From a virus, in IMG/VR virus record IMGVR_UViG_3300028364_000014, positions 173,911 to 237,910 of that record: a stretch of DNA of 64,000 nucleotides; one strand, given 5' to 3'. A program made the translations under genes and the position numbers. Under the pieces are notes generated by a model. The model ran no database searches, was not told the DNA's origin, and saw nothing but the letters and a program-made list of their open reading frames with translations. Positions 1 through 64,000 of this stretch are shown here, piece by piece (positions within the stretch are counted from its first letter, which is position 1; each line of letters begins with the position of its first letter).

Positions 1-59
1 ATAAGTAACCCAGGACCAATACGCCTTACAGCTTCGTCTTTTTTTATCGAGTCAGACAA
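1..59 (-). CDS. Start of a gene running off the window edge (TTG start)
   Basis: Only about 19 codons are inside the window, beginning LSDSIKKDEAVRRIGPGLL with the first codon read as Met. The proposed start is TTG, seven bases after a GGAG ribosome binding site and downstream of a consensus promoter at 94-121. No stop codon interrupts the frame up to the window edge. Too little is visible to name the product. A TTG start is less common, but the only nearby ATG opens a frame of six codons that ends before the binding site. Confidence 0.5.
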   Translation of the reverse strand, partial: MSDSIKKDEAVRRIGPGLL

Positions 60-93
60 AGTAATCTCCTATCCCTTTTTTAACTTCATTAAT

Positions 94-121
94 AATATAA
101 TACTTTTTCCTAAGTTGTCAA
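94..121 (-). promoter_or_regulatory. Sigma-70-type promoter
   Basis: On the minus strand TTGACA (116-121), a 16-base spacer and TATATT (94-99). The -35 box lies inside the last codons of the YqeY-like gene. It would drive the gene that leaves the window at position 1. Confidence 0.8.
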
Positions 122-550
122 GTAATTATTTTTACTACTAACGCAACGTTCCATAAGCACCAATCTAACTAAGTTCCCATCAGCACTTCCTTTTAGCTCT
201 GACATAATAAAACCCATTGCTTTTATAGGAGTAGCATAAGAATCAAAGTCAACATTATTAAATATCCAACTCTCTATTTCTTTTTCTGTCATCATAGCAG
301 GTATAAAACTTTTCAATATATTTAGGTATTCAGATTTAGATTCATCAACCCCTGAATACTCTAAAACAATGAGCTCTGATTTAATTAACTTAGTAATAAT
401 ACCATTAATGTCGTCTTTAGTTACTTCTTCCCCTTTCTTCTTATTTAACCTAGGAATTTCCCCTAAGATCATCCTCAATGTGTATTTCTTATTAATATCT
501 TTAGCCTTAGTAGCTTTTTTTAGCATCACCTTTAAATCTTTTTCTTTCAT
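110..550 (-). CDS. YqeY-like (GatB/YqeY domain) protein
   Basis: A 146-residue protein close to the usual YqeY length of about 150. It follows the family pattern: a Lys-rich N-terminal helix, an internal I-P-x-M-M-T-E-K-E-I segment matching the LPxxLSEEE region of YqeY, and a C-terminal stretch MGFIMSELKGSADGNLVRL that matches the conserved M-x-x-L-K-x-x-x-x-G-x-A-D-G motif. YqeY shares its fold with the tRNA-binding tail of the GatB amidotransferase subunit, but its exact role is unsettled. The gene has a good AAGGAA ribosome binding site and is driven by the promoter at 587-614. A phage copy could act on host tRNA or amidotransferase; that is inference. Confidence 0.75.
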   Translation of the reverse strand: MKEKDLKVMLKKATKAKDINKKYTLRMILGEIPRLNKKKGEEVTKDDINGIITKLIKSELIVLEYSGVDESKSEYLNILKSFIPAMMTEKEIESWIFNNVDFDSYATPIKAMGFIMSELKGSADGNLVRLVLMERCVSSKNNYLTT

Positions 551-586
551 AATTATTCCTTTAGTATATATTTAAACTTTACACAT

Positions 587-614
587 AATATAATACATTT
601 ATTCAACTTGTCAA
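587..614 (-). promoter_or_regulatory. Sigma-70-type promoter
   Basis: Minus strand TTGACA (609-614), 16-base spacer, TATATT (587-592). It lies just after the stop codon of the lipoprotein gene and precedes the YqeY-like gene. Confidence 0.85.
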
Positions 615-622
615 GTAATTAT

Positions 623-1159
623 TTAAGAATCTGGGGTTTCAGAAACTACTGAGTTATCATCCGTATTTACTGAGTTATCATCTACTGCACTCGAATGATC
701 GTCTATAATAGTTGAATTATCATCGGTGTATTCTGACTTATCAGTTGTACTATGGTCTGAATGATTAGAACTATCTGGATTATAACTATCTTTATAAGTT
801 GTGTCCCCACTACTAGCATTAATCACACGTTCTAAAGCCTTACCTCCCTCTCTAATACCAAACACAGTACCTACGGATGTAATAGCTGTATTAACTGATT
901 TCCAAGCTGGGTGTGGTGGAGGATTATAAGGAGCCAATCTAATAACCTTACGTTCAGGATACATTTTTATCCCTTCTATTCTCCCATCTTCCCCTATTTG
1001 AAGGTCAATTAACGGTTTTGGTTCTTGATTTATTTGAGTAAGCATGGCTTGTTGATACGCGGCATAATTCGGGTCTATTAATGCGGTATTTCTCGAAGTA
1101 CATGATGGAAGTATAAATACAGATAATAAACAACCAATTAAAAAATAGTACCTTATCAT
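623..1159 (-). CDS. Putative lipoprotein with acidic, low-complexity tail
   Basis: 178 residues. The N-terminus is a lipoprotein signal: positive MIRYY, a hydrophobic core, then a lipobox LPSC with the acceptor Cys at residue 20. The middle holds a proline-rich stretch (NPPPHPAW) and a short hydrophobic part with TAITSVGTVFG. The last 60 residues are a degenerate repeat built on D-D-N/H-S, strongly acidic and probably disordered. A phage lipoprotein could be a spanin (Rz1-like) or a superinfection exclusion protein. Spanins are usually shorter and proline-rich, so I do not assign either role. The ribosome binding site is GGGGGTGAT. Confidence 0.6.
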   Translation of the reverse strand: MIRYYFLIGCLLSVFILPSCTSRNTALIDPNYAAYQQAMLTQINQEPKPLIDLQIGEDGRIEGIKMYPERKVIRLAPYNPPPHPAWKSVNTAITSVGTVFGIREGGKALERVINASSGDTTYKDSYNPDSSNHSDHSTTDKSEYTDDNSTIIDDHSSAVDDNSVNTDDNSVVSETPDS

Positions 1160-1195
1160 TTTATCACCCCCTTTCTTTTTGTAAGCTTTTAAATA

Positions 1196-1600
1196 CTAAC
1201 TTATTTCTCCTTCATATTGTCCCTCCCCAAAATGGTTTTTGTTTTTAGATCTTCTATGTTTACCGTCCGGAACAGTAGTCCCATCAGTATCTTCAGACGG
1301 TCTATTTCCTGAATCAGCCTCATGAAAATGTTCTTTATTTAAATCAGCGTGATTATTAGTCTCCGCTTGTCTAGAAAATTCCCTCTTACGTATAGAAGGG
1401 TCTGTCATTTCATCTATATCACGCGTAGTTTTATCTACTGGATTCACTTTAGTATTACAATTTCCTCCTACTACTTTTGTATAATCATGTTGTTTTCGTT
1501 GAATACCTGTAGTGTGTTTTCTATTGCCACCAAAATCTCCATCACTAGAATCACTAGATGAATTATTAACTGGATTATCATTAGGACTTAAAAAATTCAT
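1196..1600 (-). CDS. Hypothetical hydrophilic protein
   Basis: 134 residues with no hydrophobic core, rich in Asn, Asp, Ser, His and Lys, and with no motif I recognise. It is likely disordered. It ends shortly before the lipoprotein gene and follows the uracil-DNA glycosylase gene with a 12-base gap, so it is probably co-transcribed. Composition resembles the tail of the neighbouring lipoprotein. Function unknown. Confidence 0.55.
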   Translation of the reverse strand: MNFLSPNDNPVNNSSSDSSDGDFGGNRKHTTGIQRKQHDYTKVVGGNCNTKVNPVDKTTRDIDEMTDPSIRKREFSRQAETNNHADLNKEHFHEADSGNRPSEDTDGTTVPDGKHRRSKNKNHFGEGQYEGEIS

Positions 1601-1612
1601 AGTATTACTCCT

Positions 1613-2194
1613 TTATTTTCGTTCTATTATTTCTTTACACCACGATAAATCATCAATAAATTTTTTATAAACTTTGTGCTTAATTCCTCCCAATCTTACT
1701 AGATAAGATGGGTGATAAGTAACTACTATACTTATTTTCTCTGTGAATTTATATCGTTTGCCCCGCATAGAACTAAGAGAAGTAGAAGGTGTTTTATTTA
1801 ATAGGGCTCTGCTTACGTCACCTCCAAGCGCTAGTATAATCATAGGCTCTATAGCATTTATTTGTTCTACTAAATAAGGAAAACAATTATTTATCCATTC
1901 TTCTTCTAATTTAAAACCGGGTTGAATAAAGCATTTAATTAAGTTTGTTATATAAACATCCCGTAAGGATAATTCAGAATCAATTAATGCTTTATCCAAC
2001 AACTTACCCGATCTTCCTATAAAAGGTAATCCAGCTTTATTTGTTATTGTATTTTCATCAGCTCCAGGACACATACCACATATCATTATCTTAGAATATG
2101 GATTTCCTTTAGCAAACACTAAGGATGCACGTGTTTTATATAAATCACATTTTTTACAAAATTTAATTTTTTCTTGTAGCTTGTTTAATTTCAT
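1613..2194 (-). CDS. Uracil-DNA glycosylase, family 4/5-like (Fe-S)
   Basis: 193 residues, the normal size for a family 4 enzyme. It removes uracil from DNA and starts base-excision repair. Four Cys in the family pattern, C13 and C16 (CKKC) then C88 and C104, would bind a 4Fe-4S cluster. The uracil pocket motif reads GMCPGADEN at 40-48 where family 4 usually has GEAPG, so the Glu is replaced by Met. The second motif, HPSYL, is near residue 162. The phage also encodes a dUTPase and a dCMP deaminase, so its uracil control is broad. The altered first motif could change specificity. Confidence 0.85.
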   Translation of the reverse strand: MKLNKLQEKIKFCKKCDLYKTRASLVFAKGNPYSKIMICGMCPGADENTITNKAGLPFIGRSGKLLDKALIDSELSLRDVYITNLIKCFIQPGFKLEEEWINNCFPYLVEQINAIEPMIILALGGDVSRALLNKTPSTSLSSMRGKRYKFTEKISIVVTYHPSYLVRLGGIKHKVYKKFIDDLSWCKEIIERK

Positions 2195-2217
2195 CTTACC
2201 CTACTTATAACAAATAA

Positions 2218-2766
2218 TTAAGAAAAGAATAACCCATAAAAAGGATTAACTAATTTTTCAGGTGTGCTCATATCCATCCAGCCTATTAAAACGCCTTTGT
2301 TTGAAACACATCGTTTGGCCGCGGCTACTAAATCCGCAATCATAGGCAATGTTTCATTAGTAATACGAGAATAACAATCAAGAAAAATAAAATCAAATTT
2401 TTGTTTAGTAGTGTATAGATAAGTAATATAGTTTTCCCTTACAGCGGTTAGCCTTTCATCATAAATTATACCATAATCTACTTGACTGTTTATAATATCT
2501 AAAGACTCTTCAACTACCGTTAATTTTTTCACCTTATTTAAAGATAGAATATATTTAGTAGCAACCCCGAGACCTAAACCTAGTACTAAACAATTACCAA
2601 AAGGCTTACTACTAATTTGCCATATATAGTCACTTAATTCTCGGTCGGAATAAATAAGTTGTTTATCTTGTTCCATGAATAACTCGTTATTCATACTATA
2701 AACTTTAATATTACCGTGTTGTGACACTAAATCACCTTCTATGTAATGAAAACTACCTTGGTCCAT
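2218..2766 (-). CDS. Class I SAM-dependent methyltransferase, spermidine-synthase-like
   Basis: 182 residues. The nucleotide-binding motif LVLGLGLGVATKYIL is at about 56-70, followed by an acidic strand end TVVEES (ribose-binding Glu) and the catalytic-region strand FDFIFLDCYS. The order matches the spermidine synthase-like branch of Rossmann methyltransferases, but the protein is shorter than a true spermidine synthase (about 280) and lacks its N-terminal barrel. The substrate cannot be read. It is preceded by a Lys-rich 119-residue gene and followed by the uracil-DNA glycosylase. Confidence 0.6.
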   Translation of the reverse strand: MDQGSFHYIEGDLVSQHGNIKVYSMNNELFMEQDKQLIYSDRELSDYIWQISSKPFGNCLVLGLGLGVATKYILSLNKVKKLTVVEESLDIINSQVDYGIIYDERLTAVRENYITYLYTTKQKFDFIFLDCYSRITNETLPMIADLVAAAKRCVSNKGVLIGWMDMSTPEKLVNPFYGLFFS

Positions 2767-2797
2767 AACGGTCTCCTACAAGTATTAAATTATATTA

Positions 2798-3157
2798 TTA
2801 AGTGAATTTCATTTCTTTTAGTTTTAAATTATCTGCAAATGTAAAAACTATACGTAACTCAGCACCGTTAGTTAAATCCTCATTATAAACTGTGTATGAC
2901 TCATATACTTCTTTAATTGGATTAAAATATCTGGTGCCCATATTACATTCTTTTGCTACACTCAATAAGTTATCAAGGTACTCATTAACTCGTTCCTTTA
3001 CAGAGAGTTCCCATTGTTCCTCAGAAGTAAGTAAAGCCTCAGTTTCCACAATTTTTTCCTTTTTTTTAGGTGGTATTGTTTTAGCATAGGACTCTTTAAT
3101 TACTTTTTTCTTAGTAATATTCTCAGTATTTGATTCTTTAGATGTAAGTTTTGTCAT
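2798..3157 (-). CDS. Hypothetical protein, Lys-rich N-terminus
   Basis: 119 residues. The first 45 are Lys/Thr/Glu-rich and look disordered; the rest forms a mixed helical and strand region ending in IVFTFADNLKLKEMKF. It follows the metallopeptidase gene by two bases, which suggests translational coupling. I recognise no family. The pairing with the peptidase could reflect a functional link, but nothing in the sequence proves it. Confidence 0.55.
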   Translation of the reverse strand: MTKLTSKESNTENITKKKVIKESYAKTIPPKKKEKIVETEALLTSEEQWELSVKERVNEYLDNLLSVAKECNMGTRYFNPIKEVYESYTVYNEDLTNGAELRIVFTFADNLKLKEMKFT

Positions 3158-3159
3158 AA

Positions 3160-3654
3160 TTAATTTCCTTTATTGGTTTTATCCAGTAACTTTTTAGCTT
3201 TTTCTGTTTCTTGTTCTTGATCATACACATCTGTAGTCAAACGAACAAGTTTTCTAGCCCATTCCGGATCATCCTCATTTCTTTTTATTTCTTGATAAAA
3301 ATCCTCAATTTCGTGCCCTACAATTTTAGCTTTGTCTTTTTCATCAATATAAATATGCTGCAATTCGTGAGAAATAATTCTTTGTTTGTCTTTTAAACTG
3401 GCTAAATCCCATGCCCTTTTATCTACAAATAAAATATAATCATATCCCTCTTCAGCAGTATTATCAGTAGTAAAAAATTTAATTTTAGCAGAGGCTAGCT
3501 CAATACAAGCTAGTACCATAGCGCCACCGCTCACTTTTTTCTTTAAGTCATAAACTAGTTTAAATTTTAAATAATTATACTGAGGGAATCTTTCAGCTAG
3601 TATATAATAAAATACTTTCTCTAGATCTTCATCCGATGTTTGATATCTTAACAT
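3160..3654 (-). CDS. Putative phage metallopeptidase (HExxH-like)
   Basis: 164 residues. The key segment is ISHELQHIYIDEKDK, holding an H-E-L-x-H zinc-binding motif at about residues 90-94, followed by a conserved acidic region with GHEIEDF. The N-terminus carries LACIELASAKIKFFT and a strand YDYILFVDKRAWD. This order matches the 'putative phage metallopeptidase' family seen in many phages. Likely a zinc protease; its target is unknown. The C-terminal 40 residues are charged and probably helical. Confidence 0.7.
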   Translation of the reverse strand: MLRYQTSDEDLEKVFYYILAERFPQYNYLKFKLVYDLKKKVSGGAMVLACIELASAKIKFFTTDNTAEEGYDYILFVDKRAWDLASLKDKQRIISHELQHIYIDEKDKAKIVGHEIEDFYQEIKRNEDDPEWARKLVRLTTDVYDQEQETEKAKKLLDKTNKGN

Positions 3655-3667
3655 AATTTAATACCTT

Positions 3668-3892
3668 TTAATTATTACTTCGTTGATTAAAATGCTCCGC
3701 CAAATTTATCAAACTGTCTGGGGAAGCAGGACCAAATTGTTTATTATTATTTCTATTATTTTTTTTATTACTATTTTTATAATGAGGATTTCCATTACTA
3801 TCGTAACAAATTTTTACTGTTTTGCCATTTTTTAACTTTTTTATTACTATCTTTCCACCGTCTTTTGCACACTCACTAAAATTTTTAACCAT
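3668..3892 (-). CDS. Small hypothetical protein, Asn/Lys-rich
   Basis: 74 residues. The first 30 form a small two-strand unit (GGKIVIKKLKNGKTVKICYD), followed by an Asn/Lys-rich low-complexity stretch and a short helix at the end. No known family. It lies between the multi-PAS gene and the metallopeptidase with a good AAGGAG ribosome binding site, so it is probably real. Confidence 0.55.
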   Translation of the reverse strand: MVKNFSECAKDGGKIVIKKLKNGKTVKICYDSNGNPHYKNSNKKNNRNNNKQFGPASPDSLINLAEHFNQRSNN

Positions 3893-3955
3893 TTAGTTCT
3901 CCTTAATTAATAATAAAATCTTTTCTTACTGTATAAATATGTTTACTAACAAACC

Positions 3956-5749
3956 TCAAGGAAAATCTATATGGGTTAACTTATTTGCAACCTCAGGTTC
4001 TAACACCCAATAAATTTTAGCTGTATCCGAACTTCCTTTTAGTAATTGAACATTGCCAGTAACTAGTCCACGTTTAATGAGATTAAGTATAGAATCAGCA
4101 CTTTCTGTACAATTATTTGCAAATCCTAATACATTAGTACACTCACCAAATTCATTAAATATAGGTGTTTTTCTTACTCTTAAAATAAACCACTTTGAAT
4201 TACCCTTTTTATGCTCAATGTATCCAGCTTCTATATAATCACAAGGACAGCCTTGATCAATGCAATGCTGATCAGTAATAATACTTATGTCTTTAAATCC
4301 GTGTTCCCTGCCGTTCTTTTTAAACGATTGTAATAACTCTGAGGTAGTTTTACCAACCACTTCTTTACAAGTAGGACCACTTGTTGTTTTAATACCATAA
4401 AAATCTGTACAAAAACTAGAATCTATAAAGGCATATTCAAATTCCTCATTAGCACCGCGCTCTTTATCCCATATATATCCATCCACCGCCTCTGTTAAAA
4501 AATTAATTCTATTATAGGCACTAACCATTTTATTATAATACACTTCTCTATTTAATTTTTCATTCTTTAAATCAGTAATATCTCTTAAATGCTCAATTAC
4601 TTTAACTACTTGACCTTCTTCGTTTAAAATAGGATAAGATCTACAGTCGTACCAACCTTCGAGCCTTTCAATATATCTTTCAAGTTTTTCTGGTTTCTTA
4701 CTTATTTTACACTTAGCTGTTTGGCAGTCATCACAAGGAGCAGTACGACCTATTAACTCATAACACCTACGCTTAACTACAGTAGATTGGTCCTCACCAA
4801 ACATAGCTAAACCGGCTTTATTATAGGCTAATATATTACTATGAGCATCTTGTACACCTATTACATCAGGTATAGCGTCTAATATTCCTTTTATTAGGGC
4901 ACTTGTTTCATCGATTTCTTGTTGTATTAAAACACTCTTCGTAATATCTTGAACTGTACCTACGGATTTTATAGGGCAACCTTCTACAGTATATTCTGTT
5001 TCACACCATCCTACAACATACTTCAAGCGTCCATCAGGCATTGCCAATCTGTATGTAGTAATATAAGGGGTTTTATTGTCTAAAGAATTAATATAGGCAT
5101 CAGATATTTTGTCCCGATCCTCATGATAAACTGATGTTACAAACATACTCCATAAATTTATAGAAGTGTCTTCTTCTACTTCAAATATTTTATACATTTC
5201 ATCTGACCATATTAATTTACCGGGACATGCACCTTCTTTCCAAACATTATTTGGTGCAAGCAAAGACCAGCTACCTATCAAAGCCATTCTTTGTGATTCA
5301 GCTAGTAGATACGACATATCTTGAATTTTTGTATCCGCCTGTCTAATTTTAGTTATATCCTCAATAATAAACATATAACCAATTGTTACATCTCTGTCAT
5401 CCTTTATAGTAGACTTAGTCATATTAAACCATTTATTTATAGCTTGAATATAAAAGGAATCAAATGTATGTGGCTTGTTAATAGCAGGCTCAATTATTTC
5501 ACACTCTTCAGTTATAATTTGATTATTATATAAACCACTTAATTTTTTATTTATGAGTTCTTTTTGGGGGATATCTAAAAAAGCTAAGAAGGGTTTATTA
5601 ACAAATTTAATTTTACAAGAAGGATTAACAATGCAAATAAATTCCTTTACTGAATCGAATGCATATTTCCAGGAATCAGTCTGGTCTTTTAGATAACCAT
5701 TAGTAGTTAGAGTTCTAGTTAGATCTCTAAGTTTATTTAATTCATCCAT
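3956..5749 (-). CDS. Multi-PAS domain protein (four PAS-like modules, no output domain)
   Basis: 597 residues made almost entirely of PAS-like sensor modules at about 20-135, 150-275, 285-400 and 410-545. Modules one to three end in the PAC signature G-x-x-x-x-x-E/Q-D-I-T (IEDIT, VQDIT, LRDIT). The third has a Cys cluster (CYELIGRTAPCDDCQTAKC), and the fourth contains CIDQGCPCDY; these could hold a metal, haem or redox centre. No histidine kinase, GGDEF, EAL or HTH domain follows; the last 45 residues are a short mixed region. PAS domains sense ligands, light or redox state. A phage protein of this type without an output domain probably acts by binding a partner, perhaps a host regulator. That is inference. 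Confidence 0.8.
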   Translation of the reverse strand: MDELNKLRDLTRTLTTNGYLKDQTDSWKYAFDSVKEFICIVNPSCKIKFVNKPFLAFLDIPQKELINKKLSGLYNNQIITEECEIIEPAINKPHTFDSFYIQAINKWFNMTKSTIKDDRDVTIGYMFIIEDITKIRQADTKIQDMSYLLAESQRMALIGSWSLLAPNNVWKEGACPGKLIWSDEMYKIFEVEEDTSINLWSMFVTSVYHEDRDKISDAYINSLDNKTPYITTYRLAMPDGRLKYVVGWCETEYTVEGCPIKSVGTVQDITKSVLIQQEIDETSALIKGILDAIPDVIGVQDAHSNILAYNKAGLAMFGEDQSTVVKRRCYELIGRTAPCDDCQTAKCKISKKPEKLERYIERLEGWYDCRSYPILNEEGQVVKVIEHLRDITDLKNEKLNREVYYNKMVSAYNRINFLTEAVDGYIWDKERGANEEFEYAFIDSSFCTDFYGIKTTSGPTCKEVVGKTTSELLQSFKKNGREHGFKDISIITDQHCIDQGCPCDYIEAGYIEHKKGNSKWFILRVRKTPIFNEFGECTNVLGFANNCTESADSILNLIKRGLVTGNVQLLKGSSDTAKIYWVLEPEVANKLTHIDFP

Positions 5750-5755
5750 TTTTAT

Positions 5756-6247
5756 CTAAGCTCCTATCCAAGCTTTAATTGCATCTTTAAAGACCATTAA
5801 CACCCCCGTAGCCATTACTCCTAACAAAGAAGTTACACCTATAGTAATCATAGCTATATAAGCGGTCAATTTAGTGCCTATTGCCGTTTGATTAATCGAT
5901 AATACATCCACTTTATTATCCAAACATTTAAAATCCTCTTTACAAAAAACATTTAATTGCCTTTCTACAGCCCTTATTATACATTGTAACCTAGTTTCTA
6001 ATTTTTCTAACTCTTTAGAACTAATAGCCGCATTAGCTTTCAAATCCAGTAAAAGATCTTCTTTAAGTTTTATAAGTTCTTGATGGATTTTATCTCTGTC
6101 TTTTTGTGATTGTCTAGAAGTTTCAGCTATCTGCTCATGAAGCCTATTAAGGGTTTCAAATACATAAGAAAACCATTGTTTTTTCATAATCTCGGCTTCT
6201 TCTAAATGCATGTGCACAATTGGATCAGAGAAATGATCTTCCCTCAT
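5756..6247 (-). CDS. Coiled-coil protein with C-terminal membrane anchor
   Basis: 163 residues. Residues 20-105 are a charged helical region with heptad-like spacing of Leu/Ile. Residues about 130-155 are a single hydrophobic segment (AYIAMITIGVTSLLGVMATG), followed by a short amphipathic tail. The layout recalls XhlA-like and other single-span phage membrane proteins. It ends six bases before the PAS gene and is likely co-transcribed, so it could anchor a complex at the membrane. No family assignment is certain. Confidence 0.55.
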   Translation of the reverse strand: MREDHFSDPIVHMHLEEAEIMKKQWFSYVFETLNRLHEQIAETSRQSQKDRDKIHQELIKLKEDLLLDLKANAAISSKELEKLETRLQCIIRAVERQLNVFCKEDFKCLDNKVDVLSINQTAIGTKLTAYIAMITIGVTSLLGVMATGVLMVFKDAIKAWIGA

Positions 6248-6263
6248 TACAGGTTATTTCCCC

Positions 6264-6464
6264 TTATGATTTGATTAACTTCTTACCACAACAGGGACAA
6301 AACGACATGGGTATACAGTATCTACTCACGTGAGTTATCCCGTCCTGGTCTTCTAGGTGTGTCCATTGAATATACCATTTATTAACGTCTGGATACCAAT
6401 AAAAAACCTCACTATAGTTTCTAACATAAGACTCAAAAATCTCACAACAAAAAGCATGTTTCAT
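6264..6464 (-). CDS. Small zinc-ribbon-like protein
   Basis: 66 residues. It contains a Cys pair near the N-terminus (CC at 6-7), a central aromatic stretch (VFYWYPDVNKWYIQW) and a C-terminal F-C-P-C-C-G-K-K-L motif typical of small phage zinc-finger proteins. Such proteins are frequent in phages and of unknown function. It has its own start next to a poly-A/GGA leader. Confidence 0.55.
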   Translation of the reverse strand: MKHAFCCEIFESYVRNYSEVFYWYPDVNKWYIQWTHLEDQDGITHVSRYCIPMSFCPCCGKKLIKS

Positions 6465-6486
6465 TTTTTTTTAATCCTTAATTATA

Positions 6487-7026
6487 TTAATGTACACTTC
6501 CTCCACCAACATAAGGAGTAAAATCGTATTTGCCACCTAGAGAACGCCAACCTTCAGTAGGCCAATTCTTACCGGCAACCATACCACTTATAGTAACATT
6601 AGTATCCATAACATCAAAGCCAGGAAGTTCCATAGTAGCTCCAGTAGTACCAGACCCGCTAACAGTAGTAGCTGACAAACCTAGTCTAAAAAACTGGTCA
6701 TCTCTAACTCTATTTATTGTAGAGCCAACTATATAAGGATTATGATCAACATTGATCGCCCTACCACCAATATTTTGACCCATCCCAGTATCCTCCGTAA
6801 TAACATTGTGATCTAACAAGTTATCTTTTGATTCAAAATCAAGAACTGTTCTGGTATAATCCGCACCCATCCTATCTCCAACATTTAATGCGCCAAAATT
6901 AGCAATCTTTGAATCGAAAGTACGCCTGATAGAAGTACTTGTATCGGTTCTAGCAACACCAGACGCCGTAAGTTCAACCTCACTAACTCCTGTAGCATCT
7001 ATTTGATAAAAATCATACTCACTCAT
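6487..7026 (-). CDS. Hypothetical protein, possibly virion component
   Basis: 179 residues, rich in Gly, Thr, Ser and Val and low in Lys compared with its neighbours, with long beta-strand-like stretches (ATTVSGSGTTGATMELPG). No Cys. Composition resembles that of capsid decoration or structural proteins rather than enzymes, but I recognise no family. It has a strong AAGGAG binding site, a 5-bp leader hairpin at 7053-7067 and a possible own promoter, which would fit a highly expressed protein. Confidence 0.5.
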   Translation of the reverse strand: MSEYDFYQIDATGVSEVELTASGVARTDTSTSIRRTFDSKIANFGALNVGDRMGADYTRTVLDFESKDNLLDHNVITEDTGMGQNIGGRAINVDHNPYIVGSTINRVRDDQFFRLGLSATTVSGSGTTGATMELPGFDVMDTNVTISGMVAGKNWPTEGWRSLGGKYDFTPYVGGGSVH

Positions 7027-7052
7027 AATATTTCTCCTTTATATTTTTTAAT

Positions 7053-7103
7053 GAGGGCTACTCCCTCTATATATAGTATAGTACATAAAACAATAAATCT
7101 CAG
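7053..7103 (-). promoter_or_regulatory. Candidate promoter and leader hairpin
   Basis: Minus strand CTGAGA (7098-7103), 17-base spacer and TATACT (7075-7080) match the sigma-70 consensus at four and five of six positions. Downstream lies a small hairpin, GAGGG-loop-CCCTC (7053-7057 with 7063-7067), which would sit in the mRNA leader and might stabilise it. There is no T-run, so it does not look like a terminator. Confidence 0.35.
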
Positions 7104-7106
7104 ATT

Positions 7107-8078
7107 TTATTTAAAATTATACAGTCTTACTTTAACTTTACTATTATTTAATAAAAATTCTGAGTTATCATCATAAAAGGTTACACCGGTTACTACCACT
7201 TCTGAAATGCCGGCGTTAATTATCTTAATAATGCATCTAAAACACGGTATTCCGCAACTTAAATAAAGAGTAGCTCCTTTAGTAGCTATACCATGCCAAG
7301 CAGCATTCAAGATTGCATTTTCTTCTGCATGACCTGCTATACATATGTCCAACATCTCACCGGATTTAGCGCCCATAGAGTGTCTAGGGCATATTGGATT
7401 ACATGGATCAATAGGTTTAATTACCTTATCTTTGTACTTATTTATAAAATTAGAATCTAACTCCCATCTACGCTCACAGCTTGGTATCCCTCTAGGAGGT
7501 CCATTATATCCAGTACTTACTATACTTTTATCTTTAACTAGGACAGCCCCTATTCGTCTAGATAAACACTTAGAATGTCTTGCTGCTTGTCTACACACAT
7601 TAAAAAAATACTCATCCCAGTTTTTAACTGGAGGGTCGGTAATAGAATAAACATCTACTGGGTTATTTAATAATTTATCCTTATCTTCATCAGTAACCAA
7701 CTCAACCGGTAAATGTAGCTTCTGAGCAGTAACTTCTGCTACAAAATCCCTACGTTTTTGTATAAAAGCACTAATACCTGTTACTTTAGTCATTATTAAA
7801 TATTTCAAAGTTAATGATAGTATAAATTTATCCAAAATTTCTTTGTCATCATGTAATCTTTCAATTAAAGTATCTTTAATTTCATTATAAGCTTCAGTAA
7901 AAGAATACCCTACTTCTTTTGATACTTTTAATATATTAGCTACGTCAATTATAACAGTAGAATCAAAAGTTAATATAAAACTATCGATTTTTTTTAAAGT
8001 TCTTTCTGTTACTGGACCTTTAAAATACTTATGAAATAAGGTCTTAAAAAAATCATCTAAAATTAATTGGTTTATCAT
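7107..8078 (-). CDS. dCMP deaminase with long N-terminal extension
   Basis: 323 residues. The deaminase domain covers about 153-315: the zinc ligand and proton shuttle in HAEEN (His250, Glu252) and the second zinc motif PCFRC (Cys279, Cys282). An allosteric-type segment SRRIGAVLV and the strand STGYNGPPRG are also present. It converts dCMP to dUMP for dTTP synthesis. Phage dCMP deaminases usually have 150-200 residues; here about 150 extra N-terminal residues form a helical region of unknown function. An inserted Cys/His segment at 226-233 (CNPICPRH) resembles the extra zinc site of T4-type dCMP deaminases. Confidence 0.9.
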   Translation of the reverse strand: MINQLILDDFFKTLFHKYFKGPVTERTLKKIDSFILTFDSTVIIDVANILKVSKEVGYSFTEAYNEIKDTLIERLHDDKEILDKFILSLTLKYLIMTKVTGISAFIQKRRDFVAEVTAQKLHLPVELVTDEDKDKLLNNPVDVYSITDPPVKNWDEYFFNVCRQAARHSKCLSRRIGAVLVKDKSIVSTGYNGPPRGIPSCERRWELDSNFINKYKDKVIKPIDPCNPICPRHSMGAKSGEMLDICIAGHAEENAILNAAWHGIATKGATLYLSCGIPCFRCIIKIINAGISEVVVTGVTFYDDNSEFLLNNSKVKVRLYNFK

Positions 8079-8091
8079 CTACTACTTATCC

Positions 8092-8346
8092 TTAAGTTAT
8101 ATTATTATCAATAATTATTGGCCAATAATAATCTACATCATTATTATCTTTACCTAGTCTTATTCTTTCTTCTTCCGTATCATACTGCATAATCTTGAGT
8201 CTTTTTTTATCGTTACATATTGGGCAAGTAATATCTAACACCATAATCAAACTACCTGACCTTGGTCTGAAGATACACTCCCCCTGTACTCCACAATCAC
8301 ATGAGTATTTAATCGTGTCGCCGTCTGTTTTAATTATTTTTAGCAT
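8092..8346 (-). CDS. Small hypothetical protein with Cys pairs
   Basis: 84 residues. Two Cys pairs (CDCG near 16 and CPIC near 41) are spaced like a zinc ribbon, followed by an acidic tail ending WPIIIDNN. It abuts the ligase gene and precedes the dCMP deaminase. Function unknown; a small zinc-ribbon protein is the most that can be said. Confidence 0.55.
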   Translation of the reverse strand: MLKIIKTDGDTIKYSCDCGVQGECIFRPRSGSLIMVLDITCPICNDKKRLKIMQYDTEEERIRLGKDNNDVDYYWPIIIDNNIT

Positions 8347-9618
8347 TTAAAATCCTTTTTCATCTATTACAATATCTTTAGGTAACTTATCTTCATGTTT
8401 TTTACTATAAGATGGAAACTGGTAAGCCCCTGTAGGAAATCTTTGTGAATAGGAAATCTCTATAACACACGGTAGTTCCCAATAATCTATTTCGCATTCA
8501 CCTTGTTTAATTTTTAGCCCTGAACCTACTCTACCTAGAGGAATTATCTTACCTACCTGATTATATTTACCTATTAAAAGACTACCGACTTTACCTTGTT
8601 TAGCACCAGTACCTTCCTTCCAATCATAAGCTACAACATCATCTTCTTTAACAGCTTTTACCTTCCAACATGCCCTTCTTGTGGGTTTTCCTGTGTAGGT
8701 AATTTCTGCATTCTCATGAGCGTGCCAAAGAACTAATCCTTCATATTGCATTTTATTTTTATCTACCCACCCATATGCCTCATTATACGAATCAAATAGT
8801 TTCTCTTTGGGTAGTATTACAGAACTATTAGCTATTAAACTTTTTGTAAGAAATCCTAACGAATCCTCATAATTTTCTTCTGTAAAGTCCTCTCTATCTG
8901 AAAACAACACATTAAAAACTACAGCTATAACTTTATGTTTTTCCTGCAAAGCTAGTGATGTTTTAATATCTTCCTTCAATTCACCATTTAAAGTGTCAGA
9001 TTTAGAGATACTTTGCATCAACTTAAACCCTTCCATATGGGATATTTTTAACTCAGGATCGATTACAAATTCAGCAATCAATAAGGTATTATACGGCAAT
9101 TTCATATCTTCTATGGTTTTTACAATGTTTAAGTACTTTTTAGTATGGTCATTAATACGTCTAGTATATATTTTAACTTCTCCTATAGAAGTTACTAAAA
9201 TATAATGACACAAACCATTATATTTTAAAAAAAACCTTGCTAACTTATCCTTAATCAATTTATTACATTTTGTTTTAGAAATACTTGTATTAGGTTTAGA
9301 ACAACAAAACTGGACAGGTAAATTATTAAAATCCATTTGATTATTATTTAAGTCTGGTAAATCATCTAAAGATTTAGCTATTTGTAACCCTTCCTTTAAT
9401 CTAGTTTCAATTAATCTAGTATAGTCAGCTTTAGCAGCCTCATCTGGGTTAAGTTCATTAGCTTTACCTCTATTAATGTAGCCATAGGTATGAAAGGTGG
9501 TTTGAATTTTTCCACCAACTAGTCCCCACTTACGGGTAATTGTATCACCAACCAATGTTAAAATGACAAATTTTACTCTCCCAGTAGAGTGATTTTGTAC
9601 TAAAATTATTTCTTCCAT
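8347..9618 (-). CDS. ATP-dependent DNA ligase-like protein with N-terminal WGR domain
   Basis: 423 residues. Residues 1-75 look like a WGR domain (KWGLVGGKIQT, then a run of A-x-x-Y-x-x-L), a nucleic-acid-binding module. The nucleotidyltransferase domain follows: motif I KYNG with Lys132 as the expected adenylated residue, motif III LLIAEFV, motif IV YEGLVL, motif V CWKVKAV, then an OB-like region (GSLLIGKYN). It would seal nicks in replicated DNA. Motif I is unusual: canonical ligases have K-x-D-G-x-R, here the Asp is Asn and the Arg is absent (KYNGLC). The gene lies directly behind the promoter at 9655-9682. Confidence 0.75.
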   Translation of the reverse strand: MEEIILVQNHSTGRVKFVILTLVGDTITRKWGLVGGKIQTTFHTYGYINRGKANELNPDEAAKADYTRLIETRLKEGLQIAKSLDDLPDLNNNQMDFNNLPVQFCCSKPNTSISKTKCNKLIKDKLARFFLKYNGLCHYILVTSIGEVKIYTRRINDHTKKYLNIVKTIEDMKLPYNTLLIAEFVIDPELKISHMEGFKLMQSISKSDTLNGELKEDIKTSLALQEKHKVIAVVFNVLFSDREDFTEENYEDSLGFLTKSLIANSSVILPKEKLFDSYNEAYGWVDKNKMQYEGLVLWHAHENAEITYTGKPTRRACWKVKAVKEDDVVAYDWKEGTGAKQGKVGSLLIGKYNQVGKIIPLGRVGSGLKIKQGECEIDYWELPCVIEISYSQRFPTGAYQFPSYSKKHEDKLPKDIVIDEKGF

Positions 9619-9654
9619 TTTATAGCTCCTTTAATTTTCCTCAATCTTACACAT

Positions 9655-9682
9655 AATATAGTACATTTTATGGATTTGTCAA
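9655..9682 (-). promoter_or_regulatory. Sigma-70-type promoter overlapping HNH stop codon
   Basis: Minus strand TTGACA (9677-9682), 16-base spacer, TATATT (9655-9660). The TGA stop of the upstream HNH gene is part of the -35 box. It faces the ligase gene. The spacer is identical to that of the promoter at 48051-48078. Confidence 0.85.
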
Positions 9683-10542
9683 GTAAATATTTGATCCTTA
9701 ACACATCTAAGTTCATAATACCCACAACCAGGGAGCTTGTGTACGTCCTTATGACATGTTTTGCATAAAGTAATGGTGTTAGCCACATCATTTCCTAAAC
9801 GTGGATTCTGGGTGTATCCTTCGATGTGATGGCAATGAAGCGGAGCTTCCTTTTGGATGGCTCCGCAAATTTGGCACTTCCAGTTGTCACGCTCAAAACA
9901 CATTTGTCTAACTAGAGGATTAACTTCGCGGGATGATGCAGGTTTGAATTCTTTAGGCCATAATTTTTGATTATACACAGGACAAGCTTCTTTACAATTA
10001 TCTGAACAGTATAATGAACATTCACCTTCCATCTGTCCTTTAATTGTTTTAATTCTTGAACTTACTTCTATATTTGTAGGTATAAAGTATTTACCACAGT
10101 ACCTACATTTAACTTCTAAAGAGATACCATCTTTAGAAAGTCTGGGTGACTCATCAACAGTGAGTTTATCTTTATAAGTTTTATAAATAGCAAAATTATT
10201 ATTGTATTCAATACTTCGTGCTTTTATTACTTCTTTATTCATTTCTTTATATATTTTATTTTGTTTGTTTATTTTTATTTTATTATGTGTTCTATATTTA
10301 TATTTTCTACTGCTTATTTCTTTTTTATTGTTATTATAATATTCTTTGTGTTGTTTATTTATTTTTTCTTTGTTATTTTGATAATATAATTTCATAAATA
10401 AAGAGTGTTCTTTTTTATTATTATAATAATAACCTTTCTTACAGTCTTTACATATTGTATAAATACCATCTTTGGAATTCTTATCCTTACTGAACTCACT
10501 AGAATCTTTAACTTCTTTACATTTTGTACACATTTTTTCCAT
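9679..10542 (-). CDS. HNH homing endonuclease, Cys-rich type A
   Basis: 287 residues. The N-terminus has a CTKCKE...CKDC zinc ribbon, then a long Lys/Asn/Tyr-rich linker with repeated YYQNNKEKI-like units. A central zinc motif follows (CRYCGKYFIPT ... YCSDNC), then a C-terminal HNH domain: CQICG, HCHHIEGY, LGNDVANT and CKTCHKDVH. It is a close paralogue of 48087-48938 and shares the central motif with 15369-16394. It stands free between ligase and small genes. Its ribosome binding site lies in a hairpin (10550-10590), and its 3' end carries an outward promoter. Confidence 0.85.
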   Translation of the reverse strand: MEKMCTKCKEVKDSSEFSKDKNSKDGIYTICKDCKKGYYYNNKKEHSLFMKLYYQNNKEKINKQHKEYYNNNKKEISSRKYKYRTHNKIKINKQNKIYKEMNKEVIKARSIEYNNNFAIYKTYKDKLTVDESPRLSKDGISLEVKCRYCGKYFIPTNIEVSSRIKTIKGQMEGECSLYCSDNCKEACPVYNQKLWPKEFKPASSREVNPLVRQMCFERDNWKCQICGAIQKEAPLHCHHIEGYTQNPRLGNDVANTITLCKTCHKDVHKLPGCGYYELRCVKDQIFT

Positions 10543-10549
10543 GTAATTT

Positions 10550-10590
10550 CTCCTTATAAGATATCTAGTTACTCCACTATCTATAAGAAA
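10550..10590 (-). promoter_or_regulatory. Hairpin covering the HNH ribosome binding site
   Basis: In the minus-strand RNA, bases 10550-10563 pair with 10578-10590: four pairs, one bulged base (10559), six pairs, then three more including two G-U. The AAGGAG of the HNH gene (10550-10555) is inside the stem. A short motif TTAACTAACTT lies just upstream, as it does at the second such hairpin near 17379-17432. Confidence 0.6.
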
Positions 10591-10595
10591 GTTAG

Positions 10596-10757
10596 TTAAC
10601 TATCACTAAAAATAGGGTAAAGTTCTTGCATAATAACTATTAAATCATCTTGCATTTTTAGTTCCTCTATATTAGACCAACCCATACCATCACTTATAAT
10701 TACCACAGTGTAATCGTCGTAAGGTTCAAGACTTTTTATTAATTCTTTTTTTGTCAT
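10596..10757 (-). CDS. Small hypothetical protein
   Basis: 53 residues, beginning MTKKELIKSLEPYDD and ending LYPIFSDS. The ATG follows an AAGGAA binding site with a five-base gap. The pattern 'KEELIKxLexydDdtxVvi' is common for small phage proteins of unknown function. It lies in the gap between the RlaP-like gene and the HNH gene. Confidence 0.6.
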   Translation of the reverse strand: MTKKELIKSLEPYDDYTVVIISDGMGWSNIEELKMQDDLIVIMQELYPIFSDS

Positions 10758-10759
10758 AC

Positions 10760-11536
10760 TTATTCCTTATAATTAGATGTAATATAATCATACATAATTT
10801 CTTCTACTAGTTTTTCAACTTTTTCTGTCTCTGGTTTTTCTGGTAAATCACACTTTTGATAAATTTCTTTGGTTTTTTCAAATAACATATCTGATTCACT
10901 TTTAACTTCGTCTAGAGTCCATTTACCATTCTTAATATCAATAAGTTCCTGAGAATCTTTAGTTCTATAAACAGTTAACTCGCCTGTGTCTAAGAACTCA
11001 TAACCCATACGAAGTAACCTAATACTATGACTTGCCATTTTTGAATCGTAACCTACTTTATCGACCAACCTCTTTCTTTTAGCCCCCATATAACCTTCAA
11101 ATTTTAACTTATTAACCCTTGCTAGTTGCCCATGAGCATAACCTACATAAGCATTGTACGCTCTCTTAGACGAGAATAAATCCCTATTATTTAGCAAAGC
11201 CTTACCATAAATATTTGTTTTTAAATAGTGGTCTTTGTGCAACCACAAAATAGGCATTACATTAGGGTTAGATTTTAATAACATACTTATCATTTTTTTA
11301 AATTCATAATGAACTACGTCATATTGTCCTATAAAACTTTCTTGTACCTCTTTAATTTTTCCTAAACCAAGATACTCTAATACGGGAGCAAAGTATACAC
11401 CCATAAGGTCAACATCATCAGAGCTGTTTGGTTGGTCAGGAGGTATAAACGTATTGTGGGAAACACTTCCTCTATATGTTGCCAATAAAGTTCTATCATT
11501 GAACATCTCCAACATCTTTTCTTTCTCTCCCATCAT
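10760..11536 (-). CDS. Nucleotidyltransferase of the RlaP family
   Basis: 258 residues. The N-terminus has the polymerase-beta type motif: YRGSVSHNTF at about 20-29, then SSDDVDLMGVY with the paired Asp residues that bind metal. A helical region ending HSIRLLRMGYEFLDTGEL follows, typical of the RlaP family (PF10127). That family is named for RNA-repair-linked polymerase-beta-like proteins, often found near RtcB or archease genes in bacteria; I see neither here. It may transfer a nucleotide to RNA or protein. The start ATGATG follows AGGTGA and overlaps the upstream gene by 41 bases. Confidence 0.75.
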   Translation of the reverse strand: MMGEKEKMLEMFNDRTLLATYRGSVSHNTFIPPDQPNSSDDVDLMGVYFAPVLEYLGLGKIKEVQESFIGQYDVVHYEFKKMISMLLKSNPNVMPILWLHKDHYLKTNIYGKALLNNRDLFSSKRAYNAYVGYAHGQLARVNKLKFEGYMGAKRKRLVDKVGYDSKMASHSIRLLRMGYEFLDTGELTVYRTKDSQELIDIKNGKWTLDEVKSESDMLFEKTKEIYQKCDLPEKPETEKVEKLVEEIMYDYITSNYKE

Positions 11537-11849
11537 TAATCACCTGTAATCCTTTACTATCTATTTTAAACCCATTATCCCTAGCCGCAAAAAACCGTGA
11601 GGTATGTTTAGATTTTTTTAAATTAGTAACATAATCAATTTTATCTTGAGACATTGCACTAGAACCAAAGAACAGTCCTTCGGGGTCATTTCTATAATCC
11701 CACACGCCTCCTAAACTTTCTGAACCATCTTCTTCAATAATTACTTCCAAAGCAAGACCCACGGGGTGAAAAAACTGTCTGTTAGCTTCTTGTAAAAACC
11801 CTAATTCTCTAAACTCCTTTATATTCATTCTTTTAATATCTTCGGGCAT
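11496..11849 (-). CDS. Conserved phage hypothetical protein
   Basis: 117 residues. It contains QFFHPVGLALEV near residue 25 and a middle part GVWDYRNDPEG, a pattern I associate with small conserved phage proteins of unknown role. It overlaps the RlaP-like gene by 41 bases, so the two are probably translationally coupled. No catalytic motif is visible. Confidence 0.6.
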   Translation of the reverse strand: MPEDIKRMNIKEFRELGFLQEANRQFFHPVGLALEVIIEEDGSESLGGVWDYRNDPEGLFFGSSAMSQDKIDYVTNLKKSKHTSRFFAARDNGFKIDSKGLQVINDGRERKDVGDVQ

Positions 11850-11851
11850 CC

Positions 11852-11998
11852 CTAATTCTCCTCATTTAAAATATCTATTGCGTAATCATATCCTTCCCAG
11901 TTATCTACCCCCGCTTGTTCTAAAGCCCTCATAAAACTTGAATCCTCTAAAAGACTTTCATACTCTTTAACTGTAATTGTTATAGTTTTTTCCGTCAT
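11852..11998 (-). CDS. Small hypothetical protein, acidic
   Basis: 48 residues starting MTEKTITITVKEYESLLED and containing LEQAGVDNWEGYDYA. The sequence 'xEYxxLLeDsxfLxaLxxaGVdNWegY' is a pattern common in small phage proteins. It fills the gap between RNase HII and the 117-residue gene, with its stop four bases before the start region of the next gene. Function unknown. Confidence 0.65.
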   Translation of the reverse strand: MTEKTITITVKEYESLLEDSSFMRALEQAGVDNWEGYDYAIDILNEEN

Positions 11999-12036
11999 TC
12001 ACCCGTCTCCCTACATTTAAAATTTCCATTTTAACC

Positions 12037-12675
12037 CTATACATAATCTTTACAAATACCAAAAGTTTTTCTATGTAGTTTATTTAAACCATAAGTCTTA
12101 ATTGCGTCTCTATGTTTTTGGGTACCATATCCTTTATTGTTAGCTATGTCCCAAATATTGTAGTAATCGATATCAGGTAAATTTAAAATAGCATTATCTC
12201 TATAAGTTTTAGCTATTATAGAGGCCGCGGCTATTGATAACACTAAAGCATCTCCACCTACAATCGGCTGTTGATACTCATTTACCATCTTAAGATTAAT
12301 AGGACCGTCTATAAGCACACAGTCATAATTAATATCGTTATCCATATATAATTTAGAAAGAGCCAAAGCCATAGCCTGTTCTGTTGCTCTAAGAATATTT
12401 ATATCATCTATAACATCAGGACCAATTTCACCTATACCATAAAAACAATTATCTTTAATTAAATCAGCAAGTTCATTTCTTTTTTTAGCGGTAAGTTGTT
12501 TAGAATCATGCACTTTATTTAATAACTTGGGAATGTTTTGTTGAGGTATGTATACAGATGCGGCTACAACACTACCCCATAAAGTCCCTCTAGCACACTC
12601 ATCTATTCCTACCACACAGGAGAAACCCTTACCATACATCTCATTTTCTAAATCATATGTAGGATAAGCCTTCAA
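12037..12675 (-). CDS. rnhB: Ribonuclease HII
   Basis: 212 residues, typical for RNase HII (about 200). The motif GIDECARGTLWG at about 24-35 matches the family GIDEAGRGPLxG with the first catalytic Asp-Glu pair; the usual Gly before Arg is Ala. Other signatures are VHDSKQLTAKKR, VLIDGP and DALVLSIAAASIIAKTYRD. It removes RNA primers or single ribonucleotides from DNA, which fits a phage that encodes its own primase, family A polymerase and ligase. It is preceded by a small Cys-containing gene six bases away. Confidence 0.93.
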   Translation of the reverse strand: MKAYPTYDLENEMYGKGFSCVVGIDECARGTLWGSVVAASVYIPQQNIPKLLNKVHDSKQLTAKKRNELADLIKDNCFYGIGEIGPDVIDDINILRATEQAMALALSKLYMDNDINYDCVLIDGPINLKMVNEYQQPIVGGDALVLSIAAASIIAKTYRDNAILNLPDIDYYNIWDIANNKGYGTQKHRDAIKTYGLNKLHRKTFGICKDYV

Positions 12676-12680
12676 TATAA

Positions 12681-12917
12681 TTATCCAGCCACATTGGATC
12701 TAAATCTGCTCAAAACATCTGGTTTGCTATAAGCATTAGAAACTGCTTCATCTCTGCGGTCAGCTGTATGTACAACTCTATCTGTTTTATTTATTTCTCT
12801 CTGAACATCAAACACATAGTCATCGCACTTTCTACTCTTATTAAGTTTAATTGTTGTTTTTTTAATAAGGCATTTTCTATTAGATTCGTTCTTACAAAAA
12901 GCACATTTAATTTTCAT
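12681..12917 (-). CDS. Small Cys-containing hypothetical protein
   Basis: 78 residues. The first 30 hold CAFC, C16 and C30, spaced like a small zinc site; the remainder is basic and likely helical. The gene follows the promoter at 12962-12989 and leads a unit with RNase HII. Function unknown. Confidence 0.55.
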   Translation of the reverse strand: MKIKCAFCKNESNRKCLIKKTTIKLNKSRKCDDYVFDVQREINKTDRVVHTADRRDEAVSNAYSKPDVLSRFRSNVAG

Positions 12918-12961
12918 TATCTATCTCCAATATTTAAAAATGTCATTTAATCTTATGTTAT

Positions 12962-12989
12962 AATATAATACTTAAGTTTAATTTGTCAA
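12962..12989 (-). promoter_or_regulatory. Sigma-70-type promoter
   Basis: Minus strand TTGACA (12984-12989), 16-base spacer, TATATT (12962-12967). It lies 13 bases after the stop codon of the 41-residue membrane peptide and before the RNase HII unit. Confidence 0.85.
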
Positions 12990-13002
12990 GTATTTATTTT
13001 TT

Positions 13003-13128
13003 TTAATACCTCATAATATACACAGGTGAGTCATTCATAATACTAAAGTATAAAACAGGTAATTCTATAAACGCTATAAGAAACGTTAATACTAGTATAG
13101 CAATCAACACACTACATGCTTTAGTCAT
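13003..13128 (-). CDS. Small single-span membrane peptide
   Basis: 41 residues. Residues 5-28 are hydrophobic (SVLIAILVLTFLIAFIELPV) and would span the membrane, followed by a short polar tail. GGAGGG lies about 12 bases upstream of the ATG, a slightly long spacing. Many phages encode such small inner-membrane peptides, but the role here is unknown. Confidence 0.5.
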   Translation of the reverse strand: MTKACSVLIAILVLTFLIAFIELPVLYFSIMNDSPVYIMRY

Positions 13129-13145
13129 TAGAAATTTAACCCTCC

Positions 13146-13748
13146 TTACTTCAATCTATTACCAATCTCAATATTTCGTATAATATCTTGCCAAGTATTT
13201 ACCCTAGTAATAATATCCGGGTTAAAATTAAGCCAACTATTCCAAGGACGAGTAAGCACCATTAACCCTTTACGCCATCTAAGCTGTGCTTGTGCCATTT
13301 CTTCTAAATTAGGAAGACAATCATCGACATAACAATCAAGTTTATATTTCTTAATATGTTGTCCTTTCTCATTACCGTCAGTCATAACCAACTTAGTAAA
13401 CGGTATATTATTATGACATAACCAAGTAGCAGTAGAGTCTTTAAAATCATGCTCACGTTTAGTTATAATATAAATTTTATGACCTGATTTATTTAATATA
13501 TTTAAACACTTAACTGCATTTTTATAGGGCTTTACTGTAGCCAACATATCCTCTGAGTGAACAGCCCATGTCATAGCACTACACATAGCTTTCTGTTTTT
13601 CCTCATTCGCTGTAAATATGTTTTTTTGAAACCAAAAATGATTCAAATCTTCTACCTTAGCATTTGTACCAAGCTCATAATTACAATAATCTATAGCCAT
13701 GTGAGCTGTCTTACTTATTACTTCATCCAAATCAAAACCTAGATTCAT
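13146..13748 (-). CDS. HAD-superfamily 5'-nucleotidase-like phosphatase
   Basis: 200 residues. The nucleophile motif GFDLDEV is at 4-10, followed by a helical cap, the second motif IYIITKRE with its Thr at about 96, and the acidic motif YVDDCLPNLEEM near 152. The arrangement matches the 5'-nucleotidase, deoxy (pyrimidine) cytosolic type C proteins and related phage HAD enzymes. It may dephosphorylate a deoxynucleotide and tune nucleotide pools together with the dCMP deaminase and ribonucleotide reductase. Confidence 0.75.
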   Translation of the reverse strand: MNLGFDLDEVISKTAHMAIDYCNYELGTNAKVEDLNHFWFQKNIFTANEEKQKAMCSAMTWAVHSEDMLATVKPYKNAVKCLNILNKSGHKIYIITKREHDFKDSTATWLCHNNIPFTKLVMTDGNEKGQHIKKYKLDCYVDDCLPNLEEMAQAQLRWRKGLMVLTRPWNSWLNFNPDIITRVNTWQDIIRNIEIGNRLK

Positions 13749-13757
13749 TTAATCTCC

Positions 13758-14078
13758 TTAAACATCAGCGTTATAAATATTAGAACCATCTTCGTCTGCT
13801 ACAACCAATCTACCGTTATATTCAATATTTCTTTTATAAGGTCTTGGGTTAAATGAATCTGTTTTAACAGCATAATGTATCTGACATCCTGCCACTAGCA
13901 TGTTACCAATCTCAAGATACCAATTAGTTGACCCTTTATTAGTTTTAATTCCTAAAGTTTCTTCATCGTTTCTAATACCTTTAACCGTACCGAATACAGC
14001 TCTGTACATTTGACCATCTGGAGCAAAAAACCAACCATCAGTAGTCACTACTGCTTTTTGTCCTTCTTCTATTTTCAT
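13758..14078 (-). CDS. Conserved phage hypothetical protein
   Basis: 106 residues, largely beta-strand in appearance (GQKAVVTTDGWFFAPDGQMYRAVFG is the leading portion), ending in an acidic tail. It has the feel of a small SH3- or OB-like barrel. It overlaps the Hef-like nuclease gene by an ATGA junction and precedes the HAD nucleotidase by nine bases. No family is recognised with certainty. Confidence 0.55.
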   Translation of the reverse strand: MKIEEGQKAVVTTDGWFFAPDGQMYRAVFGTVKGIRNDEETLGIKTNKGSTNWYLEIGNMLVAGCQIHYAVKTDSFNPRPYKRNIEYNGRLVVADEDGSNIYNADV

Positions 14079-15007
14079 TTTAATCCCTCTTCCCTATATT
14101 TCTTTACGTCTAGTAAAAATGTTTTTACACCGGCATTTGGAATAGAAAAACATTTCCCTAAGCGAATCTGCTCCATTACCCACTTATGGCGCATAGGCTC
14201 TCTGCCTTTTACTTGCCCAGTTTCTATCCAATAATTCATAAAACCACCTTTAGAATAATTAACAAACTCAAAACCTAAAACATCCATACTATTACCAATA
14301 TTATGATCATAATCTGAATAAAATTTTAATGTCTCTACATTTACTGTATGTTTTCCTATTTCTATAGTTTTATAATTTTTTATAAAATGTTTTAGTAATT
14401 TAGAAGCACCACCCATAACGTAATAAAATTTTAAAGTACCAACTCTAAGTACTTCTATCATAACATTTGTTTTCCCAAAGAAATTTCTTCCAAAGGTATA
14501 TAACATTAATAGGGTACCTTTTTTTACTCCATTTTTATCTTTTTTAGCATACAAACCTAAACTTAAGCTAGCTCCTCTTTTACCATAAAAACAATTTTCT
14601 GCTTCAAAAGCCCTACCCTCTTTTGTACCTACCTCTTTAATTATACAGTCCCTAGCATAAAATTTATTGGGGGTTACTCCGTAAACATGAAGTATTTGCG
14701 ACTGTAAAACTGATTTTTTTCTTGGGTCATTCCATTCGAAGTCTTTAATCCACAATTTAAATGAATTATTATCTTCGGCTTCCTTGGATTTATTATAAAA
14801 GTAATCCTTATTTACACCTTCAATTCCATACTTAGGATACTCTATGGCAAAATCCAACGAGGGTACATACTCAATTTCGTATCTTCTTTTTTCAGGACCC
14901 GCATCATAAAATAAACAAAAATTCCCATACTCAGTACTATACTCCACCCCATTGTCTTCTAAAAATGTCTTTATTTCTTCCAAATTTTTAATATCGTTTT
15001 CTGTCAT
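14075..15007 (-). CDS. Hef-like homing endonuclease (PD-(D/E)XK type)
   Basis: 310 residues. The nuclease core appears in YEIEYVPSLDFAIEY at about 38-52, the pattern seen in Hef-like phage endonucleases (E-I-D-I-Y-I-P-S-L...I-E-Y). A strand WIKDFEW follows, and later LHVYGVTPNKFYARDCIIKEV, which matches the conserved NKIYARKCxIKEI segment of that family. The second half (FYSDYDHNIGNSMDVLGFEFV ... PNAGVKTF) is the usual DNA-binding or accessory portion. It stands free between nucleotide-metabolism genes and behaves as a mobile element. It has its own consensus promoter at 15080-15107. Confidence 0.7.
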   Translation of the reverse strand: MTENDIKNLEEIKTFLEDNGVEYSTEYGNFCLFYDAGPEKRRYEIEYVPSLDFAIEYPKYGIEGVNKDYFYNKSKEAEDNNSFKLWIKDFEWNDPRKKSVLQSQILHVYGVTPNKFYARDCIIKEVGTKEGRAFEAENCFYGKRGASLSLGLYAKKDKNGVKKGTLLMLYTFGRNFFGKTNVMIEVLRVGTLKFYYVMGGASKLLKHFIKNYKTIEIGKHTVNVETLKFYSDYDHNIGNSMDVLGFEFVNYSKGGFMNYWIETGQVKGREPMRHKWVMEQIRLGKCFSIPNAGVKTFLLDVKKYREEGLK

Positions 15008-15079
15008 AAGCCCCTCTAGTAATTAAAAGTTATAATAGATAATTATATTATAGTGTTATTTTACTTAACGTACTCACAC

Positions 15080-15107
15080 ATTATAAGCATCTTTTTAGTT
15101 TTGTCAA
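15080..15107 (-). promoter_or_regulatory. Strong sigma-70 promoter
   Basis: Minus strand TTGACA (15102-15107), 16-base spacer and a perfect TATAAT (15080-15085). It lies before the Hef-like endonuclease gene. Confidence 0.9.
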
Positions 15108-15162
15108 GGTTTGTTTATTCTTATATTTAAACCCCTCTACAAACCTTATAAATATTTTATGG

Positions 15163-15195
15163 AGTAACCCCGATAACTCTGCGGATTCAGTTACT
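15163..15195. other. Inverted repeat in intergenic region
   Basis: AGTAAC (15163-15168) pairs with GTTACT (15190-15195), and inside it CCG (15170-15172) pairs with CGG (15182-15184). The stem could form on either strand. It lies between the promoters at 15080 and 15355 in the only gene-free stretch longer than 300 bases (15008-15368). Confidence 0.35.
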
Positions 15196-15241
15196 AAGAA
15201 GAATTCCTTAATAAAATAAATTCAGCACAGTAATATTAAAG

Positions 15242-15332
15242 GGGGAGTGAGGGGTTCGATACCCACATACGGTAACTGTACGACCTCTACATTCTGCCCG
15301 TCTCATTTAAGTAACCTCTTGTTAAACTCCCC
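15242..15332 (-). ncRNA. Possible structured RNA with tRNA-like closing stem
   Basis: A 91-base segment closed by a perfect 7-bp stem, ACTCCCC (15326-15332) with GGGGAGT (15242-15248). The length and closing stem resemble a tRNA acceptor. It is preceded by a good promoter (15355-15382) and no gene follows for 230 bases, so a non-coding transcript is plausible. Inside I can place a 4-bp TTAA/TTAA stem and a GGG-TATCGAA-CCC hairpin, but no proper anticodon arm or canonical T-arm. It is therefore not called a tRNA. The rest of 15008-15368 is AT-rich with no open frame. Confidence 0.35.
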
Positions 15333-15354
15333 ATTTATATTTTCACATGACTTT

Positions 15355-15382
15355 AATATAAACATCCTTTATGTTTTGTCAA
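15355..15382 (-). promoter_or_regulatory. Sigma-70-type promoter inside the end of an HNH gene
   Basis: Minus strand TTGACA (15377-15382), 16-base spacer, TATATT (15355-15360). The -35 box codes for the last residues (Leu-Asp-Lys) of the HNH endonuclease at 15369-16394. It reads into the non-coding stretch 15008-15350. Confidence 0.8.
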
Positions 15383-16394
15383 GTATTTTATTTTCTGTTC
15401 TACAGTTATTAACACTTTTCTTCTTTAGTTCCGGCAGCGTACACCCGTATAGTTGATGTGCCACATTATAATGACAGTCTTCACACAAGCCCCATAAATT
15501 ATCTTTATCAAGCTGTAAATGGGGATGAGTAGATACTGCTTTTTCATGGTGTAGATCTGTTATTTTATTTTCACCACACATTTCACATATACCATTAGCT
15601 CTTTTTATTATTTCTTCACGCAGTTCTTGTGGTATAAATTCTCTAAGAGATTTAGTAGGTATAGCCCCATGACTGGCATATATCGGACAAGCTAACTTAC
15701 ACTCTTCAGAACAATAAAGACTATGTTCACCTTGACCTATATTTTCTAAAGCATACACTCTATGATATACCTGTTGTTTAGTTGGAATAAAATAATTTCT
15801 ACAGAACCTACATTTTACCTTTAACGAATTACCGTCTTTAGCTAGTTTAGGGGATTCTTCTTTAGTTAATTTATAATGAGTATTAGTATATATAGCAGAA
15901 GAATTTTTATATAATTTTTTGTATTCTGTTAGATCTTTTGCAATACTTATTTTTTTATTACCAGATAAACATTTTTTAGAACAATTTTTAGAGCAAAATA
16001 ACCATCGTTCTGATCTACCTATTGAATTTAATGCATTTAGTCTATTTGATACCCTTACTGTAGTTGGAATAAAGTAGTTTCTACAATATTTACATTTTAC
16101 TTCTAGAGATACTTCATCTTTAGCACATCTTGGTTGTTCATCTATTGTTAATTTTAACCCATATAAATTATATTCAGCAGGTTTTGTTTGAAAAGATTTT
16201 TGACTTTGTCTTCTAAACAATTTTTGTTTTTTTGTTAAAATCCTAGGATTATTCTGCCGATTTTCTTTTTGTTTTTTGGCTTCACATACTTTACACCAAC
16301 TTCCTACACTGAAAGATCTCTTCGCATATGAACCTACTTTCCAAAATTCCCACAGTGCTTTATGTTTTTTACATTTTGTACAAATTTTCCACAT
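15369..16394 (-). CDS. HNH homing endonuclease, Cys-rich type B
   Basis: 341 residues. The N-terminal zinc ribbon (CTKCKK ... CKVC) is followed by two copies of the unit C-K/R-Y/F-C-R-N-Y-F-I-P-T with a later C-S-x-x-C, where the related genes at 9679 and 48087 have one. The HNH nuclease is at the end: CEMCG, DLHHEKAV, DNLWGLCEDCHYNVAH. The gene starts on the stop codon region of the GIY-YIG gene at 16394, so two endonucleases of different families are stacked between the ribonucleotide reductase and the Hef-like nuclease. Confidence 0.85.
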   Translation of the reverse strand: MWKICTKCKKHKALWEFWKVGSYAKRSFSVGSWCKVCEAKKQKENRQNNPRILTKKQKLFRRQSQKSFQTKPAEYNLYGLKLTIDEQPRCAKDEVSLEVKCKYCRNYFIPTTVRVSNRLNALNSIGRSERWLFCSKNCSKKCLSGNKKISIAKDLTEYKKLYKNSSAIYTNTHYKLTKEESPKLAKDGNSLKVKCRFCRNYFIPTKQQVYHRVYALENIGQGEHSLYCSEECKLACPIYASHGAIPTKSLREFIPQELREEIIKRANGICEMCGENKITDLHHEKAVSTHPHLQLDKDNLWGLCEDCHYNVAHQLYGCTLPELKKKSVNNCRTENKILDKT

Positions 16395-17371
16395 TATTTA
16401 TATCCCCATTTAAATCCACCTGCGGTTTTTTGTTTCCCTCTACACACCTTATAAATACCTTCATAATGAATACCAATTATTTTAGCAGCTTTCATTGCAG
16501 ATGGGTATTCTTTAATGAAATTTCCTTCCAGGTCGTACTGTATTGTAGGTTTACTCACAGCTTTTTTTAATTTATTAATATTATCTTTACTTGGTGTTCT
16601 TTTAATATATTCTGGAACGTTTTGTTTTTCTAATGGGTCATCTATATACCGCCATAAAAATTCTTTAGGTAATCTGGTCTTCCCTTCACAGTTATTTAAT
16701 ATTAAAGTAGCACTTAAACCAGTGTCTTGTGAAGCTTTTGTAATAGATGAGTACCCTTTAATTAAATCCCCATCTAAATCATATTGTAAAACAGCCTTTG
16801 GTTTTAGTAAAGTATTCCTAATTAAATTAATATCTAATTTTTTCTTAAAGCCATCAGATTTTAATCGCCACACAAACCCACCAACCTGTTTAACTTTTTT
16901 ACCGTTACAACAATTAGATATATTTGGTCTATCAAGTCCTAATTTTTCAGCCGCACATCTAATAGACTTCCAAGCCTTAATAAAATTACCATTTAAATCA
17001 TATTGTAGTACCGCTTTATTATTCTTTCTAACTCTACTGTTTATAGTATTTTCAGATTGTTTATGTCCTGAACAACCTCCGCCCCCTGACGTAGAGTTAT
17101 ACCCGAAATGTTTATTAAAAGTATTATATTTATTTATATAGTAACACTCAAAAGTATTTAATTCAGCAATATTGTTACATCTAATTATAATATCAATCTT
17201 AAAAGCGTCCAGTCCGTACTTCTTCATTGCCCTATACAAATAGTAATCTTCTCCATTTATTGCGGATCTACGATGTTCATTCATACGTTTTGTAAAATTA
17301 ATAGTTTGCCCTATGTATGACTTACTATTTATTGTATTAGTTAATTTGTAAATAACTCCAAATATTTTCAT
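16394..17371 (-). CDS. GIY-YIG homing endonuclease with NUMOD repeats
   Basis: 325 residues from the ATG at 17371, chosen because AAGGAG lies nine bases upstream; the frame stays open 13 codons further. The catalytic domain is at 1-95: GVIYKLTN, SYIGQT, an Arg in KRMNEHRR and the Glu in FECYYINKY. A Gly-rich linker (TSGGGGCSGH) leads to three copies of a DNA-binding unit of the NUMOD type, each with Y-D-L-x-G-x-x-I-K followed by a helix-turn-helix-like part and a final F-x-W. The leader folds over the ribosome binding site (17379-17432), as in other phage homing endonucleases. Confidence 0.88.
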   Translation of the reverse strand: MKIFGVIYKLTNTINSKSYIGQTINFTKRMNEHRRSAINGEDYYLYRAMKKYGLDAFKIDIIIRCNNIAELNTFECYYINKYNTFNKHFGYNSTSGGGGCSGHKQSENTINSRVRKNNKAVLQYDLNGNFIKAWKSIRCAAEKLGLDRPNISNCCNGKKVKQVGGFVWRLKSDGFKKKLDINLIRNTLLKPKAVLQYDLDGDLIKGYSSITKASQDTGLSATLILNNCEGKTRLPKEFLWRYIDDPLEKQNVPEYIKRTPSKDNINKLKKAVSKPTIQYDLEGNFIKEYPSAMKAAKIIGIHYEGIYKVCRGKQKTAGGFKWGYK

Positions 17372-17378
17372 AATATTT

Positions 17379-17432
17379 AACTCCTTATTAGTAATATTTA
17401 TATAACACATACCTACTACTAATAAGGAAGTT
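17379..17432 (-). promoter_or_regulatory. Long hairpin covering the GIY-YIG ribosome binding site
   Basis: CCTTATTAGTA (17383-17393) pairs perfectly with TACTAATAAGG (17417-17427). The stem extends by one more pair and, past one bulged base, by three more. The AAGGAG of the GIY-YIG gene (17381-17386) is fully inside the stem; the loop has 23 bases. The motif TTAACTAACTT lies just upstream in the RNA, shared with the hairpin at 10550-10590. Confidence 0.75.
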
Positions 17433-17455
17433 AGTTAAATATATATATATATATA

Positions 17456-20400
17456 CTAACTACACCCAGCATATCCACAAGAGGGACAAGTAAAGCATCC
17501 ACTCTGAAATATAATGTCTTTAGATCCGCAATCTGGGCAGGACATACCCAGTTCTCCATTTAAATCTGTTACATAGCCCATAAGGTGTTTTTTTAATCTA
17601 AAAACAAGAGTGCCTGGTCCAGCATTGTCTACTCCACCTAACGCCTTAACAATGTCAATCATAGGAGTATTATGACGAAAAAGAAACCCAAGCATACGTC
17701 CTATTTTTACATGATTAGATTGTCTAGCAAACTTCTTTTCTACCTCTTCTAATTTCTCATCATCTAATTTATATTTTTTAGCTACTTTTTTTAACTCATC
17801 AATTGCATCCATAGTTATTTCTGTCTTAGAAACAGTGTTTGTTGAAATAAAACACGCAAATGGTTTTCTCATCTCAATATCCATAAATGAAAAATGTACG
17901 TACCATTTAGAACCATTACCACGTAAAATGACCCCTTTGGATGGGTACTCTTCAGGAAGTTTAACAACATCATGTATAATATTACCATTTTCATGTCCCT
18001 TAAAAGCATCCAAAAACTCTTCTTGCCTTTCTTTAATCTCTTTAACCTTATCTTTCTTTTTAGACTCAAGAACAGCTATAGAAGTACCTTCACGATAAGT
18101 AGTACACCCTTTAATTCCTTGCTTATGGACCTTACTATACAACGCTTTAAAATCATCAAAAGATATGTCATTGGGTAAGTTGATCGTTTTACTACTTGAC
18201 TGATCAATATACTTACTTACAGTATTCAAAATAGTAAAATGTTCTTGTACAGACAGCTTTGTAGCGGTAGTAAATTCAGTTTTGCCGTGCTTCAAAGCCT
18301 GATAATATCCATAATCTCTAATAGTTTCAGCTTTACATAATCCTTGATTCTTATCTATTCTATATTCACCATCTGTAGATATAAGAACAATTTCATCAGC
18401 AATACTTTCTTCTTTTAAATAATCTGTTTCAAACCATTCTCCTTTATGTATAGATGGGTATTTAAAATCCATAGGCTTTCCTTCTATCCTATTCCATCTA
18501 GTATACTCTGTAGAAAATACTGGTTCTAACCCACCAGATACATTGCCAGCAAGAATTGCTAGAGTACCAGTAGGAGCTATAGCAGCAACGGCACTATTAC
18601 GTAAACCGTATTTTCTAATAAGGTCGAGTGTCTCCTCGTCTAAAACTTCCCCATGTTTCACATAACCAGTCTCTAATAATTTTTCATCATAAAGGGCAAA
18701 AGGACCCCTTTCTTTAGCAAGCATGGCGGACTTTTTATATGCGGTATTCATAAACAAATGGAGCATCCATTCTGTAAACTCAACACTTTCTTTTCCACCA
18801 TAACGAATGCCCATCATCATAAACAAAGAAGCTAGTCCACAAAAACCAAGACCAATCTTTCGTTTCATCTTAGAAGCATCTTCATACATAGGCAATGGGT
18901 AATCTGATATGTCGATTATATTATCTAAAGCTTCAACCATAATATTTATATCTAACATAAGAAGTTGGTCATTAAATATACCTGTTTCAATGTCGTAGTA
19001 ACGCACCAAATTTAAGGACCCTAAATTACATACATCACCAAGGTCGTACAAAGCCCCTTTGTGTTCTACAATACCGGTGTTTCCGGGTACTTCTCCACAT
19101 TGTCTGGTACTAAACCCATTACAAATAACAGAGTGATAATCTTCTTGGGTTAAACAATACACATCTTCTTTTCCTATAAACTCTATTGCCTTAATTTTTT
19201 CATAGAATTTTTGTTTGTGTATAATTTTGTCTTCTTTCCAAGAAAAAAACTTATCATTTTTATACGGAAGCATGAATCCTATTTGGCTCATAAAACTATC
19301 TCTACTACCGCTAAAAAGTATCAACTCATAATTATCTTTACACCAATATTTCTTTAGCCCTCCCAGTCCATCAGGAAGTTTTCTATAGTCAGCTTTTCTA
19401 CGTAAGTTAATATTAGATCTAATACCAAAATTAGATAGTAAAATTTGTACATCTTTAATTAGGCTTGGCATAGAACTATTTAATCTAATAGAACAACCTG
19501 ACCTAATAGAACTAATGTTCACAGTACCGTCCGCCTGAAATAACCCCTGAAGATACCCTTTTACAAAATCCTTAGTTCCCTTAAATATAAATTCTGGGAC
19601 TTCTTCTTTAATAGACAATAAACCAAACTCTTCAAAAATTCTGTAAAGAACCGCTGATTTAATCTCATACATATCTTTACTCTTAATATAACGAGCTTTT
19701 ACTGTAGTATCTGAATAGTGTCCTCCGTATTCTCTTATCAAAGTATTAGTGGTCTCTACAAGTTCATCTATTAATACATTATCTTTCCCCCACAATCTAA
19801 TGTAAACTTTATTATTCTTACAATTGTATTTTTTATCCCAACCTTCGTATATAGTACCATCACCTGCTATTATTCCTATAAGTCTCCCAAAAGATAAATT
19901 ACCGTTCTTCCCAAAACCACATAACCCAGAACAAATATCTACGCTATCCCCAACCTTAAGGTCCTTTAATTCTTTTGGACCTTCGGGGGTATTAAACTCG
20001 TGGTAATCTGTAGTTTTAATTTCATATCCCGCAGAAGTAGTCAATTTAAATACATCTCTATCTTCACCAGTCTTATATACATGAGTAGTCTTTAGCAGTG
20101 TGGTGCCTATAGAACCATCTATTTGTCTATTATCAGCATAAACCTCATTAGACCCACCTTCTTTATACAAGTCATATATACGCTCCATACCTTTAGATGT
20201 ATGTAATAACATGTCTCCTGTAAAACAAGGATTAGTTGCGCTAATACTACTACTCAAGTAATTAACATTATCCATTTTTCTAATTGTGTCAATAAACAAT
20301 AACCCTGGTTCATTTCTATTATAACTACTCTTCAAAAGAAGTTCCCACAAATAATTAGCTTTTACTGTACGATATACTACAGTAGGATAACCTTTATCTG

Positions 20401-21124
20401 CCCACTTCTCGAAGTTACCATCCCACTCTTTCTCATACTTTTCAAAATTAATATCTGGAAACCAAAGATCCCAATCAAGATCATTTTCCACACAGTACAT
20501 AAATGCGTCTGATATTAAAACCGACATATTCATTTTAGTCAGTCTATTAGGAGTGGATTTAGTTGTAATAAACTCCTCAATGTCTGGGTGATTTACATTC
20601 ATCGTTACCATAGTAGCACCTTTTCTAATACTATTTTTAGACGGCACCCCTTGATACGAATCATTTTTATCAACACTACCTGATGTAATAACTTCAGAAA
20701 CTTTATCAAAAATCTCTAGGAACTTTATTGCTCCTGGTGAAGCTACACCTATCTTCCTAATCAACGTCTTAGCTGGCCTAAAAAAATTGGCACAGAACCC
20801 AACTCCTCCTTCTGTTTTCAGCGTGCACGCATACTTAGTAACCATATCCATAATCCCTTCTAATGAGTCTGGATCTTTTGTCACAGACTCAATGAAGCAA
20901 TTAAAAAGTGTCAACCCTTTTTCATCTACACCTATATTAGAATTAATTCTTCCACCAAATAAAGTCCTAAAATCTAAAATTGACCCTTTTAGTTGGTGCT
21001 TTTTATCCCCGTCATCTGGGAAAATAGAGGACGAAATCCGTTCACAAAAACCATCGTATGTCTCATCTTTATACTTATACTTATTCTCCCAAATCTTTTC
21101 TTGAAAACTGTCTACAAATGTCAT
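17456..21124 (-). CDS. nrdJ: Class II (B12-dependent) ribonucleotide reductase, intein-containing
   Basis: 1222 residues, of which 376 (300-675) are an intein; the spliced protein has about 846. It reduces ribonucleotides to deoxyribonucleotides using adenosylcobalamin, so no small subunit gene is needed and none is seen. Evidence: the core GGVGFCANFF, the active-site loop ATNP-CGE (split by the intein), CNLGSLNLVRY, GLGFCGLASLFM and PTGTLAILAGN. The C-terminal zinc region (CPDCGSKD ... CFTCPSCGYAGC) is typical of NrdJ. It is followed on the RNA by two homing endonuclease genes and preceded by a 5-repeat HNH gene. Confidence 0.95.
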   Translation of the reverse strand: MTFVDSFQEKIWENKYKYKDETYDGFCERISSSIFPDDGDKKHQLKGSILDFRTLFGGRINSNIGVDEKGLTLFNCFIESVTKDPDSLEGIMDMVTKYACTLKTEGGVGFCANFFRPAKTLIRKIGVASPGAIKFLEIFDKVSEVITSGSVDKNDSYQGVPSKNSIRKGATMVTMNVNHPDIEEFITTKSTPNRLTKMNMSVLISDAFMYCVENDLDWDLWFPDINFEKYEKEWDGNFEKWADKGYPTVVYRTVKANYLWELLLKSSYNRNEPGLLFIDTIRKMDNVNYLSSSISATNPCFTGDMLLHTSKGMERIYDLYKEGGSNEVYADNRQIDGSIGTTLLKTTHVYKTGEDRDVFKLTTSAGYEIKTTDYHEFNTPEGPKELKDLKVGDSVDICSGLCGFGKNGNLSFGRLIGIIAGDGTIYEGWDKKYNCKNNKVYIRLWGKDNVLIDELVETTNTLIREYGGHYSDTTVKARYIKSKDMYEIKSAVLYRIFEEFGLLSIKEEVPEFIFKGTKDFVKGYLQGLFQADGTVNISSIRSGCSIRLNSSMPSLIKDVQILLSNFGIRSNINLRRKADYRKLPDGLGGLKKYWCKDNYELILFSGSRDSFMSQIGFMLPYKNDKFFSWKEDKIIHKQKFYEKIKAIEFIGKEDVYCLTQEDYHSVICNGFSTRQCGEVPGNTGIVEHKGALYDLGDVCNLGSLNLVRYYDIETGIFNDQLLMLDINIMVEALDNIIDISDYPLPMYEDASKMKRKIGLGFCGLASLFMMMGIRYGGKESVEFTEWMLHLFMNTAYKKSAMLAKERGPFALYDEKLLETGYVKHGEVLDEETLDLIRKYGLRNSAVAAIAPTGTLAILAGNVSGGLEPVFSTEYTRWNRIEGKPMDFKYPSIHKGEWFETDYLKEESIADEIVLISTDGEYRIDKNQGLCKAETIRDYGYYQALKHGKTEFTTATKLSVQEHFTILNTVSKYIDQSSSKTINLPNDISFDDFKALYSKVHKQGIKGCTTYREGTSIAVLESKKKDKVKEIKERQEEFLDAFKGHENGNIIHDVVKLPEEYPSKGVILRGNGSKWYVHFSFMDIEMRKPFACFISTNTVSKTEITMDAIDELKKVAKKYKLDDEKLEEVEKKFARQSNHVKIGRMLGFLFRHNTPMIDIVKALGGVDNAGPGTLVFRLKKHLMGYVTDLNGELGMSCPDCGSKDIIFQSGCFTCPSCGYAGCS
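19100..20227 (-). mobile_element. LAGLIDADG intein in ribonucleotide reductase
   Basis: 376 residues between ATNP and CGEVPG, exactly at the catalytic Cys loop. It starts with Cys300 (CFTGDMLLHT) and carries splicing block B-like VFKLTTSAGYEIKTTDYHEF. The two LAGLIDADG motifs are LIGIIAGDG and LQGLFQADG, both with their acidic residue, so the endonuclease looks intact. The C-terminal splicing block reads ICNGFSTRQ followed by Cys: the usual His-Asn end is Arg-Gln. C-terminal Gln is known from a few inteins, for example the ribonucleotide reductase intein of Chilo iridescent virus. Confidence 0.92.
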
Positions 21125-21133
21125 ATTCTTCTC

Positions 21134-22345
21134 CTAATATCTTTTATTTACTATTGCTTGATACCACGCTTTATGCCAGCTCCTATCTTTGTTCGCTTTA
21201 CTATTACAAGAACGACATATGGTTATTAAATTACTAGGTTTACAGTCTTTCTTGTCGTAATTAATGTGATGGATAGTTAAATCGTTTGGATTTTTAGAAT
21301 TACAGTACGGATTTAAACATTTATTTCCATCACGATTTCTTATATCTTTTTTATAATCTAAGTCTTTCCAGACTTCACAATAAAGCTCGAAGGATTTACC
21401 TCCTCTCCATTGTTGATTACCAGCACCAAAACTATCCAAGTGTGAACAAACCGGACACCTATGACCATCCGCCCAATCATAAAACCTAATTGTACCTTTA
21501 TGTCCTAAAGGGCATATATAGTTTAGCTTTGTTTTATTGTTTTTATATTCACCACTTAAAAGGGTATAACCCTCCAATTCAAAAAAACTTCTTACCTCTT
21601 TAATAGTTTTCTTCATTTTACCAGAACATTCTGGGCATCTATTACCTTGTTTCCAATTACCCCAAACCATACTACAGTGATGCCCTTTATCACAAACATA
21701 ATCAAGTTTAGAGTTATTGTTAATATATTCAGTGCTTAGTAATATGTAGCCTGCCTCCTTAAAAGAATTTTTTACAAGATCATAGGATGGTTTAACATTA
21801 TCACTACAATAAAAACATCTTTTACCTTGTTGCCAATCATTCCACATAATACTGTGATGATGCCCTTTTGGGCATTTAAAAATCAATTTAGTATGTGCAT
21901 TTTTATACTTTTCACTAAGTAAAATGTAACCTTCTTTTTTAAAAGAATTTTTAATAAAAGAAAGGCTATGTCTTCTGTTATTTATTGAGCACTTATTACA
22001 TCTACTACCAGACTTCCAATTTTTCCAACTTATCGAACCTACATGCCCATTAACACATCTATAATCTAACTTTGTGTGTGCATTTTTATAACACTCACTC
22101 AATAAAAAGTAGCCTTCTTTATTAAAGGCGGTTTTTATATCACGTATATCAGGCTTAATAACTCCTGAACAGTACGGACATCTATAACATGTTTGCCAAT
22201 TTGCCCAAGTAATACTGTGTTTATGTCCATTAGGGCATATATAATTTAATTTAGTGTGAGCATTTACATACTCCTCACTAAGGAGGGTATAGCCCTCCTT
22301 CTCAAAAGATTTTTTAACAAAACTATATGTTAATTTTTTTGACAT
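21134..22345 (-). CDS. HNH homing endonuclease with five zinc-ribbon repeats
   Basis: 403 residues. Five tandem units of about 60 residues, each of the form F-x-x-E-G-Y-x-L-L-S-x-x-Y-x-N-x-x-T-K-L, then C-P-x-G-H, then W-x-x-W and C-P-x-C, look like treble-clef zinc modules that would read DNA. The HNH nuclease is at the end: CLNPYC, LTIHHINYDKKDC, NLITICRSCNSKAN. It lies between the ribonucleotide reductase and dUTPase genes and begins on the dUTPase stop codon. Paralogues with four repeats are at 22910, 43378 and 52167. Confidence 0.87.
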   Translation of the reverse strand: MSKKLTYSFVKKSFEKEGYTLLSEEYVNAHTKLNYICPNGHKHSITWANWQTCYRCPYCSGVIKPDIRDIKTAFNKEGYFLLSECYKNAHTKLDYRCVNGHVGSISWKNWKSGSRCNKCSINNRRHSLSFIKNSFKKEGYILLSEKYKNAHTKLIFKCPKGHHHSIMWNDWQQGKRCFYCSDNVKPSYDLVKNSFKEAGYILLSTEYINNNSKLDYVCDKGHHCSMVWGNWKQGNRCPECSGKMKKTIKEVRSFFELEGYTLLSGEYKNNKTKLNYICPLGHKGTIRFYDWADGHRCPVCSHLDSFGAGNQQWRGGKSFELYCEVWKDLDYKKDIRNRDGNKCLNPYCNSKNPNDLTIHHINYDKKDCKPSNLITICRSCNSKANKDRSWHKAWYQAIVNKRY

Positions 22346-22821
22346 TACTTATCAGTAGACCCAGAACCTCCAACCCTTGTAACATCGCTATTACAATTAT
22401 CTGATTCAAGGAACTTTTTGAATATACCTTGCACTACCGCATCACCTTTATTAAATACCCTAGTTCTATCACCGAAGTTCCAAAGAAAAATACCTATATT
22501 ACCATCATTTTTTACATTACTATAGTAATCACTATCAATAATTCCTACAATATTTTTAATCCTTATCTCATTTTTATTTGCAAGAGATGACCTAGGGTAA
22601 ACCTCAAGTACTTCATCATCTAGCATATATGCTTTTACATCTGTCCAAATAAACGCACCTTCTCCAGGTAGAATTTCTACATCAGTGGGCAGAAAAAAAT
22701 CGTACCCTGCTGATTTAGCAGTACCTCTCAACGGAAGTGTAACTTCTTCACATACTGAATAAGCCTTCAGGTAATCTTTTGCTACTACTTCAAATCCTCT
22801 AGTTCTTTTTACTTCTTTCAT
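22345..22821 (-). CDS. dut: dUTP pyrophosphatase (dUTPase)
   Basis: 158 residues from the ATG at 22821, which has AAAAGGA at the right distance and gives the common phage start (RGFEVV). The five dUTPase motifs are present: SAGYDFFLP, YPRSSLANK, GIIDSDYY, GDAVVQGIF and the Gly-rich C-terminal arm RVGGSGSTDK. It hydrolyses dUTP to dUMP, keeping uracil out of DNA and feeding thymidylate synthesis. The frame remains open for 35 codons upstream to 22926, but without a binding site. Two HNH endonuclease genes flank it on both sides. Confidence 0.93.
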   Translation of the reverse strand: MKEVKRTRGFEVVAKDYLKAYSVCEEVTLPLRGTAKSAGYDFFLPTDVEILPGEGAFIWTDVKAYMLDDEVLEVYPRSSLANKNEIRIKNIVGIIDSDYYSNVKNDGNIGIFLWNFGDRTRVFNKGDAVVQGIFKKFLESDNCNSDVTRVGGSGSTDK

Positions 22822-22909
22822 AATTAATTTTCCTTTTACGTCCAAGTTAATTGTATTTGTACCCTGGTAATCTGTATATACTTCTATAGTCTTTTTTTCT
22901 ACTGAATTT

Positions 22910-23968
22910 TTAATACCTATAATCATATCGTCTATACAATAGCGCTTGATACCAAGACTTATGCCAGTTCCTGTCTGTATTTGCTTTAGAGTTACAAGAA
23001 CGGCACACCGTAATTAAATTACTAGGCTTGCAGTTCTTTTTATTATAATCAATGTGGTGAATTGTTAGGTCGTTTTTATTCGATGAATTACAATATGGAT
23101 TCAAACATTTATTATCATCCCTATTTCTTATATCCTGTTTGTATTCTTTGTCTTTCCAGGCTTCACAATAAGGTTCGAAGGATTTTCCACCTTGCCAATT
23201 AGGGTGCCCTGAACCACATCTAGTTATTGATAGGTTTATACCTTTACAGGTAGGGCACCTATAACCAGTTCTCCAATTACCCCAAGTAATACTATGTCCG
23301 TGCCCTTCAGAACAAACATACTCAAGTTTAATATGTGCATTTTCATACTTTTTACTTAATAAGATATAACCTTCTTTTTTAAACTCCTCTTTTATATATT
23401 CAATTGTTTTTTTATTATTACCAACACAATAAGGACATCTACAACCTGATACCCAATCCCTATAAGTGATACTATGAGAGTGCTTATTAGGACATATGTA
23501 ATCAAGTTTAGTACTGCTATTTTTATACTCCTCACTCAGAAGAATGTACCCCTCTTTTTCTAAAGAATTCCTAACTGTATCAAAACTCGGCTTCAAGTTA
23601 CCATGACAGTAGTAACAACGGTTTCCCGAAGCCCAATCATCCCATCTTATTGAGTGTTTATGCCCTTTAGGACAAATATATTCTAGTTTTTGTTTATTAT
23701 TTTTATAAACAGTAGTTAATAAAGTGTACCCTTCATTATAGAAAGCCTCTCTTATCTTATCTAATGACAGTTTTCTCTTATCGAAGTTACAAAACCTACA
23801 CCTATGTCCTAATAACCAATTACCCCAAGTAATACTATGATAATGACCTCTGGGACACCTATAATCAAGTTTGTTGGTATACCCCTCGTATTCAGTACTA
23901 AGTAAGGTGTATCCTTCTTTTTTAAAATACTCTTTAATGAGTGTAATATTGTACTTCTTATTAGCCAT
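22910..23968 (-). CDS. HNH homing endonuclease with four zinc-ribbon repeats
   Basis: 352 residues from the ATG at 23968, next to AGGAA and directly after the DNA polymerase stop codon. Four treble-clef-like units (F-x-K-E-G-Y-x-L-L-S ... C-P-x-G-H ... W-x-x-W ... C-x-x-C) precede the nuclease domain: CLNPYC, LTIHHIDYNKKNC, NLITVCRSCNSKAN. It is inserted between DNA polymerase and dUTPase. An earlier in-frame start at 23998 overlaps the polymerase and lacks a binding site. Confidence 0.87.
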   Translation of the reverse strand: MANKKYNITLIKEYFKKEGYTLLSTEYEGYTNKLDYRCPRGHYHSITWGNWLLGHRCRFCNFDKRKLSLDKIREAFYNEGYTLLTTVYKNNKQKLEYICPKGHKHSIRWDDWASGNRCYYCHGNLKPSFDTVRNSLEKEGYILLSEEYKNSSTKLDYICPNKHSHSITYRDWVSGCRCPYCVGNNKKTIEYIKEEFKKEGYILLSKKYENAHIKLEYVCSEGHGHSITWGNWRTGYRCPTCKGINLSITRCGSGHPNWQGGKSFEPYCEAWKDKEYKQDIRNRDDNKCLNPYCNSSNKNDLTIHHIDYNKKNCKPSNLITVCRSCNSKANTDRNWHKSWYQALLYRRYDYRY

Positions 23969-23969
23969 A

Positions 23970-26900
23970 CTATTCCTGGGGTGCACCACATTTAGCACAC
24001 ACTAATTTAGTCCCATAATGGGCATCATTTACAAACTCCATATCACAACACCCACATTCTTCACCATCAATTTTATTTTCACAAGATCCTTTTAACCAGC
24101 AAGGACCTAAAAGCGCATCAGTCTCCATAGTAATTTTACTAAAGTATTTACCAAAACCATCTATTAAAGAATTAGCTACAAGTTCTCTTACAGCATCTAC
24201 TTGATCATTTCTTACCTCTACAACTACTTCATCATGTACTGTTAATAAAAGTTTTGCATCATAATCACTAGCTTCTAACCTATTCACCGTCAAAATCATC
24301 GCTTCTTTAACAGTGTCGGCATTCGCACCTTGCACCCCTGCGTTTTTAGCCGCTCTTTCAACTGCACGTTGTTTAGTTACCCTATCTGGATGTCCATATG
24401 GGGGTATATTATAATATCTTTTTCTCCCACTTATAGTCTGCGAAAAACCATTTTTAACTGCACCCCGTGCCGCGTGCTCTAAATAAGTTTTAACCCCACT
24501 ATACCGTTCAAAATAAGTATTAATCATATTATCTGCTTCTTTTTCTTTTATTTTAAGTCTAGCTGCCAATCCATATTTTGATAGCCCATAACAATTATGA
24601 ACTACAAACCCATTGGCTGAAAAATACGGGTGCTCATTTACTGATATATCATATACTTTAGCAATACCAACCCTTTTAATGCTTTTAATATCTAAAGGAA
24701 TAATATTATTGGAGTAAATAAAATCTAAAAATTTATCTAATTTGTGCAGTCTTTTAATACATATATTTCCTATAGCATTATTAGTGTATTTACTACAATT
24801 ATATAGTGTATCATAATAAACCCTGTTAGACTTTAAATCACTAGGGATAGATTTAATCATTTTATTTAATATCTTAGATTGATTACGTAATGAATAAGAA
24901 GACTCGTTATATTTACTTTTTACTTTATATTTATTATTTTTGTAAGCCGTTACAAAACCGATATCGTTAATAAATTTTTGCCTAAACTTATTGGTAATTA
25001 TGTCTAATGTATAATATAACTCTCCCGGATAATTTTTTCTTGTTTCTTTTAAAATAGAAGAAACATAACCAAAATTTAAAAACATTAATTGGATATCCTT
25101 TATAAGGGCTATAGATTTACTACTGTATTGAATTTTTACTGTATTACCATTTTTCTTTATAGTACCATCACCCTCCATTAACCAACGTAAAAACATTACT
25201 TGCACATCTTTTTTACTACATTTTACACACTCCGGTACACATACTGAATCTGTTTTTAATTTCTCAGAGTACTTAAAAATACTATACAACCATTCACAAA
25301 ATAATACTGAGTTAATACTATATTGTATTTTTTCAGCACTACTCACTCTTGAAAATCTAGTACTAAACAATTTAACAAATAGTTTATCTATATTTTGTAT
25401 GAATTCTGAAGACGCTTTTTTAGAAAAACAAAAAGACACTAAACTATATTTATCCCTACCTCTAACTTTTATTAAAGAACCTTCTGAAACAAACAGCCCT
25501 AAGAAGGCCGCCCAATCTTTAGTTAGGTATTTAGGTAAATTAAAGTGCTTATAATTCGTATTTTTTTGCACATCAAATTTATCATACTTATATAAACTAT
25601 TATTAAATAAATTAGAATTATTTTTTATACAAAGTTGCTCTGTACTAATATCAATATCTTTTAATTTTTTATCTACATAGTTCCCCTCCTTATCAATAAC
25701 CTTCATTACATGATCTAAGGTAGTTTTTAATGTATATCCAAATTGGGTTTCAATTTCGAATACTTCTTTTTTGCCCATATATCTATGAGCTTTTACACTA
25801 TTAGACCCTTTATCGTGAGATACCACATCACCTATTTCTACGTCTTTAATTGCTTTAATCCCACTATCCGTGATAATCTCAGTATCTCCATGAATACAAA
25901 GACCAAAATTAATTGCTTTAGCCTTACTTCTACTATCATGCTTAACTTCCTCTATAGGAATACTAAATACTTCAGAAGCAGTTCTAGTATGTAAGTCGAT
26001 CCCATGAGCATAACACTCAATAAAAACAGGATCTTCTGAAAGATTACCAAGAATCCTAAGCTCGGCACCAGACATATCTGCAGTAACTAAACTATACCCT
26101 GGCTTAGCGATAAAACAACTTCTAAATCTTTGTTTCTTTGGTATATTCTGTAAATTTGGAGCACTAGAACTCATACGCCCAGTTTGTACCATCTGCCTAA
26201 AACGAGTATGAAGTCTACCAGTTAAAGGATGAATCTTTTCTAGCAACGTTTCACCGTACGTAGACATTAATTTATTAAGTTTTCTATAAGAAAGAATTTT
26301 TTCAATAATAGGGATATCTTTATACTTTTCTAGTGAGCTGGCAGAAGTACTATCTAGTTTTACCCCTTGAGTTCTTAGTGCTTTTAATAATTGGGAAGGG
26401 CTATCTATATTAACAACAGGTATACCAAATAATATATTTTGTCCATGGTCAGTAGATAATAACTGATTGATGTCTTCTTGAGCCTCATCACGTTCTTGCT
26501 CAATATCTTTCATCATTATTCGCCACTTATCTATATCTAATGTTATCCCATTTAACTCCATCTCACACATTGGTTTAGTAAACTCAAACTCTAATCTACA
26601 AACATTATCAAATCCTTCCGCGTGTATACGAGGTAATTGTAATTCTCTAATTAAAGCAAGAATCGCAACATCATTAGCAGCGTATTCAATCTGGTAAGGT
26701 TTAAACACCTGATTATAATCCTGAAAAGTTCCGCCAGGCTCTTTAGCCATAGAAAGACCTAAATATTTTTTAACTAGGTCCTTCAAACTAGCTCCCTTCG
26801 CATTAACTCCTAAATTAAATAACTGCTCTACCAGCATAGTATCATAAATATTCTCAAGATAGTACCCAGCGTGTACCTTTAACATTTTCATATCAAATAC

Positions 26901-27200
26901 AGCATTCTGTAATAATTTAAGTATCTTAGGATTATTAAGAACTGGTGCCAATTGGTCAAGATGTACAGTTGAATGTTCTGTGTCACTTCTCACATCAAAA
27001 ACAAATGACTTATTTGGAATACCTATTTGTACTAAAACAATCTTCTTTGTATAAGGGTCAAAACCTGTTGTTTCTGTATCTACCTCTATCATAGGATGTC
27101 TAAGAATCTCAGCTATTACTGAGGCTACATCCTCTGCCCTAGTAATATAAGCAAAGTTCGGCTTAGGTAGAAAAAATTCTTCTACATCAAAAGTACTCAT
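23970..27200 (-). CDS. polA: Family A DNA polymerase with 3'-5' exonuclease, intein-containing
   Basis: 1076 residues including a 435-residue intein (435-869); about 641 remain after splicing. The proofreading exonuclease is intact: EVDTETTG (Asp41, Glu43), VFDMKML (Asp103), YAANDVAI (Asp177). No 5'-3' exonuclease domain. Polymerase motifs: A TADMSGAELRILG (Asp375; the usual YSQIE is MSGAE), B RSKAKAINFGL-CYG split by the intein, C LLTVHDEVVVEV. A Cys-rich tail (CENKIDGEECGCC, CAKC) may bind zinc. It is the replicative polymerase, working with the clamp loader gene just upstream. Confidence 0.95.
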   Translation of the reverse strand: MSTFDVEEFFLPKPNFAYITRAEDVASVIAEILRHPMIEVDTETTGFDPYTKKIVLVQIGIPNKSFVFDVRSDTEHSTVHLDQLAPVLNNPKILKLLQNAVFDMKMLKVHAGYYLENIYDTMLVEQLFNLGVNAKGASLKDLVKKYLGLSMAKEPGGTFQDYNQVFKPYQIEYAANDVAILALIRELQLPRIHAEGFDNVCRLEFEFTKPMCEMELNGITLDIDKWRIMMKDIEQERDEAQEDINQLLSTDHGQNILFGIPVVNIDSPSQLLKALRTQGVKLDSTSASSLEKYKDIPIIEKILSYRKLNKLMSTYGETLLEKIHPLTGRLHTRFRQMVQTGRMSSSAPNLQNIPKKQRFRSCFIAKPGYSLVTADMSGAELRILGNLSEDPVFIECYAHGIDLHTRTASEVFSIPIEEVKHDSRSKAKAINFGLCIHGDTEIITDSGIKAIKDVEIGDVVSHDKGSNSVKAHRYMGKKEVFEIETQFGYTLKTTLDHVMKVIDKEGNYVDKKLKDIDISTEQLCIKNNSNLFNNSLYKYDKFDVQKNTNYKHFNLPKYLTKDWAAFLGLFVSEGSLIKVRGRDKYSLVSFCFSKKASSEFIQNIDKLFVKLFSTRFSRVSSAEKIQYSINSVLFCEWLYSIFKYSEKLKTDSVCVPECVKCSKKDVQVMFLRWLMEGDGTIKKNGNTVKIQYSSKSIALIKDIQLMFLNFGYVSSILKETRKNYPGELYYTLDIITNKFRQKFINDIGFVTAYKNNKYKVKSKYNESSYSLRNQSKILNKMIKSIPSDLKSNRVYYDTLYNCSKYTNNAIGNICIKRLHKLDKFLDFIYSNNIIPLDIKSIKRVGIAKVYDISVNEHPYFSANGFVVHNCYGLSKYGLAARLKIKEKEADNMINTYFERYSGVKTYLEHAARGAVKNGFSQTISGRKRYYNIPPYGHPDRVTKQRAVERAAKNAGVQGANADTVKEAMILTVNRLEASDYDAKLLLTVHDEVVVEVRNDQVDAVRELVANSLIDGFGKYFSKITMETDALLGPCWLKGSCENKIDGEECGCCDMEFVNDAHYGTKLVCAKCGAPQE
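24594..25898 (-). mobile_element. LAGLIDADG intein in DNA polymerase
   Basis: 435 residues inserted in the polymerase O-helix (motif B) between NFGL and CYGLSKYG. It begins CIHGDTEIITDSG and ends with a canonical NGFVVHN before Cys. The B block with LKTTLDHVMKV is present. The endonuclease motifs are LGLFVSEGS and LRWLMEGDG, both with acidic residues, so it looks active. The site codes for residues that contact the incoming nucleotide, so splicing is essential for polymerase function. Confidence 0.95.
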
Positions 27201-27203
27201 AAG

Positions 27204-28259
27204 TTATCCTCTCATTATTTTAGTTATCTTGTAGAAATAATTCACTAAGATATGGTGTGCAGGTTTTCCTGTATAAAGTATAGGAGTTGTGATTACATCT
27301 AAAACAGCAGAAAGCTTGTCGCCCTCAGTAGTAGTCTTGCACCACTTTAAACGGGCAGTAAAAAATCCAGCAGTAGCAATTCTAATTTGTTCTTCTGGAA
27401 TACTTTTTAACTTTGTTAATATGGCGACAGCATCTTTAAATTTTCTACCATAAAGGCACTTACCTATTTCCATTATATTAGGATGCTCTTCGTCCAAAGC
27501 GTGATTCTCTAGTATAAGCTTCACATTTTCAAGCTCCCAACTTTCTTCGTCAATTACCTTTTTTAAATTAGCAATTGCCTCTCTTGGGACACCTTTAGCT
27601 GTAGCAACTATGTACTCCACAATATCAAGCTTATAAGTAATACCCTCAAAATCACAAATATTAATGAGGGCACCTCTAATTAAATCATCTGTCATATACC
27701 CAAAATGCATATTAATATTTCTGCCTGTGAACTCAACTAAAAGTTTTTCAGGTTTATTAGTACAAAAAATAAAATACACATGGCTAAATCCATCTTCAAT
27801 TTTCTTAAGTAATAAATCCTGAGCAGCAGTAGTAAGTTTATGTGCCTCATCAAAAATTAAAACTTTATTTCTACTCATAACAGGACTATATGAAAGATCT
27901 TGTGTTATCTTGTCTACTGAATCCTTACCCCCAGCCTCACCCACATTAATTTCAAGTACGTCAAAACTAGCGTGGTTTAATATACTCACACAACTGTCGC
28001 AAGTTAAACACGGCTCGGCTGTTGAACCTTCTTTTATTGACTCACAATTTAATCCAAGAGCAACTACTCTAGCGGCAGTAGTTTTCCCACACCCTGAAGG
28101 ACCAGTAAGTAATAAATTATGCGGTGTAGTCCCCTTAGTAAGATTATTTTTAATAATTTTTTTATTTATTTCTTGCCCGATAACTTCATCTATTGTGCAA
28201 GGTCTATAAATAGTAATTAAATCGTTTGCTCCACTTTCTGTCATTCTTCTAATTAACAT
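27204..28259 (-). CDS. DnaX-like clamp loader ATPase
   Basis: 351 residues. Walker A GPSGCGKT at 53-60, zinc-binding Cys C72, C84, C87 and C90 (PCLTCDSC) as in bacterial gamma/tau, Walker B LIFDEAH near 129, then a sensor-1-like strand FIFCTN. It loads the sliding clamp (gene at 55290). The protein is the only clamp-loader subunit in the window, so it may form the whole loader or combine with another subunit elsewhere. ATG with AAGGAG, downstream of the promoter at 28297-28324; four bases separate it from the polymerase gene. Confidence 0.9.
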   Translation of the reverse strand: MLIRRMTESGANDLITIYRPCTIDEVIGQEINKKIIKNNLTKGTTPHNLLLTGPSGCGKTTAARVVALGLNCESIKEGSTAEPCLTCDSCVSILNHASFDVLEINVGEAGGKDSVDKITQDLSYSPVMSRNKVLIFDEAHKLTTAAQDLLLKKIEDGFSHVYFIFCTNKPEKLLVEFTGRNINMHFGYMTDDLIRGALINICDFEGITYKLDIVEYIVATAKGVPREAIANLKKVIDEESWELENVKLILENHALDEEHPNIMEIGKCLYGRKFKDAVAILTKLKSIPEEQIRIATAGFFTARLKWCKTTTEGDKLSAVLDVITTPILYTGKPAHHILVNYFYKITKIMRG

Positions 28260-28296
28260 TATTACTCCTTTTATTTCTTGGTCATAAGGTTAATAT

Positions 28297-28324
28297 AATA
28301 TAATACATAAAACTAATTTGTCAA
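28297..28324 (-). promoter_or_regulatory. Sigma-70-type promoter
   Basis: Minus strand TTGACA (28319-28324), 16-base spacer, TATATT (28297-28302), just after the stop codon of the KdsC-like gene. It drives the clamp loader, polymerase and downstream genes. Confidence 0.87.
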
Positions 28325-28330
28325 GTTATT

Positions 28331-28831
28331 TTACATTAACCTCAGTCTTCTATCTATTTCAGGAGTTAATAAATGGAGCACATCAGATAATACACCCTTA
28401 CCTTCTGAACAGTTTATCATTTCACTATTATCAACTTTAAATAATCCTTTAGGAGCACTAATAGTATAACAGCTAGCTTCAGCTAAATTCATACATTCTA
28501 TATCAGATAACTTACTTCCAATGTACAGTAAGTCCTCAGGCTGCATATTATATCTTGGTAATATATTACTTGTTAAAATCTTACGTTTCGAATCTCTAGA
28601 TTTTACGTAGAAGAAAGGAATACTCCTTTTCTGCATAACCCCTAAAGATATATTAGGGTCGGTAGAAAGAAAAACAAAAGTAAATACCTTTTTTAACTCA
28701 TTAATAGCCTCAAAGTCCCTTTCGCAGTAATTTTTAAACAATACATTATTTAAATTATCCAAAGCTAATACACCATCAGTTATAATCCCGTCTACCTCAC
28801 TAACTATTATATCTATTTTAGTTAAATCCAT
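28331..28831 (-). CDS. KdsC-like HAD protein with altered catalytic motifs
   Basis: 166 residues, the size of KdsC (3-deoxy-octulosonate 8-phosphate phosphatase). The overall KdsC pattern is clear: VDGIITDGVL near the N-terminus, YVKSRDSKRK in the middle, DLLYIGSKLSD, then SCYTISAP. But motif I reads E-V-D where the nucleophile Asp is Glu12, and motif IV has Ser at residue 106 in place of the first Asp of GDDxxD. It may be a non-catalytic relative or act on another substrate. It closes the sugar-enzyme block. Confidence 0.7.
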   Translation of the reverse strand: MDLTKIDIIVSEVDGIITDGVLALDNLNNVLFKNYCERDFEAINELKKVFTFVFLSTDPNISLGVMQKRSIPFFYVKSRDSKRKILTSNILPRYNMQPEDLLYIGSKLSDIECMNLAEASCYTISAPKGLFKVDNSEMINCSEGKGVLSDVLHLLTPEIDRRLRLM

Positions 28832-28836
28832 TATAT

Positions 28837-29016
28837 TTAATCTCCAATATTATACTTTTCTTTAACCCTTCTAAGTTTTAAGAGTACCTCTTCTTTTTCT
28901 CTATTAATACGTGCTGAATACTCTCTTAAAACAACTCCAGCCCGTAGGCTTAATTCTTTGGTCTTTTGTAATTTTTTAAGCTGTTCATCTGTATAACCAT
29001 ATTTATTTTTGCCCAT
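28837..29016 (-). CDS. Small basic helical protein
   Basis: 59 residues beginning MGKNKYGYTDEQLKKLQKTK and ending KLRRVKEKYNIGD; almost all helix, strongly basic. GAGGT lies six bases before the ATG. It fits exactly between the RmlD-like gene and the KdsC-like gene, leaving three bases to one and five to the other, so it is probably real. Function unknown. Confidence 0.65.
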   Translation of the reverse strand: MGKNKYGYTDEQLKKLQKTKELSLRAGVVLREYSARINREKEEVLLKLRRVKEKYNIGD

Positions 29017-29019
29017 AGT

Positions 29020-29958
29020 TTACCTCTTCTTTATTCCTGTAGGACTAACTTCCTTCAAACGTCTACCGCATTTATTACAATTTACTCTCTTTTGAAAACC
29101 ATCAATTACTTCTTTACCACAACTACTACATACGTAATTTACTTCCAAATTTTCGTAAACCAATTGATTCATTTTTAAAAACTCTTTTTGTTCTTTTAAT
29201 TGCGTCATTAATTCTGAAATTTTAAAATCAATATCAGGGATAATAGTTGCTAGTGTTCTATCACAAAGAGACGAAGTCTCAATAGGTATAACTTTAATAT
29301 TTAAATCATAAACTTTTGAAATCATTTTTACCAACTCATATTTTGATACAGAAGATGGTGAGTAAATATGTCTTACACCGCACCAAAATAAATCATGTTT
29401 AATTATTTTTTCACATATTTTCGCAAACTGAAGACAAGTAATCCCATTCCAATAATGATTAGTAAAACCATTTACTTTTTTATTTTTGTTTGACTTTACC
29501 CATTCTAATAAAGAAAGTTTATTATTTATCTCTTCCCCTAGGATTGATGTACGTATTACAGTAGAATTAAGAGGCTCACCTAATGATTTTGACTTACCAT
29601 AGTCATCTAAAGAAGTATGATCCGAAACTTCTGTGTAACTCCCTTCTGAGCCATCAAACACACAATCTGATGTAGGATGAATTAACTTAGCTTCCCTATT
29701 GTAACAAAACTCTTGTACCTTCAAAGGAAATGCAGTATTAATTATAGAAAATTGTTGTTGACTAGTATTACCCCTCTGCGGAATCCTTCCTATACAATTT
29801 ATAACTACATCACCACTTTTAACATCCAGTTCATATAAACTATTGTCATCAGCCCTCAAAGTTTGTCTCGTTGTGCCGATGGTATTAAAGTTTTTTTTCA
29901 AATAGGTATATACATATCTTCCTAACATACCGTTTTTACCTAAAACTATAATTTTCAT
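29020..29958 (-). CDS. RmlD-like NAD(P)-dependent sugar reductase with zinc ribbon
   Basis: 312 residues. An N-terminal Rossmann motif GKNGMLGRY and the short-chain dehydrogenase active site YGKSKSLGE place it with dTDP-4-dehydrorhamnose reductases (RmlD/StrL) and related sugar reductases. HPTSDCVFDG matches the STDYVFDG segment of RmlD. The final 45 residues add a zinc ribbon (CSSCGK ... CNKCGR) not found in ordinary RmlD. It overlaps the dehydratase gene by an ATGA junction; together with the epimerase at 36735 it could reduce a 4-keto UDP-sugar. Confidence 0.8.
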   Translation of the reverse strand: MKIIVLGKNGMLGRYVYTYLKKNFNTIGTTRQTLRADDNSLYELDVKSGDVVINCIGRIPQRGNTSQQQFSIINTAFPLKVQEFCYNREAKLIHPTSDCVFDGSEGSYTEVSDHTSLDDYGKSKSLGEPLNSTVIRTSILGEEINNKLSLLEWVKSNKNKKVNGFTNHYWNGITCLQFAKICEKIIKHDLFWCGVRHIYSPSSVSKYELVKMISKVYDLNIKVIPIETSSLCDRTLATIIPDIDFKISELMTQLKEQKEFLKMNQLVYENLEVNYVCSSCGKEVIDGFQKRVNCNKCGRRLKEVSPTGIKKR

Positions 29959-32045
29959 ACTAAAAATCCCCCATTATTAAGCAACTTCGTTAAGTATTCT
30001 TGGGACTGTACATCGTCAGAAGAAGAAAAACTATCAAAAAGCACTTTAGGTTTTGAGCTTAAATGACTATAGTCTCTACCCATATCAAGCTCTGGCAACA
30101 TAATGTAATAATCCTCATTAAACACATGTGCTCTATGCGACTCATGCTCAGAAATTAAAACCTCGTGTTTCTTTTCTCCTTCACGTAAACCTATTATATC
30201 TATTGAAGTATGTTCATTACCGTAATGATTTATTAACACTTTAGCTAAATCACCGATATAGAACCTAGGCATATTCATTACAAACGTCTCTCCACCCACA
30301 CTATTTTCTGTGGCCTGAAATAATAAAGTTATAGCCTCAGGCAGTGTAAGAAAAAATCTTGTCATGTCAGCATCTGTGACTGTTATTTTATTAAACTGTT
30401 TTATCTGATCTATAAACAAAGGTACTACACTTCCATTAGACCCAAGCACATTACCACCTCTAATGCACACGAAGTCTGTATCTTTAGATAATGTGTTGGC
30501 ATGAATGATTAATTTTTCTCCTACGGCTTTTGTGAAACCATAGGTGTTGGTTGGGGCTACAGCCTTATCTGTACTAACATCAATGACCTTCTTTATCTTA
30601 TGTTTAATAGCTGAATTTATCACATTTATTGTACCAGTTATATTAGTTTTTATAGCTTCCTGTGGCTGATTTTCACATACAGGTACATGTTTTAGGGCTG
30701 CACAATTATGTGTAGCATAACCATACACATTGTAGGTATGATCTCCAGATACACTTAAATTATATACTACGACCTTTTTCTTTTTTTTACTTACGCTTTT
30801 GACAAGATAAAAAATATAATCATCAGTTATAAAATGTTTATAACTATTGGTTGAGCCATCAACATAAAAATTTTTATTTTTATTACTACTACCTATAGAA
30901 ATTTGATAAGTTTGTTTAAGATTTTCTTTTTTAACAGTTCTTCCACCTATAATTAAATCTTTTTTCGCTCTTGGTAATTTCATAAACCCTGTAGGAATAT
31001 TAATCATGCCAAACAATAATCTTAATTGATATGCCAAATTTTCAGATACTGTAGACATTTTACCATTAGAATAACACCCATCACCACAGAAGTACCCTAG
31101 CAATAACTGTTCAATTTTATTCATATCTTTTAATTTAAAAACCCACGATGGAATTATTTTATTTTCTGCCCCTTTACCAAACTCTTCAAATTTTTTTACT
31201 ATGTCTTTACCACACACCGTAATGGTACAAGAATTGTGATTAGTGTAGTAACGACTTCCTTTTTTTCCAAAATTTTCCAATAAAATATTTTCAACATCAG
31301 TAAGATAATCATCTTCTTTACTGTTAAAAGTAAATCTAACCGCATATTTACGTAAGTCTCCTTCCGCAAGGTAATATCCGAACAACCTCATCATTGCACT
31401 GTTATATTTTGTGTCTTCAGAATTTATTCTTACCTTTGGTATCGCAATATAATCACCTTTTTGTATTTCACCTGCCTTAATCCACTCAGCGCTATCTTTT
31501 TTATAATGTTCTGGGCATTCTCCCTTTAATTTATTATTACATGCAGGAGAACACGCAGTTCTATATGATTTTGGACACTGTTTAGAAGGTTTCCATACAA
31601 AATGTGTATGATCACTTGTAGATGTTATAGGAATATTAGAAAAATAAGAAGCAACATCTACCATCTCTTCATCAATTTTACGACTTATTAAGTTTTCAAC
31701 TTTATTTAGTCGCCCATCAGATGAAAAAACATAATCATTTATTTTAACATCCTCTATATTTTTAACTTCATTTTCACAAACAACTTTAGTTTTAACTGGA
31801 AAACAATGATACACATAATCTATACCCATACTAAATAATCTATCAATAGCTTCTGCATCTCTAACATCTCCTATTATAAACTTAAGTCTATCATCATTGA
31901 ACTTTCTATCAGTAGTCACTTGAGCTAATTCCCCTCTTGACAATAATATAATCATCTTTGGATCTTTGTCAAGCAACTGCTTTGTTAATTCATGAGCCCA
32001 TGAACCTGTCCCACCTGTAATCAATATTGTTTTATCTTTAAACAT
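29955..32045 (-). CDS. UDP-sugar 4,6-dehydratase (CapD/PseB/FnlA type), intein-containing
   Basis: 696 residues including a 367-residue intein (81-447); about 329 remain, the normal size for soluble CapE/FnlA or PseB enzymes. Evidence: ITGGTGSWAHEL, IIGDVRD, YVYH-CAALKHVP split by the intein, DVSTDKAVAPTNTYGFTKA (Thr, and Tyr-x-x-x-Lys), RGGNVLGSNGSVVPLF and MTRFFLTL. These use NAD(P) to turn UDP-GlcNAc into a 4-keto-6-deoxy sugar. Gene order dehydratase-reductase plus a 2-epimerase nearby recalls the UDP-L-FucNAc/L-QuiNAc routes. Two exact consensus promoters lie close to its 5' end, one inside it. Confidence 0.88.
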   Translation of the reverse strand: MFKDKTILITGGTGSWAHELTKQLLDKDPKMIILLSRGELAQVTTDRKFNDDRLKFIIGDVRDAEAIDRLFSMGIDYVYHCFPVKTKVVCENEVKNIEDVKINDYVFSSDGRLNKVENLISRKIDEEMVDVASYFSNIPITSTSDHTHFVWKPSKQCPKSYRTACSPACNNKLKGECPEHYKKDSAEWIKAGEIQKGDYIAIPKVRINSEDTKYNSAMMRLFGYYLAEGDLRKYAVRFTFNSKEDDYLTDVENILLENFGKKGSRYYTNHNSCTITVCGKDIVKKFEEFGKGAENKIIPSWVFKLKDMNKIEQLLLGYFCGDGCYSNGKMSTVSENLAYQLRLLFGMINIPTGFMKLPRAKKDLIIGGRTVKKENLKQTYQISIGSSNKNKNFYVDGSTNSYKHFITDDYIFYLVKSVSKKKKKVVVYNLSVSGDHTYNVYGYATHNCAALKHVPVCENQPQEAIKTNITGTINVINSAIKHKIKKVIDVSTDKAVAPTNTYGFTKAVGEKLIIHANTLSKDTDFVCIRGGNVLGSNGSVVPLFIDQIKQFNKITVTDADMTRFFLTLPEAITLLFQATENSVGGETFVMNMPRFYIGDLAKVLINHYGNEHTSIDIIGLREGEKKHEVLISEHESHRAHVFNEDYYIMLPELDMGRDYSHLSSKPKVLFDSFSSSDDVQSQEYLTKLLNNGGFLV
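30705..31805 (-). mobile_element. LAGLIDADG intein in a nucleotide-sugar dehydratase
   Basis: 367 residues between YVYH and CAALKHVP, where normal enzymes have HAAALK. It begins CFPVKTKVVC and ends canonically GYATHN before Cys. Block B includes TSTSDHTHF. The LAGLIDADG motifs are LFGYYLAEGD and LLLGYFCGDG. A Cys cluster (CPKSYRTACSPACNNKLKGEC is the region, residues 157-177) could bind zinc, an unusual feature for an intein. Confidence 0.92.
31945..31972 (-). promoter_or_regulatory. Consensus promoter inside the sugar dehydratase gene
   Basis: Minus strand TTGACA (31967-31972), 16-base spacer, TATATT (31945-31950). It lies in codons 25-34 of the dehydratase, with the same geometry as the intergenic promoters. 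Transcripts would begin upstream of the intein and cover the downstream RmlD- and KdsC-like genes. Confidence 0.65.
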
Positions 32046-32514
32046 TGTATACTCCTACAAAATAATTATCCAAACCAGTTAAACCAGTAATTCTATTCCA
32101 TCCTATAAAATCGTCTGTAACCCAAAGAGATTTATGATGATCGTACTCATTTTTATAACACCACAACTTAGGATTATTTACATTTATTGAATTATCCGTC
32201 CACCATAATGGTGTCAATAATATAATATTTCTACATGTAATATTTTTTGCTTGTTCTAATATAATACATCCCCGCTCTTTGTCAAGGTGCTCTATAAAAT
32301 CTATCATTAATACGACATCAAAACTATTTTTCAAAAAAGGTAAATCTTTTTCTGTTAAATCTAATAAAATATCAGGATTAACCTTGTCCCAAGCATCTAA
32401 CGTAATTACTTTATTACATACTAAATCAGAAGAACGTCGCTTGTCTCCACATCCTACATCAATAACATTATCTTCCTTCTGTACATAAGCCTTAATCAAA
32501 TCATTTATATTCAT
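32038..32514 (-). CDS. SAM-dependent methyltransferase (type 11-like)
   Basis: 158 residues. Motif I VIDVGCGDKRR at about 18-28, an acidic strand end TLDAWD, motif IV FDVVLMIDFIEHLD with the His of methyltransferase type 11 proteins. It is short, lacking a separate substrate domain; such proteins in sugar clusters often methylate a glycan end. It overlaps the dehydratase start by eight bases and contains a consensus promoter. Confidence 0.75.
   Translation of the reverse strand: MNINDLIKAYVQKEDNVIDVGCGDKRRSSDLVCNKVITLDAWDKVNPDILLDLTEKDLPFLKNSFDVVLMIDFIEHLDKERGCIILEQAKNITCRNIILLTPLWWTDNSINVNNPKLWCYKNEYDHHKSLWVTDDFIGWNRITGLTGLDNYFVGVYNV
32258..32285 (-). promoter_or_regulatory. Consensus promoter inside a methyltransferase gene
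   Basis: Minus strand TTGACA (32280-32285), 16-base spacer, TATATT (32258-32263), within the codons for the DKERGCIILEQ region of the methyltransferase. It could drive the dehydratase gene 200 bases downstream. Confidence 0.65.
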
Positions 32515-32517
32515 AGT

Positions 32518-33282
32518 TTATTCTCCTATAAAACTATTTTTAACTTTATAATTAGATGATTTTACACACTCATCGTACAACCTTCTATTAGTAGCTTCCT
32601 TACTAGGTATAGCGTTATGCTTATGAAATTGGTGAATACAAAAAGGACTCTCTATAAATTTAATGTCCATATTCTTTTTACTAACCCTAGCAGCAAACTC
32701 AGTGTCATCGTAACCATAACCATTAGCGAACCGTTCATCAAATCCTCCTAGGTCTAGTAAGTCTTTAGTAGGTATGGATGTAAGAAAATTATAATGTGCT
32801 GGCCTATAAATAGGATGTATAAACCAAGAATTATCTTTACCCACCTCAATAGTACTTTTAGCACGTAGTTTTACAACTATATTATCCACATCTAATTTGT
32901 TCGAAGCCTCTTCACTTAATGAATAGCAACAAAATACAAGGTATTGATTATCCTTAGAATTATTGTTAACAAAAGATAAAACGTCACCAACATGTAAGCA
33001 TTCTGGTGCTTGTATTATTACTATATCCCCTCTAATTAAACTAAATCCCATGTTGAATGGTATACAAGGATTTATATGGTGCTTATCTTCAGGTTCTATT
33101 CTTACTAATTTAACGAAACTAAATTCATCAGCAAAGTCTTCTATACGTTGGGAAGGTTCACTCGCATCATCCACTATTATATATTCAAAATCCTTATATA
33201 CTGACTGCTTCATAGTTTTCAAAGTCTTTAATAAAACCTCTTTACGATTATGATAAGCAGACACTATTGATATTTTTGTCAT
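32518..33282 (-). CDS. Family 2 glycosyltransferase
   Basis: 254 residues from the ATG at 33282 with AAGGTG upstream; the frame is open further but only from a TTG. The GT-A start ISIVSAYHNRKEVL, the strand YIIVDDASEPS and the later GGFDERFANGYGYDDTEFAAR (an ED-type motif) are typical of GT2 and of the C-terminal 'galactosyltransferase' region. It would transfer a sugar from an NDP donor. It overlaps the tail of the frameshifted glycosyltransferase upstream by a few bases. Confidence 0.85.
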   Translation of the reverse strand: MTKISIVSAYHNRKEVLLKTLKTMKQSVYKDFEYIIVDDASEPSQRIEDFADEFSFVKLVRIEPEDKHHINPCIPFNMGFSLIRGDIVIIQAPECLHVGDVLSFVNNNSKDNQYLVFCCYSLSEEASNKLDVDNIVVKLRAKSTIEVGKDNSWFIHPIYRPAHYNFLTSIPTKDLLDLGGFDERFANGYGYDDTEFAARVSKKNMDIKFIESPFCIHQFHKHNAIPSKEATNRRLYDECVKSSNYKVKNSFIGE

Positions 33283-33283
33283 A

Positions 33284-33385
33284 TTAATTAAACACCTTAT
33301 ATAAAATTTTTTCAAACTGATCTACTCTATTCATTACACTGTGGTTCTCATGAACAAACCTCAGGCCCTCTTCTCTAACATCCAT
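33284..33385 (-). pseudogene. Out-of-frame C-terminal tail of the upstream glycosyltransferase
   Basis: 33 codons starting MDVREEGLRFVHENHSVMNR and ending LYKVFN. This is the typical final helix of GT-B glycosyltransferases (E-G-L-x-F-V-x-E-N-H-S-x-x-N-R). It lies directly behind the stop of 33387-34190 but one base out of phase. A single extra or missing base in the six-A run at 33400-33405 would join the two. It is therefore probably the lost end of that gene rather than a separate one. Confidence 0.65.
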
Positions 33386-33386
33386 A

Positions 33387-34190
33387 TTAGTTATTTGGAT
33401 TTTTTAAACACTCATCCACTACACTCAAAACATTCTCTTTTGTTATTGGTATATAATGTTTATGAGCAAGCATTCCAGATAGTTTAAAATCTTCCGTCTC
33501 TTCGGCAAATAATAAAGACCCTGTTGCAGGTATTTCAAAATATTTTGCTAGTACATACTTAAATATAGAGGCTGTGGCTATACCACAGTAGTAAGAATGT
33601 AATAAATTAGAATAAGAATCACCCTGGTATTGTGGCGGTCTGTAATCAATAGTACTATGTTTCTTATTAACTATAAACTGTCGAAAAGTATATACTTCTT
33701 TATTGAGGGACCCAGACAACAAACACTTCATTATAGGCTTTTCATTTAACTTAAAATTAATATATCTTTCATGTGGAGAAAAAAAATGCAACATAGTTTC
33801 ATTTTTTGCTAGAAATTGAGGGTACATCTGCTTAAAATACTCAGCTGTCTGCGATAGTATAATATCACACCTATTAAATACTTTTATTTTATTTACTAGA
33901 CAGTCTTTATTACCATAACATTGTAAATCTCCTGACCACATTATTAATTTTATACGCTTATTAAGTTCTAAAAGTCCAGGTATCAACCCTGGTCTATTAT
34001 GATAAGGAACTGCCCACATCAAGACCACATCAGTATCATCATCTACGTAAACCTTATTAGCAAATCTTATTTCAAAATTAAATCGTTTTTGTATTTCATA
34101 CCATAAAGGAGCCATAACACTTAGCGTACTTTTATAGTCAGGTGTCCACAAATTCTCATAGAATTTAGGAATTATTATTACACCTTTCAT
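33387..34190 (-). CDS. GT-B glycosyltransferase (group 1 / CgeB-like), C-terminus frameshifted
   Basis: 267 residues. The second half carries KYFEIPATGSLLFAEETED, the nucleotide-sugar-binding signature of group 1 / CgeB-like transferases, followed by the AHKHYIPI and VVDECLKN helix that normally runs on into a final helix. That helix is found one frame away at 33284-33385. The first half has the usual DVVLMWAVPYH and KLIMWSGD strands. The truncation removes only the last helix, so activity may survive. Confidence 0.78.
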   Translation of the reverse strand: MKGVIIIPKFYENLWTPDYKSTLSVMAPLWYEIQKRFNFEIRFANKVYVDDDTDVVLMWAVPYHNRPGLIPGLLELNKRIKLIMWSGDLQCYGNKDCLVNKIKVFNRCDIILSQTAEYFKQMYPQFLAKNETMLHFFSPHERYINFKLNEKPIMKCLLSGSLNKEVYTFRQFIVNKKHSTIDYRPPQYQGDSYSNLLHSYYCGIATASIFKYVLAKYFEIPATGSLLFAEETEDFKLSGMLAHKHYIPITKENVLSVVDECLKNPNN

Positions 34191-34191
34191 A

Positions 34192-34683
34192 TTATAACTC
34201 TCCTATTATTGTATAAAGAGAAGTTCGGTCATCTTTTACATACGGCTCTACGGTAACTTTTCCCTGACTACGTAATTCTCTAAACTCCTCTCTACTACTA
34301 GTGGTGTGTTGAAAATCTATAATATTTATTTTTCCATTACCAACTAAAATTTCTTCTATTTTAATATCATTATGACTAACCTCTATTCTATTTAAAGCAT
34401 CAAGTATGTATTCAACCTGATCCTGCCAATCAATAGGTCTTGAATGTTTATTTATCTCCATCCCCATGTAATCCATTACTATTGAATTAGTGTTAAAACT
34501 AATTACTTTAGGCACCCTATCAAAATCTTTCATCTTGTTCAACCAAAAAACTTCTTTATTAACAAAGTCATAATGGCTATACTTATCATGTATAACTTTT
34601 TTAACAAAGACAGCTTTAACTTGAGAAGTAACTTGTAAAGATGCATCAAGGTAATATATTATAGACGTATTATTAGATCGCAT
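34192..34683 (-). CDS. Protein-kinase-like fold protein
   Basis: 163 residues from the ATG at 34683 (AGGAGG about 12 bases upstream); an 18-codon longer frame exists inside the upstream gene. The catalytic-loop-like sequence VSHNDIKIEEILV resembles H-x-D-x-K-x-x-N, with Glu-Ile in place of the usual Asn, and NIIDFQHTT resembles the metal-binding DFG/DFD. The N-lobe is short (VFVKKVI holds a possible ATP-binding Lys). It may be a small-molecule or sugar kinase (Kdo-kinase or LPS-kinase-like). The altered Asn makes activity uncertain. Confidence 0.6.
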   Translation of the reverse strand: MRSNNTSIIYYLDASLQVTSQVKAVFVKKVIHDKYSHYDFVNKEVFWLNKMKDFDRVPKVISFNTNSIVMDYMGMEINKHSRPIDWQDQVEYILDALNRIEVSHNDIKIEEILVGNGKINIIDFQHTTSSREEFRELRSQGKVTVEPYVKDDRTSLYTIIGEL

Positions 34684-35317
34684 TACAGATGTATAACCTC
34701 CTATCATGCTGTCCGGGATCATCCAAAGATTTAGCATAAATTAAATCAACATTAGTATAAATAGTTTTTATAACTTCTAACTGAGCGTCTTGATTTTCAC
34801 CATTAAGTTCTATTAGTAGATGATTAGAAATTGATTTTATATAATTTAATACTTCTCTCCAATTTTTAATCCACATTATCATAGATAGAAAAAAACATAT
34901 ATCAATTTTTTCTGAAAGTACAAAATCACTTACGTTTGAAATGGGCCTATTGTCTAAGTCAAAGTTATAAAAATTAATATTATGTGTATCATTATAATCT
35001 CGTATAAGATTAGCAGTATTAATACAATTAAAATCTCGATCAATTCCTACACCGTAGCGTATAACTGGTGCCAGCTCATGTAACATTCCTCCAACATTGC
35101 AGCCTATATCTAACACGGTTTTATCTTTAAAATCAAATTTTACATCTACTAATCTCATTTGATTATCTCTTTGTCCCTTATACACTTCTCCCTTCAATTT
35201 CAAAGTATGGTAGCCAGCATCATATTTGGTACCACCATAAGGTTGTTTTGGGTTTTTAGCATGCATAGCCATCCTTAATACTTTTTCTTTTGTCATATCT
35301 CCTATTCTATAAGTCAT
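34673..35317 (-). CDS. Class I SAM-dependent methyltransferase
   Basis: 214 residues. Motif I TVLDIGCNVGGMLHEL at about 57-72, acidic GIDRD after the second strand, and IDICFFLSMIMWI in the motif IV position. This matches FkbM/type-12-like and other methyltransferases of sugar clusters. The AGGAGG before the first ATG supports the start. It overlaps the kinase-like gene by 11 bases. Substrate unknown. Confidence 0.8.
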   Translation of the reverse strand: MTYRIGDMTKEKVLRMAMHAKNPKQPYGGTKYDAGYHTLKLKGEVYKGQRDNQMRLVDVKFDFKDKTVLDIGCNVGGMLHELAPVIRYGVGIDRDFNCINTANLIRDYNDTHNINFYNFDLDNRPISNVSDFVLSEKIDICFFLSMIMWIKNWREVLNYIKSISNHLLIELNGENQDAQLEVIKTIYTNVDLIYAKSLDDPGQHDRRLYICNAI

Positions 35318-36150
35318 TATATATACCCCTCCTGTTTTAATAGAGTAGTCATGCTACAATTTCTTTTAAATCCATTAGTATTAACATATTGCTTACTCTC
35401 TTTTCTTCCATTATACCAATGAACACACATAACATTATTATTTATACAACTTAAATCTACACCCCTGTAAAGCTTCTGTATCGTAACATTTGGTGGATGA
35501 ATGTTATATGGGTAATAAGTCTCAAACCTAGTACCTATAACATTACCAAACTTATATAAAGAATCTAACGTAGGGTAATGAGTATTAAGCAGACTAGCCC
35601 CAAAAACTTCATGAGTATGCGGAGGTTTAACATTTTTAACAGCTTTAATCACAGACTGCAAATATACCGTATTCTTGGCGTGTATCATGATTCCTATACT
35701 ATGCCCTCCACCTGTACCGTATATGAACGAAACAATATCAGTAACCTCTTCTATCGGGACATTACCATGGTATTCTATGTTACGAAAATGTTCCATAGGC
35801 TTTAACCAAAGAACATCAAAGTCAGACCACACACCCCCTATGGTATAAAGTATGTAATACCTAAATATATCAGACCTTAGTATACCATGAAGTGCTGATG
35901 ATATACCATAATCATCTAAATCTATAGTTACTATATTCACATAGCCTAGTTTTTTTACTTCCTGAAAATAATCTTGGCCTGTATAATCGGGAATGTACCT
36001 AGCTTTCCCTTTGTAACCTTGTTTCGCAATGTAAACATTTATTTTCCATTCAGGATTATATTTATGAAATGAAACTACAGTAAGCATCTGTAGTTTTGAC
36101 ATTGGACTTCCGTCCCAATATAAGTGTAATTCGTGAGGTATAAGATCCAT
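35317..36150 (-). CDS. GT32-type glycosyltransferase (DXD sugar-binding)
   Basis: 277 residues. The start IPHELHLYWDG and the core ILRSDIFRYYILYTIGGVW followed by SDFDVLWLKP are the hallmarks of capsular-type GT32 transferases; the D-x-D binds the metal and NDP-sugar. VHWYNGRKES near the end matches the family's final W/H region. It shares one base with genes on each side, so the whole stretch reads as one operon. Confidence 0.87.
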   Translation of the reverse strand: MDLIPHELHLYWDGSPMSKLQMLTVVSFHKYNPEWKINVYIAKQGYKGKARYIPDYTGQDYFQEVKKLGYVNIVTIDLDDYGISSALHGILRSDIFRYYILYTIGGVWSDFDVLWLKPMEHFRNIEYHGNVPIEEVTDIVSFIYGTGGGHSIGIMIHAKNTVYLQSVIKAVKNVKPPHTHEVFGASLLNTHYPTLDSLYKFGNVIGTRFETYYPYNIHPPNVTIQKLYRGVDLSCINNNVMCVHWYNGRKESKQYVNTNGFKRNCSMTTLLKQEGYI

Positions 36151-36719
36151 TATATCACTAGCTCCTCTAAAATCCCCTCTAAATCATACGTACGTTGTTC
36201 ATGCACACACTCATAAAACCCTTTTCTATCTACCTCTTCTAATTTTTGGATAAGATATGTTTCTACTCTACCACTTAATTTTTTAGAAGACTCAATCATA
36301 TGTGCAGGACGTTTATTAGTATTAAAGTCTTCCCGTTTAATAGTTTCAATAGATAATCTATCCATCATCTCACCAACACTGTATACTATATCATCACTCA
36401 TCCAGTTCTCAAGAGAAGGAATTTCTTTAGATGTTCTCACATTATGAATAAATCTATTAATATTAGCCTTAGATGCTACACGATATTCACCCACACTGCG
36501 AGCCACCCACTCCATTGCCGCGATTGATTCATAACCCTTTGTACCAGATTTTCTAATATCAATCACAACAGCATTGGCAACATAACAACGGAAATTAGCA
36601 TCGGCCAGTATATAAACGAACTCCATTATATTTTTTGTTTCTTCTGCCGAAAAATGATTACAAAAAATACCTTCTATGTGTTTAAAAAAATCTGTAAAAT
36701 CTAAATCTTCTAATATCAT
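36150..36719 (-). CDS. Hypothetical protein of the sugar block
   Basis: 189 residues from the ATG at 36719, eight bases after GGGGG; the frame also opens two codons earlier at a TTG. All-helical in appearance, no Cys cluster, with WMSDDIVYSVGEMMDRLS near the middle. I recognise no family. It lies between the epimerase and the GT32 gene, overlapping the latter by one base, so it probably takes part in the same pathway. Confidence 0.6.
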   Translation of the reverse strand: MILEDLDFTDFFKHIEGIFCNHFSAEETKNIMEFVYILADANFRCYVANAVVIDIRKSGTKGYESIAAMEWVARSVGEYRVASKANINRFIHNVRTSKEIPSLENWMSDDIVYSVGEMMDRLSIETIKREDFNTNKRPAHMIESSKKLSGRVETYLIQKLEEVDRKGFYECVHEQRTYDLEGILEELVI

Positions 36720-36734
36720 TATCAACTGCCCCCT

Positions 36735-37802
36735 TTATTTCCCTAAAAGTATGTTTATTACTGTGTCTGATACATCGTCTTTTGTATAGTCCTCGGGAGG
36801 AACCCAAAAATATGTCCTATCTTTAATAACATTAAACACATTTACTATTTGAGCAGTATCTGTGCCTACTAAAATATTAGAGCCGCACTCTATTGTTTCT
36901 TGTCTTTCTGTACTCTCTCTAATAGTAATAGAGGGTACATTAAAAAGGCAAGCTTCTTCTTGGCAGGTGCCAGAGTCAGAAATAATAACTTTTGCACTTT
37001 GTTCTAGTTTTATAAAATCAAAGAAGCCAAAAGGCTCGGACATTAATACACCATCAGCCACAGTAATCTTAAATTTATCAATTTTATCTTTAGTTCTAGG
37101 ATGCACAGAAAAAATTACTTTCATCTGCTTACTGATAATATTCAAAGCACTCACTATACCTAGTAACGACTCTTTATTGTCTACGTTCTCAGTTCTGTGT
37201 GCGGTCACAAGCACAAAATCCCTATACCCAAGACCTAGTTTATTAAGTATATCACTATTATCTATCTCATTAATATAACTCTGAATAACTTCATTAATAG
37301 GATTACCTATTTTAAACACAAAATTCTTATGGAAACCTTCAGCCAATAAGTTTTGTTTACTATTATCTGTGTATGGTAAATTGTACTTCGACACATGATC
37401 TATAATACGCCTATTAGTTTCTTCTGGAAGACGTTCATCATAGCATCTATTCCCCGCTTCCATATGATAGACAGGTATATTATATTTTTCTGCTATTATA
37501 GATAGTAAGCCAGAATTAGTGTCGCCTAACAATAATACCTTATCTGGTTTCTCTTTTAATAAAACTCGTTCAAATTGAATGATGGCACTGGATAAGAAGG
37601 TTCCAATAGAGTGCCCTTCGTTAGTAAAATAATAATCAGGCTTACGTATTTTTAGCTCATCAAAAAATTTACCACTCAAATTATAATCATAGTTCTGATT
37701 TGTGTAAATAAATATATGATCTACTACCCCATCCAACTTATTTATTAACACACTAAGGCGGATTAATTCTGGTCTTGTCCCCGCTACTGTTAAAATTTTC
37801 AT
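36735..37802 (-). CDS. UDP-N-acetylglucosamine 2-epimerase-like protein
   Basis: 355 residues, the normal length for WecB/FnlC-type epimerases. Motifs: TVAGTRPELI at the N-terminus, VLLLGDTNSGL, YHMEAGNRCYDERLPEE with its conserved Glu residues, VTAHRTENVDN, HPRTKDK and SDSGTCQEEACLF. These enzymes swap the C2 configuration of UDP-GlcNAc or of its 6-deoxy products. With the dehydratase and RmlD-like reductase it makes up the three activities needed for UDP-L-FucNAc or UDP-L-QuiNAc. GGAG precedes the ATG. Confidence 0.93.
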   Translation of the reverse strand: MKILTVAGTRPELIRLSVLINKLDGVVDHIFIYTNQNYDYNLSGKFFDELKIRKPDYYFTNEGHSIGTFLSSAIIQFERVLLKEKPDKVLLLGDTNSGLLSIIAEKYNIPVYHMEAGNRCYDERLPEETNRRIIDHVSKYNLPYTDNSKQNLLAEGFHKNFVFKIGNPINEVIQSYINEIDNSDILNKLGLGYRDFVLVTAHRTENVDNKESLLGIVSALNIISKQMKVIFSVHPRTKDKIDKFKITVADGVLMSEPFGFFDFIKLEQSAKVIISDSGTCQEEACLFNVPSITIRESTERQETIECGSNILVGTDTAQIVNVFNVIKDRTYFWVPPEDYTKDDVSDTVINILLGK

Positions 37803-37803
37803 A

Positions 37804-38007
37804 TTAACTCCACATATGTTCTTGGTATAAATATTCTTTTGGCATTGACAAATTCAAGCTAACATAGTTAATTTTTCCACATTTTCTACATTTTTCTATG
37901 ACCCTACATCCAGGGCAATTACCAATACCAAAACCTATTCTTTTTGTCATTTGTATTTTAATTTCCTTGTAGTCATGCCAACAGAATTTAAAAAAATTAT
38001 TAATCAT
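37804..38007 (-). CDS. Small zinc-ribbon-like protein
   Basis: 67 residues from the ATG at 38007, which shares TAATG with the end of the upstream glycosyltransferase. It contains CWHDYKE near the start, C-P-G-C and C-R-K-C-G, a plausible zinc site. Similar small phage proteins have no assigned function. It precedes the epimerase by one base. Confidence 0.6.
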   Translation of the reverse strand: MINNFFKFCWHDYKEIKIQMTKRIGFGIGNCPGCRVIEKCRKCGKINYVSLNLSMPKEYLYQEHMWS

Positions 38008-38759
38008 TACTTTATCCAATCCGCTGTCTCCCTTGACATACCTACCAAATTAAAATCTGTTATACGTTCAGTAGTATTCCATTTTAACGGAGTATAATGT
38101 GTGTCATGATGTAACACAGTACAACAAGTACCACCTAACCTACCATTATGCTGTGTTCTATTTATAAGGGGACGTAAAGCTTTATAACCATACTCTTTAA
38201 AAAACGCTTGTACTGACCAATCCCAACCCCAAGCTTTATAATATTTTTTAACTAGTGTAGTATCATTCCATGCTTTCTGAAAACAGCCCTCCCAACCTTC
38301 CTTAAATGTACACCAACCGAGCCCTTCAAAAAAAGGTACCTCTTCTAAAGCAGAGTAATCCTCACCTCTAGGGTTAAACCCAAACAGCCCATAGGACATA
38401 AATGTAGTAGGCTTATCTCTAAAATTATTATAATACCAATTAGCTAAATCAATAGCATCAGGAGCTAATAAAAAATCATCCTCTAAATGAACATTAAATG
38501 TAGACCCTGCTGCAAAGGCAGAACTCAGCACATTAAACATATTATCAATAGCACCTTGATGATCGTTTCTACCAATGGAGTTTTTTTTATACAAAATATT
38601 TAAAGCTAATTTAGACTCTTTTAATATTTTAATACATTCCGGAGAATTTTCGGCGCTACAAAAAATTGTATAATCATCCAGCTTTTGTTTTTCTAAACAT
38701 ATTAAAAACTCTTTCAAGTAATTTGGTCTATATCCAACAGGAAAAGTTATAGTTTTCAT
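38007..38759 (-). CDS. GT-A glycosyltransferase-like protein
   Basis: 250 residues. The GT-A arrangement is visible: an N-terminal strand ITFPVGYRPNYL, NSIGRNDHQGAIDNMFN and the D-x-D-like motif HLEDDFLLAPDAIDLANW, typical of glycosyltransferases in phages and of GNT-I/GT13-like proteins. WGWDWSVQAFFKEYG would be the acceptor-side Asp region. It overlaps the neighbouring gene at 38756 by four bases. Confidence 0.78.
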   Translation of the reverse strand: MKTITFPVGYRPNYLKEFLICLEKQKLDDYTIFCSAENSPECIKILKESKLALNILYKKNSIGRNDHQGAIDNMFNVLSSAFAAGSTFNVHLEDDFLLAPDAIDLANWYYNNFRDKPTTFMSYGLFGFNPRGEDYSALEEVPFFEGLGWCTFKEGWEGCFQKAWNDTTLVKKYYKAWGWDWSVQAFFKEYGYKALRPLINRTQHNGRLGGTCCTVLHHDTHYTPLKWNTTERITDFNLVGMSRETADWIK

Positions 38760-39394
38760 ATTTTTATCCTTATTTTTTTATATTTATCAATTATATCCGT
38801 AGCGTAAATACACTTTTTCAGCCCCACTAAATTAGCCTTTATAGGATCAGTTAATAAGGGTTGAACTGCCAGCCAAGGCATCAGTCCGAGAATAAATACC
38901 TCATTACATAATAAATCATGTACATAAATAAACGCTGTTAGTGCCTCTAGCTCCTTATTTTTAAACAATGAGTCTTCTCCATACTTATTATGGAGATTGG
39001 ATTTTTGATAAGTCCAAGAAGGGTTGTCATTACCTGTATAAATTAAAGTAGATTTACTGCATGTTTTTATATGTATGCCAGGAAAAGTACTTTTTGGGTA
39101 TGGTAAGTCACAAGACCAACTTTTCTTACCAACAGGAAGCACTGTTAAATCAGGAGCCGCACTTGGATAGCCGAGCTTTTTTTCCAAATATTCGGCCACA
39201 ATAAACTCTCCAACTTTACCAATTACAATATCGTGGTGTGCTTTTAACGCTCTTCTTTCATTTTTATAATAAGTTTTACTTTGTAAACTCGCACTGGCAA
39301 ACCTACGTGATTTTTCTACATAGTCATTAAATTTTAATTTATCTACCGTATATGGGTCTAAAAATAATACAGTGTTATCGCTATAACAATACAT
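38756..39394 (-). CDS. Possible PD-(D/E)XK nuclease, next to a Dam methylase
   Basis: 212 residues. The segment GKVGEFIVAEYLEKKLG near 58-74 (helix with Glu), then PDLTV and CDL, then GIHIKTCS, fits the E ... D ... (D/E/H)-x-K order of restriction-type nucleases, with His in place of the second acidic residue. A Leu/Ile-rich second half (EVFILGLMPWLAV) could pack the core. It lies seven bases after the Dam-type methylase gene. It could be a restriction partner, but equally a sugar or DNA-modifying protein; low to moderate certainty. Confidence 0.45.
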   Translation of the reverse strand: MYCYSDNTVLFLDPYTVDKLKFNDYVEKSRRFASASLQSKTYYKNERRALKAHHDIVIGKVGEFIVAEYLEKKLGYPSAAPDLTVLPVGKKSWSCDLPYPKSTFPGIHIKTCSKSTLIYTGNDNPSWTYQKSNLHNKYGEDSLFKNKELEALTAFIYVHDLLCNEVFILGLMPWLAVQPLLTDPIKANLVGLKKCIYATDIIDKYKKIRIKI

Positions 39395-39401
39395 AATTCC
39401 C

Positions 39402-40241
39402 TTAAAAATTACTTATAAGTAGTTCTGTTTTAAAATTACGGGCTGTGTTTATAGAGTAATTTATATTATTAATAATTTCTATATTTGCCCAACCCATATA
39501 CAACGAACTTATTTCTTCACAATTATCGTAAGACAAGGTCCAAAAATGCTTAGTGTTTTTTAAAGAGTCAGCCAATCTTATATGATCTTGATAATTAAAC
39601 CCACACTGATATAACTCTTGCCCCTTAACAAAATAAGGTGGGTCTAAGTACAACAAAGCAGTAACTTCGTCATCAGTAATCAACTCAGAAAAATCCAAAG
39701 ACGAACATTTTATATGTTTGTTTTTAAATAATGAATTTAATTTATTAATATTTTTAGATAAATGCCCTGGGGACCATCTACAATCTATTTTATATTTAGA
39801 TTTCTGTTCTTTTCCGCCTAAAGGACCTCCGGATTTAGTTCCTAGTCCTGAAAAAGAAAGTTGATGAATAGTTAATTTCTTAAACCCATACAGTAACCTT
39901 TCTTCGTTGGTCAAGTCATTAAATTTTATATCTTCCAATAGTTGTTTCTTAGCAGTATAAAAATAATCCACAGAAGGGGTAAACTTCTGTATCAATTCTA
40001 TTAACCCGATAGGGTTATTTATAACAGTAAACCACAAACAAGCTATCCCAAAATCAAAATCATTTATCCAAAAACTATTTATACCTGATATAGTGAGTAA
40101 CTCAGTGGTAATTTTTCCACCACCTAAAAAAGGTTCCCTGTATTCAATTATTGTATCATCCTTGCTCAATCCTTCACATAACTTACTAAGTATCTGGTCC
40201 CTTAGTTTAGCTTTACCTCCTGGGTATCTAAAAAACGACAT
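39402..40241 (-). CDS. DNA N6-adenine methyltransferase, Dam type (D12 class)
   Basis: 279 residues, close to T4/E. coli Dam. Motif I-like FRYPGGKAKL at 4-13 and EPFLGGGK at 36-43, and the catalytic DPPY at 200-203 (LLYLDPPYFVKG), followed by LSYDNCEEI. It methylates adenine in DNA, probably to protect phage DNA from host enzymes. The gene is inside the glycosyltransferase block and next to a nuclease-like gene. Confidence 0.93.
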   Translation of the reverse strand: MSFFRYPGGKAKLRDQILSKLCEGLSKDDTIIEYREPFLGGGKITTELLTISGINSFWINDFDFGIACLWFTVINNPIGLIELIQKFTPSVDYFYTAKKQLLEDIKFNDLTNEERLLYGFKKLTIHQLSFSGLGTKSGGPLGGKEQKSKYKIDCRWSPGHLSKNINKLNSLFKNKHIKCSSLDFSELITDDEVTALLYLDPPYFVKGQELYQCGFNYQDHIRLADSLKNTKHFWTLSYDNCEEISSLYMGWANIEIINNINYSINTARNFKTELLISNF

Positions 40242-40245
40242 AAAA

Positions 40246-41364
40246 TTAAATATCCTTTATTTCAGTAATAATTTTATCTGCTATAACTTCCCAAGAAAAA
40301 TTCTCTTTAATATAATTCTTTAGGGTCATTCCTTTCTCTTTTGCTTTATTTTGATTTTCATATACATACTTCATTTTGTTAGCCCCGTCTAATACATCAG
40401 GCTCAGCCCATAACTGTGTTCCATCATACCACGGACTCCAAGGCATGCTATGTACGGGCGTCAACATATGGTTTACTAGATAACTATTGTCTTCTTTTGC
40501 ATACTCTGTTGCGCCGCCAAATCCGGTAACTACGATTGGATTACCAGCAGCTCCAGCAGTAAAACTGGAGAGTCCAAAACCTTCACCCCTATCTAAAGAC
40601 ACATAACAATCACCCCTAGTATGTAAAGAGGTTATTTCATCCTCAGACAGCATATTACCAATAAGAACCATCTTAGGAAAATCAGACATAGGCATATTAT
40701 ACTTTAGAGATTTGATCATTCTAATCACACCTTCTTTTTGCTGATCCGAGTAGTCATTACCGTATGTTTTTAAAACCAGTACTACATCTTTATTACCATT
40801 AAATGCGTGGTAATAAGCCCTTATGAGTGCTTGAGGGCACTTTCGTTCAGTCCACTGACAGATATTATAAAAAACAAAATCAGTGTCTTTTACACCAGCA
40901 ATTTTAAAAGAATCAAAAGAATCAAAAGCTTTAGTACTAATTCCGTGAGGAACTACCCCTATCGGAATAGTCACACCACTATCTTTAAATATCTCCCTAT
41001 TCCACTCACAGCCTACTAATACTTTATCAACAGAATTATTTATAAAAGGCGTCCAATCAGAATGTAACTTAGTAGTCTCCCAAATTGTAAACCCACAATT
41101 TATTTTACCCACTTGTCTATACTTAGACCAAAATTCTGGAGTAGTGTGTATAAAATTAATATTATATAGAATTGAATTTTCAACTAAACTTTTTAATAGT
41201 TTACCATCTTCTCCTAAGTCTGGCTTGCTGTTTTCAAAAGAAATAGGATTGATAGTAATAGGCACACCGGCTTGGTGTAACGCTAGTATATTACCCCTAC
41301 ACGCTTTACCATAACCGCTTGAATCAAAAACCGGTCCTGTATATCTAATTCCTGTTATATCCAT
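40246..41364 (-). CDS. GT4-like glycosyltransferase (group 1)
   Basis: 372 residues. The GT-B pattern is clear: GPVFDSSGYGKACRGNI at the start, FTIWETTKLHSDW, GVVPHGIS, VLVLKTYGND and the C-terminal nucleotide-sugar site CYVSLDRGEGFGLSSFTAGAAG (E-x7-E-like region). These enzymes transfer a sugar from an NDP donor with retention. It follows the ThyX-like gene with no gap and shares architecture with the larger GT at 42066. Confidence 0.9.
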   Translation of the reverse strand: MDITGIRYTGPVFDSSGYGKACRGNILALHQAGVPITINPISFENSKPDLGEDGKLLKSLVENSILYNINFIHTTPEFWSKYRQVGKINCGFTIWETTKLHSDWTPFINNSVDKVLVGCEWNREIFKDSGVTIPIGVVPHGISTKAFDSFDSFKIAGVKDTDFVFYNICQWTERKCPQALIRAYYHAFNGNKDVVLVLKTYGNDYSDQQKEGVIRMIKSLKYNMPMSDFPKMVLIGNMLSEDEITSLHTRGDCYVSLDRGEGFGLSSFTAGAAGNPIVVTGFGGATEYAKEDNSYLVNHMLTPVHSMPWSPWYDGTQLWAEPDVLDGANKMKYVYENQNKAKEKGMTLKNYIKENFSWEVIADKIITEIKDI

Positions 41365-41967
41365 TTATACCTTCTCCTTCGTTATAAAATATGGATGGTC
41401 TACTTGAGCTAGTACTTGCTTACAAAATGAAGGCCATTCAGGCTCTTTATGTTTATATCGTTGGTGTACCATATGCTGTAAATTCATATAATTTAAATGA
41501 ATAGTTCTTATGTACATATAACCAGATGGTAGATTACGTTTTAATTTAATTAAGTCAGCTCCTTCTTCAAGCAGTTCTTTATACCTATTTAAAATCACCT
41601 CATCTACTAAATGATCTATACCATTAGCTAGTTCTGATTTCTTTAACATATGCATAGTAGATGTTGATTGGACCGCTGCTATAGTAGTGTAAGTAGCTTG
41701 TTGCTGCCACCAATCGCAGGGGGCTTGGACAATAAGGTCTACATTCATAGCTCTAAGAAATTTATTATGTCCCATACCTTTAAAGGCCATTTTTTTAGCC
41801 CGCTCTAACATTTGATAATACAACTCATTATAATTACCAACACCGTCTAAAAAAATAGAGACGCCTTCATCCAAACCCTTTACTGTCTTATCAAAAGCTA
41901 ACCCCATTCCTACCAGAGCAGACAAGAAATTACCTGATGATTCATGTAATTTTTTAACTTTAATCAT
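41365..41967 (-). CDS. ThyX-like conserved phage protein
   Basis: 200 residues from the ATG at 41967, which has GGAGG five bases upstream; the frame stays open six codons more. The segment FLRAMNVDLIVQAPCDWW and QSTSTMHML, followed by a late LPSGYMYIRTIHLNYMNL and HQRYKHKEPEWPSFC, corresponds to a phage family whose pattern (APxxWWxxxxTY...S-T-M-H...LP...R) is reminiscent of FAD-dependent thymidylate synthase. The canonical RHRxxS ThyX motif is missing. It may make or bind thymidylate; the assignment rests on pattern alone. Confidence 0.5.
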   Translation of the reverse strand: MIKVKKLHESSGNFLSALVGMGLAFDKTVKGLDEGVSIFLDGVGNYNELYYQMLERAKKMAFKGMGHNKFLRAMNVDLIVQAPCDWWQQQATYTTIAAVQSTSTMHMLKKSELANGIDHLVDEVILNRYKELLEEGADLIKLKRNLPSGYMYIRTIHLNYMNLQHMVHQRYKHKEPEWPSFCKQVLAQVDHPYFITKEKV

Positions 41968-41980
41968 ATTGTCCTCCATA

Positions 41981-42020
41981 ACCATCAGTTACACCGGACG
42001 GAACCTATGCAACTGATGGT
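41981..42020 (-). promoter_or_regulatory. 10-bp hairpin in the leader of the ThyX-like gene
   Basis: ACCATCAGTT (41981-41990) and AACTGATGGT (42011-42020) form a perfect 10-bp stem with a 20-base loop. It sits between the promoter at 42037-42064 and the ribosome binding site, about ten bases from the likely RNA start. It could be a 5' stabiliser or a regulatory leader. Confidence 0.7.
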
Positions 42021-42036
42021 GTTATTATTACTATAT

Positions 42037-42064
42037 AATATAATACATTTTTCTAGTTTGTCAA
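42037..42064 (-). promoter_or_regulatory. Sigma-70-type promoter
   Basis: Minus strand TTGACA (42059-42064), 16-base spacer, TATATT (42037-42042), immediately after the stop codon of the glycosyltransferase at 42066. It drives the ThyX-like gene and probably the sugar block. Confidence 0.87.
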
Positions 42065-42065
42065 T

Positions 42066-43358
42066 CTAAAAAGTTTCAGCTGTTATAACCTTTCTGTCTA
42101 TACCAATTTCATTGACCGCAGTAGGATTTTTAAGGTCTCTTACAGCCTTATCAAAAATACTAACCCAAGCTTTGGCTATCTTACCCTGCCAATTCAATTC
42201 CGACTTCACCCACCCATAGGCTGTCTCCGCTTTCGCCTCAGCTTCTACGTAATTGTTGTAAATATACACCATCTTCTTCGCCATATCTTCGACATCAACA
42301 AGCGGCCTAATAACTTCATTGTCATTTGGTAGAACAGTATGTAATCCAGGAGTAGTCCCACTATCAATTAGGTAGCCCTTATCTTCAGTAATGTATTCTC
42401 CCATAGCTGTATTATTAGGCATTAAAACAGGGGTCTTAGTAGCCATAGCCTCTACCCAAGAAAGACCAAAACCCTCCCCTAAAGTCGTACTAACAACAAG
42501 ATCAGAGACATTGTATATTAAATTAACAATTTCTTTAGGATACCCTTGATTAGGCCCAAAATTCTCTGGAAAAACAACATCTTCTCCAACAACTAGACCA
42601 TAGGACTTACAAACCTCATCCAGACTCCAACCCTGGTCTTTCATTGCCATATGTAGATATAAAATAGAAGTTGGCACTTCCTTTCTAAACTCCACAAATG
42701 CAGCTATAGTTCTAGGTATATCTTTTCTATGCTGATTTCGATTAACATTAGTAATAATAAATTTATCTGCGTGCTTACCAAAATACTGTGCCTTAAACTT
42801 TTTAATAATATCCTTAGGTAGAGGTTTAAAATCATCAATATTAGCGCCATGAGGCACTACTTGCATGTCTTGTACAGCAGGGTATACTTTCTTAGCCTCG
42901 TTAGCTCCAAACTTGGAATAAGCCACTAAGTAATCAACGGCATCCACATTTTTAATCCATTGCTCTTTAGGAACACCATCAATAGGAAAATAACAAATTG
43001 ATTTAAAGGCTTTCCCACTCGCTATTAGGGCTGGTATAAGTTTAGGTAAAAAATCTAAAATAAAAGTATCCTGCAAACAAAACAAGATGTCATACTCCAT
43101 TTGCTGGGCCATGCTTACAAATTTCTGTCTTCCGTATGGGTCCTTTTGTGTGTTAGTACCGGCTGGGAACTGGCGATAAGGGAAGGTATGCGGATCGCCC
43201 CAGTAGTTGATAGCAAATATATCGATATCATATCTTCCAGTTTTAAATAACGCTTCACAAATATTTCTAGACACAGATCCAAAACCTGTTGCACATGAGA
43301 CTGCATCAGCATATACAAGTACTTTAGTTTTCTTATTTACTTTTTTGTTTTTTGCCAT
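42066..43358 (-). CDS. GT4-like glycosyltransferase
   Basis: 430 residues. GT-B features: VLVYADAVSCATGFGSVSRN (donor/acceptor loop), LDFLPKLIPAL, VVPHGANIDDF, FIITNVNRNQHRKDI and VVSTTLGEGFGLSWVEAMA with the paired Glu of the retaining GT4 site. This is one of six or seven glycosyltransferases here and the largest. It lies between an HNH endonuclease and the ThyX-like gene, with a promoter right at its stop codon. Confidence 0.9.
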   Translation of the reverse strand: MAKNKKVNKKTKVLVYADAVSCATGFGSVSRNICEALFKTGRYDIDIFAINYWGDPHTFPYRQFPAGTNTQKDPYGRQKFVSMAQQMEYDILFCLQDTFILDFLPKLIPALIASGKAFKSICYFPIDGVPKEQWIKNVDAVDYLVAYSKFGANEAKKVYPAVQDMQVVPHGANIDDFKPLPKDIIKKFKAQYFGKHADKFIITNVNRNQHRKDIPRTIAAFVEFRKEVPTSILYLHMAMKDQGWSLDEVCKSYGLVVGEDVVFPENFGPNQGYPKEIVNLIYNVSDLVVSTTLGEGFGLSWVEAMATKTPVLMPNNTAMGEYITEDKGYLIDSGTTPGLHTVLPNDNEVIRPLVDVEDMAKKMVYIYNNYVEAEAKAETAYGWVKSELNWQGKIAKAWVSIFDKAVRDLKNPTAVNEIGIDRKVITAETF

Positions 43359-43377
43359 AATTTATTTTATTTCCTTT

Positions 43378-44418
43378 TTAATAATTATAATTATATCGTT
43401 TATTTAATACCGCCCGATACCAAGCTTTGTGCCAGTTTCTATCTTTATTGGCCTTAGAATTACACGAACGGCATACTGTAATTAAATTTGACGGACTACA
43501 ATTCTTTTTATTATAATCAACATGATGTATTGTTAAATCATTTGGATTTTTAGAATTACAGTATGGGTTTAAACATTTATTTCCATCTCTATCACGAATG
43601 TCTTGTTTGTATTCTTGGTCTTTCCAAGCTTCACAGTAAGGTTCAAAGGATATTCCACCTTTCCAAGAGTTATTACCAGAACCAGATATCCTAATAGACC
43701 AACAAGTAGGACATCTATATCCAGTTTTCCAATCACTCCATGTAATATAATGCACATGACCAAAAGAACATCTATAACTCAACTTGGTTTTATTATTTAC
43801 ATAATTTTTACTCAGGAGGACATATCCCTCCTTTTCAAATTCATTTTTAATATAATATATATCGTGTCTAACATTTCCTGCACAATACTTGCACCTATAT
43901 CCTTGCTTAAAATTACCAAACGTCATAGAAGTTTCATGACCATTAGGGCATACACACTCCAATTTAGTATTAATATTTACATACACATTAGATTTTAATA
44001 TATAACCTTCTAATTTAAAAGCAAGTTTAACATCTTCTATAGTAGATTTCCCTTGTCCAGTACAATAAGGGCATCTATGTCCTGTTGACCAATTAAACCA
44101 AGTAGTACCGTGTTCGTGCCCATTTGGGCAAGTATAATTAAGTTTTTGTCTATTATTTATATACTCTTCACTAAGTAAAGTGTACCCCTCATCTTCAAAA
44201 GATTTTTTTATAAATTCTATATGTAATTTTATATTTCCAGCACACGAAGGGCATCTATGATTTGCTGACCAATTTTGCCATGTAATATTATGACGATGAC
44301 CCTCAGGACAAATATATTTCAGCTTTGTTTTCGAATTAACATACTCACTACTTAATAATTCATAACCCTCCTTCTCAAAACTTCCCTTAACAAATTCATA
44401 GGTTAACTTTTTTGGCAT
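43378..44418 (-). CDS. HNH homing endonuclease with four zinc-ribbon repeats
   Basis: 346 residues. Four units of the form F-E-x-E-G-Y-x-L-L-S-x-x-Y-x-N ... C-P-x-G-H ... C-x-x-C precede the HNH domain (CLNPYC, LTIHHVDYNKKNC, NLITVCRSCNSKAN). It is inserted between the RecB-like nuclease and a glycosyltransferase. Nearly identical in architecture to 22910 and 52167, so the family is spreading within this genome. Confidence 0.87.
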   Translation of the reverse strand: MPKKLTYEFVKGSFEKEGYELLSSEYVNSKTKLKYICPEGHRHNITWQNWSANHRCPSCAGNIKLHIEFIKKSFEDEGYTLLSEEYINNRQKLNYTCPNGHEHGTTWFNWSTGHRCPYCTGQGKSTIEDVKLAFKLEGYILKSNVYVNINTKLECVCPNGHETSMTFGNFKQGYRCKYCAGNVRHDIYYIKNEFEKEGYVLLSKNYVNNKTKLSYRCSFGHVHYITWSDWKTGYRCPTCWSIRISGSGNNSWKGGISFEPYCEAWKDQEYKQDIRDRDGNKCLNPYCNSKNPNDLTIHHVDYNKKNCSPSNLITVCRSCNSKANKDRNWHKAWYRAVLNKRYNYNY

Positions 44419-44427
44419 ACCTTATAC

Positions 44428-45585
44428 CTACTTTTTAATTGCTTTAGTTGCCAAAAAAGGCATAGTGAAATTAGTTACAGCACCTTCTTCTATCTTTTCT
44501 CTAGCTCTAGGATTTTTTGAACAATAATTATCTACATCTTTTTTCTTAAGATTAACCATTTCCACAAACTCCTCAGCTGATGTATTCTCCTGCACCACCT
44601 TAGGGTCGTAATTAACTCTAGCGTTCTGTCTTATATAAACCTGCTTGTTCTCCCCATATAAATTAGTTCCAGCCTCCTTAATCTTTTCCATAATTACCAT
44701 TGCAATTTCTCTTTTCCTTGTATCAAGAATCCTAGCTGTACTAGAAATCTGGTCGTACTCTTCAATTAATTGATCATTTGTAAGTTTAGCTGTAGGTAAA
44801 AATTCAAACTTTTTATTACTACAAGCCTTTTGATATTTATCGCAGTAATCCCGAAAATCACACCAAGGACAAAAAATATTCAAAGAAGCTACAGCATCCT
44901 TTTCTTTTATATTACACATCTCATCATACACAGTAACTAAATAATTATTAGTCTCATTACGTTGCTCATCTGTACGATAACTAAATACTGGAGAAGATCT
45001 CAACATATCTAGACAAAGTATTATCCTCTCATACTTAGGCCATAGTTTATGCGCTACTAAATCATATAAAGATAACTGCAAATCATCCTGTAATTGATCT
45101 GGAGTAGGGGCAGTTTTAGATGTTTTATAATCCACAATCATAAGTGTTTCATCATCTAGCTTAACTACTTTATCCATAGCACCAATCAAAGGCACACCCA
45201 TATCTGTCTCTAGATCTGGCCACCTACTATCTGCAAAACCAAAAGTCTCCTCTAAACTAATAATCTCTCTACCTAAAGCAAAATCCTCTACTCTATTTTT
45301 TACGAGTGCTTTACCCTCAACATGTACTTGCATCGATTCAATGCCTTCCCTAACTGACACTTTATCGTACACATCATATATTTTTTTGTAATCACTTTCA
45401 TCAAACTTCCCCTTCTCTGCCCAAATATGACCAGCAAATTCTAAAGCCTCATGACAAGTAGTACCCAACTTAAACGCTGGATTAGACAACTTTGGCATAT
45501 GCTCAACATACTGAAACCAGTACTTCCTTTTACAGCGCATATATGAACTAACTCTTGTAGCACTTAATTTAATCGGTCTTGCCAT
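44428..45585 (-). CDS. RecB-family / Cas4-like Fe-S nuclease
   Basis: 385 residues. An N-terminal SATRVSSYMRCKRKYWF with Cys18 and a C-terminal cluster CPWCDFRDYC and later Cys form the Fe-S site of AddB/Cas4-like PD-(D/E)XK nucleases. The nuclease core is visible in GAMDKVVKL and MIVDYKTSK (D-x-K), then DDLQLSLYDL with the Gln/Tyr motif. Such phage proteins act as recombination exonucleases that process ends for RecA. It stands next to the RuvC-like resolvase and 8 kb from RecA. Confidence 0.88.
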   Translation of the reverse strand: MARPIKLSATRVSSYMRCKRKYWFQYVEHMPKLSNPAFKLGTTCHEALEFAGHIWAEKGKFDESDYKKIYDVYDKVSVREGIESMQVHVEGKALVKNRVEDFALGREIISLEETFGFADSRWPDLETDMGVPLIGAMDKVVKLDDETLMIVDYKTSKTAPTPDQLQDDLQLSLYDLVAHKLWPKYERIILCLDMLRSSPVFSYRTDEQRNETNNYLVTVYDEMCNIKEKDAVASLNIFCPWCDFRDYCDKYQKACSNKKFEFLPTAKLTNDQLIEEYDQISSTARILDTRKREIAMVIMEKIKEAGTNLYGENKQVYIRQNARVNYDPKVVQENTSAEEFVEMVNLKKKDVDNYCSKNPRAREKIEEGAVTNFTMPFLATKAIKK

Positions 45586-45588
45586 ATT

Positions 45589-45957
45589 TTATCCTTCCTT
45601 TTTTACTTCTTCAATGTGTGCGGCTAATTCGTAAGAAATAACTTGCAACATAAGCTTAGCGATGGCAGTTCTAAAAAGATCTGACACCTCATCAAATTCG
45701 TCCATACTTACAAAAAATTCCTTTTCTCCTGTAGTATCAGAAACTACTTTATATTTAGTAATAGCAAGACTAGAATCCATTTTATTCTCTCTCATTAACT
45801 GTTCTGTTGCTTGAATTACAAAATCTTTTGAGTCACCTGCCATTGTAATACCAGCCTCATTAAACATCCCTACAAAAACATCTAACATACTTGATTTCAT
45901 ATTTTCTACAGTAATATGCGCCTTAAAATCGTTTGTTAAAATCATACCCATAATCAT
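45589..45957 (-). CDS. Hypothetical protein of the recombination block
   Basis: About 122 residues from the ATG at 45957, which is next to GGGAGGAGT; a second Met codon (45951) has slightly better spacing. Mixed helix and strand (KYKVVSDTTGEKEFFVSMDEFDEV), no recognised family. It overlaps the RuvC-like gene by about 35 bases and precedes the nuclease by three bases, so the three are probably translationally coupled. Confidence 0.6.
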   Translation of the reverse strand: MIMGMILTNDFKAHITVENMKSSMLDVFVGMFNEAGITMAGDSKDFVIQATEQLMRENKMDSSLAITKYKVVSDTTGEKEFFVSMDEFDEVSDLFRTAIAKLMLQVISYELAAHIEEVKKEG

Positions 45958-46456
45958 ACTCCTCCCTATATTTTTCAATTTGTAAAATCTCATCACAATA
46001 ACAAAGTAATTGAGCTACGCTATCTGTTATATCATTCCAATCTTTAAACCTAATGTCTTGATTTCCAAAATTAATAAGGTCTTTTATTAAAACAAACAAT
46101 AAATCCTTAGACTTAGCTTTAAAAAAAGCCTTTGGTTTAGTATTACTCATTATATAAGGGGCTTTATTACAATACTCAAACACGGTTTGCTCTGCTATGC
46201 CCCCAAATTTAGCTAAAAGTTTTGTAACTTTAGGGTTTAATCCCACAAATGTATCTTCAAGTACTATATCAGTAGGTTTATATTTTTTTAATACCTTTAT
46301 TAGTTCTTTACGGAAATAAGTAAGTTTCTCTGTAAGTTCTGATTTCTTATTAGGAACAATTTTACCATACTTTAGAATATTATCATCAGTAGAAATAAAA
46401 GACCATCCTGTAGAAGTAGAAGACACATCTAGGCTCATTACTCGGCGTATTTTCAT
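45923..46456 (-). CDS. RuvC-like Holliday junction resolvase
   Basis: 177 residues. The RuvC/RNase H fold shows in [14 protein letters not shown] (first catalytic Asp), IVLEDTFVG (second acidic) and [15 protein letters not shown] (terminal Asp). This resembles phage RuvC-like resolvases in size and order. It would cut branched DNA during recombination or before packaging. It overlaps DnaJ by four bases at one end and an unknown gene at the other. Confidence 0.87.
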
Positions 46457-47214
46457 AGCTTCTTAAGCATCTCAAGCTCTTCCTCAGTTAGATTAGTCGT
46501 GTCTGGCCAAACAATTCTTACTTGTACCACAACATCCCCTCTTGGGCCACCAAAAATACCATTACCCCCAGCCCCAGATAGTAAAAGTTGCTTACCCTCT
46601 GGGGATCTAGCTGGAACTGTAATACTTAATTCCTTATCTCGTACATTAATACGCCCAGTACCACCACAGCTATCACAGGTATTTTTAGGAATTTGCCCTG
46701 TTCCCCTACACTTATTACACGGAACATGGGTAGACATAAACATACCATTAATTCGCTCTTGTTTTAAAAATATACCCTCTCCGTCACACTCTGAACACGT
46801 CTCAAACTCAGTAGCCCCCTTAGCGTTGCATTTAATACAAATATCTTGATAAGAAACCGTAAACGCCTCTTTGCCACCAAAAATAGAAGTATAAATACTA
46901 ATAGGAACTACAACCCTTAAAGAGGCACCTTTTTGAGGAGCATTAGCTCTTCGTTGAAATCCACCAAAAGGATTATGCATACCAAATCCTTCGAAAGGGT
47001 TAAATCCACGAGATTGTTGTTGTTGATGTTTTTCTGGATTATTTAATACCTCGTACGCTTCTGAAATCTCTTTGAACTTTTCTTCAGCTTTATTGTCATC
47101 AGGATTTTTATCTGGATGGTACTTTAAAGCTAGTTTTCTATAAGCTTTTTTAATATCATCTTTAGAAGCCTCTAGAGACACTCCTAAAATATCATAATAT
47201 TTTTTAAGATTCAC
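46453..47214 (-). CDS. Short DnaJ-type chaperone
   Basis: 253 residues against about 370 for typical DnaJ. The J-domain is complete at 1-65, including the essential HPD (KYHPDKNP). A short Gly/Phe region follows ([19 protein letters not shown]), and the zinc-finger domain has four CxxCxGxG-like units ([32 protein letters not shown]). The first C-terminal substrate domain is largely present, but the second and the dimerisation domain are missing. The start codon is GTG, overlapping a 48-residue zinc-ribbon gene. It may recruit host DnaK to phage replication or assembly. Confidence 0.9.
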
Positions 47215-47350
47215 AATCTATAATCCTCCATATTAAACCACACTCTTCACTAGAGCATTTAAATTCATTAGGCGCTACCTCATAAGCAGGGCTTCCACAA
47301 AATAAACATTTGTGTATCGTATCCACCATCTGCATTTCATTGCTTTCCAT
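47204..47350 (-). CDS. Small zinc-ribbon protein
   Basis: 48 residues: [15 protein letters not shown], with the zinc pattern C-L-F-C-G and later C-x-x-x-x-C-G, ending in CES. It overlaps the start of DnaJ by 11 bases and provides the GGAGG used by DnaJ inside its own last codons, so translation of the two is probably coupled. Confidence 0.65.
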
Positions 47351-47359
47351 AATTATCTC

Positions 47360-47689
47360 CTATGGTTTAGTATCAATGATCTCCAATATACTACCAGGAA
47401 TTTTTACAACATCTTCCCCAAGTTCAAGACCTACTGGAGTAAATACTTGATTAGCTTCTAAATCTGGGTACTGTTTAGTTGCGAGTAATACCTTAGTAAC
47501 TGCAGGAAAATAAATAAAATCTTGAGAAAAATCAAACTCACCAGACTCATCAGGAAAAACCCCTGGCGCAATTTCATTATAGTCTCCTCTTACTGGAATT
47601 TCCAATTCGATCTGCCGTACCACTTTAAATTTACATGGTTTCATTGGAAAAAGTGATAAGGTGGGTACTCCTGTGTATACTTCAGTCAT
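47360..47689 (-). CDS. Hypothetical protein of the replication block
   Basis: 109 residues with a beta-rich N-terminal half (KFKVVRQIELEIPVRGDYNE) and an acidic centre (FPDESGEFDFSQD). No family is recognised. It shares one base with the SSB-like gene upstream. Possibly a partner of SSB or DNA polymerase; the sequence does not show it. Confidence 0.55.
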   Translation of the reverse strand: MTEVYTGVPTLSLFPMKPCKFKVVRQIELEIPVRGDYNEIAPGVFPDESGEFDFSQDFIYFPAVTKVLLATKQYPDLEANQVFTPVGLELGEDVVKIPGSILEIIDTKP

Positions 47690-48015
47690 TAGTCTTCTCC
47701 TTTTATTATAATAAATGTGTCCACAAAAACTTCAGTCCAGTACTTTTTATCGGGTCCATTACAGTGCCTACACTTCCCATTAAAAGAACTCTCTTCGATA
47801 TGTCCGTGCAATTTTATGTACGAATTTTTAGGTACTTCATCCAACGCATCGGCTAAATCATTCCAAGCTGCTATTTTTATATATTGATAAGTATTATCTG
47901 GCGTAGGTATAGCCAAACTTCCTTTAAATAAACTAGTATTGTATTGACCAACCTGCTGTAACTTAGGTCTTGTTATCTTACCTTGTAGAATTACAAAATT
48001 TTCACCTTGTGGCAT
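47689..48015 (-). CDS. ssb: Single-stranded DNA-binding protein (OB-fold)
   Basis: 108 residues. The OB-fold signature is visible: VILQGKITRPKL, a central IKIAAWNDLADAL (match to the v-x-a-W-x-x-x-A of SSB), LHGHIEE and WTEVFVDTFIIIK. A CRHCNGPD insertion adds a Cys pair in the loop before the last strand. There is no long acidic tail of the bacterial SSB kind; the end is GED. It lies behind a consensus promoter and next to the primase. Confidence 0.7.
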   Translation of the reverse strand: MPQGENFVILQGKITRPKLQQVGQYNTSLFKGSLAIPTPDNTYQYIKIAAWNDLADALDEVPKNSYIKLHGHIEESSFNGKCRHCNGPDKKYWTEVFVDTFIIIKGED

Positions 48016-48050
48016 TATTCGTCTCCTTTAATTAATCTTAATTATAGTAT

Positions 48051-48078
48051 AATATAGTACATTTTATGGATTTGTCAA
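48051..48078 (-). promoter_or_regulatory. Sigma-70-type promoter
   Basis: Minus strand TTGACA (48073-48078), 16-base spacer, TATATT (48051-48056), nine bases after the HNH stop codon. The -35 box, spacer and -10 box are identical to those at 9655-9682. Confidence 0.87.
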
Positions 48079-48086
48079 GTAAATCT

Positions 48087-48938
48087 TTAGGCTTTATTAC
48101 ACCTAAGTTCATAATACCCACAGCCAGGTAATTTATGCACCTTTTTATGGCACGTTTTACAAAGTGTGACGGTATTAGTTACATCATTGCCCAAACGTAG
48201 ATTTTGGGCATATCCTTCAATATGATGACAGTGTAGTGGTGCATTTTCTTGACTAGCTCCGCAGATCTGACATCTCCAATTGTCTCGTTCAAAACACATT
48301 TGTCTAACTAAAGGGTTGACTTCACGAGATGTTACTTTTTTAAAACCTTTAGGGTACTTCTTTTGATTGTATATTGGGCAAGACGTTTTACAACTATCTG
48401 AACAATAAATAAACACATCACCAAGTTTAACACTATTCAATGCATTAATCCTGTGCCTTACTGCTATATTAGTAGGTATAAAATACTTACCACAATACTT
48501 ACATTTAACTTCTAAAGAGATACCATCTTTAGAAAGTCTGGGTGATTCAGCTACTGTTAGCTTTTTACCATAAGTCTCATACACAGCCTTAGAAAGTCTA
48601 TAGTCATCAGCCATTTTAATAATTTTTTCTTTATTAGCTTGATAATATTTCTTTTTATACTTGGTATAAACTTCTTTATTATTCTTATAATGTTGTTTAA
48701 TACGAATAAGTATTTTTTCTTTGTTTTCTTGTCTATATATTTTTGACTGTAGAGCTATTGACCTCTTATTCCTTTCATAATAACGTTTACTATATTCCCT
48801 CATTTCTTCTCTTTTTTCTTTCCTGTCTTCTTTTCTACACTCTTTACATCTATTAGCAATACCAGAACTACGTGACTTATTTTTATTAAATTCATTTTCA
48901 TCCTTATGAATTTTACACTTCGAACATCTTTTTCTCAT
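48087..48938 (-). CDS. HNH homing endonuclease, Cys-rich type A
   Basis: 283 residues, a close paralogue of 9679-10542 (same start CSKCKIHKDENEF, same linker, same CKYCGKYFIPT centre and same HNH end CQICGASQENAPLHCHHI). It stands between the SSB and primase genes and carries a copy of the same downstream promoter. Its start overlaps the primase stop region. Confidence 0.87.
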   Translation of the reverse strand: MRKRCSKCKIHKDENEFNKNKSRSSGIANRCKECRKEDRKEKREEMREYSKRYYERNKRSIALQSKIYRQENKEKILIRIKQHYKNNKEVYTKYKKKYYQANKEKIIKMADDYRLSKAVYETYGKKLTVAESPRLSKDGISLEVKCKYCGKYFIPTNIAVRHRINALNSVKLGDVFIYCSDSCKTSCPIYNQKKYPKGFKKVTSREVNPLVRQMCFERDNWRCQICGASQENAPLHCHHIEGYAQNLRLGNDVTNTVTLCKTCHKKVHKLPGCGYYELRCNKA

Positions 48939-49988
48939 TCAAACGGTTTTCCTCCTCATATAACTCTCTAGGTAGTAAAATATTTGTTCATCAGTTAAAT
49001 CGGCTGGATCAAGCCCTTTGCCTTGTTTATCTACCTCTGTTATTATTTCTGCATATATAGGTAACTTACCTTCTAGTAGATCTATAGACCGCCCAATAGC
49101 GGAAACCCCAGCCACATCACCATCATAAAATAAAGCTACCCCTTTATGCGCGTATGAACATAATAAATCAGCTTGTCCTGTGGTTATACCTGCGCCCATA
49201 CAAGCCACTACATTCTTAATACCTAAACTATACAGTCTCCAAACACTCTTAAACCCCTCCACTATAATAATAGGCACCTCTGCCCCAAGCTCTTTAATAT
49301 TATGTAAGTTATAAAGCACGGTATTTTTGTCGAATCCTGGAGTAAGTTTATATTTTTGGTCTGTATTGATAGGGTTAGCCCGTATATCTCTTAAACTATA
49401 CGCGACTAATAAACTCTTATCATCTCTAATAGGTATAATATCTCTTACAAGCCCATCACGATCAGTATACCCACCAGCTATTTCAAAAAAATCTAGAGTG
49501 TCTACACTAAATCCATCCTCTATAAAAAAAGAAGATCTGTATGGTTTATAATATTTTAATTTAATCTCATCTACTACAGAAGGGCGCTCAGTTGAATTAC
49601 CGTAAGTATTAATAAAATCTTTTCTTTCTTTTTGTTCTTTAAATCGTATCAAATCAGTTTTATTAATGCTTTTACTACCAGTTAAATCCTCTAAATAATC
49701 TAATGCGTCCATAAACCCGCAGTCATTTACTGATCTTACTAAACCAAACATATCATTTCCATAAGCCTTCTGACACCCGTGAGTGAAACAAACCCAAGTT
49801 TTTAAATCCTTATTAAGTCTAAAACTAGTAGTATTATCACCACCATGTATTATACAAGCGGCTCTTAATTCCTTAGAAGTTTCTCTCGCAACTGTAAATC
49901 CAAGCTGACTAACTAGATAAGCTGGATCAATTAATTGTTTAACTGTGGCTACTCTGTCTTTAAAACTACTGTCTTTAGGAAAGCTCAT
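48939..49988 (-). CDS. DnaG-type DNA primase
   Basis: 349 residues. The zinc-binding domain uses Cys45, His48, Cys67 and His70/Cys72 (CIIH ... CFTHGC), a pattern of phage primases. The Toprim catalytic core appears in IIIVEGFKS (Glu) and VALFYDGDVAG (D-x-D). It makes RNA primers for the family A polymerase. No helicase-binding C-terminal domain is present. It is encoded just downstream of DnaB with a 14-base overlap. Confidence 0.88.
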   Translation of the reverse strand: MSFPKDSSFKDRVATVKQLIDPAYLVSQLGFTVARETSKELRAACIIHGGDNTTSFRLNKDLKTWVCFTHGCQKAYGNDMFGLVRSVNDCGFMDALDYLEDLTGSKSINKTDLIRFKEQKERKDFINTYGNSTERPSVVDEIKLKYYKPYRSSFFIEDGFSVDTLDFFEIAGGYTDRDGLVRDIIPIRDDKSLLVAYSLRDIRANPINTDQKYKLTPGFDKNTVLYNLHNIKELGAEVPIIIVEGFKSVWRLYSLGIKNVVACMGAGITTGQADLLCSYAHKGVALFYDGDVAGVSAIGRSIDLLEGKLPIYAEIITEVDKQGKGLDPADLTDEQIFYYLESYMRRKTV

Positions 49989-51390
49989 CTAGTACCTCCG
50001 TATTATACCTAGCCTCATCAGCATCTTCATGGTTGGTTACCTCATCCCCTGAAGTTATAAAGTATTGATCTGGTGCTTTAACTTCTCTAATATCTAGATG
50101 CTGTTTAAAAAACCAGTAACCTATACCTTCTGGACCAGTACTTCCACCTCGTCTAGTATCTTTAATGGTAAGCTTATAGTTACCACACTCAAGCCCACCC
50201 ATCTTACGCTCTTCTTCTGTACGCGCGCCCCATAAAGCAATAACATCACCAAAACGCGCTATTCTATCACTATCGGCAATATCATTTTGCCTATTGAGCT
50301 GTACCGCAGTCAGTGCAGGTATATCCAGAGAACCCGCTAAATCCTTAAGTTTTGTAGTAATATCACCAAGTAACTGATGTTCTTTCCTATTACCATCAGT
50401 CGTAGATAAATCAGGTTCTTTAATGTAGTCAAATACAATTAATCCAATGTTTTCTTTAATTTTCATTTTTTTACACATAGCCACTACCTTATCTACACTA
50501 TACCCTGGCATATACATATGAAATAATTTACCATTAGCAGTCAAATTTTGAGCATATTTCATCTTAGAATACTGCTCAGGGTTCCATCCTCCGTGCTTAA
50601 CGTCTCTTTCTTTAACACCAGACAGTTTAGATAAAGCCCTAGTTCGCCATTCACTAAAAGTTAACTCAGTATCAATATATAAAACAGGTACATGCTCATT
50701 GAACGCGGCGTGAATGGCTATATTAGTTAGATAAGCACTCTTACCCATCTTCTTTCTTGCTGCTATTACAGTTAAAGTTCCTGGTATTAATCCATCTATT
50801 TGTCTGTCTAAAATAGGAAATCCCGAAGATAAGCCGGTCATAGTTATTTTTGAATTAAGCCTATCCTCCATAAATTTATCTAAACCATTACCTAAATCTA
50901 CAGGGTCTCCATTATTTTTAAAGCCAGTGGTCATATCTAACATACTTGTTTCTACATGACCAATCAAATCATTTCCAGAGACGCCGTCTTTAGCATTACC
51001 CTCTACTAAAGTTATATGCTGTTTAAGAGCTACGTATAACTTAAATTTAGTACTTGCCTCGGTAATATTATCTAAATACACATTAAAATTGGAATCCGAA
51101 GTAACAATATTTCCTATGGATTGCAGATATCCGACACCACCTAGCATGTCTAGAACTTCGTTATTCTGAGCTTGGGTAATGACCATTGCCAAATCAATAG
51201 AAGTTATCCCCCTGTTAACTAAATCCTTCATCAAAGCAAATAATAACTGATGCGGTTCAGAAAGAAAATCAAACTCATTTATTTTAGACGAAAGATCATA
51301 AAAATAGTCTACACTTTTAAAACAGTATGATAGTACAATCCTTTCATCCGCCGGTCTACAAAATTTATTTTTTATTTCGTCTATATTCAA
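49975..51390 (-). CDS. Replicative DNA helicase, DnaB type
   Basis: 471 residues. N-terminal helical domain (10-150), then the RecA-like core: TGLSSGFPILDRQIDGLIPG leads to the P-loop AARKKMGKS (210-218), then LYIDTELTFSEW, VFDYIKEP (Walker B) and LTAVQLNRQ. The P-loop begins with Ala where GxxxxGK[ST] has Gly. It unwinds DNA at the fork and interacts with the primase gene next door. A candidate promoter lies just upstream at 51416-51443. Confidence 0.93.
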   Translation of the reverse strand: MNIDEIKNKFCRPADERIVLSYCFKSVDYFYDLSSKINEFDFLSEPHQLLFALMKDLVNRGITSIDLAMVITQAQNNEVLDMLGGVGYLQSIGNIVTSDSNFNVYLDNITEASTKFKLYVALKQHITLVEGNAKDGVSGNDLIGHVETSMLDMTTGFKNNGDPVDLGNGLDKFMEDRLNSKITMTGLSSGFPILDRQIDGLIPGTLTVIAARKKMGKSAYLTNIAIHAAFNEHVPVLYIDTELTFSEWRTRALSKLSGVKERDVKHGGWNPEQYSKMKYAQNLTANGKLFHMYMPGYSVDKVVAMCKKMKIKENIGLIVFDYIKEPDLSTTDGNRKEHQLLGDITTKLKDLAGSLDIPALTAVQLNRQNDIADSDRIARFGDVIALWGARTEEERKMGGLECGNYKLTIKDTRRGGSTGPEGIGYWFFKQHLDIREVKAPDQYFITSGDEVTNHEDADEARYNTEVLDELS

Positions 51391-51392
51391 TA

Positions 51393-51851
51393 TTATTTCC
51401 TCTCTGCTCTTATAGCGTATAATTCGTTCTCTCTTCTTGTCAATTCTCTTTTAAATGTAGCAATATACTCACTTATCGTTTTATCAATTCCATCTAATTT
51501 TATTAACTCTAACTTTAATTCGTCTATTTGATCATTTAGCCTAGATAAATCCACATTAGTACTAATAAGATAGTCTGTAGCGGCAGATTTAGTCTTATAT
51601 TGTTTTAGTACTTCTTTGTCGAGAACTATAGCTATAGAGGACTCAAAGAGTTTATTTTTTTTAGCAATTTCAGCTTTAGTTTGATTTTGTTCAGACTTAA
51701 AATAAATTAAAAACTGAGCTAGTGCAATTGAGTACATACTAATAGTTGCCCCATCTAGATTATTAAGACTTCTAGGGTTAAAATTCCAAATCTCATCAAC
51801 AAGGGTGTTATTTATTTTTATATTTTGAAAGGATGTTATTGCTTGGTCCAT
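51393..51851 (-). CDS. Hypothetical coiled-coil protein
   Basis: 152 residues. The C-terminal half is a long charged helix with heptads (LNDQIDELKLELIKLDGIDK), the N-terminus has NNLDGATISMYSIALAQFL. I associate this layout with small proteins seen beside phage helicase and recombination genes, but cannot name it. It follows a Cys-rich gene by nine bases and is probably co-transcribed with DnaB. Confidence 0.55.
   Translation of the reverse strand: MDQAITSFQNIKINNTLVDEIWNFNPRSLNNLDGATISMYSIALAQFLIYFKSEQNQTKAEIAKKNKLFESSIAIVLDKEVLKQYKTKSAATDYLISTNVDLSRLNDQIDELKLELIKLDGIDKTISEYIATFKRELTRRENELYAIRAERK
51416..51443 (-). promoter_or_regulatory. Candidate promoter upstream of DnaB
   Basis: Minus strand TTGACA (51438-51443), 16-base spacer, TATACG (51416-51421). 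The spacer matches the other promoters, but the -10 box fits only four of six bases. It lies within the end of the coiled-coil gene at 51393-51851. Confidence 0.4.
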
Positions 51852-51859
51852 ACTACCTC

Positions 51860-52162
51860 CTATGATGCTTTATCATCACCATCTATTCTTTCTTCGTATG
51901 ATCTGTGGTCATGTTTACCAGTGCAATAATAGTCCCATTCCACTACTTTATTAGTTTTAGGATCAATTACAGGGCAGTAATGATTCTCCATTGGTACCGC
52001 TACCCCGTTCACATAATCAGCTTGTATACAAAACTTACTAAGGTCGCAATATTTACTATCCCCGAGGATTGTTCCATCCCTGAGACAACAGAAGTCTTTA
52101 CAGTCTTTATTGTACTTAGTAGAATCAGACGTAATTAAAGTATTTACATCGTATTTATTCAT
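51860..52162 (-). CDS. Cys-rich hypothetical protein
   Basis: 100 residues with six or more Cys (CKDFCC, CDLSKFC, HYCPVI, YYCTGKHDH), spaced like one or two zinc sites. No family is recognised. It is placed between the HNH gene at 52167 and the coiled-coil gene. Confidence 0.55.
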   Translation of the reverse strand: MNKYDVNTLITSDSTKYNKDCKDFCCLRDGTILGDSKYCDLSKFCIQADYVNGVAVPMENHYCPVIDPKTNKVVEWDYYCTGKHDHRSYEERIDGDDKAS

Positions 52163-52166
52163 AACA

Positions 52167-53210
52167 TTATCCTTTATCGTTAAAATATCTTCTATATATA
52201 ACAGCCTGATACCAGGCTTTATGCCATGTTCTATCTTTATTGGCCTTAGAATTACACGAACGGCACACAGTTATTAAATTATTTGGTTTACAGTTCTTTT
52301 TATTATAATCAATGTGATGGATGGTTAGATCCCTTGAATCAGGTGAGTCACAGTAGGGGTTTAAACATTTATTCCCGTCTCTATTTCTTATATCTTTTTT
52401 ATATTCTAAATCTTTCCAAGCTTCGCAATACGGTTCAAAAGAAATACCTCCTTTCCAAGACGGATGATTTTCTCCCATATTATTAATACAGTAACAAGTA
52501 GGACATCTAACCCCTCTAGCCCAATCAGTCCATATTATACTATGCTTGTGACCGTTATGACAAATATATTTTAACTTAGTGTGATTATTAATATATTTAG
52601 TACTTAGTAATATGTAGCCCGCAGACTCGAACGAATTTCTCACATCTTTAATAGTTTTTTTTATTTTTTTAGAGCAATAAGGACATCTCCTACCAATGCC
52701 CCATTTACCAAATGATATGGAATGTCTGTGCCCTTTAGGACAAACATACTTTAACTTAGTTCTATTATTTATATACTCTTTACTAAGTAATATATACCCT
52801 TCTTTCTCAAAAGAATATTTTACAAAATCATATGTGGGTTTTATATTTCCATTACAATACCAACATCTTTTACCATAATGCCAATCAGTCCAAGTAATAG
52901 AATGCTTATGCCCCTTAGAACAAATATAATCTAACTTAGTGTAAGCGTTTTTATACTCATTGCTAAGAAGTACATAACCCTCTTTCTCAAAAGATTTTCT
53001 AACTTGTTCTATATCTAATTTAGTATTTCCGTAACAATAAGGACATCTATTACCTAAGGTATTCCAACAGTTCCAAGATACCCTATGTATATGTCCTTTA
53101 GGACAAAGATAATCTAGCTTAGTCTTATTATTTTTATACTCCTTACTAAGGAGGGTGTACCCCTCCTTTTCAAAAGATTTTTTAATAAAATCATAGGTTA
53201 ATTTCTTCAT
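52167..53210 (-). CDS. HNH homing endonuclease with four zinc-ribbon repeats
   Basis: 347 residues, fourth member of the repeat family: units with F-E-K-E-G-Y-x-L-L-S-x-E-Y and C-P-K-G-H, then the nuclease domain (CLNPYC, DLTIHHIDYNKKNC, NLITVCRSCNSKAN). It starts four bases inside the end of a Vsr-like gene, so translation may be coupled. It is inserted between the Cys-rich gene and the RecA-proximal nuclease. Confidence 0.87.
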   Translation of the reverse strand: MKKLTYDFIKKSFEKEGYTLLSKEYKNNKTKLDYLCPKGHIHRVSWNCWNTLGNRCPYCYGNTKLDIEQVRKSFEKEGYVLLSNEYKNAYTKLDYICSKGHKHSITWTDWHYGKRCWYCNGNIKPTYDFVKYSFEKEGYILLSKEYINNRTKLKYVCPKGHRHSISFGKWGIGRRCPYCSKKIKKTIKDVRNSFESAGYILLSTKYINNHTKLKYICHNGHKHSIIWTDWARGVRCPTCYCINNMGENHPSWKGGISFEPYCEAWKDLEYKKDIRNRDGNKCLNPYCDSPDSRDLTIHHIDYNKKNCKPNNLITVCRSCNSKANKDRTWHKAWYQAVIYRRYFNDKG

Positions 53211-53587
53211 TTCTTTTTTCTACCTGAATAATTTGTTCCATTGTTCATAGCTTCAGTAATTCTGGTAAGCATAAGGTCTTCCGTAATTTCATCATCGTAG
53301 TTTATATAAACTAAATAAAAATCTTCTTCTTGTATATATTCTATCTTTAGATTATCCCTGTTTACTTGCCCTTGAAATTTTTCTTTGTCCCCATGAAAAT
53401 GACTAACAAATTTAAAATGCTGTTGCCCCTGTACTTCCACGAATAAACGCAGTTCTCTCACATAAAAATCAAAAAACAGTTTATGCTTTTTGTAATTAAT
53501 AAAATGCTCTTCAAAAATACGTTTATTTGGTACTGCCGGAAAAAGCTTCACCAGTATAGATTGGACCAGTTTGGCAATGTAGCTCAT
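53207..53587 (-). CDS. PD-(D/E)XK nuclease-like protein (DUF559/Vsr-like)
   Basis: 126 residues. The core is short and clear: FFDFYVRELRLFVEVQGQQHF (part), with the Asp and Glu of the family's F-D-F...xE-V-x-G-x-Q-H-F pattern, followed by a later Lys-Ile and FYLVYINY. It resembles DUF559/very-short-patch-repair-like phage nucleases. It overlaps the RecA gene by 65 bases, an unusually long overlap for this genome, so the start could be further downstream. It may be a repair or homing nuclease. Confidence 0.65.
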   Translation of the reverse strand: MSYIAKLVQSILVKLFPAVPNKRIFEEHFINYKKHKLFFDFYVRELRLFVEVQGQQHFKFVSHFHGDKEKFQGQVNRDNLKIEYIQEEDFYLVYINYDDEITEDLMLTRITEAMNNGTNYSGRKKK

Positions 53588-54680
53588 AAGCCTCTTTTAA
53601 ACCAGAAAGATTTTTAATTTCTTCAACCACTTTATTAAATAACTCTTCATTGGTTCTTAATGTTTCTAATACATTGATTTCACCTTGGCCTATATTTTCA
53701 TCATTGTACTTAAACCAAGAACCAGCTTTCTCAATTATATTAAGACTGGTTGCCATAGACAAAACTTCCCAATACATATCGTACCCTTTACCATAAACCA
53801 ACCGCAATGTGGCTTTTCTGAATGGCTCACCAAGTTTATTTTTTACTACTTCGTGTATAGCCTCATGCCCTATAATCTCCCCAGTTACTGGATCGGCGAT
53901 TCTACGAGATCTTGCTTCTGGACCTTTCAAAGAAATCCTACCTGTAGCATAAAAGCCTAAACTTTCACCACCACTTGTAGTATCCGGTGGAGCATACGGA
54001 GATAGATTTTTCCTAATCTGATTAACAAAAATTAATAACGTCTGTGTTTCAGCGGCTTGAGGAGATATCTTTCGTAATGCTTTACTCATCAACCTAGCCT
54101 GTAAAGCCATAGTATCTTTCTCAATTTCTGCTTGAGCTTCGGCATTGGGGATCAGCGCAGAGACACTATCAACTACAATAACATCGTATGCCCCTGTCTT
54201 AATCAACCTCTCAAGAATATCTAGGTTAGGTTCTCCGCCATATACCTGAACTAGCTCAAGTTTTTCAGAATCAACTCCGTACCTTTCAAAAAGTTTAGGA
54301 TCAACAGCCTGTTCGGCATCCAAATAAGCACACTTCATACCCCTTTTCTGAGCCTGTATAACCACACTGACACCCAGTGTACTCTTTCCACTTGAATTGG
54401 GACCATACACCTCATAAACGCGCCCTAATGCCATACCCCCTCTACCTAATGCCAAGTCAAGACTTAATGAGCCAGTACTAATTGTCCTAATACTGTTTTG
54501 ACTCTCAGAAAGCGGTTTTAATATGTCACCATACTTCTTTTTAATGGCAGCTAAAGCGAACTCTCTAGTTTTATCCATTATAACAAGCTCTACTTTCTTT
54601 TTTGTATCTGTGTCTATTTTCTTTTTAACTTTAGCTTCTTCAGCTTTAGTAAGCTTCTCAACATTTTTTTTATCACTCAT
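53523..54680 (-). CDS. recA: RecA recombinase
   Basis: 385 residues. A Lys-rich N-terminal extension of about 35 residues precedes the canonical core: GSLSLDLALGRGG, Walker A YGPNSSGKST (93-101), DAEQAVDPKLFERYGVD, VVDSVSALIP (Walker B), MSKALRKISP and the L2-region FVNQIRKNLSPY. It forms filaments on ssDNA for recombination. The extension may replace the missing LexA/UmuD contacts or bind a phage partner. It is encoded four bases into the downstream unknown gene. Confidence 0.96.
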   Translation of the reverse strand: MSDKKNVEKLTKAEEAKVKKKIDTDTKKKVELVIMDKTREFALAAIKKKYGDILKPLSESQNSIRTISTGSLSLDLALGRGGMALGRVYEVYGPNSSGKSTLGVSVVIQAQKRGMKCAYLDAEQAVDPKLFERYGVDSEKLELVQVYGGEPNLDILERLIKTGAYDVIVVDSVSALIPNAEAQAEIEKDTMALQARLMSKALRKISPQAAETQTLLIFVNQIRKNLSPYAPPDTTSGGESLGFYATGRISLKGPEARSRRIADPVTGEIIGHEAIHEVVKNKLGEPFRKATLRLVYGKGYDMYWEVLSMATSLNIIEKAGSWFKYNDENIGQGEINVLETLRTNEELFNKVVEEIKNLSGLKEAYELHCQTGPIYTGEAFSGSTK

Positions 54681-55288
54681 CTATGGCTATCTATCTCCTC
54701 TGATATTTGTTGTAAATTCGGTAAACCAAACTCCACCTCGTGGGTTCTTAAATATTCTTCTGCCTGTAAATCAGCCAACCATACTAAACGGTCCTCGTTC
54801 TTATTAAAATTATTCATAATCTGTAAAGCTTTTTCAGTAATCCAACCTAACTTATCTTGACCGAACATTGCAAAAGATACAAATATTTCATTATTAAATT
54901 TAAATTCCTCTTCATTATTAAACACTGTAGTAACAATCATAGCACACTTAATTAACGACTCTTTATACCCTAATCCAGTAGAATCACTAATCTTTTTTAC
55001 AAAGTGCTTTGCAATAGATCCATCCTTCTTGGTATCCCGATATGCAGTAAGTTCTGGATGTTTATGGTATAAGACACAATAAAAGTGCTCAATTAAATCA
55101 GATAATTTTTTTATATCTTTATAACCTTTAGGAGGGGAAATAATAGCCATCCCTTCATCTTTTAATATTTTCCTACAGGTACTAATCAACATATTAAGTT
55201 TATCTTCTTCTGGGATCATAACCAACTGAGTTAACTCCGCTAACATCGCATATAATTCTACTGAATACCTATCTAAATTAGTCGTCAC
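54677..55288 (-). CDS. Hypothetical helical protein
   Basis: 203 residues, almost all helical, with two neighbouring Trp/Leu rich parts (KLGWITEKALQIMNN, LVWLADLQAEEYLRTHE). I recognise no family. It overlaps RecA by four bases and follows the sliding clamp by one base, so it is part of the replication operon. A recombination mediator or clamp-loader accessory is possible but not shown. Confidence 0.6.
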   Translation of the reverse strand: MTTNLDRYSVELYAMLAELTQLVMIPEEDKLNMLISTCRKILKDEGMAIISPPKGYKDIKKLSDLIEHFYCVLYHKHPELTAYRDTKKDGSIAKHFVKKISDSTGLGYKESLIKCAMIVTTVFNNEEEFKFNNEIFVSFAMFGQDKLGWITEKALQIMNNFNKNEDRLVWLADLQAEEYLRTHEVEFGLPNLQQISEEIDSHR

Positions 55289-55289
55289 A

Positions 55290-56417
55290 TTATCTCCTGA
55301 CTAAGTTTACTACATAAGCTTTTTGATCGTCATAGCCTTTAGAAACTACAATCAGCCCATTTTTTTCATCTAAACACTTTAATTCCACATTATCATCTGT
55401 CATAGAATGCAGTGTATTCAATAAATCTTTACCGTCCACGTCTAAAATAAAATCAATATCCTTATTACCTACATTATCATACTCAAATAAAGAATTATCA
55501 GTACTCAACGATAGTTTATTATCGTTAACTTTTAAACTTACCCTATTATAATCCTCACCATTAAGTACGTCTACAAAAGAAGATAAACCATTAACTAACA
55601 TCTCTCTATTAATTTCCACAGTTTTATCAAAAACATCAAACATTTTTTGGTAATTAGGGTAGGTTTTTAGTACATTACTTTCTCCCCAAAATAAAACGTT
55701 ATCAAACGATACTTTAATCGATCTATCACTAAATTCCATAAAAAGTTGTGCGTCATCTATAAGTACACGGCGGAGCCCCATAATAAAACTGTGTTTTAAT
55801 AAGTATTCTTGATCTTCAATAGTATTTTCATTTTTAACTATAAACTCAGAAATAAGTTTACCGTTAGTACTCACAAAATTTATCTTATCCTTAGAAAAAG
55901 CCATACGAATCCCTTTAATATACGCCGTAGGGCCATTAGGATCTACAGCATATAAGACTTTATCAATCGCTGACTTAATTATGCTTGAATTTAAAATGAG
56001 ATTGGGTTGATCTATCGTAGATATAGCAATAAATCTAGCAGCTTTAATAGTATCTAATTTAAGGTTAGACTTAGAAGTGCTGTCATCTAAATGACTGTTT
56101 ATAACCTTAACATGTAGGCGTGGAGGTTTAGAAATAAAATGAAAATCTTTAACTCCAATCTCCCCATCCCAAGACGCAAATGTCATAATATAAGATTTAA
56201 TTTTACTAAAAATTACAGTTTGTTCACCGGGCTTTACTACTTTGGCAGGAACTTTACAAGAAATGCCTGTTTTACCATTGTTTGAAAGAAAAAGGACAGA
56301 GTCTTCTTCAGCTTTTATAACAATCTGCCCCTCAAATGAAGTAGTGTTCATTTTAGCTGTAACACTTAACAGCTTAATAGCACGCTGAGCTTCGTGCGTT
56401 TTAACAAAAAATTCCAT
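55290..56417 (-). CDS. dnaN: DNA polymerase sliding clamp (beta type)
   Basis: 375 residues from the ATG at 56417 with AAGGGG five bases upstream; a longer frame of 32 codons has no binding site. The length equals bacterial DnaN (about 366). Evidence: the DnaN-like start FFVKTHEAQRAIKLLS, the conserved centre NSSIIKSAIDKVLYAVDP, KGIRMAFSKDKINFVSTNG, and FIMGLRRVLID. It keeps the family A polymerase on DNA and is loaded by the DnaX-like protein at 27204. Family A polymerases with a true beta clamp are less common in phages. Confidence 0.88.
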   Translation of the reverse strand: MEFFVKTHEAQRAIKLLSVTAKMNTTSFEGQIVIKAEEDSVLFLSNNGKTGISCKVPAKVVKPGEQTVIFSKIKSYIMTFASWDGEIGVKDFHFISKPPRLHVKVINSHLDDSTSKSNLKLDTIKAARFIAISTIDQPNLILNSSIIKSAIDKVLYAVDPNGPTAYIKGIRMAFSKDKINFVSTNGKLISEFIVKNENTIEDQEYLLKHSFIMGLRRVLIDDAQLFMEFSDRSIKVSFDNVLFWGESNVLKTYPNYQKMFDVFDKTVEINREMLVNGLSSFVDVLNGEDYNRVSLKVNDNKLSLSTDNSLFEYDNVGNKDIDFILDVDGKDLLNTLHSMTDDNVELKCLDEKNGLIVVSKGYDDQKAYVVNLVRR

Positions 56418-56501
56418 TAATACCCCTTTTAAATTAATTATCTCTATTAGTATATCCATAGATAAACTAGTTAAATATGGATACTCCAAAACCATACATA
56501 C

Positions 56502-56529
56502 AATATAACTCACTTTTTAGATTTGTCAA
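56502..56529 (-). promoter_or_regulatory. Sigma-70-type promoter (tandem 3)
   Basis: Minus strand TTGACA (56524-56529), 16-base spacer, TATATT (56502-56507). Nearest of three to the sliding clamp gene. Confidence 0.85.
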
Positions 56530-56592
56530 GTAGTTACTTTAATTTAATTAAATAGTATATATATAGATATATATATTGAAATAAACAGGTAT

Positions 56593-56620
56593 AATATAAT
56601 CACCTTTTCTAGTTTGTCAA
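56593..56620 (-). promoter_or_regulatory. Sigma-70-type promoter (tandem 2)
   Basis: Minus strand TTGACA (56615-56620), 16-base spacer, TATATT (56593-56598). The bases after the -10 box (aacaggtataatataa on the plus strand, 56584-56599) recur 78 bases away at the next promoter. Confidence 0.85.
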
Positions 56621-56670
56621 GAACTTATTTTAGACTTAGCTAAATAATGTATGTCGAGGTGAACAGGTAT

Positions 56671-56698
56671 AATATAACACAGAAATGCTACTTGTCAA
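56671..56698 (-). promoter_or_regulatory. Sigma-70-type promoter (tandem 1)
   Basis: Minus strand TTGACA (56693-56698), 16-base spacer, TATATT (56671-56676). It lies just after the stop codon of the tail protein gene at 56702. Together with the next two it forms the main start of the replication unit. Confidence 0.85.
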
Positions 56699-56701
56699 GA
56701 G

Positions 56702-58570
56702 CTAACCAGAAATAGTTACCCAAGGTATTACCCCATCAAACCAAACCTCCTTATGGTCAAAATTATGAGATTTTAATATAACATCCACGTATCTTGTACC
56801 AGATACTAAAGTGGTATCAAATTCATCATAAGTCCAATATACTTCTGTCGGTAATGTGTACCAAACTGTTCCAGAAACAGTAAGAGGGTTATTAACACTT
56901 CTTATACCTAGATAGGCAGACGCAGAGTAGGTTTTGTATTCAGCTTTAAAATGAAAAGTCGCTTTACCTTGATCAATATCCGAACCACTTATACCCCCTA
57001 ATAATAAATCCACCCTCTGTGATAAAATATAATCCGCATTAATATAATCTGAAAAAAACACAGAACCATGAGAGGCTGCTGACGCTATTCCAAAATTTTG
57101 GTCTCCTTCATTAGTCCAGCCAGCAAGACTATTGTAATCAGCTGATGAGTTAATTAACTCTATATATTTTAATTTATCTAACTCTTCATAAGAGGTGCTC
57201 GGAATACGTATAAAAGTTTCAACATCATCAAAATAAGTAACACGTGACCAATCAGGGTGGTATGCTTTACATAACAAATCTACATACCGAGTGCCTGAAG
57301 TAAGGGTACGTCTATAGTAGGACTCTGTCCAAGAACTAGCAGACGCTGCTTGAACAACATAATTATCACTTCCAATCACAACTCTATTTTCATCTAAAAG
57401 TCTAGAGCCTATATACATACTACCACTTTGTTTCTGAAGAGTGGTAACAAATGAATATAATTCACTATCTATACCTGAAGCCGTAACACCTTGGGCAATC
57501 AAATCAATTTGTTGTGTCATAATATGAGTACCAGGAGCATTAACAGCCCTACCAAATTTATATGCGCTATTATACCCTTCACTATAAGTAGATATACTTC
57601 CCTCCTCTTTCTCCCAACCTACCAAACTTCTTTGCTCCGCACCCGGGTTAGCTAATGAAAACTTTTTATTAATAAAAGCATGAGAAATAGCATCTCCCGA
57701 CTCTACTGGATAACAATCAGACTTAAGAAGATCATTATAATAAGGAGAAATTGAATCATCTAAACAAATCATATAGTGTGGGCCTCCAAAAGATGTGCCT
57801 ATTTCATAGGCGCCATCACTTGAAGTAACAGCACCTAGAAAAACATCATTGTCTTGCCTAAATATCCTAAGTTCCCTATTAACTAAAAGGTCATCTTGCC
57901 TTATATTTCCAGTAAATTCATATAAAGGAGGATTAATAACAACTAAAGAAGTCCCATACTTAGCGCCATAGCCGTGGAACTTCTTAGAAGTACTTATGTA
58001 ATCACTATCTCCCGATCCAAAAGCTGTAACACCCACAGCGACAGAAGAAGCGTCTACTCGGCACTTTATCATTTGTCTATTATCAATAGAATAAAAGTAA
58101 CTTGCTCCTAAATTGCCTTCAAATAAATAACAGTCACAGTTCTGTATAACTAATGATTCTATACTATGGACAGAATTACTAAAAAAAGAACCTCTACTAG
58201 AGGACGAAGAATCTAAAATACATTGACTAAAAATAGTGTCAAACGTAGGAGAACCATCCCCTGCCCTAAACCTAACCGCAGAATACGCATCAGTACGAGT
58301 CGTTCTAATTTTAACTTTATCAATTAAAATAGGGTTACTTCCGTTATATACTATATCTAGTACACCAAAATAATTATTACTAGTAAGTTCTACCTTACCT
58401 TCAGCAGGGTAATCAGTGTTTCCTACTAAATTAACCACTTTATACTCCATAATTATATGCTCATCATAAACCCCTTCATCAATCCATAGGGTGTCACCAT
58501 CAGCCGCCTCATTATACGCTGAAATAATAGTAGTGTATAATTTATCTGGTCCTACGGGTAATATCGCCAT
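56702..58570 (-). CDS. Tail or adhesin protein with beta-helix N-terminus
   Basis: 622 residues. The first 65 residues, which begin VGPDKLYTTIISAY and include DGDTLWIDEGVYDE, look like the start of a pectin-lyase-like right-handed helix and recur in the next gene. A middle region follows with strands of the type DSEL/YVDLL, and residues about 205-300 hold a carbohydrate-binding-like or fn3-like module with GAVTSSDGAYEI. C-terminal parts (GNIxQDDLLVNRELRIF, FHxKAEYK) occur in pairs, suggesting duplicated beta-sandwich domains. It belongs to the tail gene group and may bind host glycans. Confidence 0.65.
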   Translation of the reverse strand: MAILPVGPDKLYTTIISAYNEAADGDTLWIDEGVYDEHIIMEYKVVNLVGNTDYPAEGKVELTSNNYFGVLDIVYNGSNPILIDKVKIRTTRTDAYSAVRFRAGDGSPTFDTIFSQCILDSSSSSRGSFFSNSVHSIESLVIQNCDCYLFEGNLGASYFYSIDNRQMIKCRVDASSVAVGVTAFGSGDSDYISTSKKFHGYGAKYGTSLVVINPPLYEFTGNIRQDDLLVNRELRIFRQDNDVFLGAVTSSDGAYEIGTSFGGPHYMICLDDSISPYYNDLLKSDCYPVESGDAISHAFINKKFSLANPGAEQRSLVGWEKEEGSISTYSEGYNSAYKFGRAVNAPGTHIMTQQIDLIAQGVTASGIDSELYSFVTTLQKQSGSMYIGSRLLDENRVVIGSDNYVVQAASASSWTESYYRRTLTSGTRYVDLLCKAYHPDWSRVTYFDDVETFIRIPSTSYEELDKLKYIELINSSADYNSLAGWTNEGDQNFGIASAASHGSVFFSDYINADYILSQRVDLLLGGISGSDIDQGKATFHFKAEYKTYSASAYLGIRSVNNPLTVSGTVWYTLPTEVYWTYDEFDTTLVSGTRYVDVILKSHNFDHKEVWFDGVIPWVTISG

Positions 58571-60498
58571 TAGTATAACTCCTTTGGTATTAATCTTCCT
58601 AGAATTAAATCATCATAGATAGGCTCACTTGCAACATCCTCACAAATAACAAAATGCTCCCCACTATACGTAGTTACCACCTGGTAATCAGTAGTTAGTG
58701 GTTCAGAAAGAGCTATACCTTCAACTTGATTTGTTACAGCATTAATGGCTTTAACATTCCAAAGTGAATTAGTACCATAAAAACTAAACCCTTCAGGTAT
58801 AGGGTGAGATAACTTAGTGTATGAAGTTAAAAAGTCTACTTTAGAAGCGTAACCGTCAGAAGAATATAAAGAAAACATAGGAAATAATTCCGCATTATCA
58901 ATCTCAAATATAGGATTGGTACCCATACTAGGATCTCCACCTAACATCCACTCACCATTCTTCGACCACCAAAGCCTACTATTAAAAGCATCATAAGCTA
59001 TACCTATCACATCAGCAGGACTGCTGGATTCTCCTACTTTTACTCTTACATTATCCGTATAAAAACCACCATCTCTAGGACGATACGCCCAACTTTTAGT
59101 ATCTACACCTAAGGCACCATATAAACTAGAGCTATCAGTACCTAAACCACACCTACATTCACCATAAGTGTCATCAATAACTACTTCCCAATACCACTTG
59201 CCCGTAGCTCTACCAACCGTAGCCCTGATACCGTGATGTTCATACCTATAAGTGGTAGGAAGTGTTGCCTGCTTAGCATCTACTAAAGAAATTCGATTAG
59301 ACTTATCATAAAAATTTAAAACTACACTATCAATTAAAGTGTTAGTACTAAATATATCAGATATATTTCCTGCAAAATAATATTGCTTAGGTATATCAAA
59401 TAAAGATTCACCATAATTAGGCCCATAACTATACTCTTCTCTTTGTATAACAAAATCATGTGTTGAAAGGTCTTTAGCGCTGTCCTCTTTGTTCATTAAG
59501 TAATAAATATAAAATCCCATAGGGTAACTTGAACCATCACCATAAAGGGTATCCAATACTTCAAACTTATAATATCTATAAGCAGTGTCATTAGCAAACC
59601 GAAACATAGCATTCTGTTCATTACAATCCACAGTTTCAAAAAGTATATTCCAACTAATAAAGTCATTAGATGCACTTAGACGAAACCTATCATAATAAGT
59701 TGTTCTATTCCTAAAAACCAATGTTGTTGCGATCTCCTCTAATCCCAGACCAAAATCAGTAATAATACTATATTCAGCAGCCGCAATAGGCATACTACTA
59801 TAACTATTATAAACATTCTGATCAAACATATTACCAATCGAAGTAAAAGCGGCACTCGTAGTGTTAGATGTATTTAATAAATTATATAAGAAACCAGTAG
59901 AGTAAGGAAGAGAGTAATAGTTAACAAACATAAGGTCTATAGGAGCTATTGATTTTTCTATTATAAAATCAGTAACTTGCATACCAAGTGCAAAAAAGTC
60001 TGGATATAATGGGGAATAAGAATCAGAATCATTTCCAGTATAGCATATAAACCTACAATTTCGAAGCCTCACACCTCTAGCATATGTGTCATAACCGGAA
60101 AATAAATAAAAATTTTTGTTAGAAGCGCTTATTATACAACGATTAAAAATAAAATCAACAGTCTCACATGAATAAAAATAAACTGCTTCATCATATCTGC
60201 CAGGATTACTTACAGGCGGAAATTGAATATTTATATTTTCTATATACACTGATTGTGTGGCTAACCAGACATTTTTAAAATATAATACCGGTTTACTAAC
60301 TATACTATTCGTTAGTATTACCTTGCCCTCACCAGGATACCTGGTGTTCCCAATCAAATGAACAACCTTACCGTCCATCCGTATATCTTCATCATAGACA
60401 CCTTCATCAATCCATAAGGCATCCCCATTAGCAGCTCTATTAAAAGCACTAATTATTGTTGTATAAGCCCGTGTAGGCCCCACTCTAATCATCGTCAT
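58570..60498 (-). CDS. Tail protein with beta-helix start and SPRY domain
   Basis: 642 residues. The N-terminus repeats the module of the previous gene (VGPTRAYTTIISAF, GDALWIDEGVYDED). Residues about 395-560 match a SPRY/B30.2 domain: GKWYWEVVI, CGLGTDSS, the GVDTKSWAYRP core, then DVIGIAYDAFNSRLWWSKNG. SPRY domains occur in phage tail proteins and bind sugars or proteins. The final 60 residues contain the fn3-like end (HFVICEDVASEPIYDDLIL) shared with the two neighbouring tail genes. Likely a receptor-binding or adhesin protein. Confidence 0.75.
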   Translation of the reverse strand: MTMIRVGPTRAYTTIISAFNRAANGDALWIDEGVYDEDIRMDGKVVHLIGNTRYPGEGKVILTNSIVSKPVLYFKNVWLATQSVYIENINIQFPPVSNPGRYDEAVYFYSCETVDFIFNRCIISASNKNFYLFSGYDTYARGVRLRNCRFICYTGNDSDSYSPLYPDFFALGMQVTDFIIEKSIAPIDLMFVNYYSLPYSTGFLYNLLNTSNTTSAAFTSIGNMFDQNVYNSYSSMPIAAAEYSIITDFGLGLEEIATTLVFRNRTTYYDRFRLSASNDFISWNILFETVDCNEQNAMFRFANDTAYRYYKFEVLDTLYGDGSSYPMGFYIYYLMNKEDSAKDLSTHDFVIQREEYSYGPNYGESLFDIPKQYYFAGNISDIFSTNTLIDSVVLNFYDKSNRISLVDAKQATLPTTYRYEHHGIRATVGRATGKWYWEVVIDDTYGECRCGLGTDSSSLYGALGVDTKSWAYRPRDGGFYTDNVRVKVGESSSPADVIGIAYDAFNSRLWWSKNGEWMLGGDPSMGTNPIFEIDNAELFPMFSLYSSDGYASKVDFLTSYTKLSHPIPEGFSFYGTNSLWNVKAINAVTNQVEGIALSEPLTTDYQVVTTYSGEHFVICEDVASEPIYDDLILGRLIPKELY

Positions 60499-62671
60499 CG
60501 ATATCTCCTAAACCAAATATGAAAGAAGCGTCGTCACTCTCTGGTGGACCTACTTCAGTGTTTAAAAAAGTAAAATCAATATGCCCTTGATTCGGTGAGA
60601 GGTAATCTAAACCGGTTATTGTTGAAAAAAGATCTGTAGTGGCTTTTAATGCTATAGGCACAACTACTAAAGGTAAATTAGATTCTACTGAATACCCCGG
60701 TTTTATTACACCTCTTAAAACTCTATTAGTTTTGTATATTCTTTTTATAGAAATTCTCATATTTAAATTAGAGCACCTATCATTAGTACCTTCTATACTC
60801 ATAGGTAAATCTAAAATCTTTAACTGAGTTACTCTATCAACCATATCCTTTATAGCTGCATCTATACTCTCGTAGGCTTTTAGGTTGAAAATATATTTAC
60901 GTTTTACTTTTGTCTTTTCATACCCTTTACCTACAGGAAGTAGCTTGTGACCTTCAACTCTGATAACCCAATGATCGCCACTAAAATCTCTATATGCCTG
61001 CTTATTCCTTGAGAAATAAGAATAACTTTTAGCGTAACTATTAAAAGTTAATTCTGCGTAACGTCTGAAGTCTTCCTTATTATTTTTTAACTTAAGAGTC
61101 ATAAATTTTTCTCTAACATTCACAGCTGGATAATGCCTATTAGAGTAGGCTCTAATAAATACAGGTAAATCTCGTTGTATAAACGCACCATTTATACTAG
61201 TACCCAAATCAAAATAAGTTCTATTATTAGAAAAAGCAGCCAATAAAATAATATTACTAGTTTGATAGACAGTCTTCTTTTCATACTTTAAAGTAGTATA
61301 TGTAGTAGGTTTTTCTAAGTGAAGATATTTAACAGTAATAGTATCTTGGGCTAAATAGGCTGAAGCATTGATACTACACGATAAGTCCACTACGTTACTA
61401 TTATCAAAGGCATAAATAAGTGCCCTTAAGTCTTTATTATTATTAACAGCTATCATAAAAGATAAATCTCTAAAAGCAGAACCAAAGCATGGGAAATTAA
61501 TTACAGCGGCCAAGTCTCTATTCTCTAGAAAAGAAATATTTATACGATGTTTTACATTTATTACTTTTGGATATATTTTAACTATTAAATCCACAACTTG
61601 TCTTGAAGAAGCAAGCATAAAATTTAAATCCATATACTGCATGACATTTAGATAAGAAACTAGATCATACACCTTTAAATTGGTCAATCTAGCATTAAGA
61701 TCACTTATGATTTCAAAACCCTTCCTAACATATAAACTAATATTTAAATCTTTTGGAGCTATACCATAAATATATTTATTCAAATCTCCTGGATGAGAAA
61801 TTTCTTTAATAGATATACTTAAGTCATTAAAATCCCAAGCACTTATACTGGCTTGTATATCTACTGGCTGTATTGTATTTAAATACGCACCAATGTTCAT
61901 AAAATAAGTTGATCTAACAAGTACAGGAAGGTCCACTATATGTAATGGCTGAAGGAGCTTTTGAAGCTGTACCTCTTGCCAGCCATGCAATAAGAAGTCA
62001 ACAGAGTCTTGGCTAGTCTGCCATATTTTAAATATATCCATAGGCAAATCTGCGGCTTGCTCTATAAATGATTTTAAGTACCCTGACAAATTAGTAGTAT
62101 CTTTACGCCATATACGAATAGTATTTATAATATCTATTACATTACCTGTTCGCCAACCTTTAACAGTGTTAAATAAGTCCACCTGTTGCTCTGTAAAACT
62201 CTTTATATAAGTAAGTATATTAGTTTCTGTAGAATACCCTTGTTTAATAAGAGCAGCTAAATCCTCTGTAGCTACTGTCCAACCCTTTACTACTATTGGA
62301 AAATCGATGTACTGAGGAGCCCAACCCTTAATGGTCTTAGTTACATCTATTTGGCCTGTATATACTTGTTTTATATAAGCGGCTAAATCATTAAGGTGCG
62401 AGGCAATAGACAATGTAGCAGCTAGATCTCGTATACCACCATAAATGCAATTTGATCTAAGAATCTGTACATTATTTTGAGTAAACCCTAAAACATATGT
62501 TTCGCAGTGTTTTAAATAATCTCTTTGTAAATCCATACCTACAATCGTAGACTTTAAATTCACATTATTTGCAGCAAAACTAAAATTTACAGCACTAAAG
62601 TCTGGAGGAGAATATCCAGAACTGCTAAATTTAAAAGGTATGTCGCTATTTGGTGGGTTACTACTATACAT
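60485..62671 (-). CDS. Large repeat protein, tail fibre or adhesin
   Basis: 728 residues. It begins IPFKFSSSGYSPPDFSAVNF and ends with a diverged copy of the same short motif (HIDFTFLNTEVGPPES) and an Asp tail. Residues about 60-430 consist of 15 or more degenerate units of about 20-35 residues of the form D-L/I-x3-I-K-x-W/Y (for example LAAYIKQVYTGQIDVTKTI, FPIVVKGWTVATEDLAALI). A shaft of stacked units is plausible. Residues 480-640 are different and include charged strands. No homologue is known to me. Confidence 0.6.
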   Translation of the reverse strand: MYSSNPPNSDIPFKFSSSGYSPPDFSAVNFSFAANNVNLKSTIVGMDLQRDYLKHCETYVLGFTQNNVQILRSNCIYGGIRDLAATLSIASHLNDLAAYIKQVYTGQIDVTKTIKGWAPQYIDFPIVVKGWTVATEDLAALIKQGYSTETNILTYIKSFTEQQVDLFNTVKGWRTGNVIDIINTIRIWRKDTTNLSGYLKSFIEQAADLPMDIFKIWQTSQDSVDFLLHGWQEVQLQKLLQPLHIVDLPVLVRSTYFMNIGAYLNTIQPVDIQASISAWDFNDLSISIKEISHPGDLNKYIYGIAPKDLNISLYVRKGFEIISDLNARLTNLKVYDLVSYLNVMQYMDLNFMLASSRQVVDLIVKIYPKVINVKHRINISFLENRDLAAVINFPCFGSAFRDLSFMIAVNNNKDLRALIYAFDNSNVVDLSCSINASAYLAQDTITVKYLHLEKPTTYTTLKYEKKTVYQTSNIILLAAFSNNRTYFDLGTSINGAFIQRDLPVFIRAYSNRHYPAVNVREKFMTLKLKNNKEDFRRYAELTFNSYAKSYSYFSRNKQAYRDFSGDHWVIRVEGHKLLPVGKGYEKTKVKRKYIFNLKAYESIDAAIKDMVDRVTQLKILDLPMSIEGTNDRCSNLNMRISIKRIYKTNRVLRGVIKPGYSVESNLPLVVVPIALKATTDLFSTITGLDYLSPNQGHIDFTFLNTEVGPPESDDASFIFGLGDIDDDD

Positions 62672-64000
62672 TAGCTACCACTCTCAATAGGACTAATATA
62701 GTCAAATATAAGGGCATTAAAATCGTTGTCTGGATTTAATGCAACTATAAAATGATCTTCAGCATAAACAGCTTCAATGGAAAACACCCCAGAAGAATTA
62801 GTTACCGTTCTTCCAACAAGACTTCCATCCGATCTTCTATATAAATTCACTCCTACATCGGCTAAATTAATATCAGTCGAATCTTTAACTACACCTTCGC
62901 AGGTCATTGAACTTACATCTGCATAGTATTGGCCATAGGTAGGCCCATAACTAAAGGTAGGTGTAGTTACAACGTTTAGTAAATCTAAATTACCAACACA
63001 AGAAGTATATAAATAATTAGTATCTAATTGAGTATACGTAATACCTTTCTCATTAACATTATCCCAACTAGCATTAGATACATGTTCAAAACCATTAGAG
63101 TTTATATAACCATTTTTAATAAAAAATTTATTAAGAAGCATATTATTCAAATTAACCGCCCCATCAGCATCAATTGCTCCCGAAATATGGCATTTATTTA
63201 TATAAACACCTAATTTATTATTTGTCTCATGAAAATAAACAGGGGCATAACTATTATAATCACTTTTAGATATACCAAAGCCTTCTATATTTATATCCTC
63301 ACTTACTTCTGGGGAATACATCACTTTAATAGTCTTATTTGCTGCTGTAGATAGCCTTACATTATCTACCCAACAACAGTCACTACCGGTGTCTGCACTA
63401 CGATCCTTTGAGTAACACCACTTTAAGTCATGATCTCCTGCTGGCAAAATATACATTTTATTAACCCAATCAACCGTTCCTGATATTTTTCCAACCTGTT
63501 CAACATCATCAATATAAAATTTTAACCAATCACAATTAACCTCAGAACTAATTTTACCATAAAACGAAATAAGCCCATCTTCTGACGTAGTAATAATCTT
63601 ATGCATGCATGTTAGTTGGTTATGTGTTATATCTCCGCTTTTAGCAGCAAAAGCACTCCCATACCCATTTCCACTAGCAGTAACTACCCAATCTAAGTTC
63701 CCAGAGAAACTAAAGCCATCTAAAGTCCCATCCTCAAAAGTACTCTCATCAAACAAAGAAAACTTATCAATTATAATATTATCTACCCAACAACAGTCAC
63801 TACCAGCACTTACACTACTATCCTTTGAGTAACACCACTTTAAAACATGGCTTCCCGCCGGTAAAAGAAACAATATTTTAGCCCAATCAACCGTTCCTGA
63901 TATTTTCCCATCCTGCTCAACATCATCAATATAAAATTTTAACCAATCACAATTAGCCTCAGAACTAATTTTACCATAAAACGAAACAATCGCGTCTACA
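62671..64000 (-). CDS. Tail or adhesin protein with beta-sandwich repeats (5' end outside window)
   Basis: At least 443 codons; the frame stays open to the window edge at 64000. Two copies of a beta-sandwich unit appear, with the strand set SFYGKISSE, CDWLKFYIDDVEQ, LPAG-x-H and LKWCYSKD, then GSDCCWVDN; the family is frequent in bacterial surface proteins. After it comes a short helical part, and the end (VGVNLYRRSDGSLVGRTVTN, FNALIFDYISP) is the fn3-like module shared with the tail genes at 56702 and 58570. The conserved Cys pair (CC) is unusual. Its start lies outside. Confidence 0.7.
   Translation of the reverse strand, partial: VDAIVSFYGKISSEANCDWLKFYIDDVEQDGKISGTVDWAKILFLLPAGSHVLKWCYSKDSSVSAGSDCCWVDNIIIDKFSLFDESTFEDGTLDGFSFSGNLDWVVTASGNGYGSAFAAKSGDITHNQLTCMHKIITTSEDGLISFYGKISSEVNCDWLKFYIDDVEQVGKISGTVDWVNKMYILPAGDHDLKWCYSKDRSADTGSDCCWVDNVRLSTAANKTIKVMYSPEVSEDINIEGFGISKSDYNSYAPVYFHETNNKLGVYINKCHISGAIDADGAVNLNNMLLNKFFIKNGYINSNGFEHVSNASWDNVNEKGITYTQLDTNYLYTSCVGNLDLLNVVTTPTFSYGPTYGQYYADVSSMTCEGVVKDSTDINLADVGVNLYRRSDGSLVGRTVTNSSGVFSIEAVYAEDHFIVALNPDNDFNALIFDYISPIESGS
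63361..64000. repeat. Tandem DNA repeat, period 417 bp
   Basis: The segments 63361-63583 and 63778-64000 are nearly identical, offset by 417 bases (139 codons), with runs of exact identity such as cccaatcaaccgttcctga at 63465 and 63882. They encode the duplicated beta-sandwich unit of the tail protein. The second copy runs off the window edge, so more copies may follow. Confidence 0.9.

Follow-up and report, generated by a model that had tools for sequence, protein, structure and literature searches.

A predicted UDP-L-QuiNAc pathway with an intein-containing dehydratase gene in a large uncultured phage

A group of genes in a large uncultured phage probably encodes a complete route from UDP-GlcNAc through UDP-L-RhaNAc to UDP-L-QuiNAc, in which the first enzyme would be matured by intein splicing and the sugar would be transferred in the cytoplasm, by the phage's own glycosyltransferases, to an acceptor that is most likely also phage-made. 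The window analyzed here (the whole stretch of 64,000 nucleotides) comprises bases 173,911-237,910 of a linear virus record of 237,910 bp. This record is truncated at its left end and hence all the absences from the contig that we report are provisional. Positions 28331-43358 of the window have the appearance of an operon-like block of a jumbo phage, with the following features:

28331-28831, minus strand: HAD protein, KdsC-like, in which Glu takes the place of the expected nucleophile (SEVDG); it also adjoins the module in the related phages L004 and L007
29020-29958, minus strand: RmlD-family 4-reductase of the QnlA/WbvR kind, the predicted UDP-L-RhaNAc former
29955-32045, minus strand: UDP-GlcNAc 4,6-dehydratase precursor gene (PseB/FnlA family, YxxxK type), two exteins around an intein
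29955-30704, minus strand: dehydratase C-extein and stop, beginning at Cys+1 and holding STDK and Y135xxxK139 (extein numbering)
30705-31805, minus strand: intein of 367 aa, with Cys1, TSDH block B, a LAGLIDADG endonuclease region and C-terminal His-Asn followed by Cys+1
31806-32045, minus strand: dehydratase N-extein, aa 1-80, aligned to 14 intein-free relatives
32038-32514, minus strand: SAM methyltransferase (PF08241)
32518-33315, minus strand: GT2-type glycosyltransferase (Pfam/PHROGs)
33387-34190, minus strand: proposed glycosyltransferase, no family detected
34192-34737, minus strand: RIO/protein-kinase-like protein (PF01163)
34673-35317, minus strand: SAM methyltransferase (PF13489)
35317-36150, minus strand: DXD-type glycosyltransferase (Gly_transf_sug, PF04488)
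36150-36725, minus strand: protein without assigned function, kept beside glycosyltransferases in L004 and L007
36735-37802, minus strand: non-hydrolysing UDP-HexNAc 2-epimerase of the CapG/FnlC/QnlB class, predicted to convert UDP-L-RhaNAc to UDP-L-QuiNAc
38007-38759, minus strand: GnT-I-like GT-A glycosyltransferase in which an EDD motif is conserved
40246-41364, minus strand: GT4-type glycosyltransferase (phrog_2170)
42066-43358, minus strand: GT4-type glycosyltransferase (phrog_2170)

Much of this gene set had been recognized in an initial annotation made from the sequence alone. Profile searches recovered its three pathway enzymes, as a PseB/FnlA-family dehydratase, an RmlD-family reductase and a TIGR00236 epimerase; its two methyltransferases (32038 and 34673) and its kinase-like protein (34192) were likewise confirmed, and the gene at 39402 was additionally identified as a D12 DNA adenine methyltransferase. 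The intein, however, had been missed: the 696-residue reading frame at 29955 does contain the dehydratase, but as a predicted enzyme of 329 aa interrupted by 367 residues of intein.

In the mechanism that we propose, the intein would excise itself from the precursor and join His80 to the following Cys, and the spliced dehydratase would carry out both the 4,6-dehydration and the C5 inversion of UDP-GlcNAc. The reductase would then form UDP-L-RhaNAc by C3 epimerization and C4 reduction, and the CapG/QnlB-class epimerase would invert C2 to give UDP-L-QuiNAc. Finally, the soluble glycosyltransferases of the block would transfer this sugar, and others, to a cytoplasmic acceptor, most likely a phage-made virion protein and less likely DNA.

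The top NCBIfam model for the dehydratase is PseB (TIGR03589, E 2.8e-84, under the curated cut-off in the model search), and the FnlA model is also matched (TIGR04130, E 1.6e-70, 237.7 bits against an equivalog cut-off of 730). The exteins of this predicted enzyme retain the catalytic STDK and Y135xxxK139 motifs. The Tyr of this PseB-like YxxxK motif occupies the position of the Met (MxxxK) in FnlA and CapE, and is present also in Megavirus Mg534 (4tqg); the overall score is 235-241 bits against FlaA1/CapE-type PDB chains and 170 bits against 4tqg. The inserted sequence has the features of a class 1 LAGLIDADG intein that is predicted to splice. It starts with CFPVKT, contains TSDH and ends in ATHN immediately before the Cys of the C-extein, so that the class 1 signature residues are all present; it matches PF14528 (1.1e-8), PF14890 and the IF-2 and RecA intein models, and its profile matches solved inteins in the PDB. 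A low-confidence structural model of it matches the TliVMA/VMA inteins and PI-SceI in Foldseek (E about 1e-9). The in-frame insertion is missing from the 80%-identical dehydratase of L007 and from the other aligned relatives, and the Cys+1 site is Leu or Met in all 14 aligned intein-free viral relatives.

The reductase belongs to the RmlD family (PF04321, E 7.5e-19) and scores 131, 130 and 121 bits against the RmlD-family reductases of E. coli O181, O3 and O123, which sit beside fnlA-type genes; phylogenetically, it groups with these three and with the reductases of the phage and bacterial modules. It scores 30 bits against RmlD itself and at most 24 against three E. coli FnlB sequences; the FnlB/CapF-type model NF047837 gave no match to it, and CapF is absent among its PDB matches. 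By eye, we also observed that it carries an extra C-terminal CxxC...CxxC segment. The epimerase, which is separated from the dehydratase by about 4.7 kb containing glycosyltransferase and methyltransferase genes, is above the TIGR00236 cut-off (251.6 bits; PF02350, 9.8e-87) and keeps the GDTN, MEAGNR, PEETNR, HR.EN and SDSGT motifs. It scores 324 bits against CapG (7ya2) and 115-123 against the E. coli and Bacillus WecB-type chains 1vgv, 1f6d, 3dzc and 1o6c; the QnlB-type (318 bits) and FnlC (311 bits) scores do not separate these two types. All three pathway enzymes are under purifying selection, as judged from dN/dS against L007 (dehydratase 0.10, reductase 0.27, epimerase 0.09) at near-saturated synonymous sites.

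Because of the classes to which the reductase and the epimerase belong, and because the contig has no PseC, NeuB or RmlC homologue, conversion of UDP-GlcNAc to UDP-L-RhaNAc and then to UDP-L-QuiNAc is the best reading of this trio. The initial annotation had offered UDP-L-FucNAc or UDP-L-QuiNAc as products; a single route from UDP-GlcNAc to a 2-acetamido-2,6-dideoxy-L-hexose is supported, and its L-RhaNAc/L-QuiNAc form remains, whereas an FnlABC/CapEFG-like synthesis of UDP-L-FucNAc has become quite improbable since the reductase is not of the FnlB/CapF kind. The closeness of the epimerase to FnlC and CapG and the match of the dehydratase to FnlA models would suit L-FucNAc, but both the reductase scores and the Tyr in place of the FnlA/CapE Met speak against it. 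It is somewhat less improbable, though still unlikely, that UDP-L-RhaNAc is the end product and that the epimerase acts apart from this route, turning UDP-GlcNAc into UDP-ManNAc. In 14 records of a second viral clade, which has the dehydratase and the reductase, a 2-epimerase match is indeed missing, and in E. coli O3 the same two genes occur with no 2-epimerase annotated in the approximately 4 kb after the dehydratase. Against such a division of labor, the epimerase is of the CapG/QnlB and not the WecB class, and it is linked to the other two genes both in viral loci (see below) and in bacteria. The initial annotation had also specified what would undermine it, a plain PseB together with the RmlD of dTDP-L-rhamnose synthesis. 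The PseB model and the PseB-like YxxxK motif do recall the pseudaminic acid pathway, with the RmlD-type gene an unrelated neighbor; nonetheless, this is very improbable, as the left-truncated contig has no match to PF01041 (DegT/PseC) or PF03102 (NeuB/PseI) and the linkage of dehydratase and reductase is maintained across two viral clades and bacteria. A dTDP-L-rhamnose route was rejected: PF00908 (RmlC) has no match in the contig and the reductase reaches 52.9 bits with the rmlD model, whose cut-off is 224.

The UDP-L-RhaNAc/UDP-L-QuiNAc route is already known in bacteria and in Megavirus. In the available text on Megavirus chilensis, Mg534 is described as the inverting dehydratase of an L-RhaNAc route, Mg536 provides a viral 2-epimerase precedent that lacks biochemical confirmation, and no intein is mentioned for Mg534-Mg536 (PMC10117803, PMC4691112). 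Megavirus, however, is a giant virus of amoebae and not a phage, and the phage dehydratase is nearer to the FlaA1/CapE-type chains than to 4tqg. The O-antigen clusters of E. coli O123 and O181 and of Plesiomonas O39 (PMC9723277) combine FnlA, an RmlD-family reductase and a C2-epimerase, the same three classes as in the phage. It is with the enzymes of such QNL-type clusters that the phage reductase and epimerase reach their highest or nearly highest scores, but these clusters are chromosomal, are accompanied by O-antigen processing genes and have a dehydratase with Met instead of Tyr and no intein. WbvB, WbvR and WbvD of V. cholerae represent the same three classes too. The capsule and O-antigen systems FnlABC and CapEFG share a homologous dehydratase and 2-epimerase with the phage, which lacks their FnlB/CapF reductase. 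Sets from Paenibacillus, Fictibacillus, Clostridium and Lokiarchaeota have the trio within 8 kb and the same YxxxK-type dehydratase; they are cellular, and no intein was seen in their dehydratase matches.

Such a complete set had been thought rare in phages, which holds for the cultured-phage collection but not for IMG/VR, where the reductase accompanies the dehydratase in all 42 well-flanked loci and the epimerase in 27 of them. Among 79 genome loci, the 2-epimerase lies within 8 kb in every one and the reductase in 71, and the genes are adjacent in Fictibacillus. In L083 and L087, from Parcubacteria and WOR-3 MAG contigs, the positions of the phage-type cluster are the same; we regarded both as phage sequence that had probably been misbinned, and not as host evidence. 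Matching S. aureus and Listeria “phage” records that look like bacterial contigs were left out of the counts. The DNA around L045 had no match when compared with phages. Should the predicted pathway operate, many uncultured phages would make UDP-L-RhaNAc, and often UDP-L-QuiNAc, independently of their hosts, and a phage glycan would exist that, as far as the literature searched shows, has so far been unsought in phages.

Five of the six glycosyltransferases initially proposed are supported: those at 32518, 35317, 40246 and 42066 by Pfam/PHROGs, and that at 38007 by a weak GNT-I sequence signal and a low-confidence model (pLDDT 58) whose first Foldseek matches are GnT-I structures (E about 2e-4). 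The sixth, at 33387, is not, since no family was detected for it and its relatives are confined to this virus species. A PDB search with the HAD protein at 28331 gave no match. A restriction pair is at most hinted at by the genes at 38756 and 39402; the former has no PADLOC match.

Since the enzymes of the block appear soluble and neither a polytopic membrane protein nor a PGT-type initiating protein was seen, a phage product is weakly favored over an exported host glycan as the acceptor, an assignment that leans on absences. Scanning of the contig found no Bac_transf initiating enzyme, nor any protein with four or more strongly hydrophobic segments; among the polyprenyl-phosphate transferases, the search covered the Bac_transf family. 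It is possible, if less likely, that the same donors instead decorate the host surface by way of host lipid-linked glycans, altering a receptor or excluding superinfection. A jumbo-phage review suggests that clusters of sugar and glycosyltransferase genes serve to diversify outer polysaccharides (PMC7824862), and host enzymes could be borrowed, but the contig encodes no flippase- or polymerase-like membrane protein. Glycosylation of the phage DNA is appreciably more doubtful. The D12 methyltransferase and a ThyX-like protein (41365-41985; PF02511, E 0.029; phrog_6721) inside the block would be compatible with it; against this, the contig has neither a ThyA-type base hydroxymethylase (PF00303) nor a match to a known DNA glucosyltransferase family, and the profile of the ThyX-like protein had no match in the PDB, not even to a solved ThyX.

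Inteins of phages have been documented in the genes of TerL, RecB-like nuclease, RNR and PhoH (PMC5050341, PMC3322345). Like them, the intein described here interrupts a conserved motif of a phage gene; unlike them, it resides in a sugar-nucleotide enzyme, and not in one of the genes of DNA and nucleotide metabolism from which phage inteins are usually reported. Its relatives in viral_contigs were confined to the same virus, and a search of the whole records of seven related phages gave weak matches only, in the RNR of L007 and in the reductase intein of L004. The latter, in a sister phage, is a related intein (26% identity over its full length) inside the adjacent reductase gene; two neighboring pathway enzymes of sister phages contain predicted self-splicing elements within sugar-donor genes. 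We would only speculate that one intein family has colonized the sugar-donor pathway of these phages, that splicing gates glycosylation and that the 2-acetamido-2,6-dideoxy-L-hexose is a new decoration of the virion (or DNA) common to many uncultured phages. L007 offers a natural intein-free comparison for both splicing and homing.

The virus record is a linear sequence of 237,910 bp, of which the window forms the final 64 kb, and its left end is cut within an open frame of 3,307 codons. The sugar block adjoins replication genes (clamp loader, PolA), and many of its genes abut or overlap by a few bp. In window coordinates, its principal features are as follows.

28331-43358, minus strand: block of predicted UDP-sugar genes and glycosyltransferases
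29955-32045, minus strand: dehydratase ORF
30705-31805, minus strand: intein within the dehydratase ORF
29020-29958, minus strand: reductase
36735-37802, minus strand: 2-epimerase

Curated models bore out the dehydratase, the reductase, the 2-epimerase, two methyltransferases and the kinase-like protein. Four of the six glycosyltransferases proposed in the initial annotation are clear by such models; for a fifth (38007) the support is a weak GNT-I sequence signal together with a fold match of a low-confidence model to GnT-I, and for the sixth (33387) no family was detectable.

Several other proteins are associated with the block. A KdsC-like HAD protein (window 28331-28831; sister phages L004:12819-13313 and L007:9798-10292) carries Glu in place of the expected nucleophile Asp (SExDGIxTDG) and a degenerate GDD-like motif in all three phages; it is perhaps a non-catalytic protein retained beside the sugar module. 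Within 38756-40241, a D12 DNA adenine methyltransferase (PADLOC PD-Lambda-5_B, 185 bits) is preceded by a 212-aa protein with nuclease-like motifs discerned by eye, a possible restriction-modification or defence pair. Inside the glycosyltransferase block, 41365-41985 encodes a degenerate ThyX-like protein (PF02511, E 0.029; phrog_6721, 101 bits) with 74-77% identity to copies in three other viral contigs. Sulfotransferase-family proteins occur in the sister-phage glycan blocks (L007:5253-5897, L004:6678-7220) and not in that of the window; the glycan of these relatives may be sulfated.

Enzymes of this type serve three known routes, and the choice between them rests on the reductase. That of the window scored 131, 130 and 121 bits against the RmlD-family reductases of E. 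coli O181, O3 and O123, which adjoin fnlA-type dehydratase genes, versus 30 bits against the E. coli O26 RmlD and no more than 24 bits against FnlB of three serotypes; it had no match to the FnlB model NF047837. The 2-epimerase retains its active-site motifs and, to judge from its scores, belongs to the CapG/FnlC/QnlB class (CapG, 324 bits; QnlB-type, 318; FnlC-type, 311; versus 115-123 for the WecB-type chains 1vgv, 1f6d, 3dzc and 1o6c). The names QnlA (RmlD-family reductase) and QnlB (C2 epimerase) follow PMC9723277, and their application to E. coli genes is our own assignment on that basis. The dehydratase retains STDK and YxxxK, the Tyr of which is also present in Mg534 of Megavirus chilensis. 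In PMC10117803 and PMC4691112, Mg534 is reported to begin a UDP-L-RhaNAc route with Mg535, and Mg536 is proposed to effect the step to UDP-L-QuiNAc. Because of these three enzyme matches, and because the contig yielded no member of the DegT aminotransferase, NeuB/PseI or RmlC families, the best reading is a route, predicted by homology, from UDP-GlcNAc through UDP-L-RhaNAc to UDP-L-QuiNAc. The original proposal that the phage makes its own donor sugar is upheld at its core and made more specific.

The unexpected part of the locus is an intein. In the 696-residue dehydratase ORF, the PF02719 and PseB/FnlA matches are split in two, with LAGLIDADG and intein models in between; without residues 81-447 the protein is 329 residues long and can be aligned over its full length to viral relatives that lack an intein. 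The intervening sequence begins with CFPVKT, contains TSDH and ends in His-Asn, followed by Cys. Splicing chemistry requires Cys at the +1 position here, which is Leu or Met in all 14 aligned relatives versus Cys in the window dehydratase. A profile built from this and three related inteins matches solved inteins, and its structural model, for which mean confidence is low (51.6), resembles TliVMA and PI-SceI. At this site an intein was found only in the window's virus species among the fetched dehydratase-bearing loci (79 others). The pathway is known from bacteria and a giant virus; here it is phage-borne, its first enzyme carries an intein, and in L004 a related intein lies in the next enzyme, the reductase encoded by the adjoining gene, at its STDC motif. 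Of the four inteins compared, the latter most resembles that of the dehydratase (81 bits). A literature search of open-access text found no report of an intein in such an enzyme. At least five ORFs of the phage bear inteins: RNR, PolA, a ClpB-like AAA protein, a 996-residue ORF with two LAGLIDADG matches, and the dehydratase.

Locations that mark the intein-bearing ORFs, in coordinates of the whole phage record
193022-194104
198504-199712
168059-168235
32293-33420
204615-204848

In the dehydratase tree, viral sequences fall into more than one cluster and that of the window groups with the fetched loci L003-L008 and with L083, a MAG contig; in the reductase tree the window reductase groups with L003, L005 and L007. 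Relative to L007, dN/dS is about 0.10 for the dehydratase, 0.27 for the reductase and 0.09 for the epimerase, with synonymous sites near saturation, values consistent with functional constraint on all three.

The initial annotation called such a set rare in phages. Apart from S. aureus-like contigs, none of 50,697 phage records yielded all three genes together, and only LR745206 (uncultured, 634,780 bp) carries the dehydratase with this reductase. For uncultured phages, rarity is not sustained: IMG/VR yielded 79 other loci with the dehydratase, and in the 42 that are well flanked (a minimum of 7 kb preceding the gene and 5 kb following it) the reductase is always present and the epimerase is present in 27. 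The other 15 have no epimerase match nearby, and since none was found in the whole records of 14 of them, UDP-L-RhaNAc may be the end product in this sister group. Among 79 genome loci taken from a bacterial scan, the reductase lay within 8 kb in 71 and a 2-epimerase match in all 79; these loci include L083 (Parcubacteria MAG) and L087 (WOR-3 MAG), which carry a phage-type sugar cluster at identical positions and are probably phage contigs misbinned into MAGs.

As for the acceptor, the block proteins all look soluble in a simple hydropathy scan, and the contig contains neither an ORF with four or more strongly hydrophobic segments nor a detectable Bac_transf initiating enzyme. For these reasons an acceptor made by the phage, with a virion protein the likeliest candidate, is favoured over an exported host glycan; the preference is only weak because host enzymes could be borrowed, the record is incomplete and the search for initiating enzymes covered the Bac_transf family. 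Phage DNA is a lesser option: the contig yielded no ThyA-type enzyme, although both the ThyX-like protein and the D12 methyltransferase lie within the block.

Elsewhere on the whole record of the phage, two IscB-like ORFs with RRXRR and HNH domains lie at 49926-51413 (L164:9926-11413) and 90011-91501 (L166:10011-11501), and a TnpB-like ORF with OrfB_IS605 and Cas12f1-like TNB domains at 156608-157813 (L169:16608-17813). Dispersed among the phage genes of the window are four related ORFs with zinc-knuckle-like repeats and HNH (21134-22345, 22910-23998, 43378-44418 and 52167-53210), the third of which combines a CapR homology domain with HNH; all four are likely homing endonucleases.
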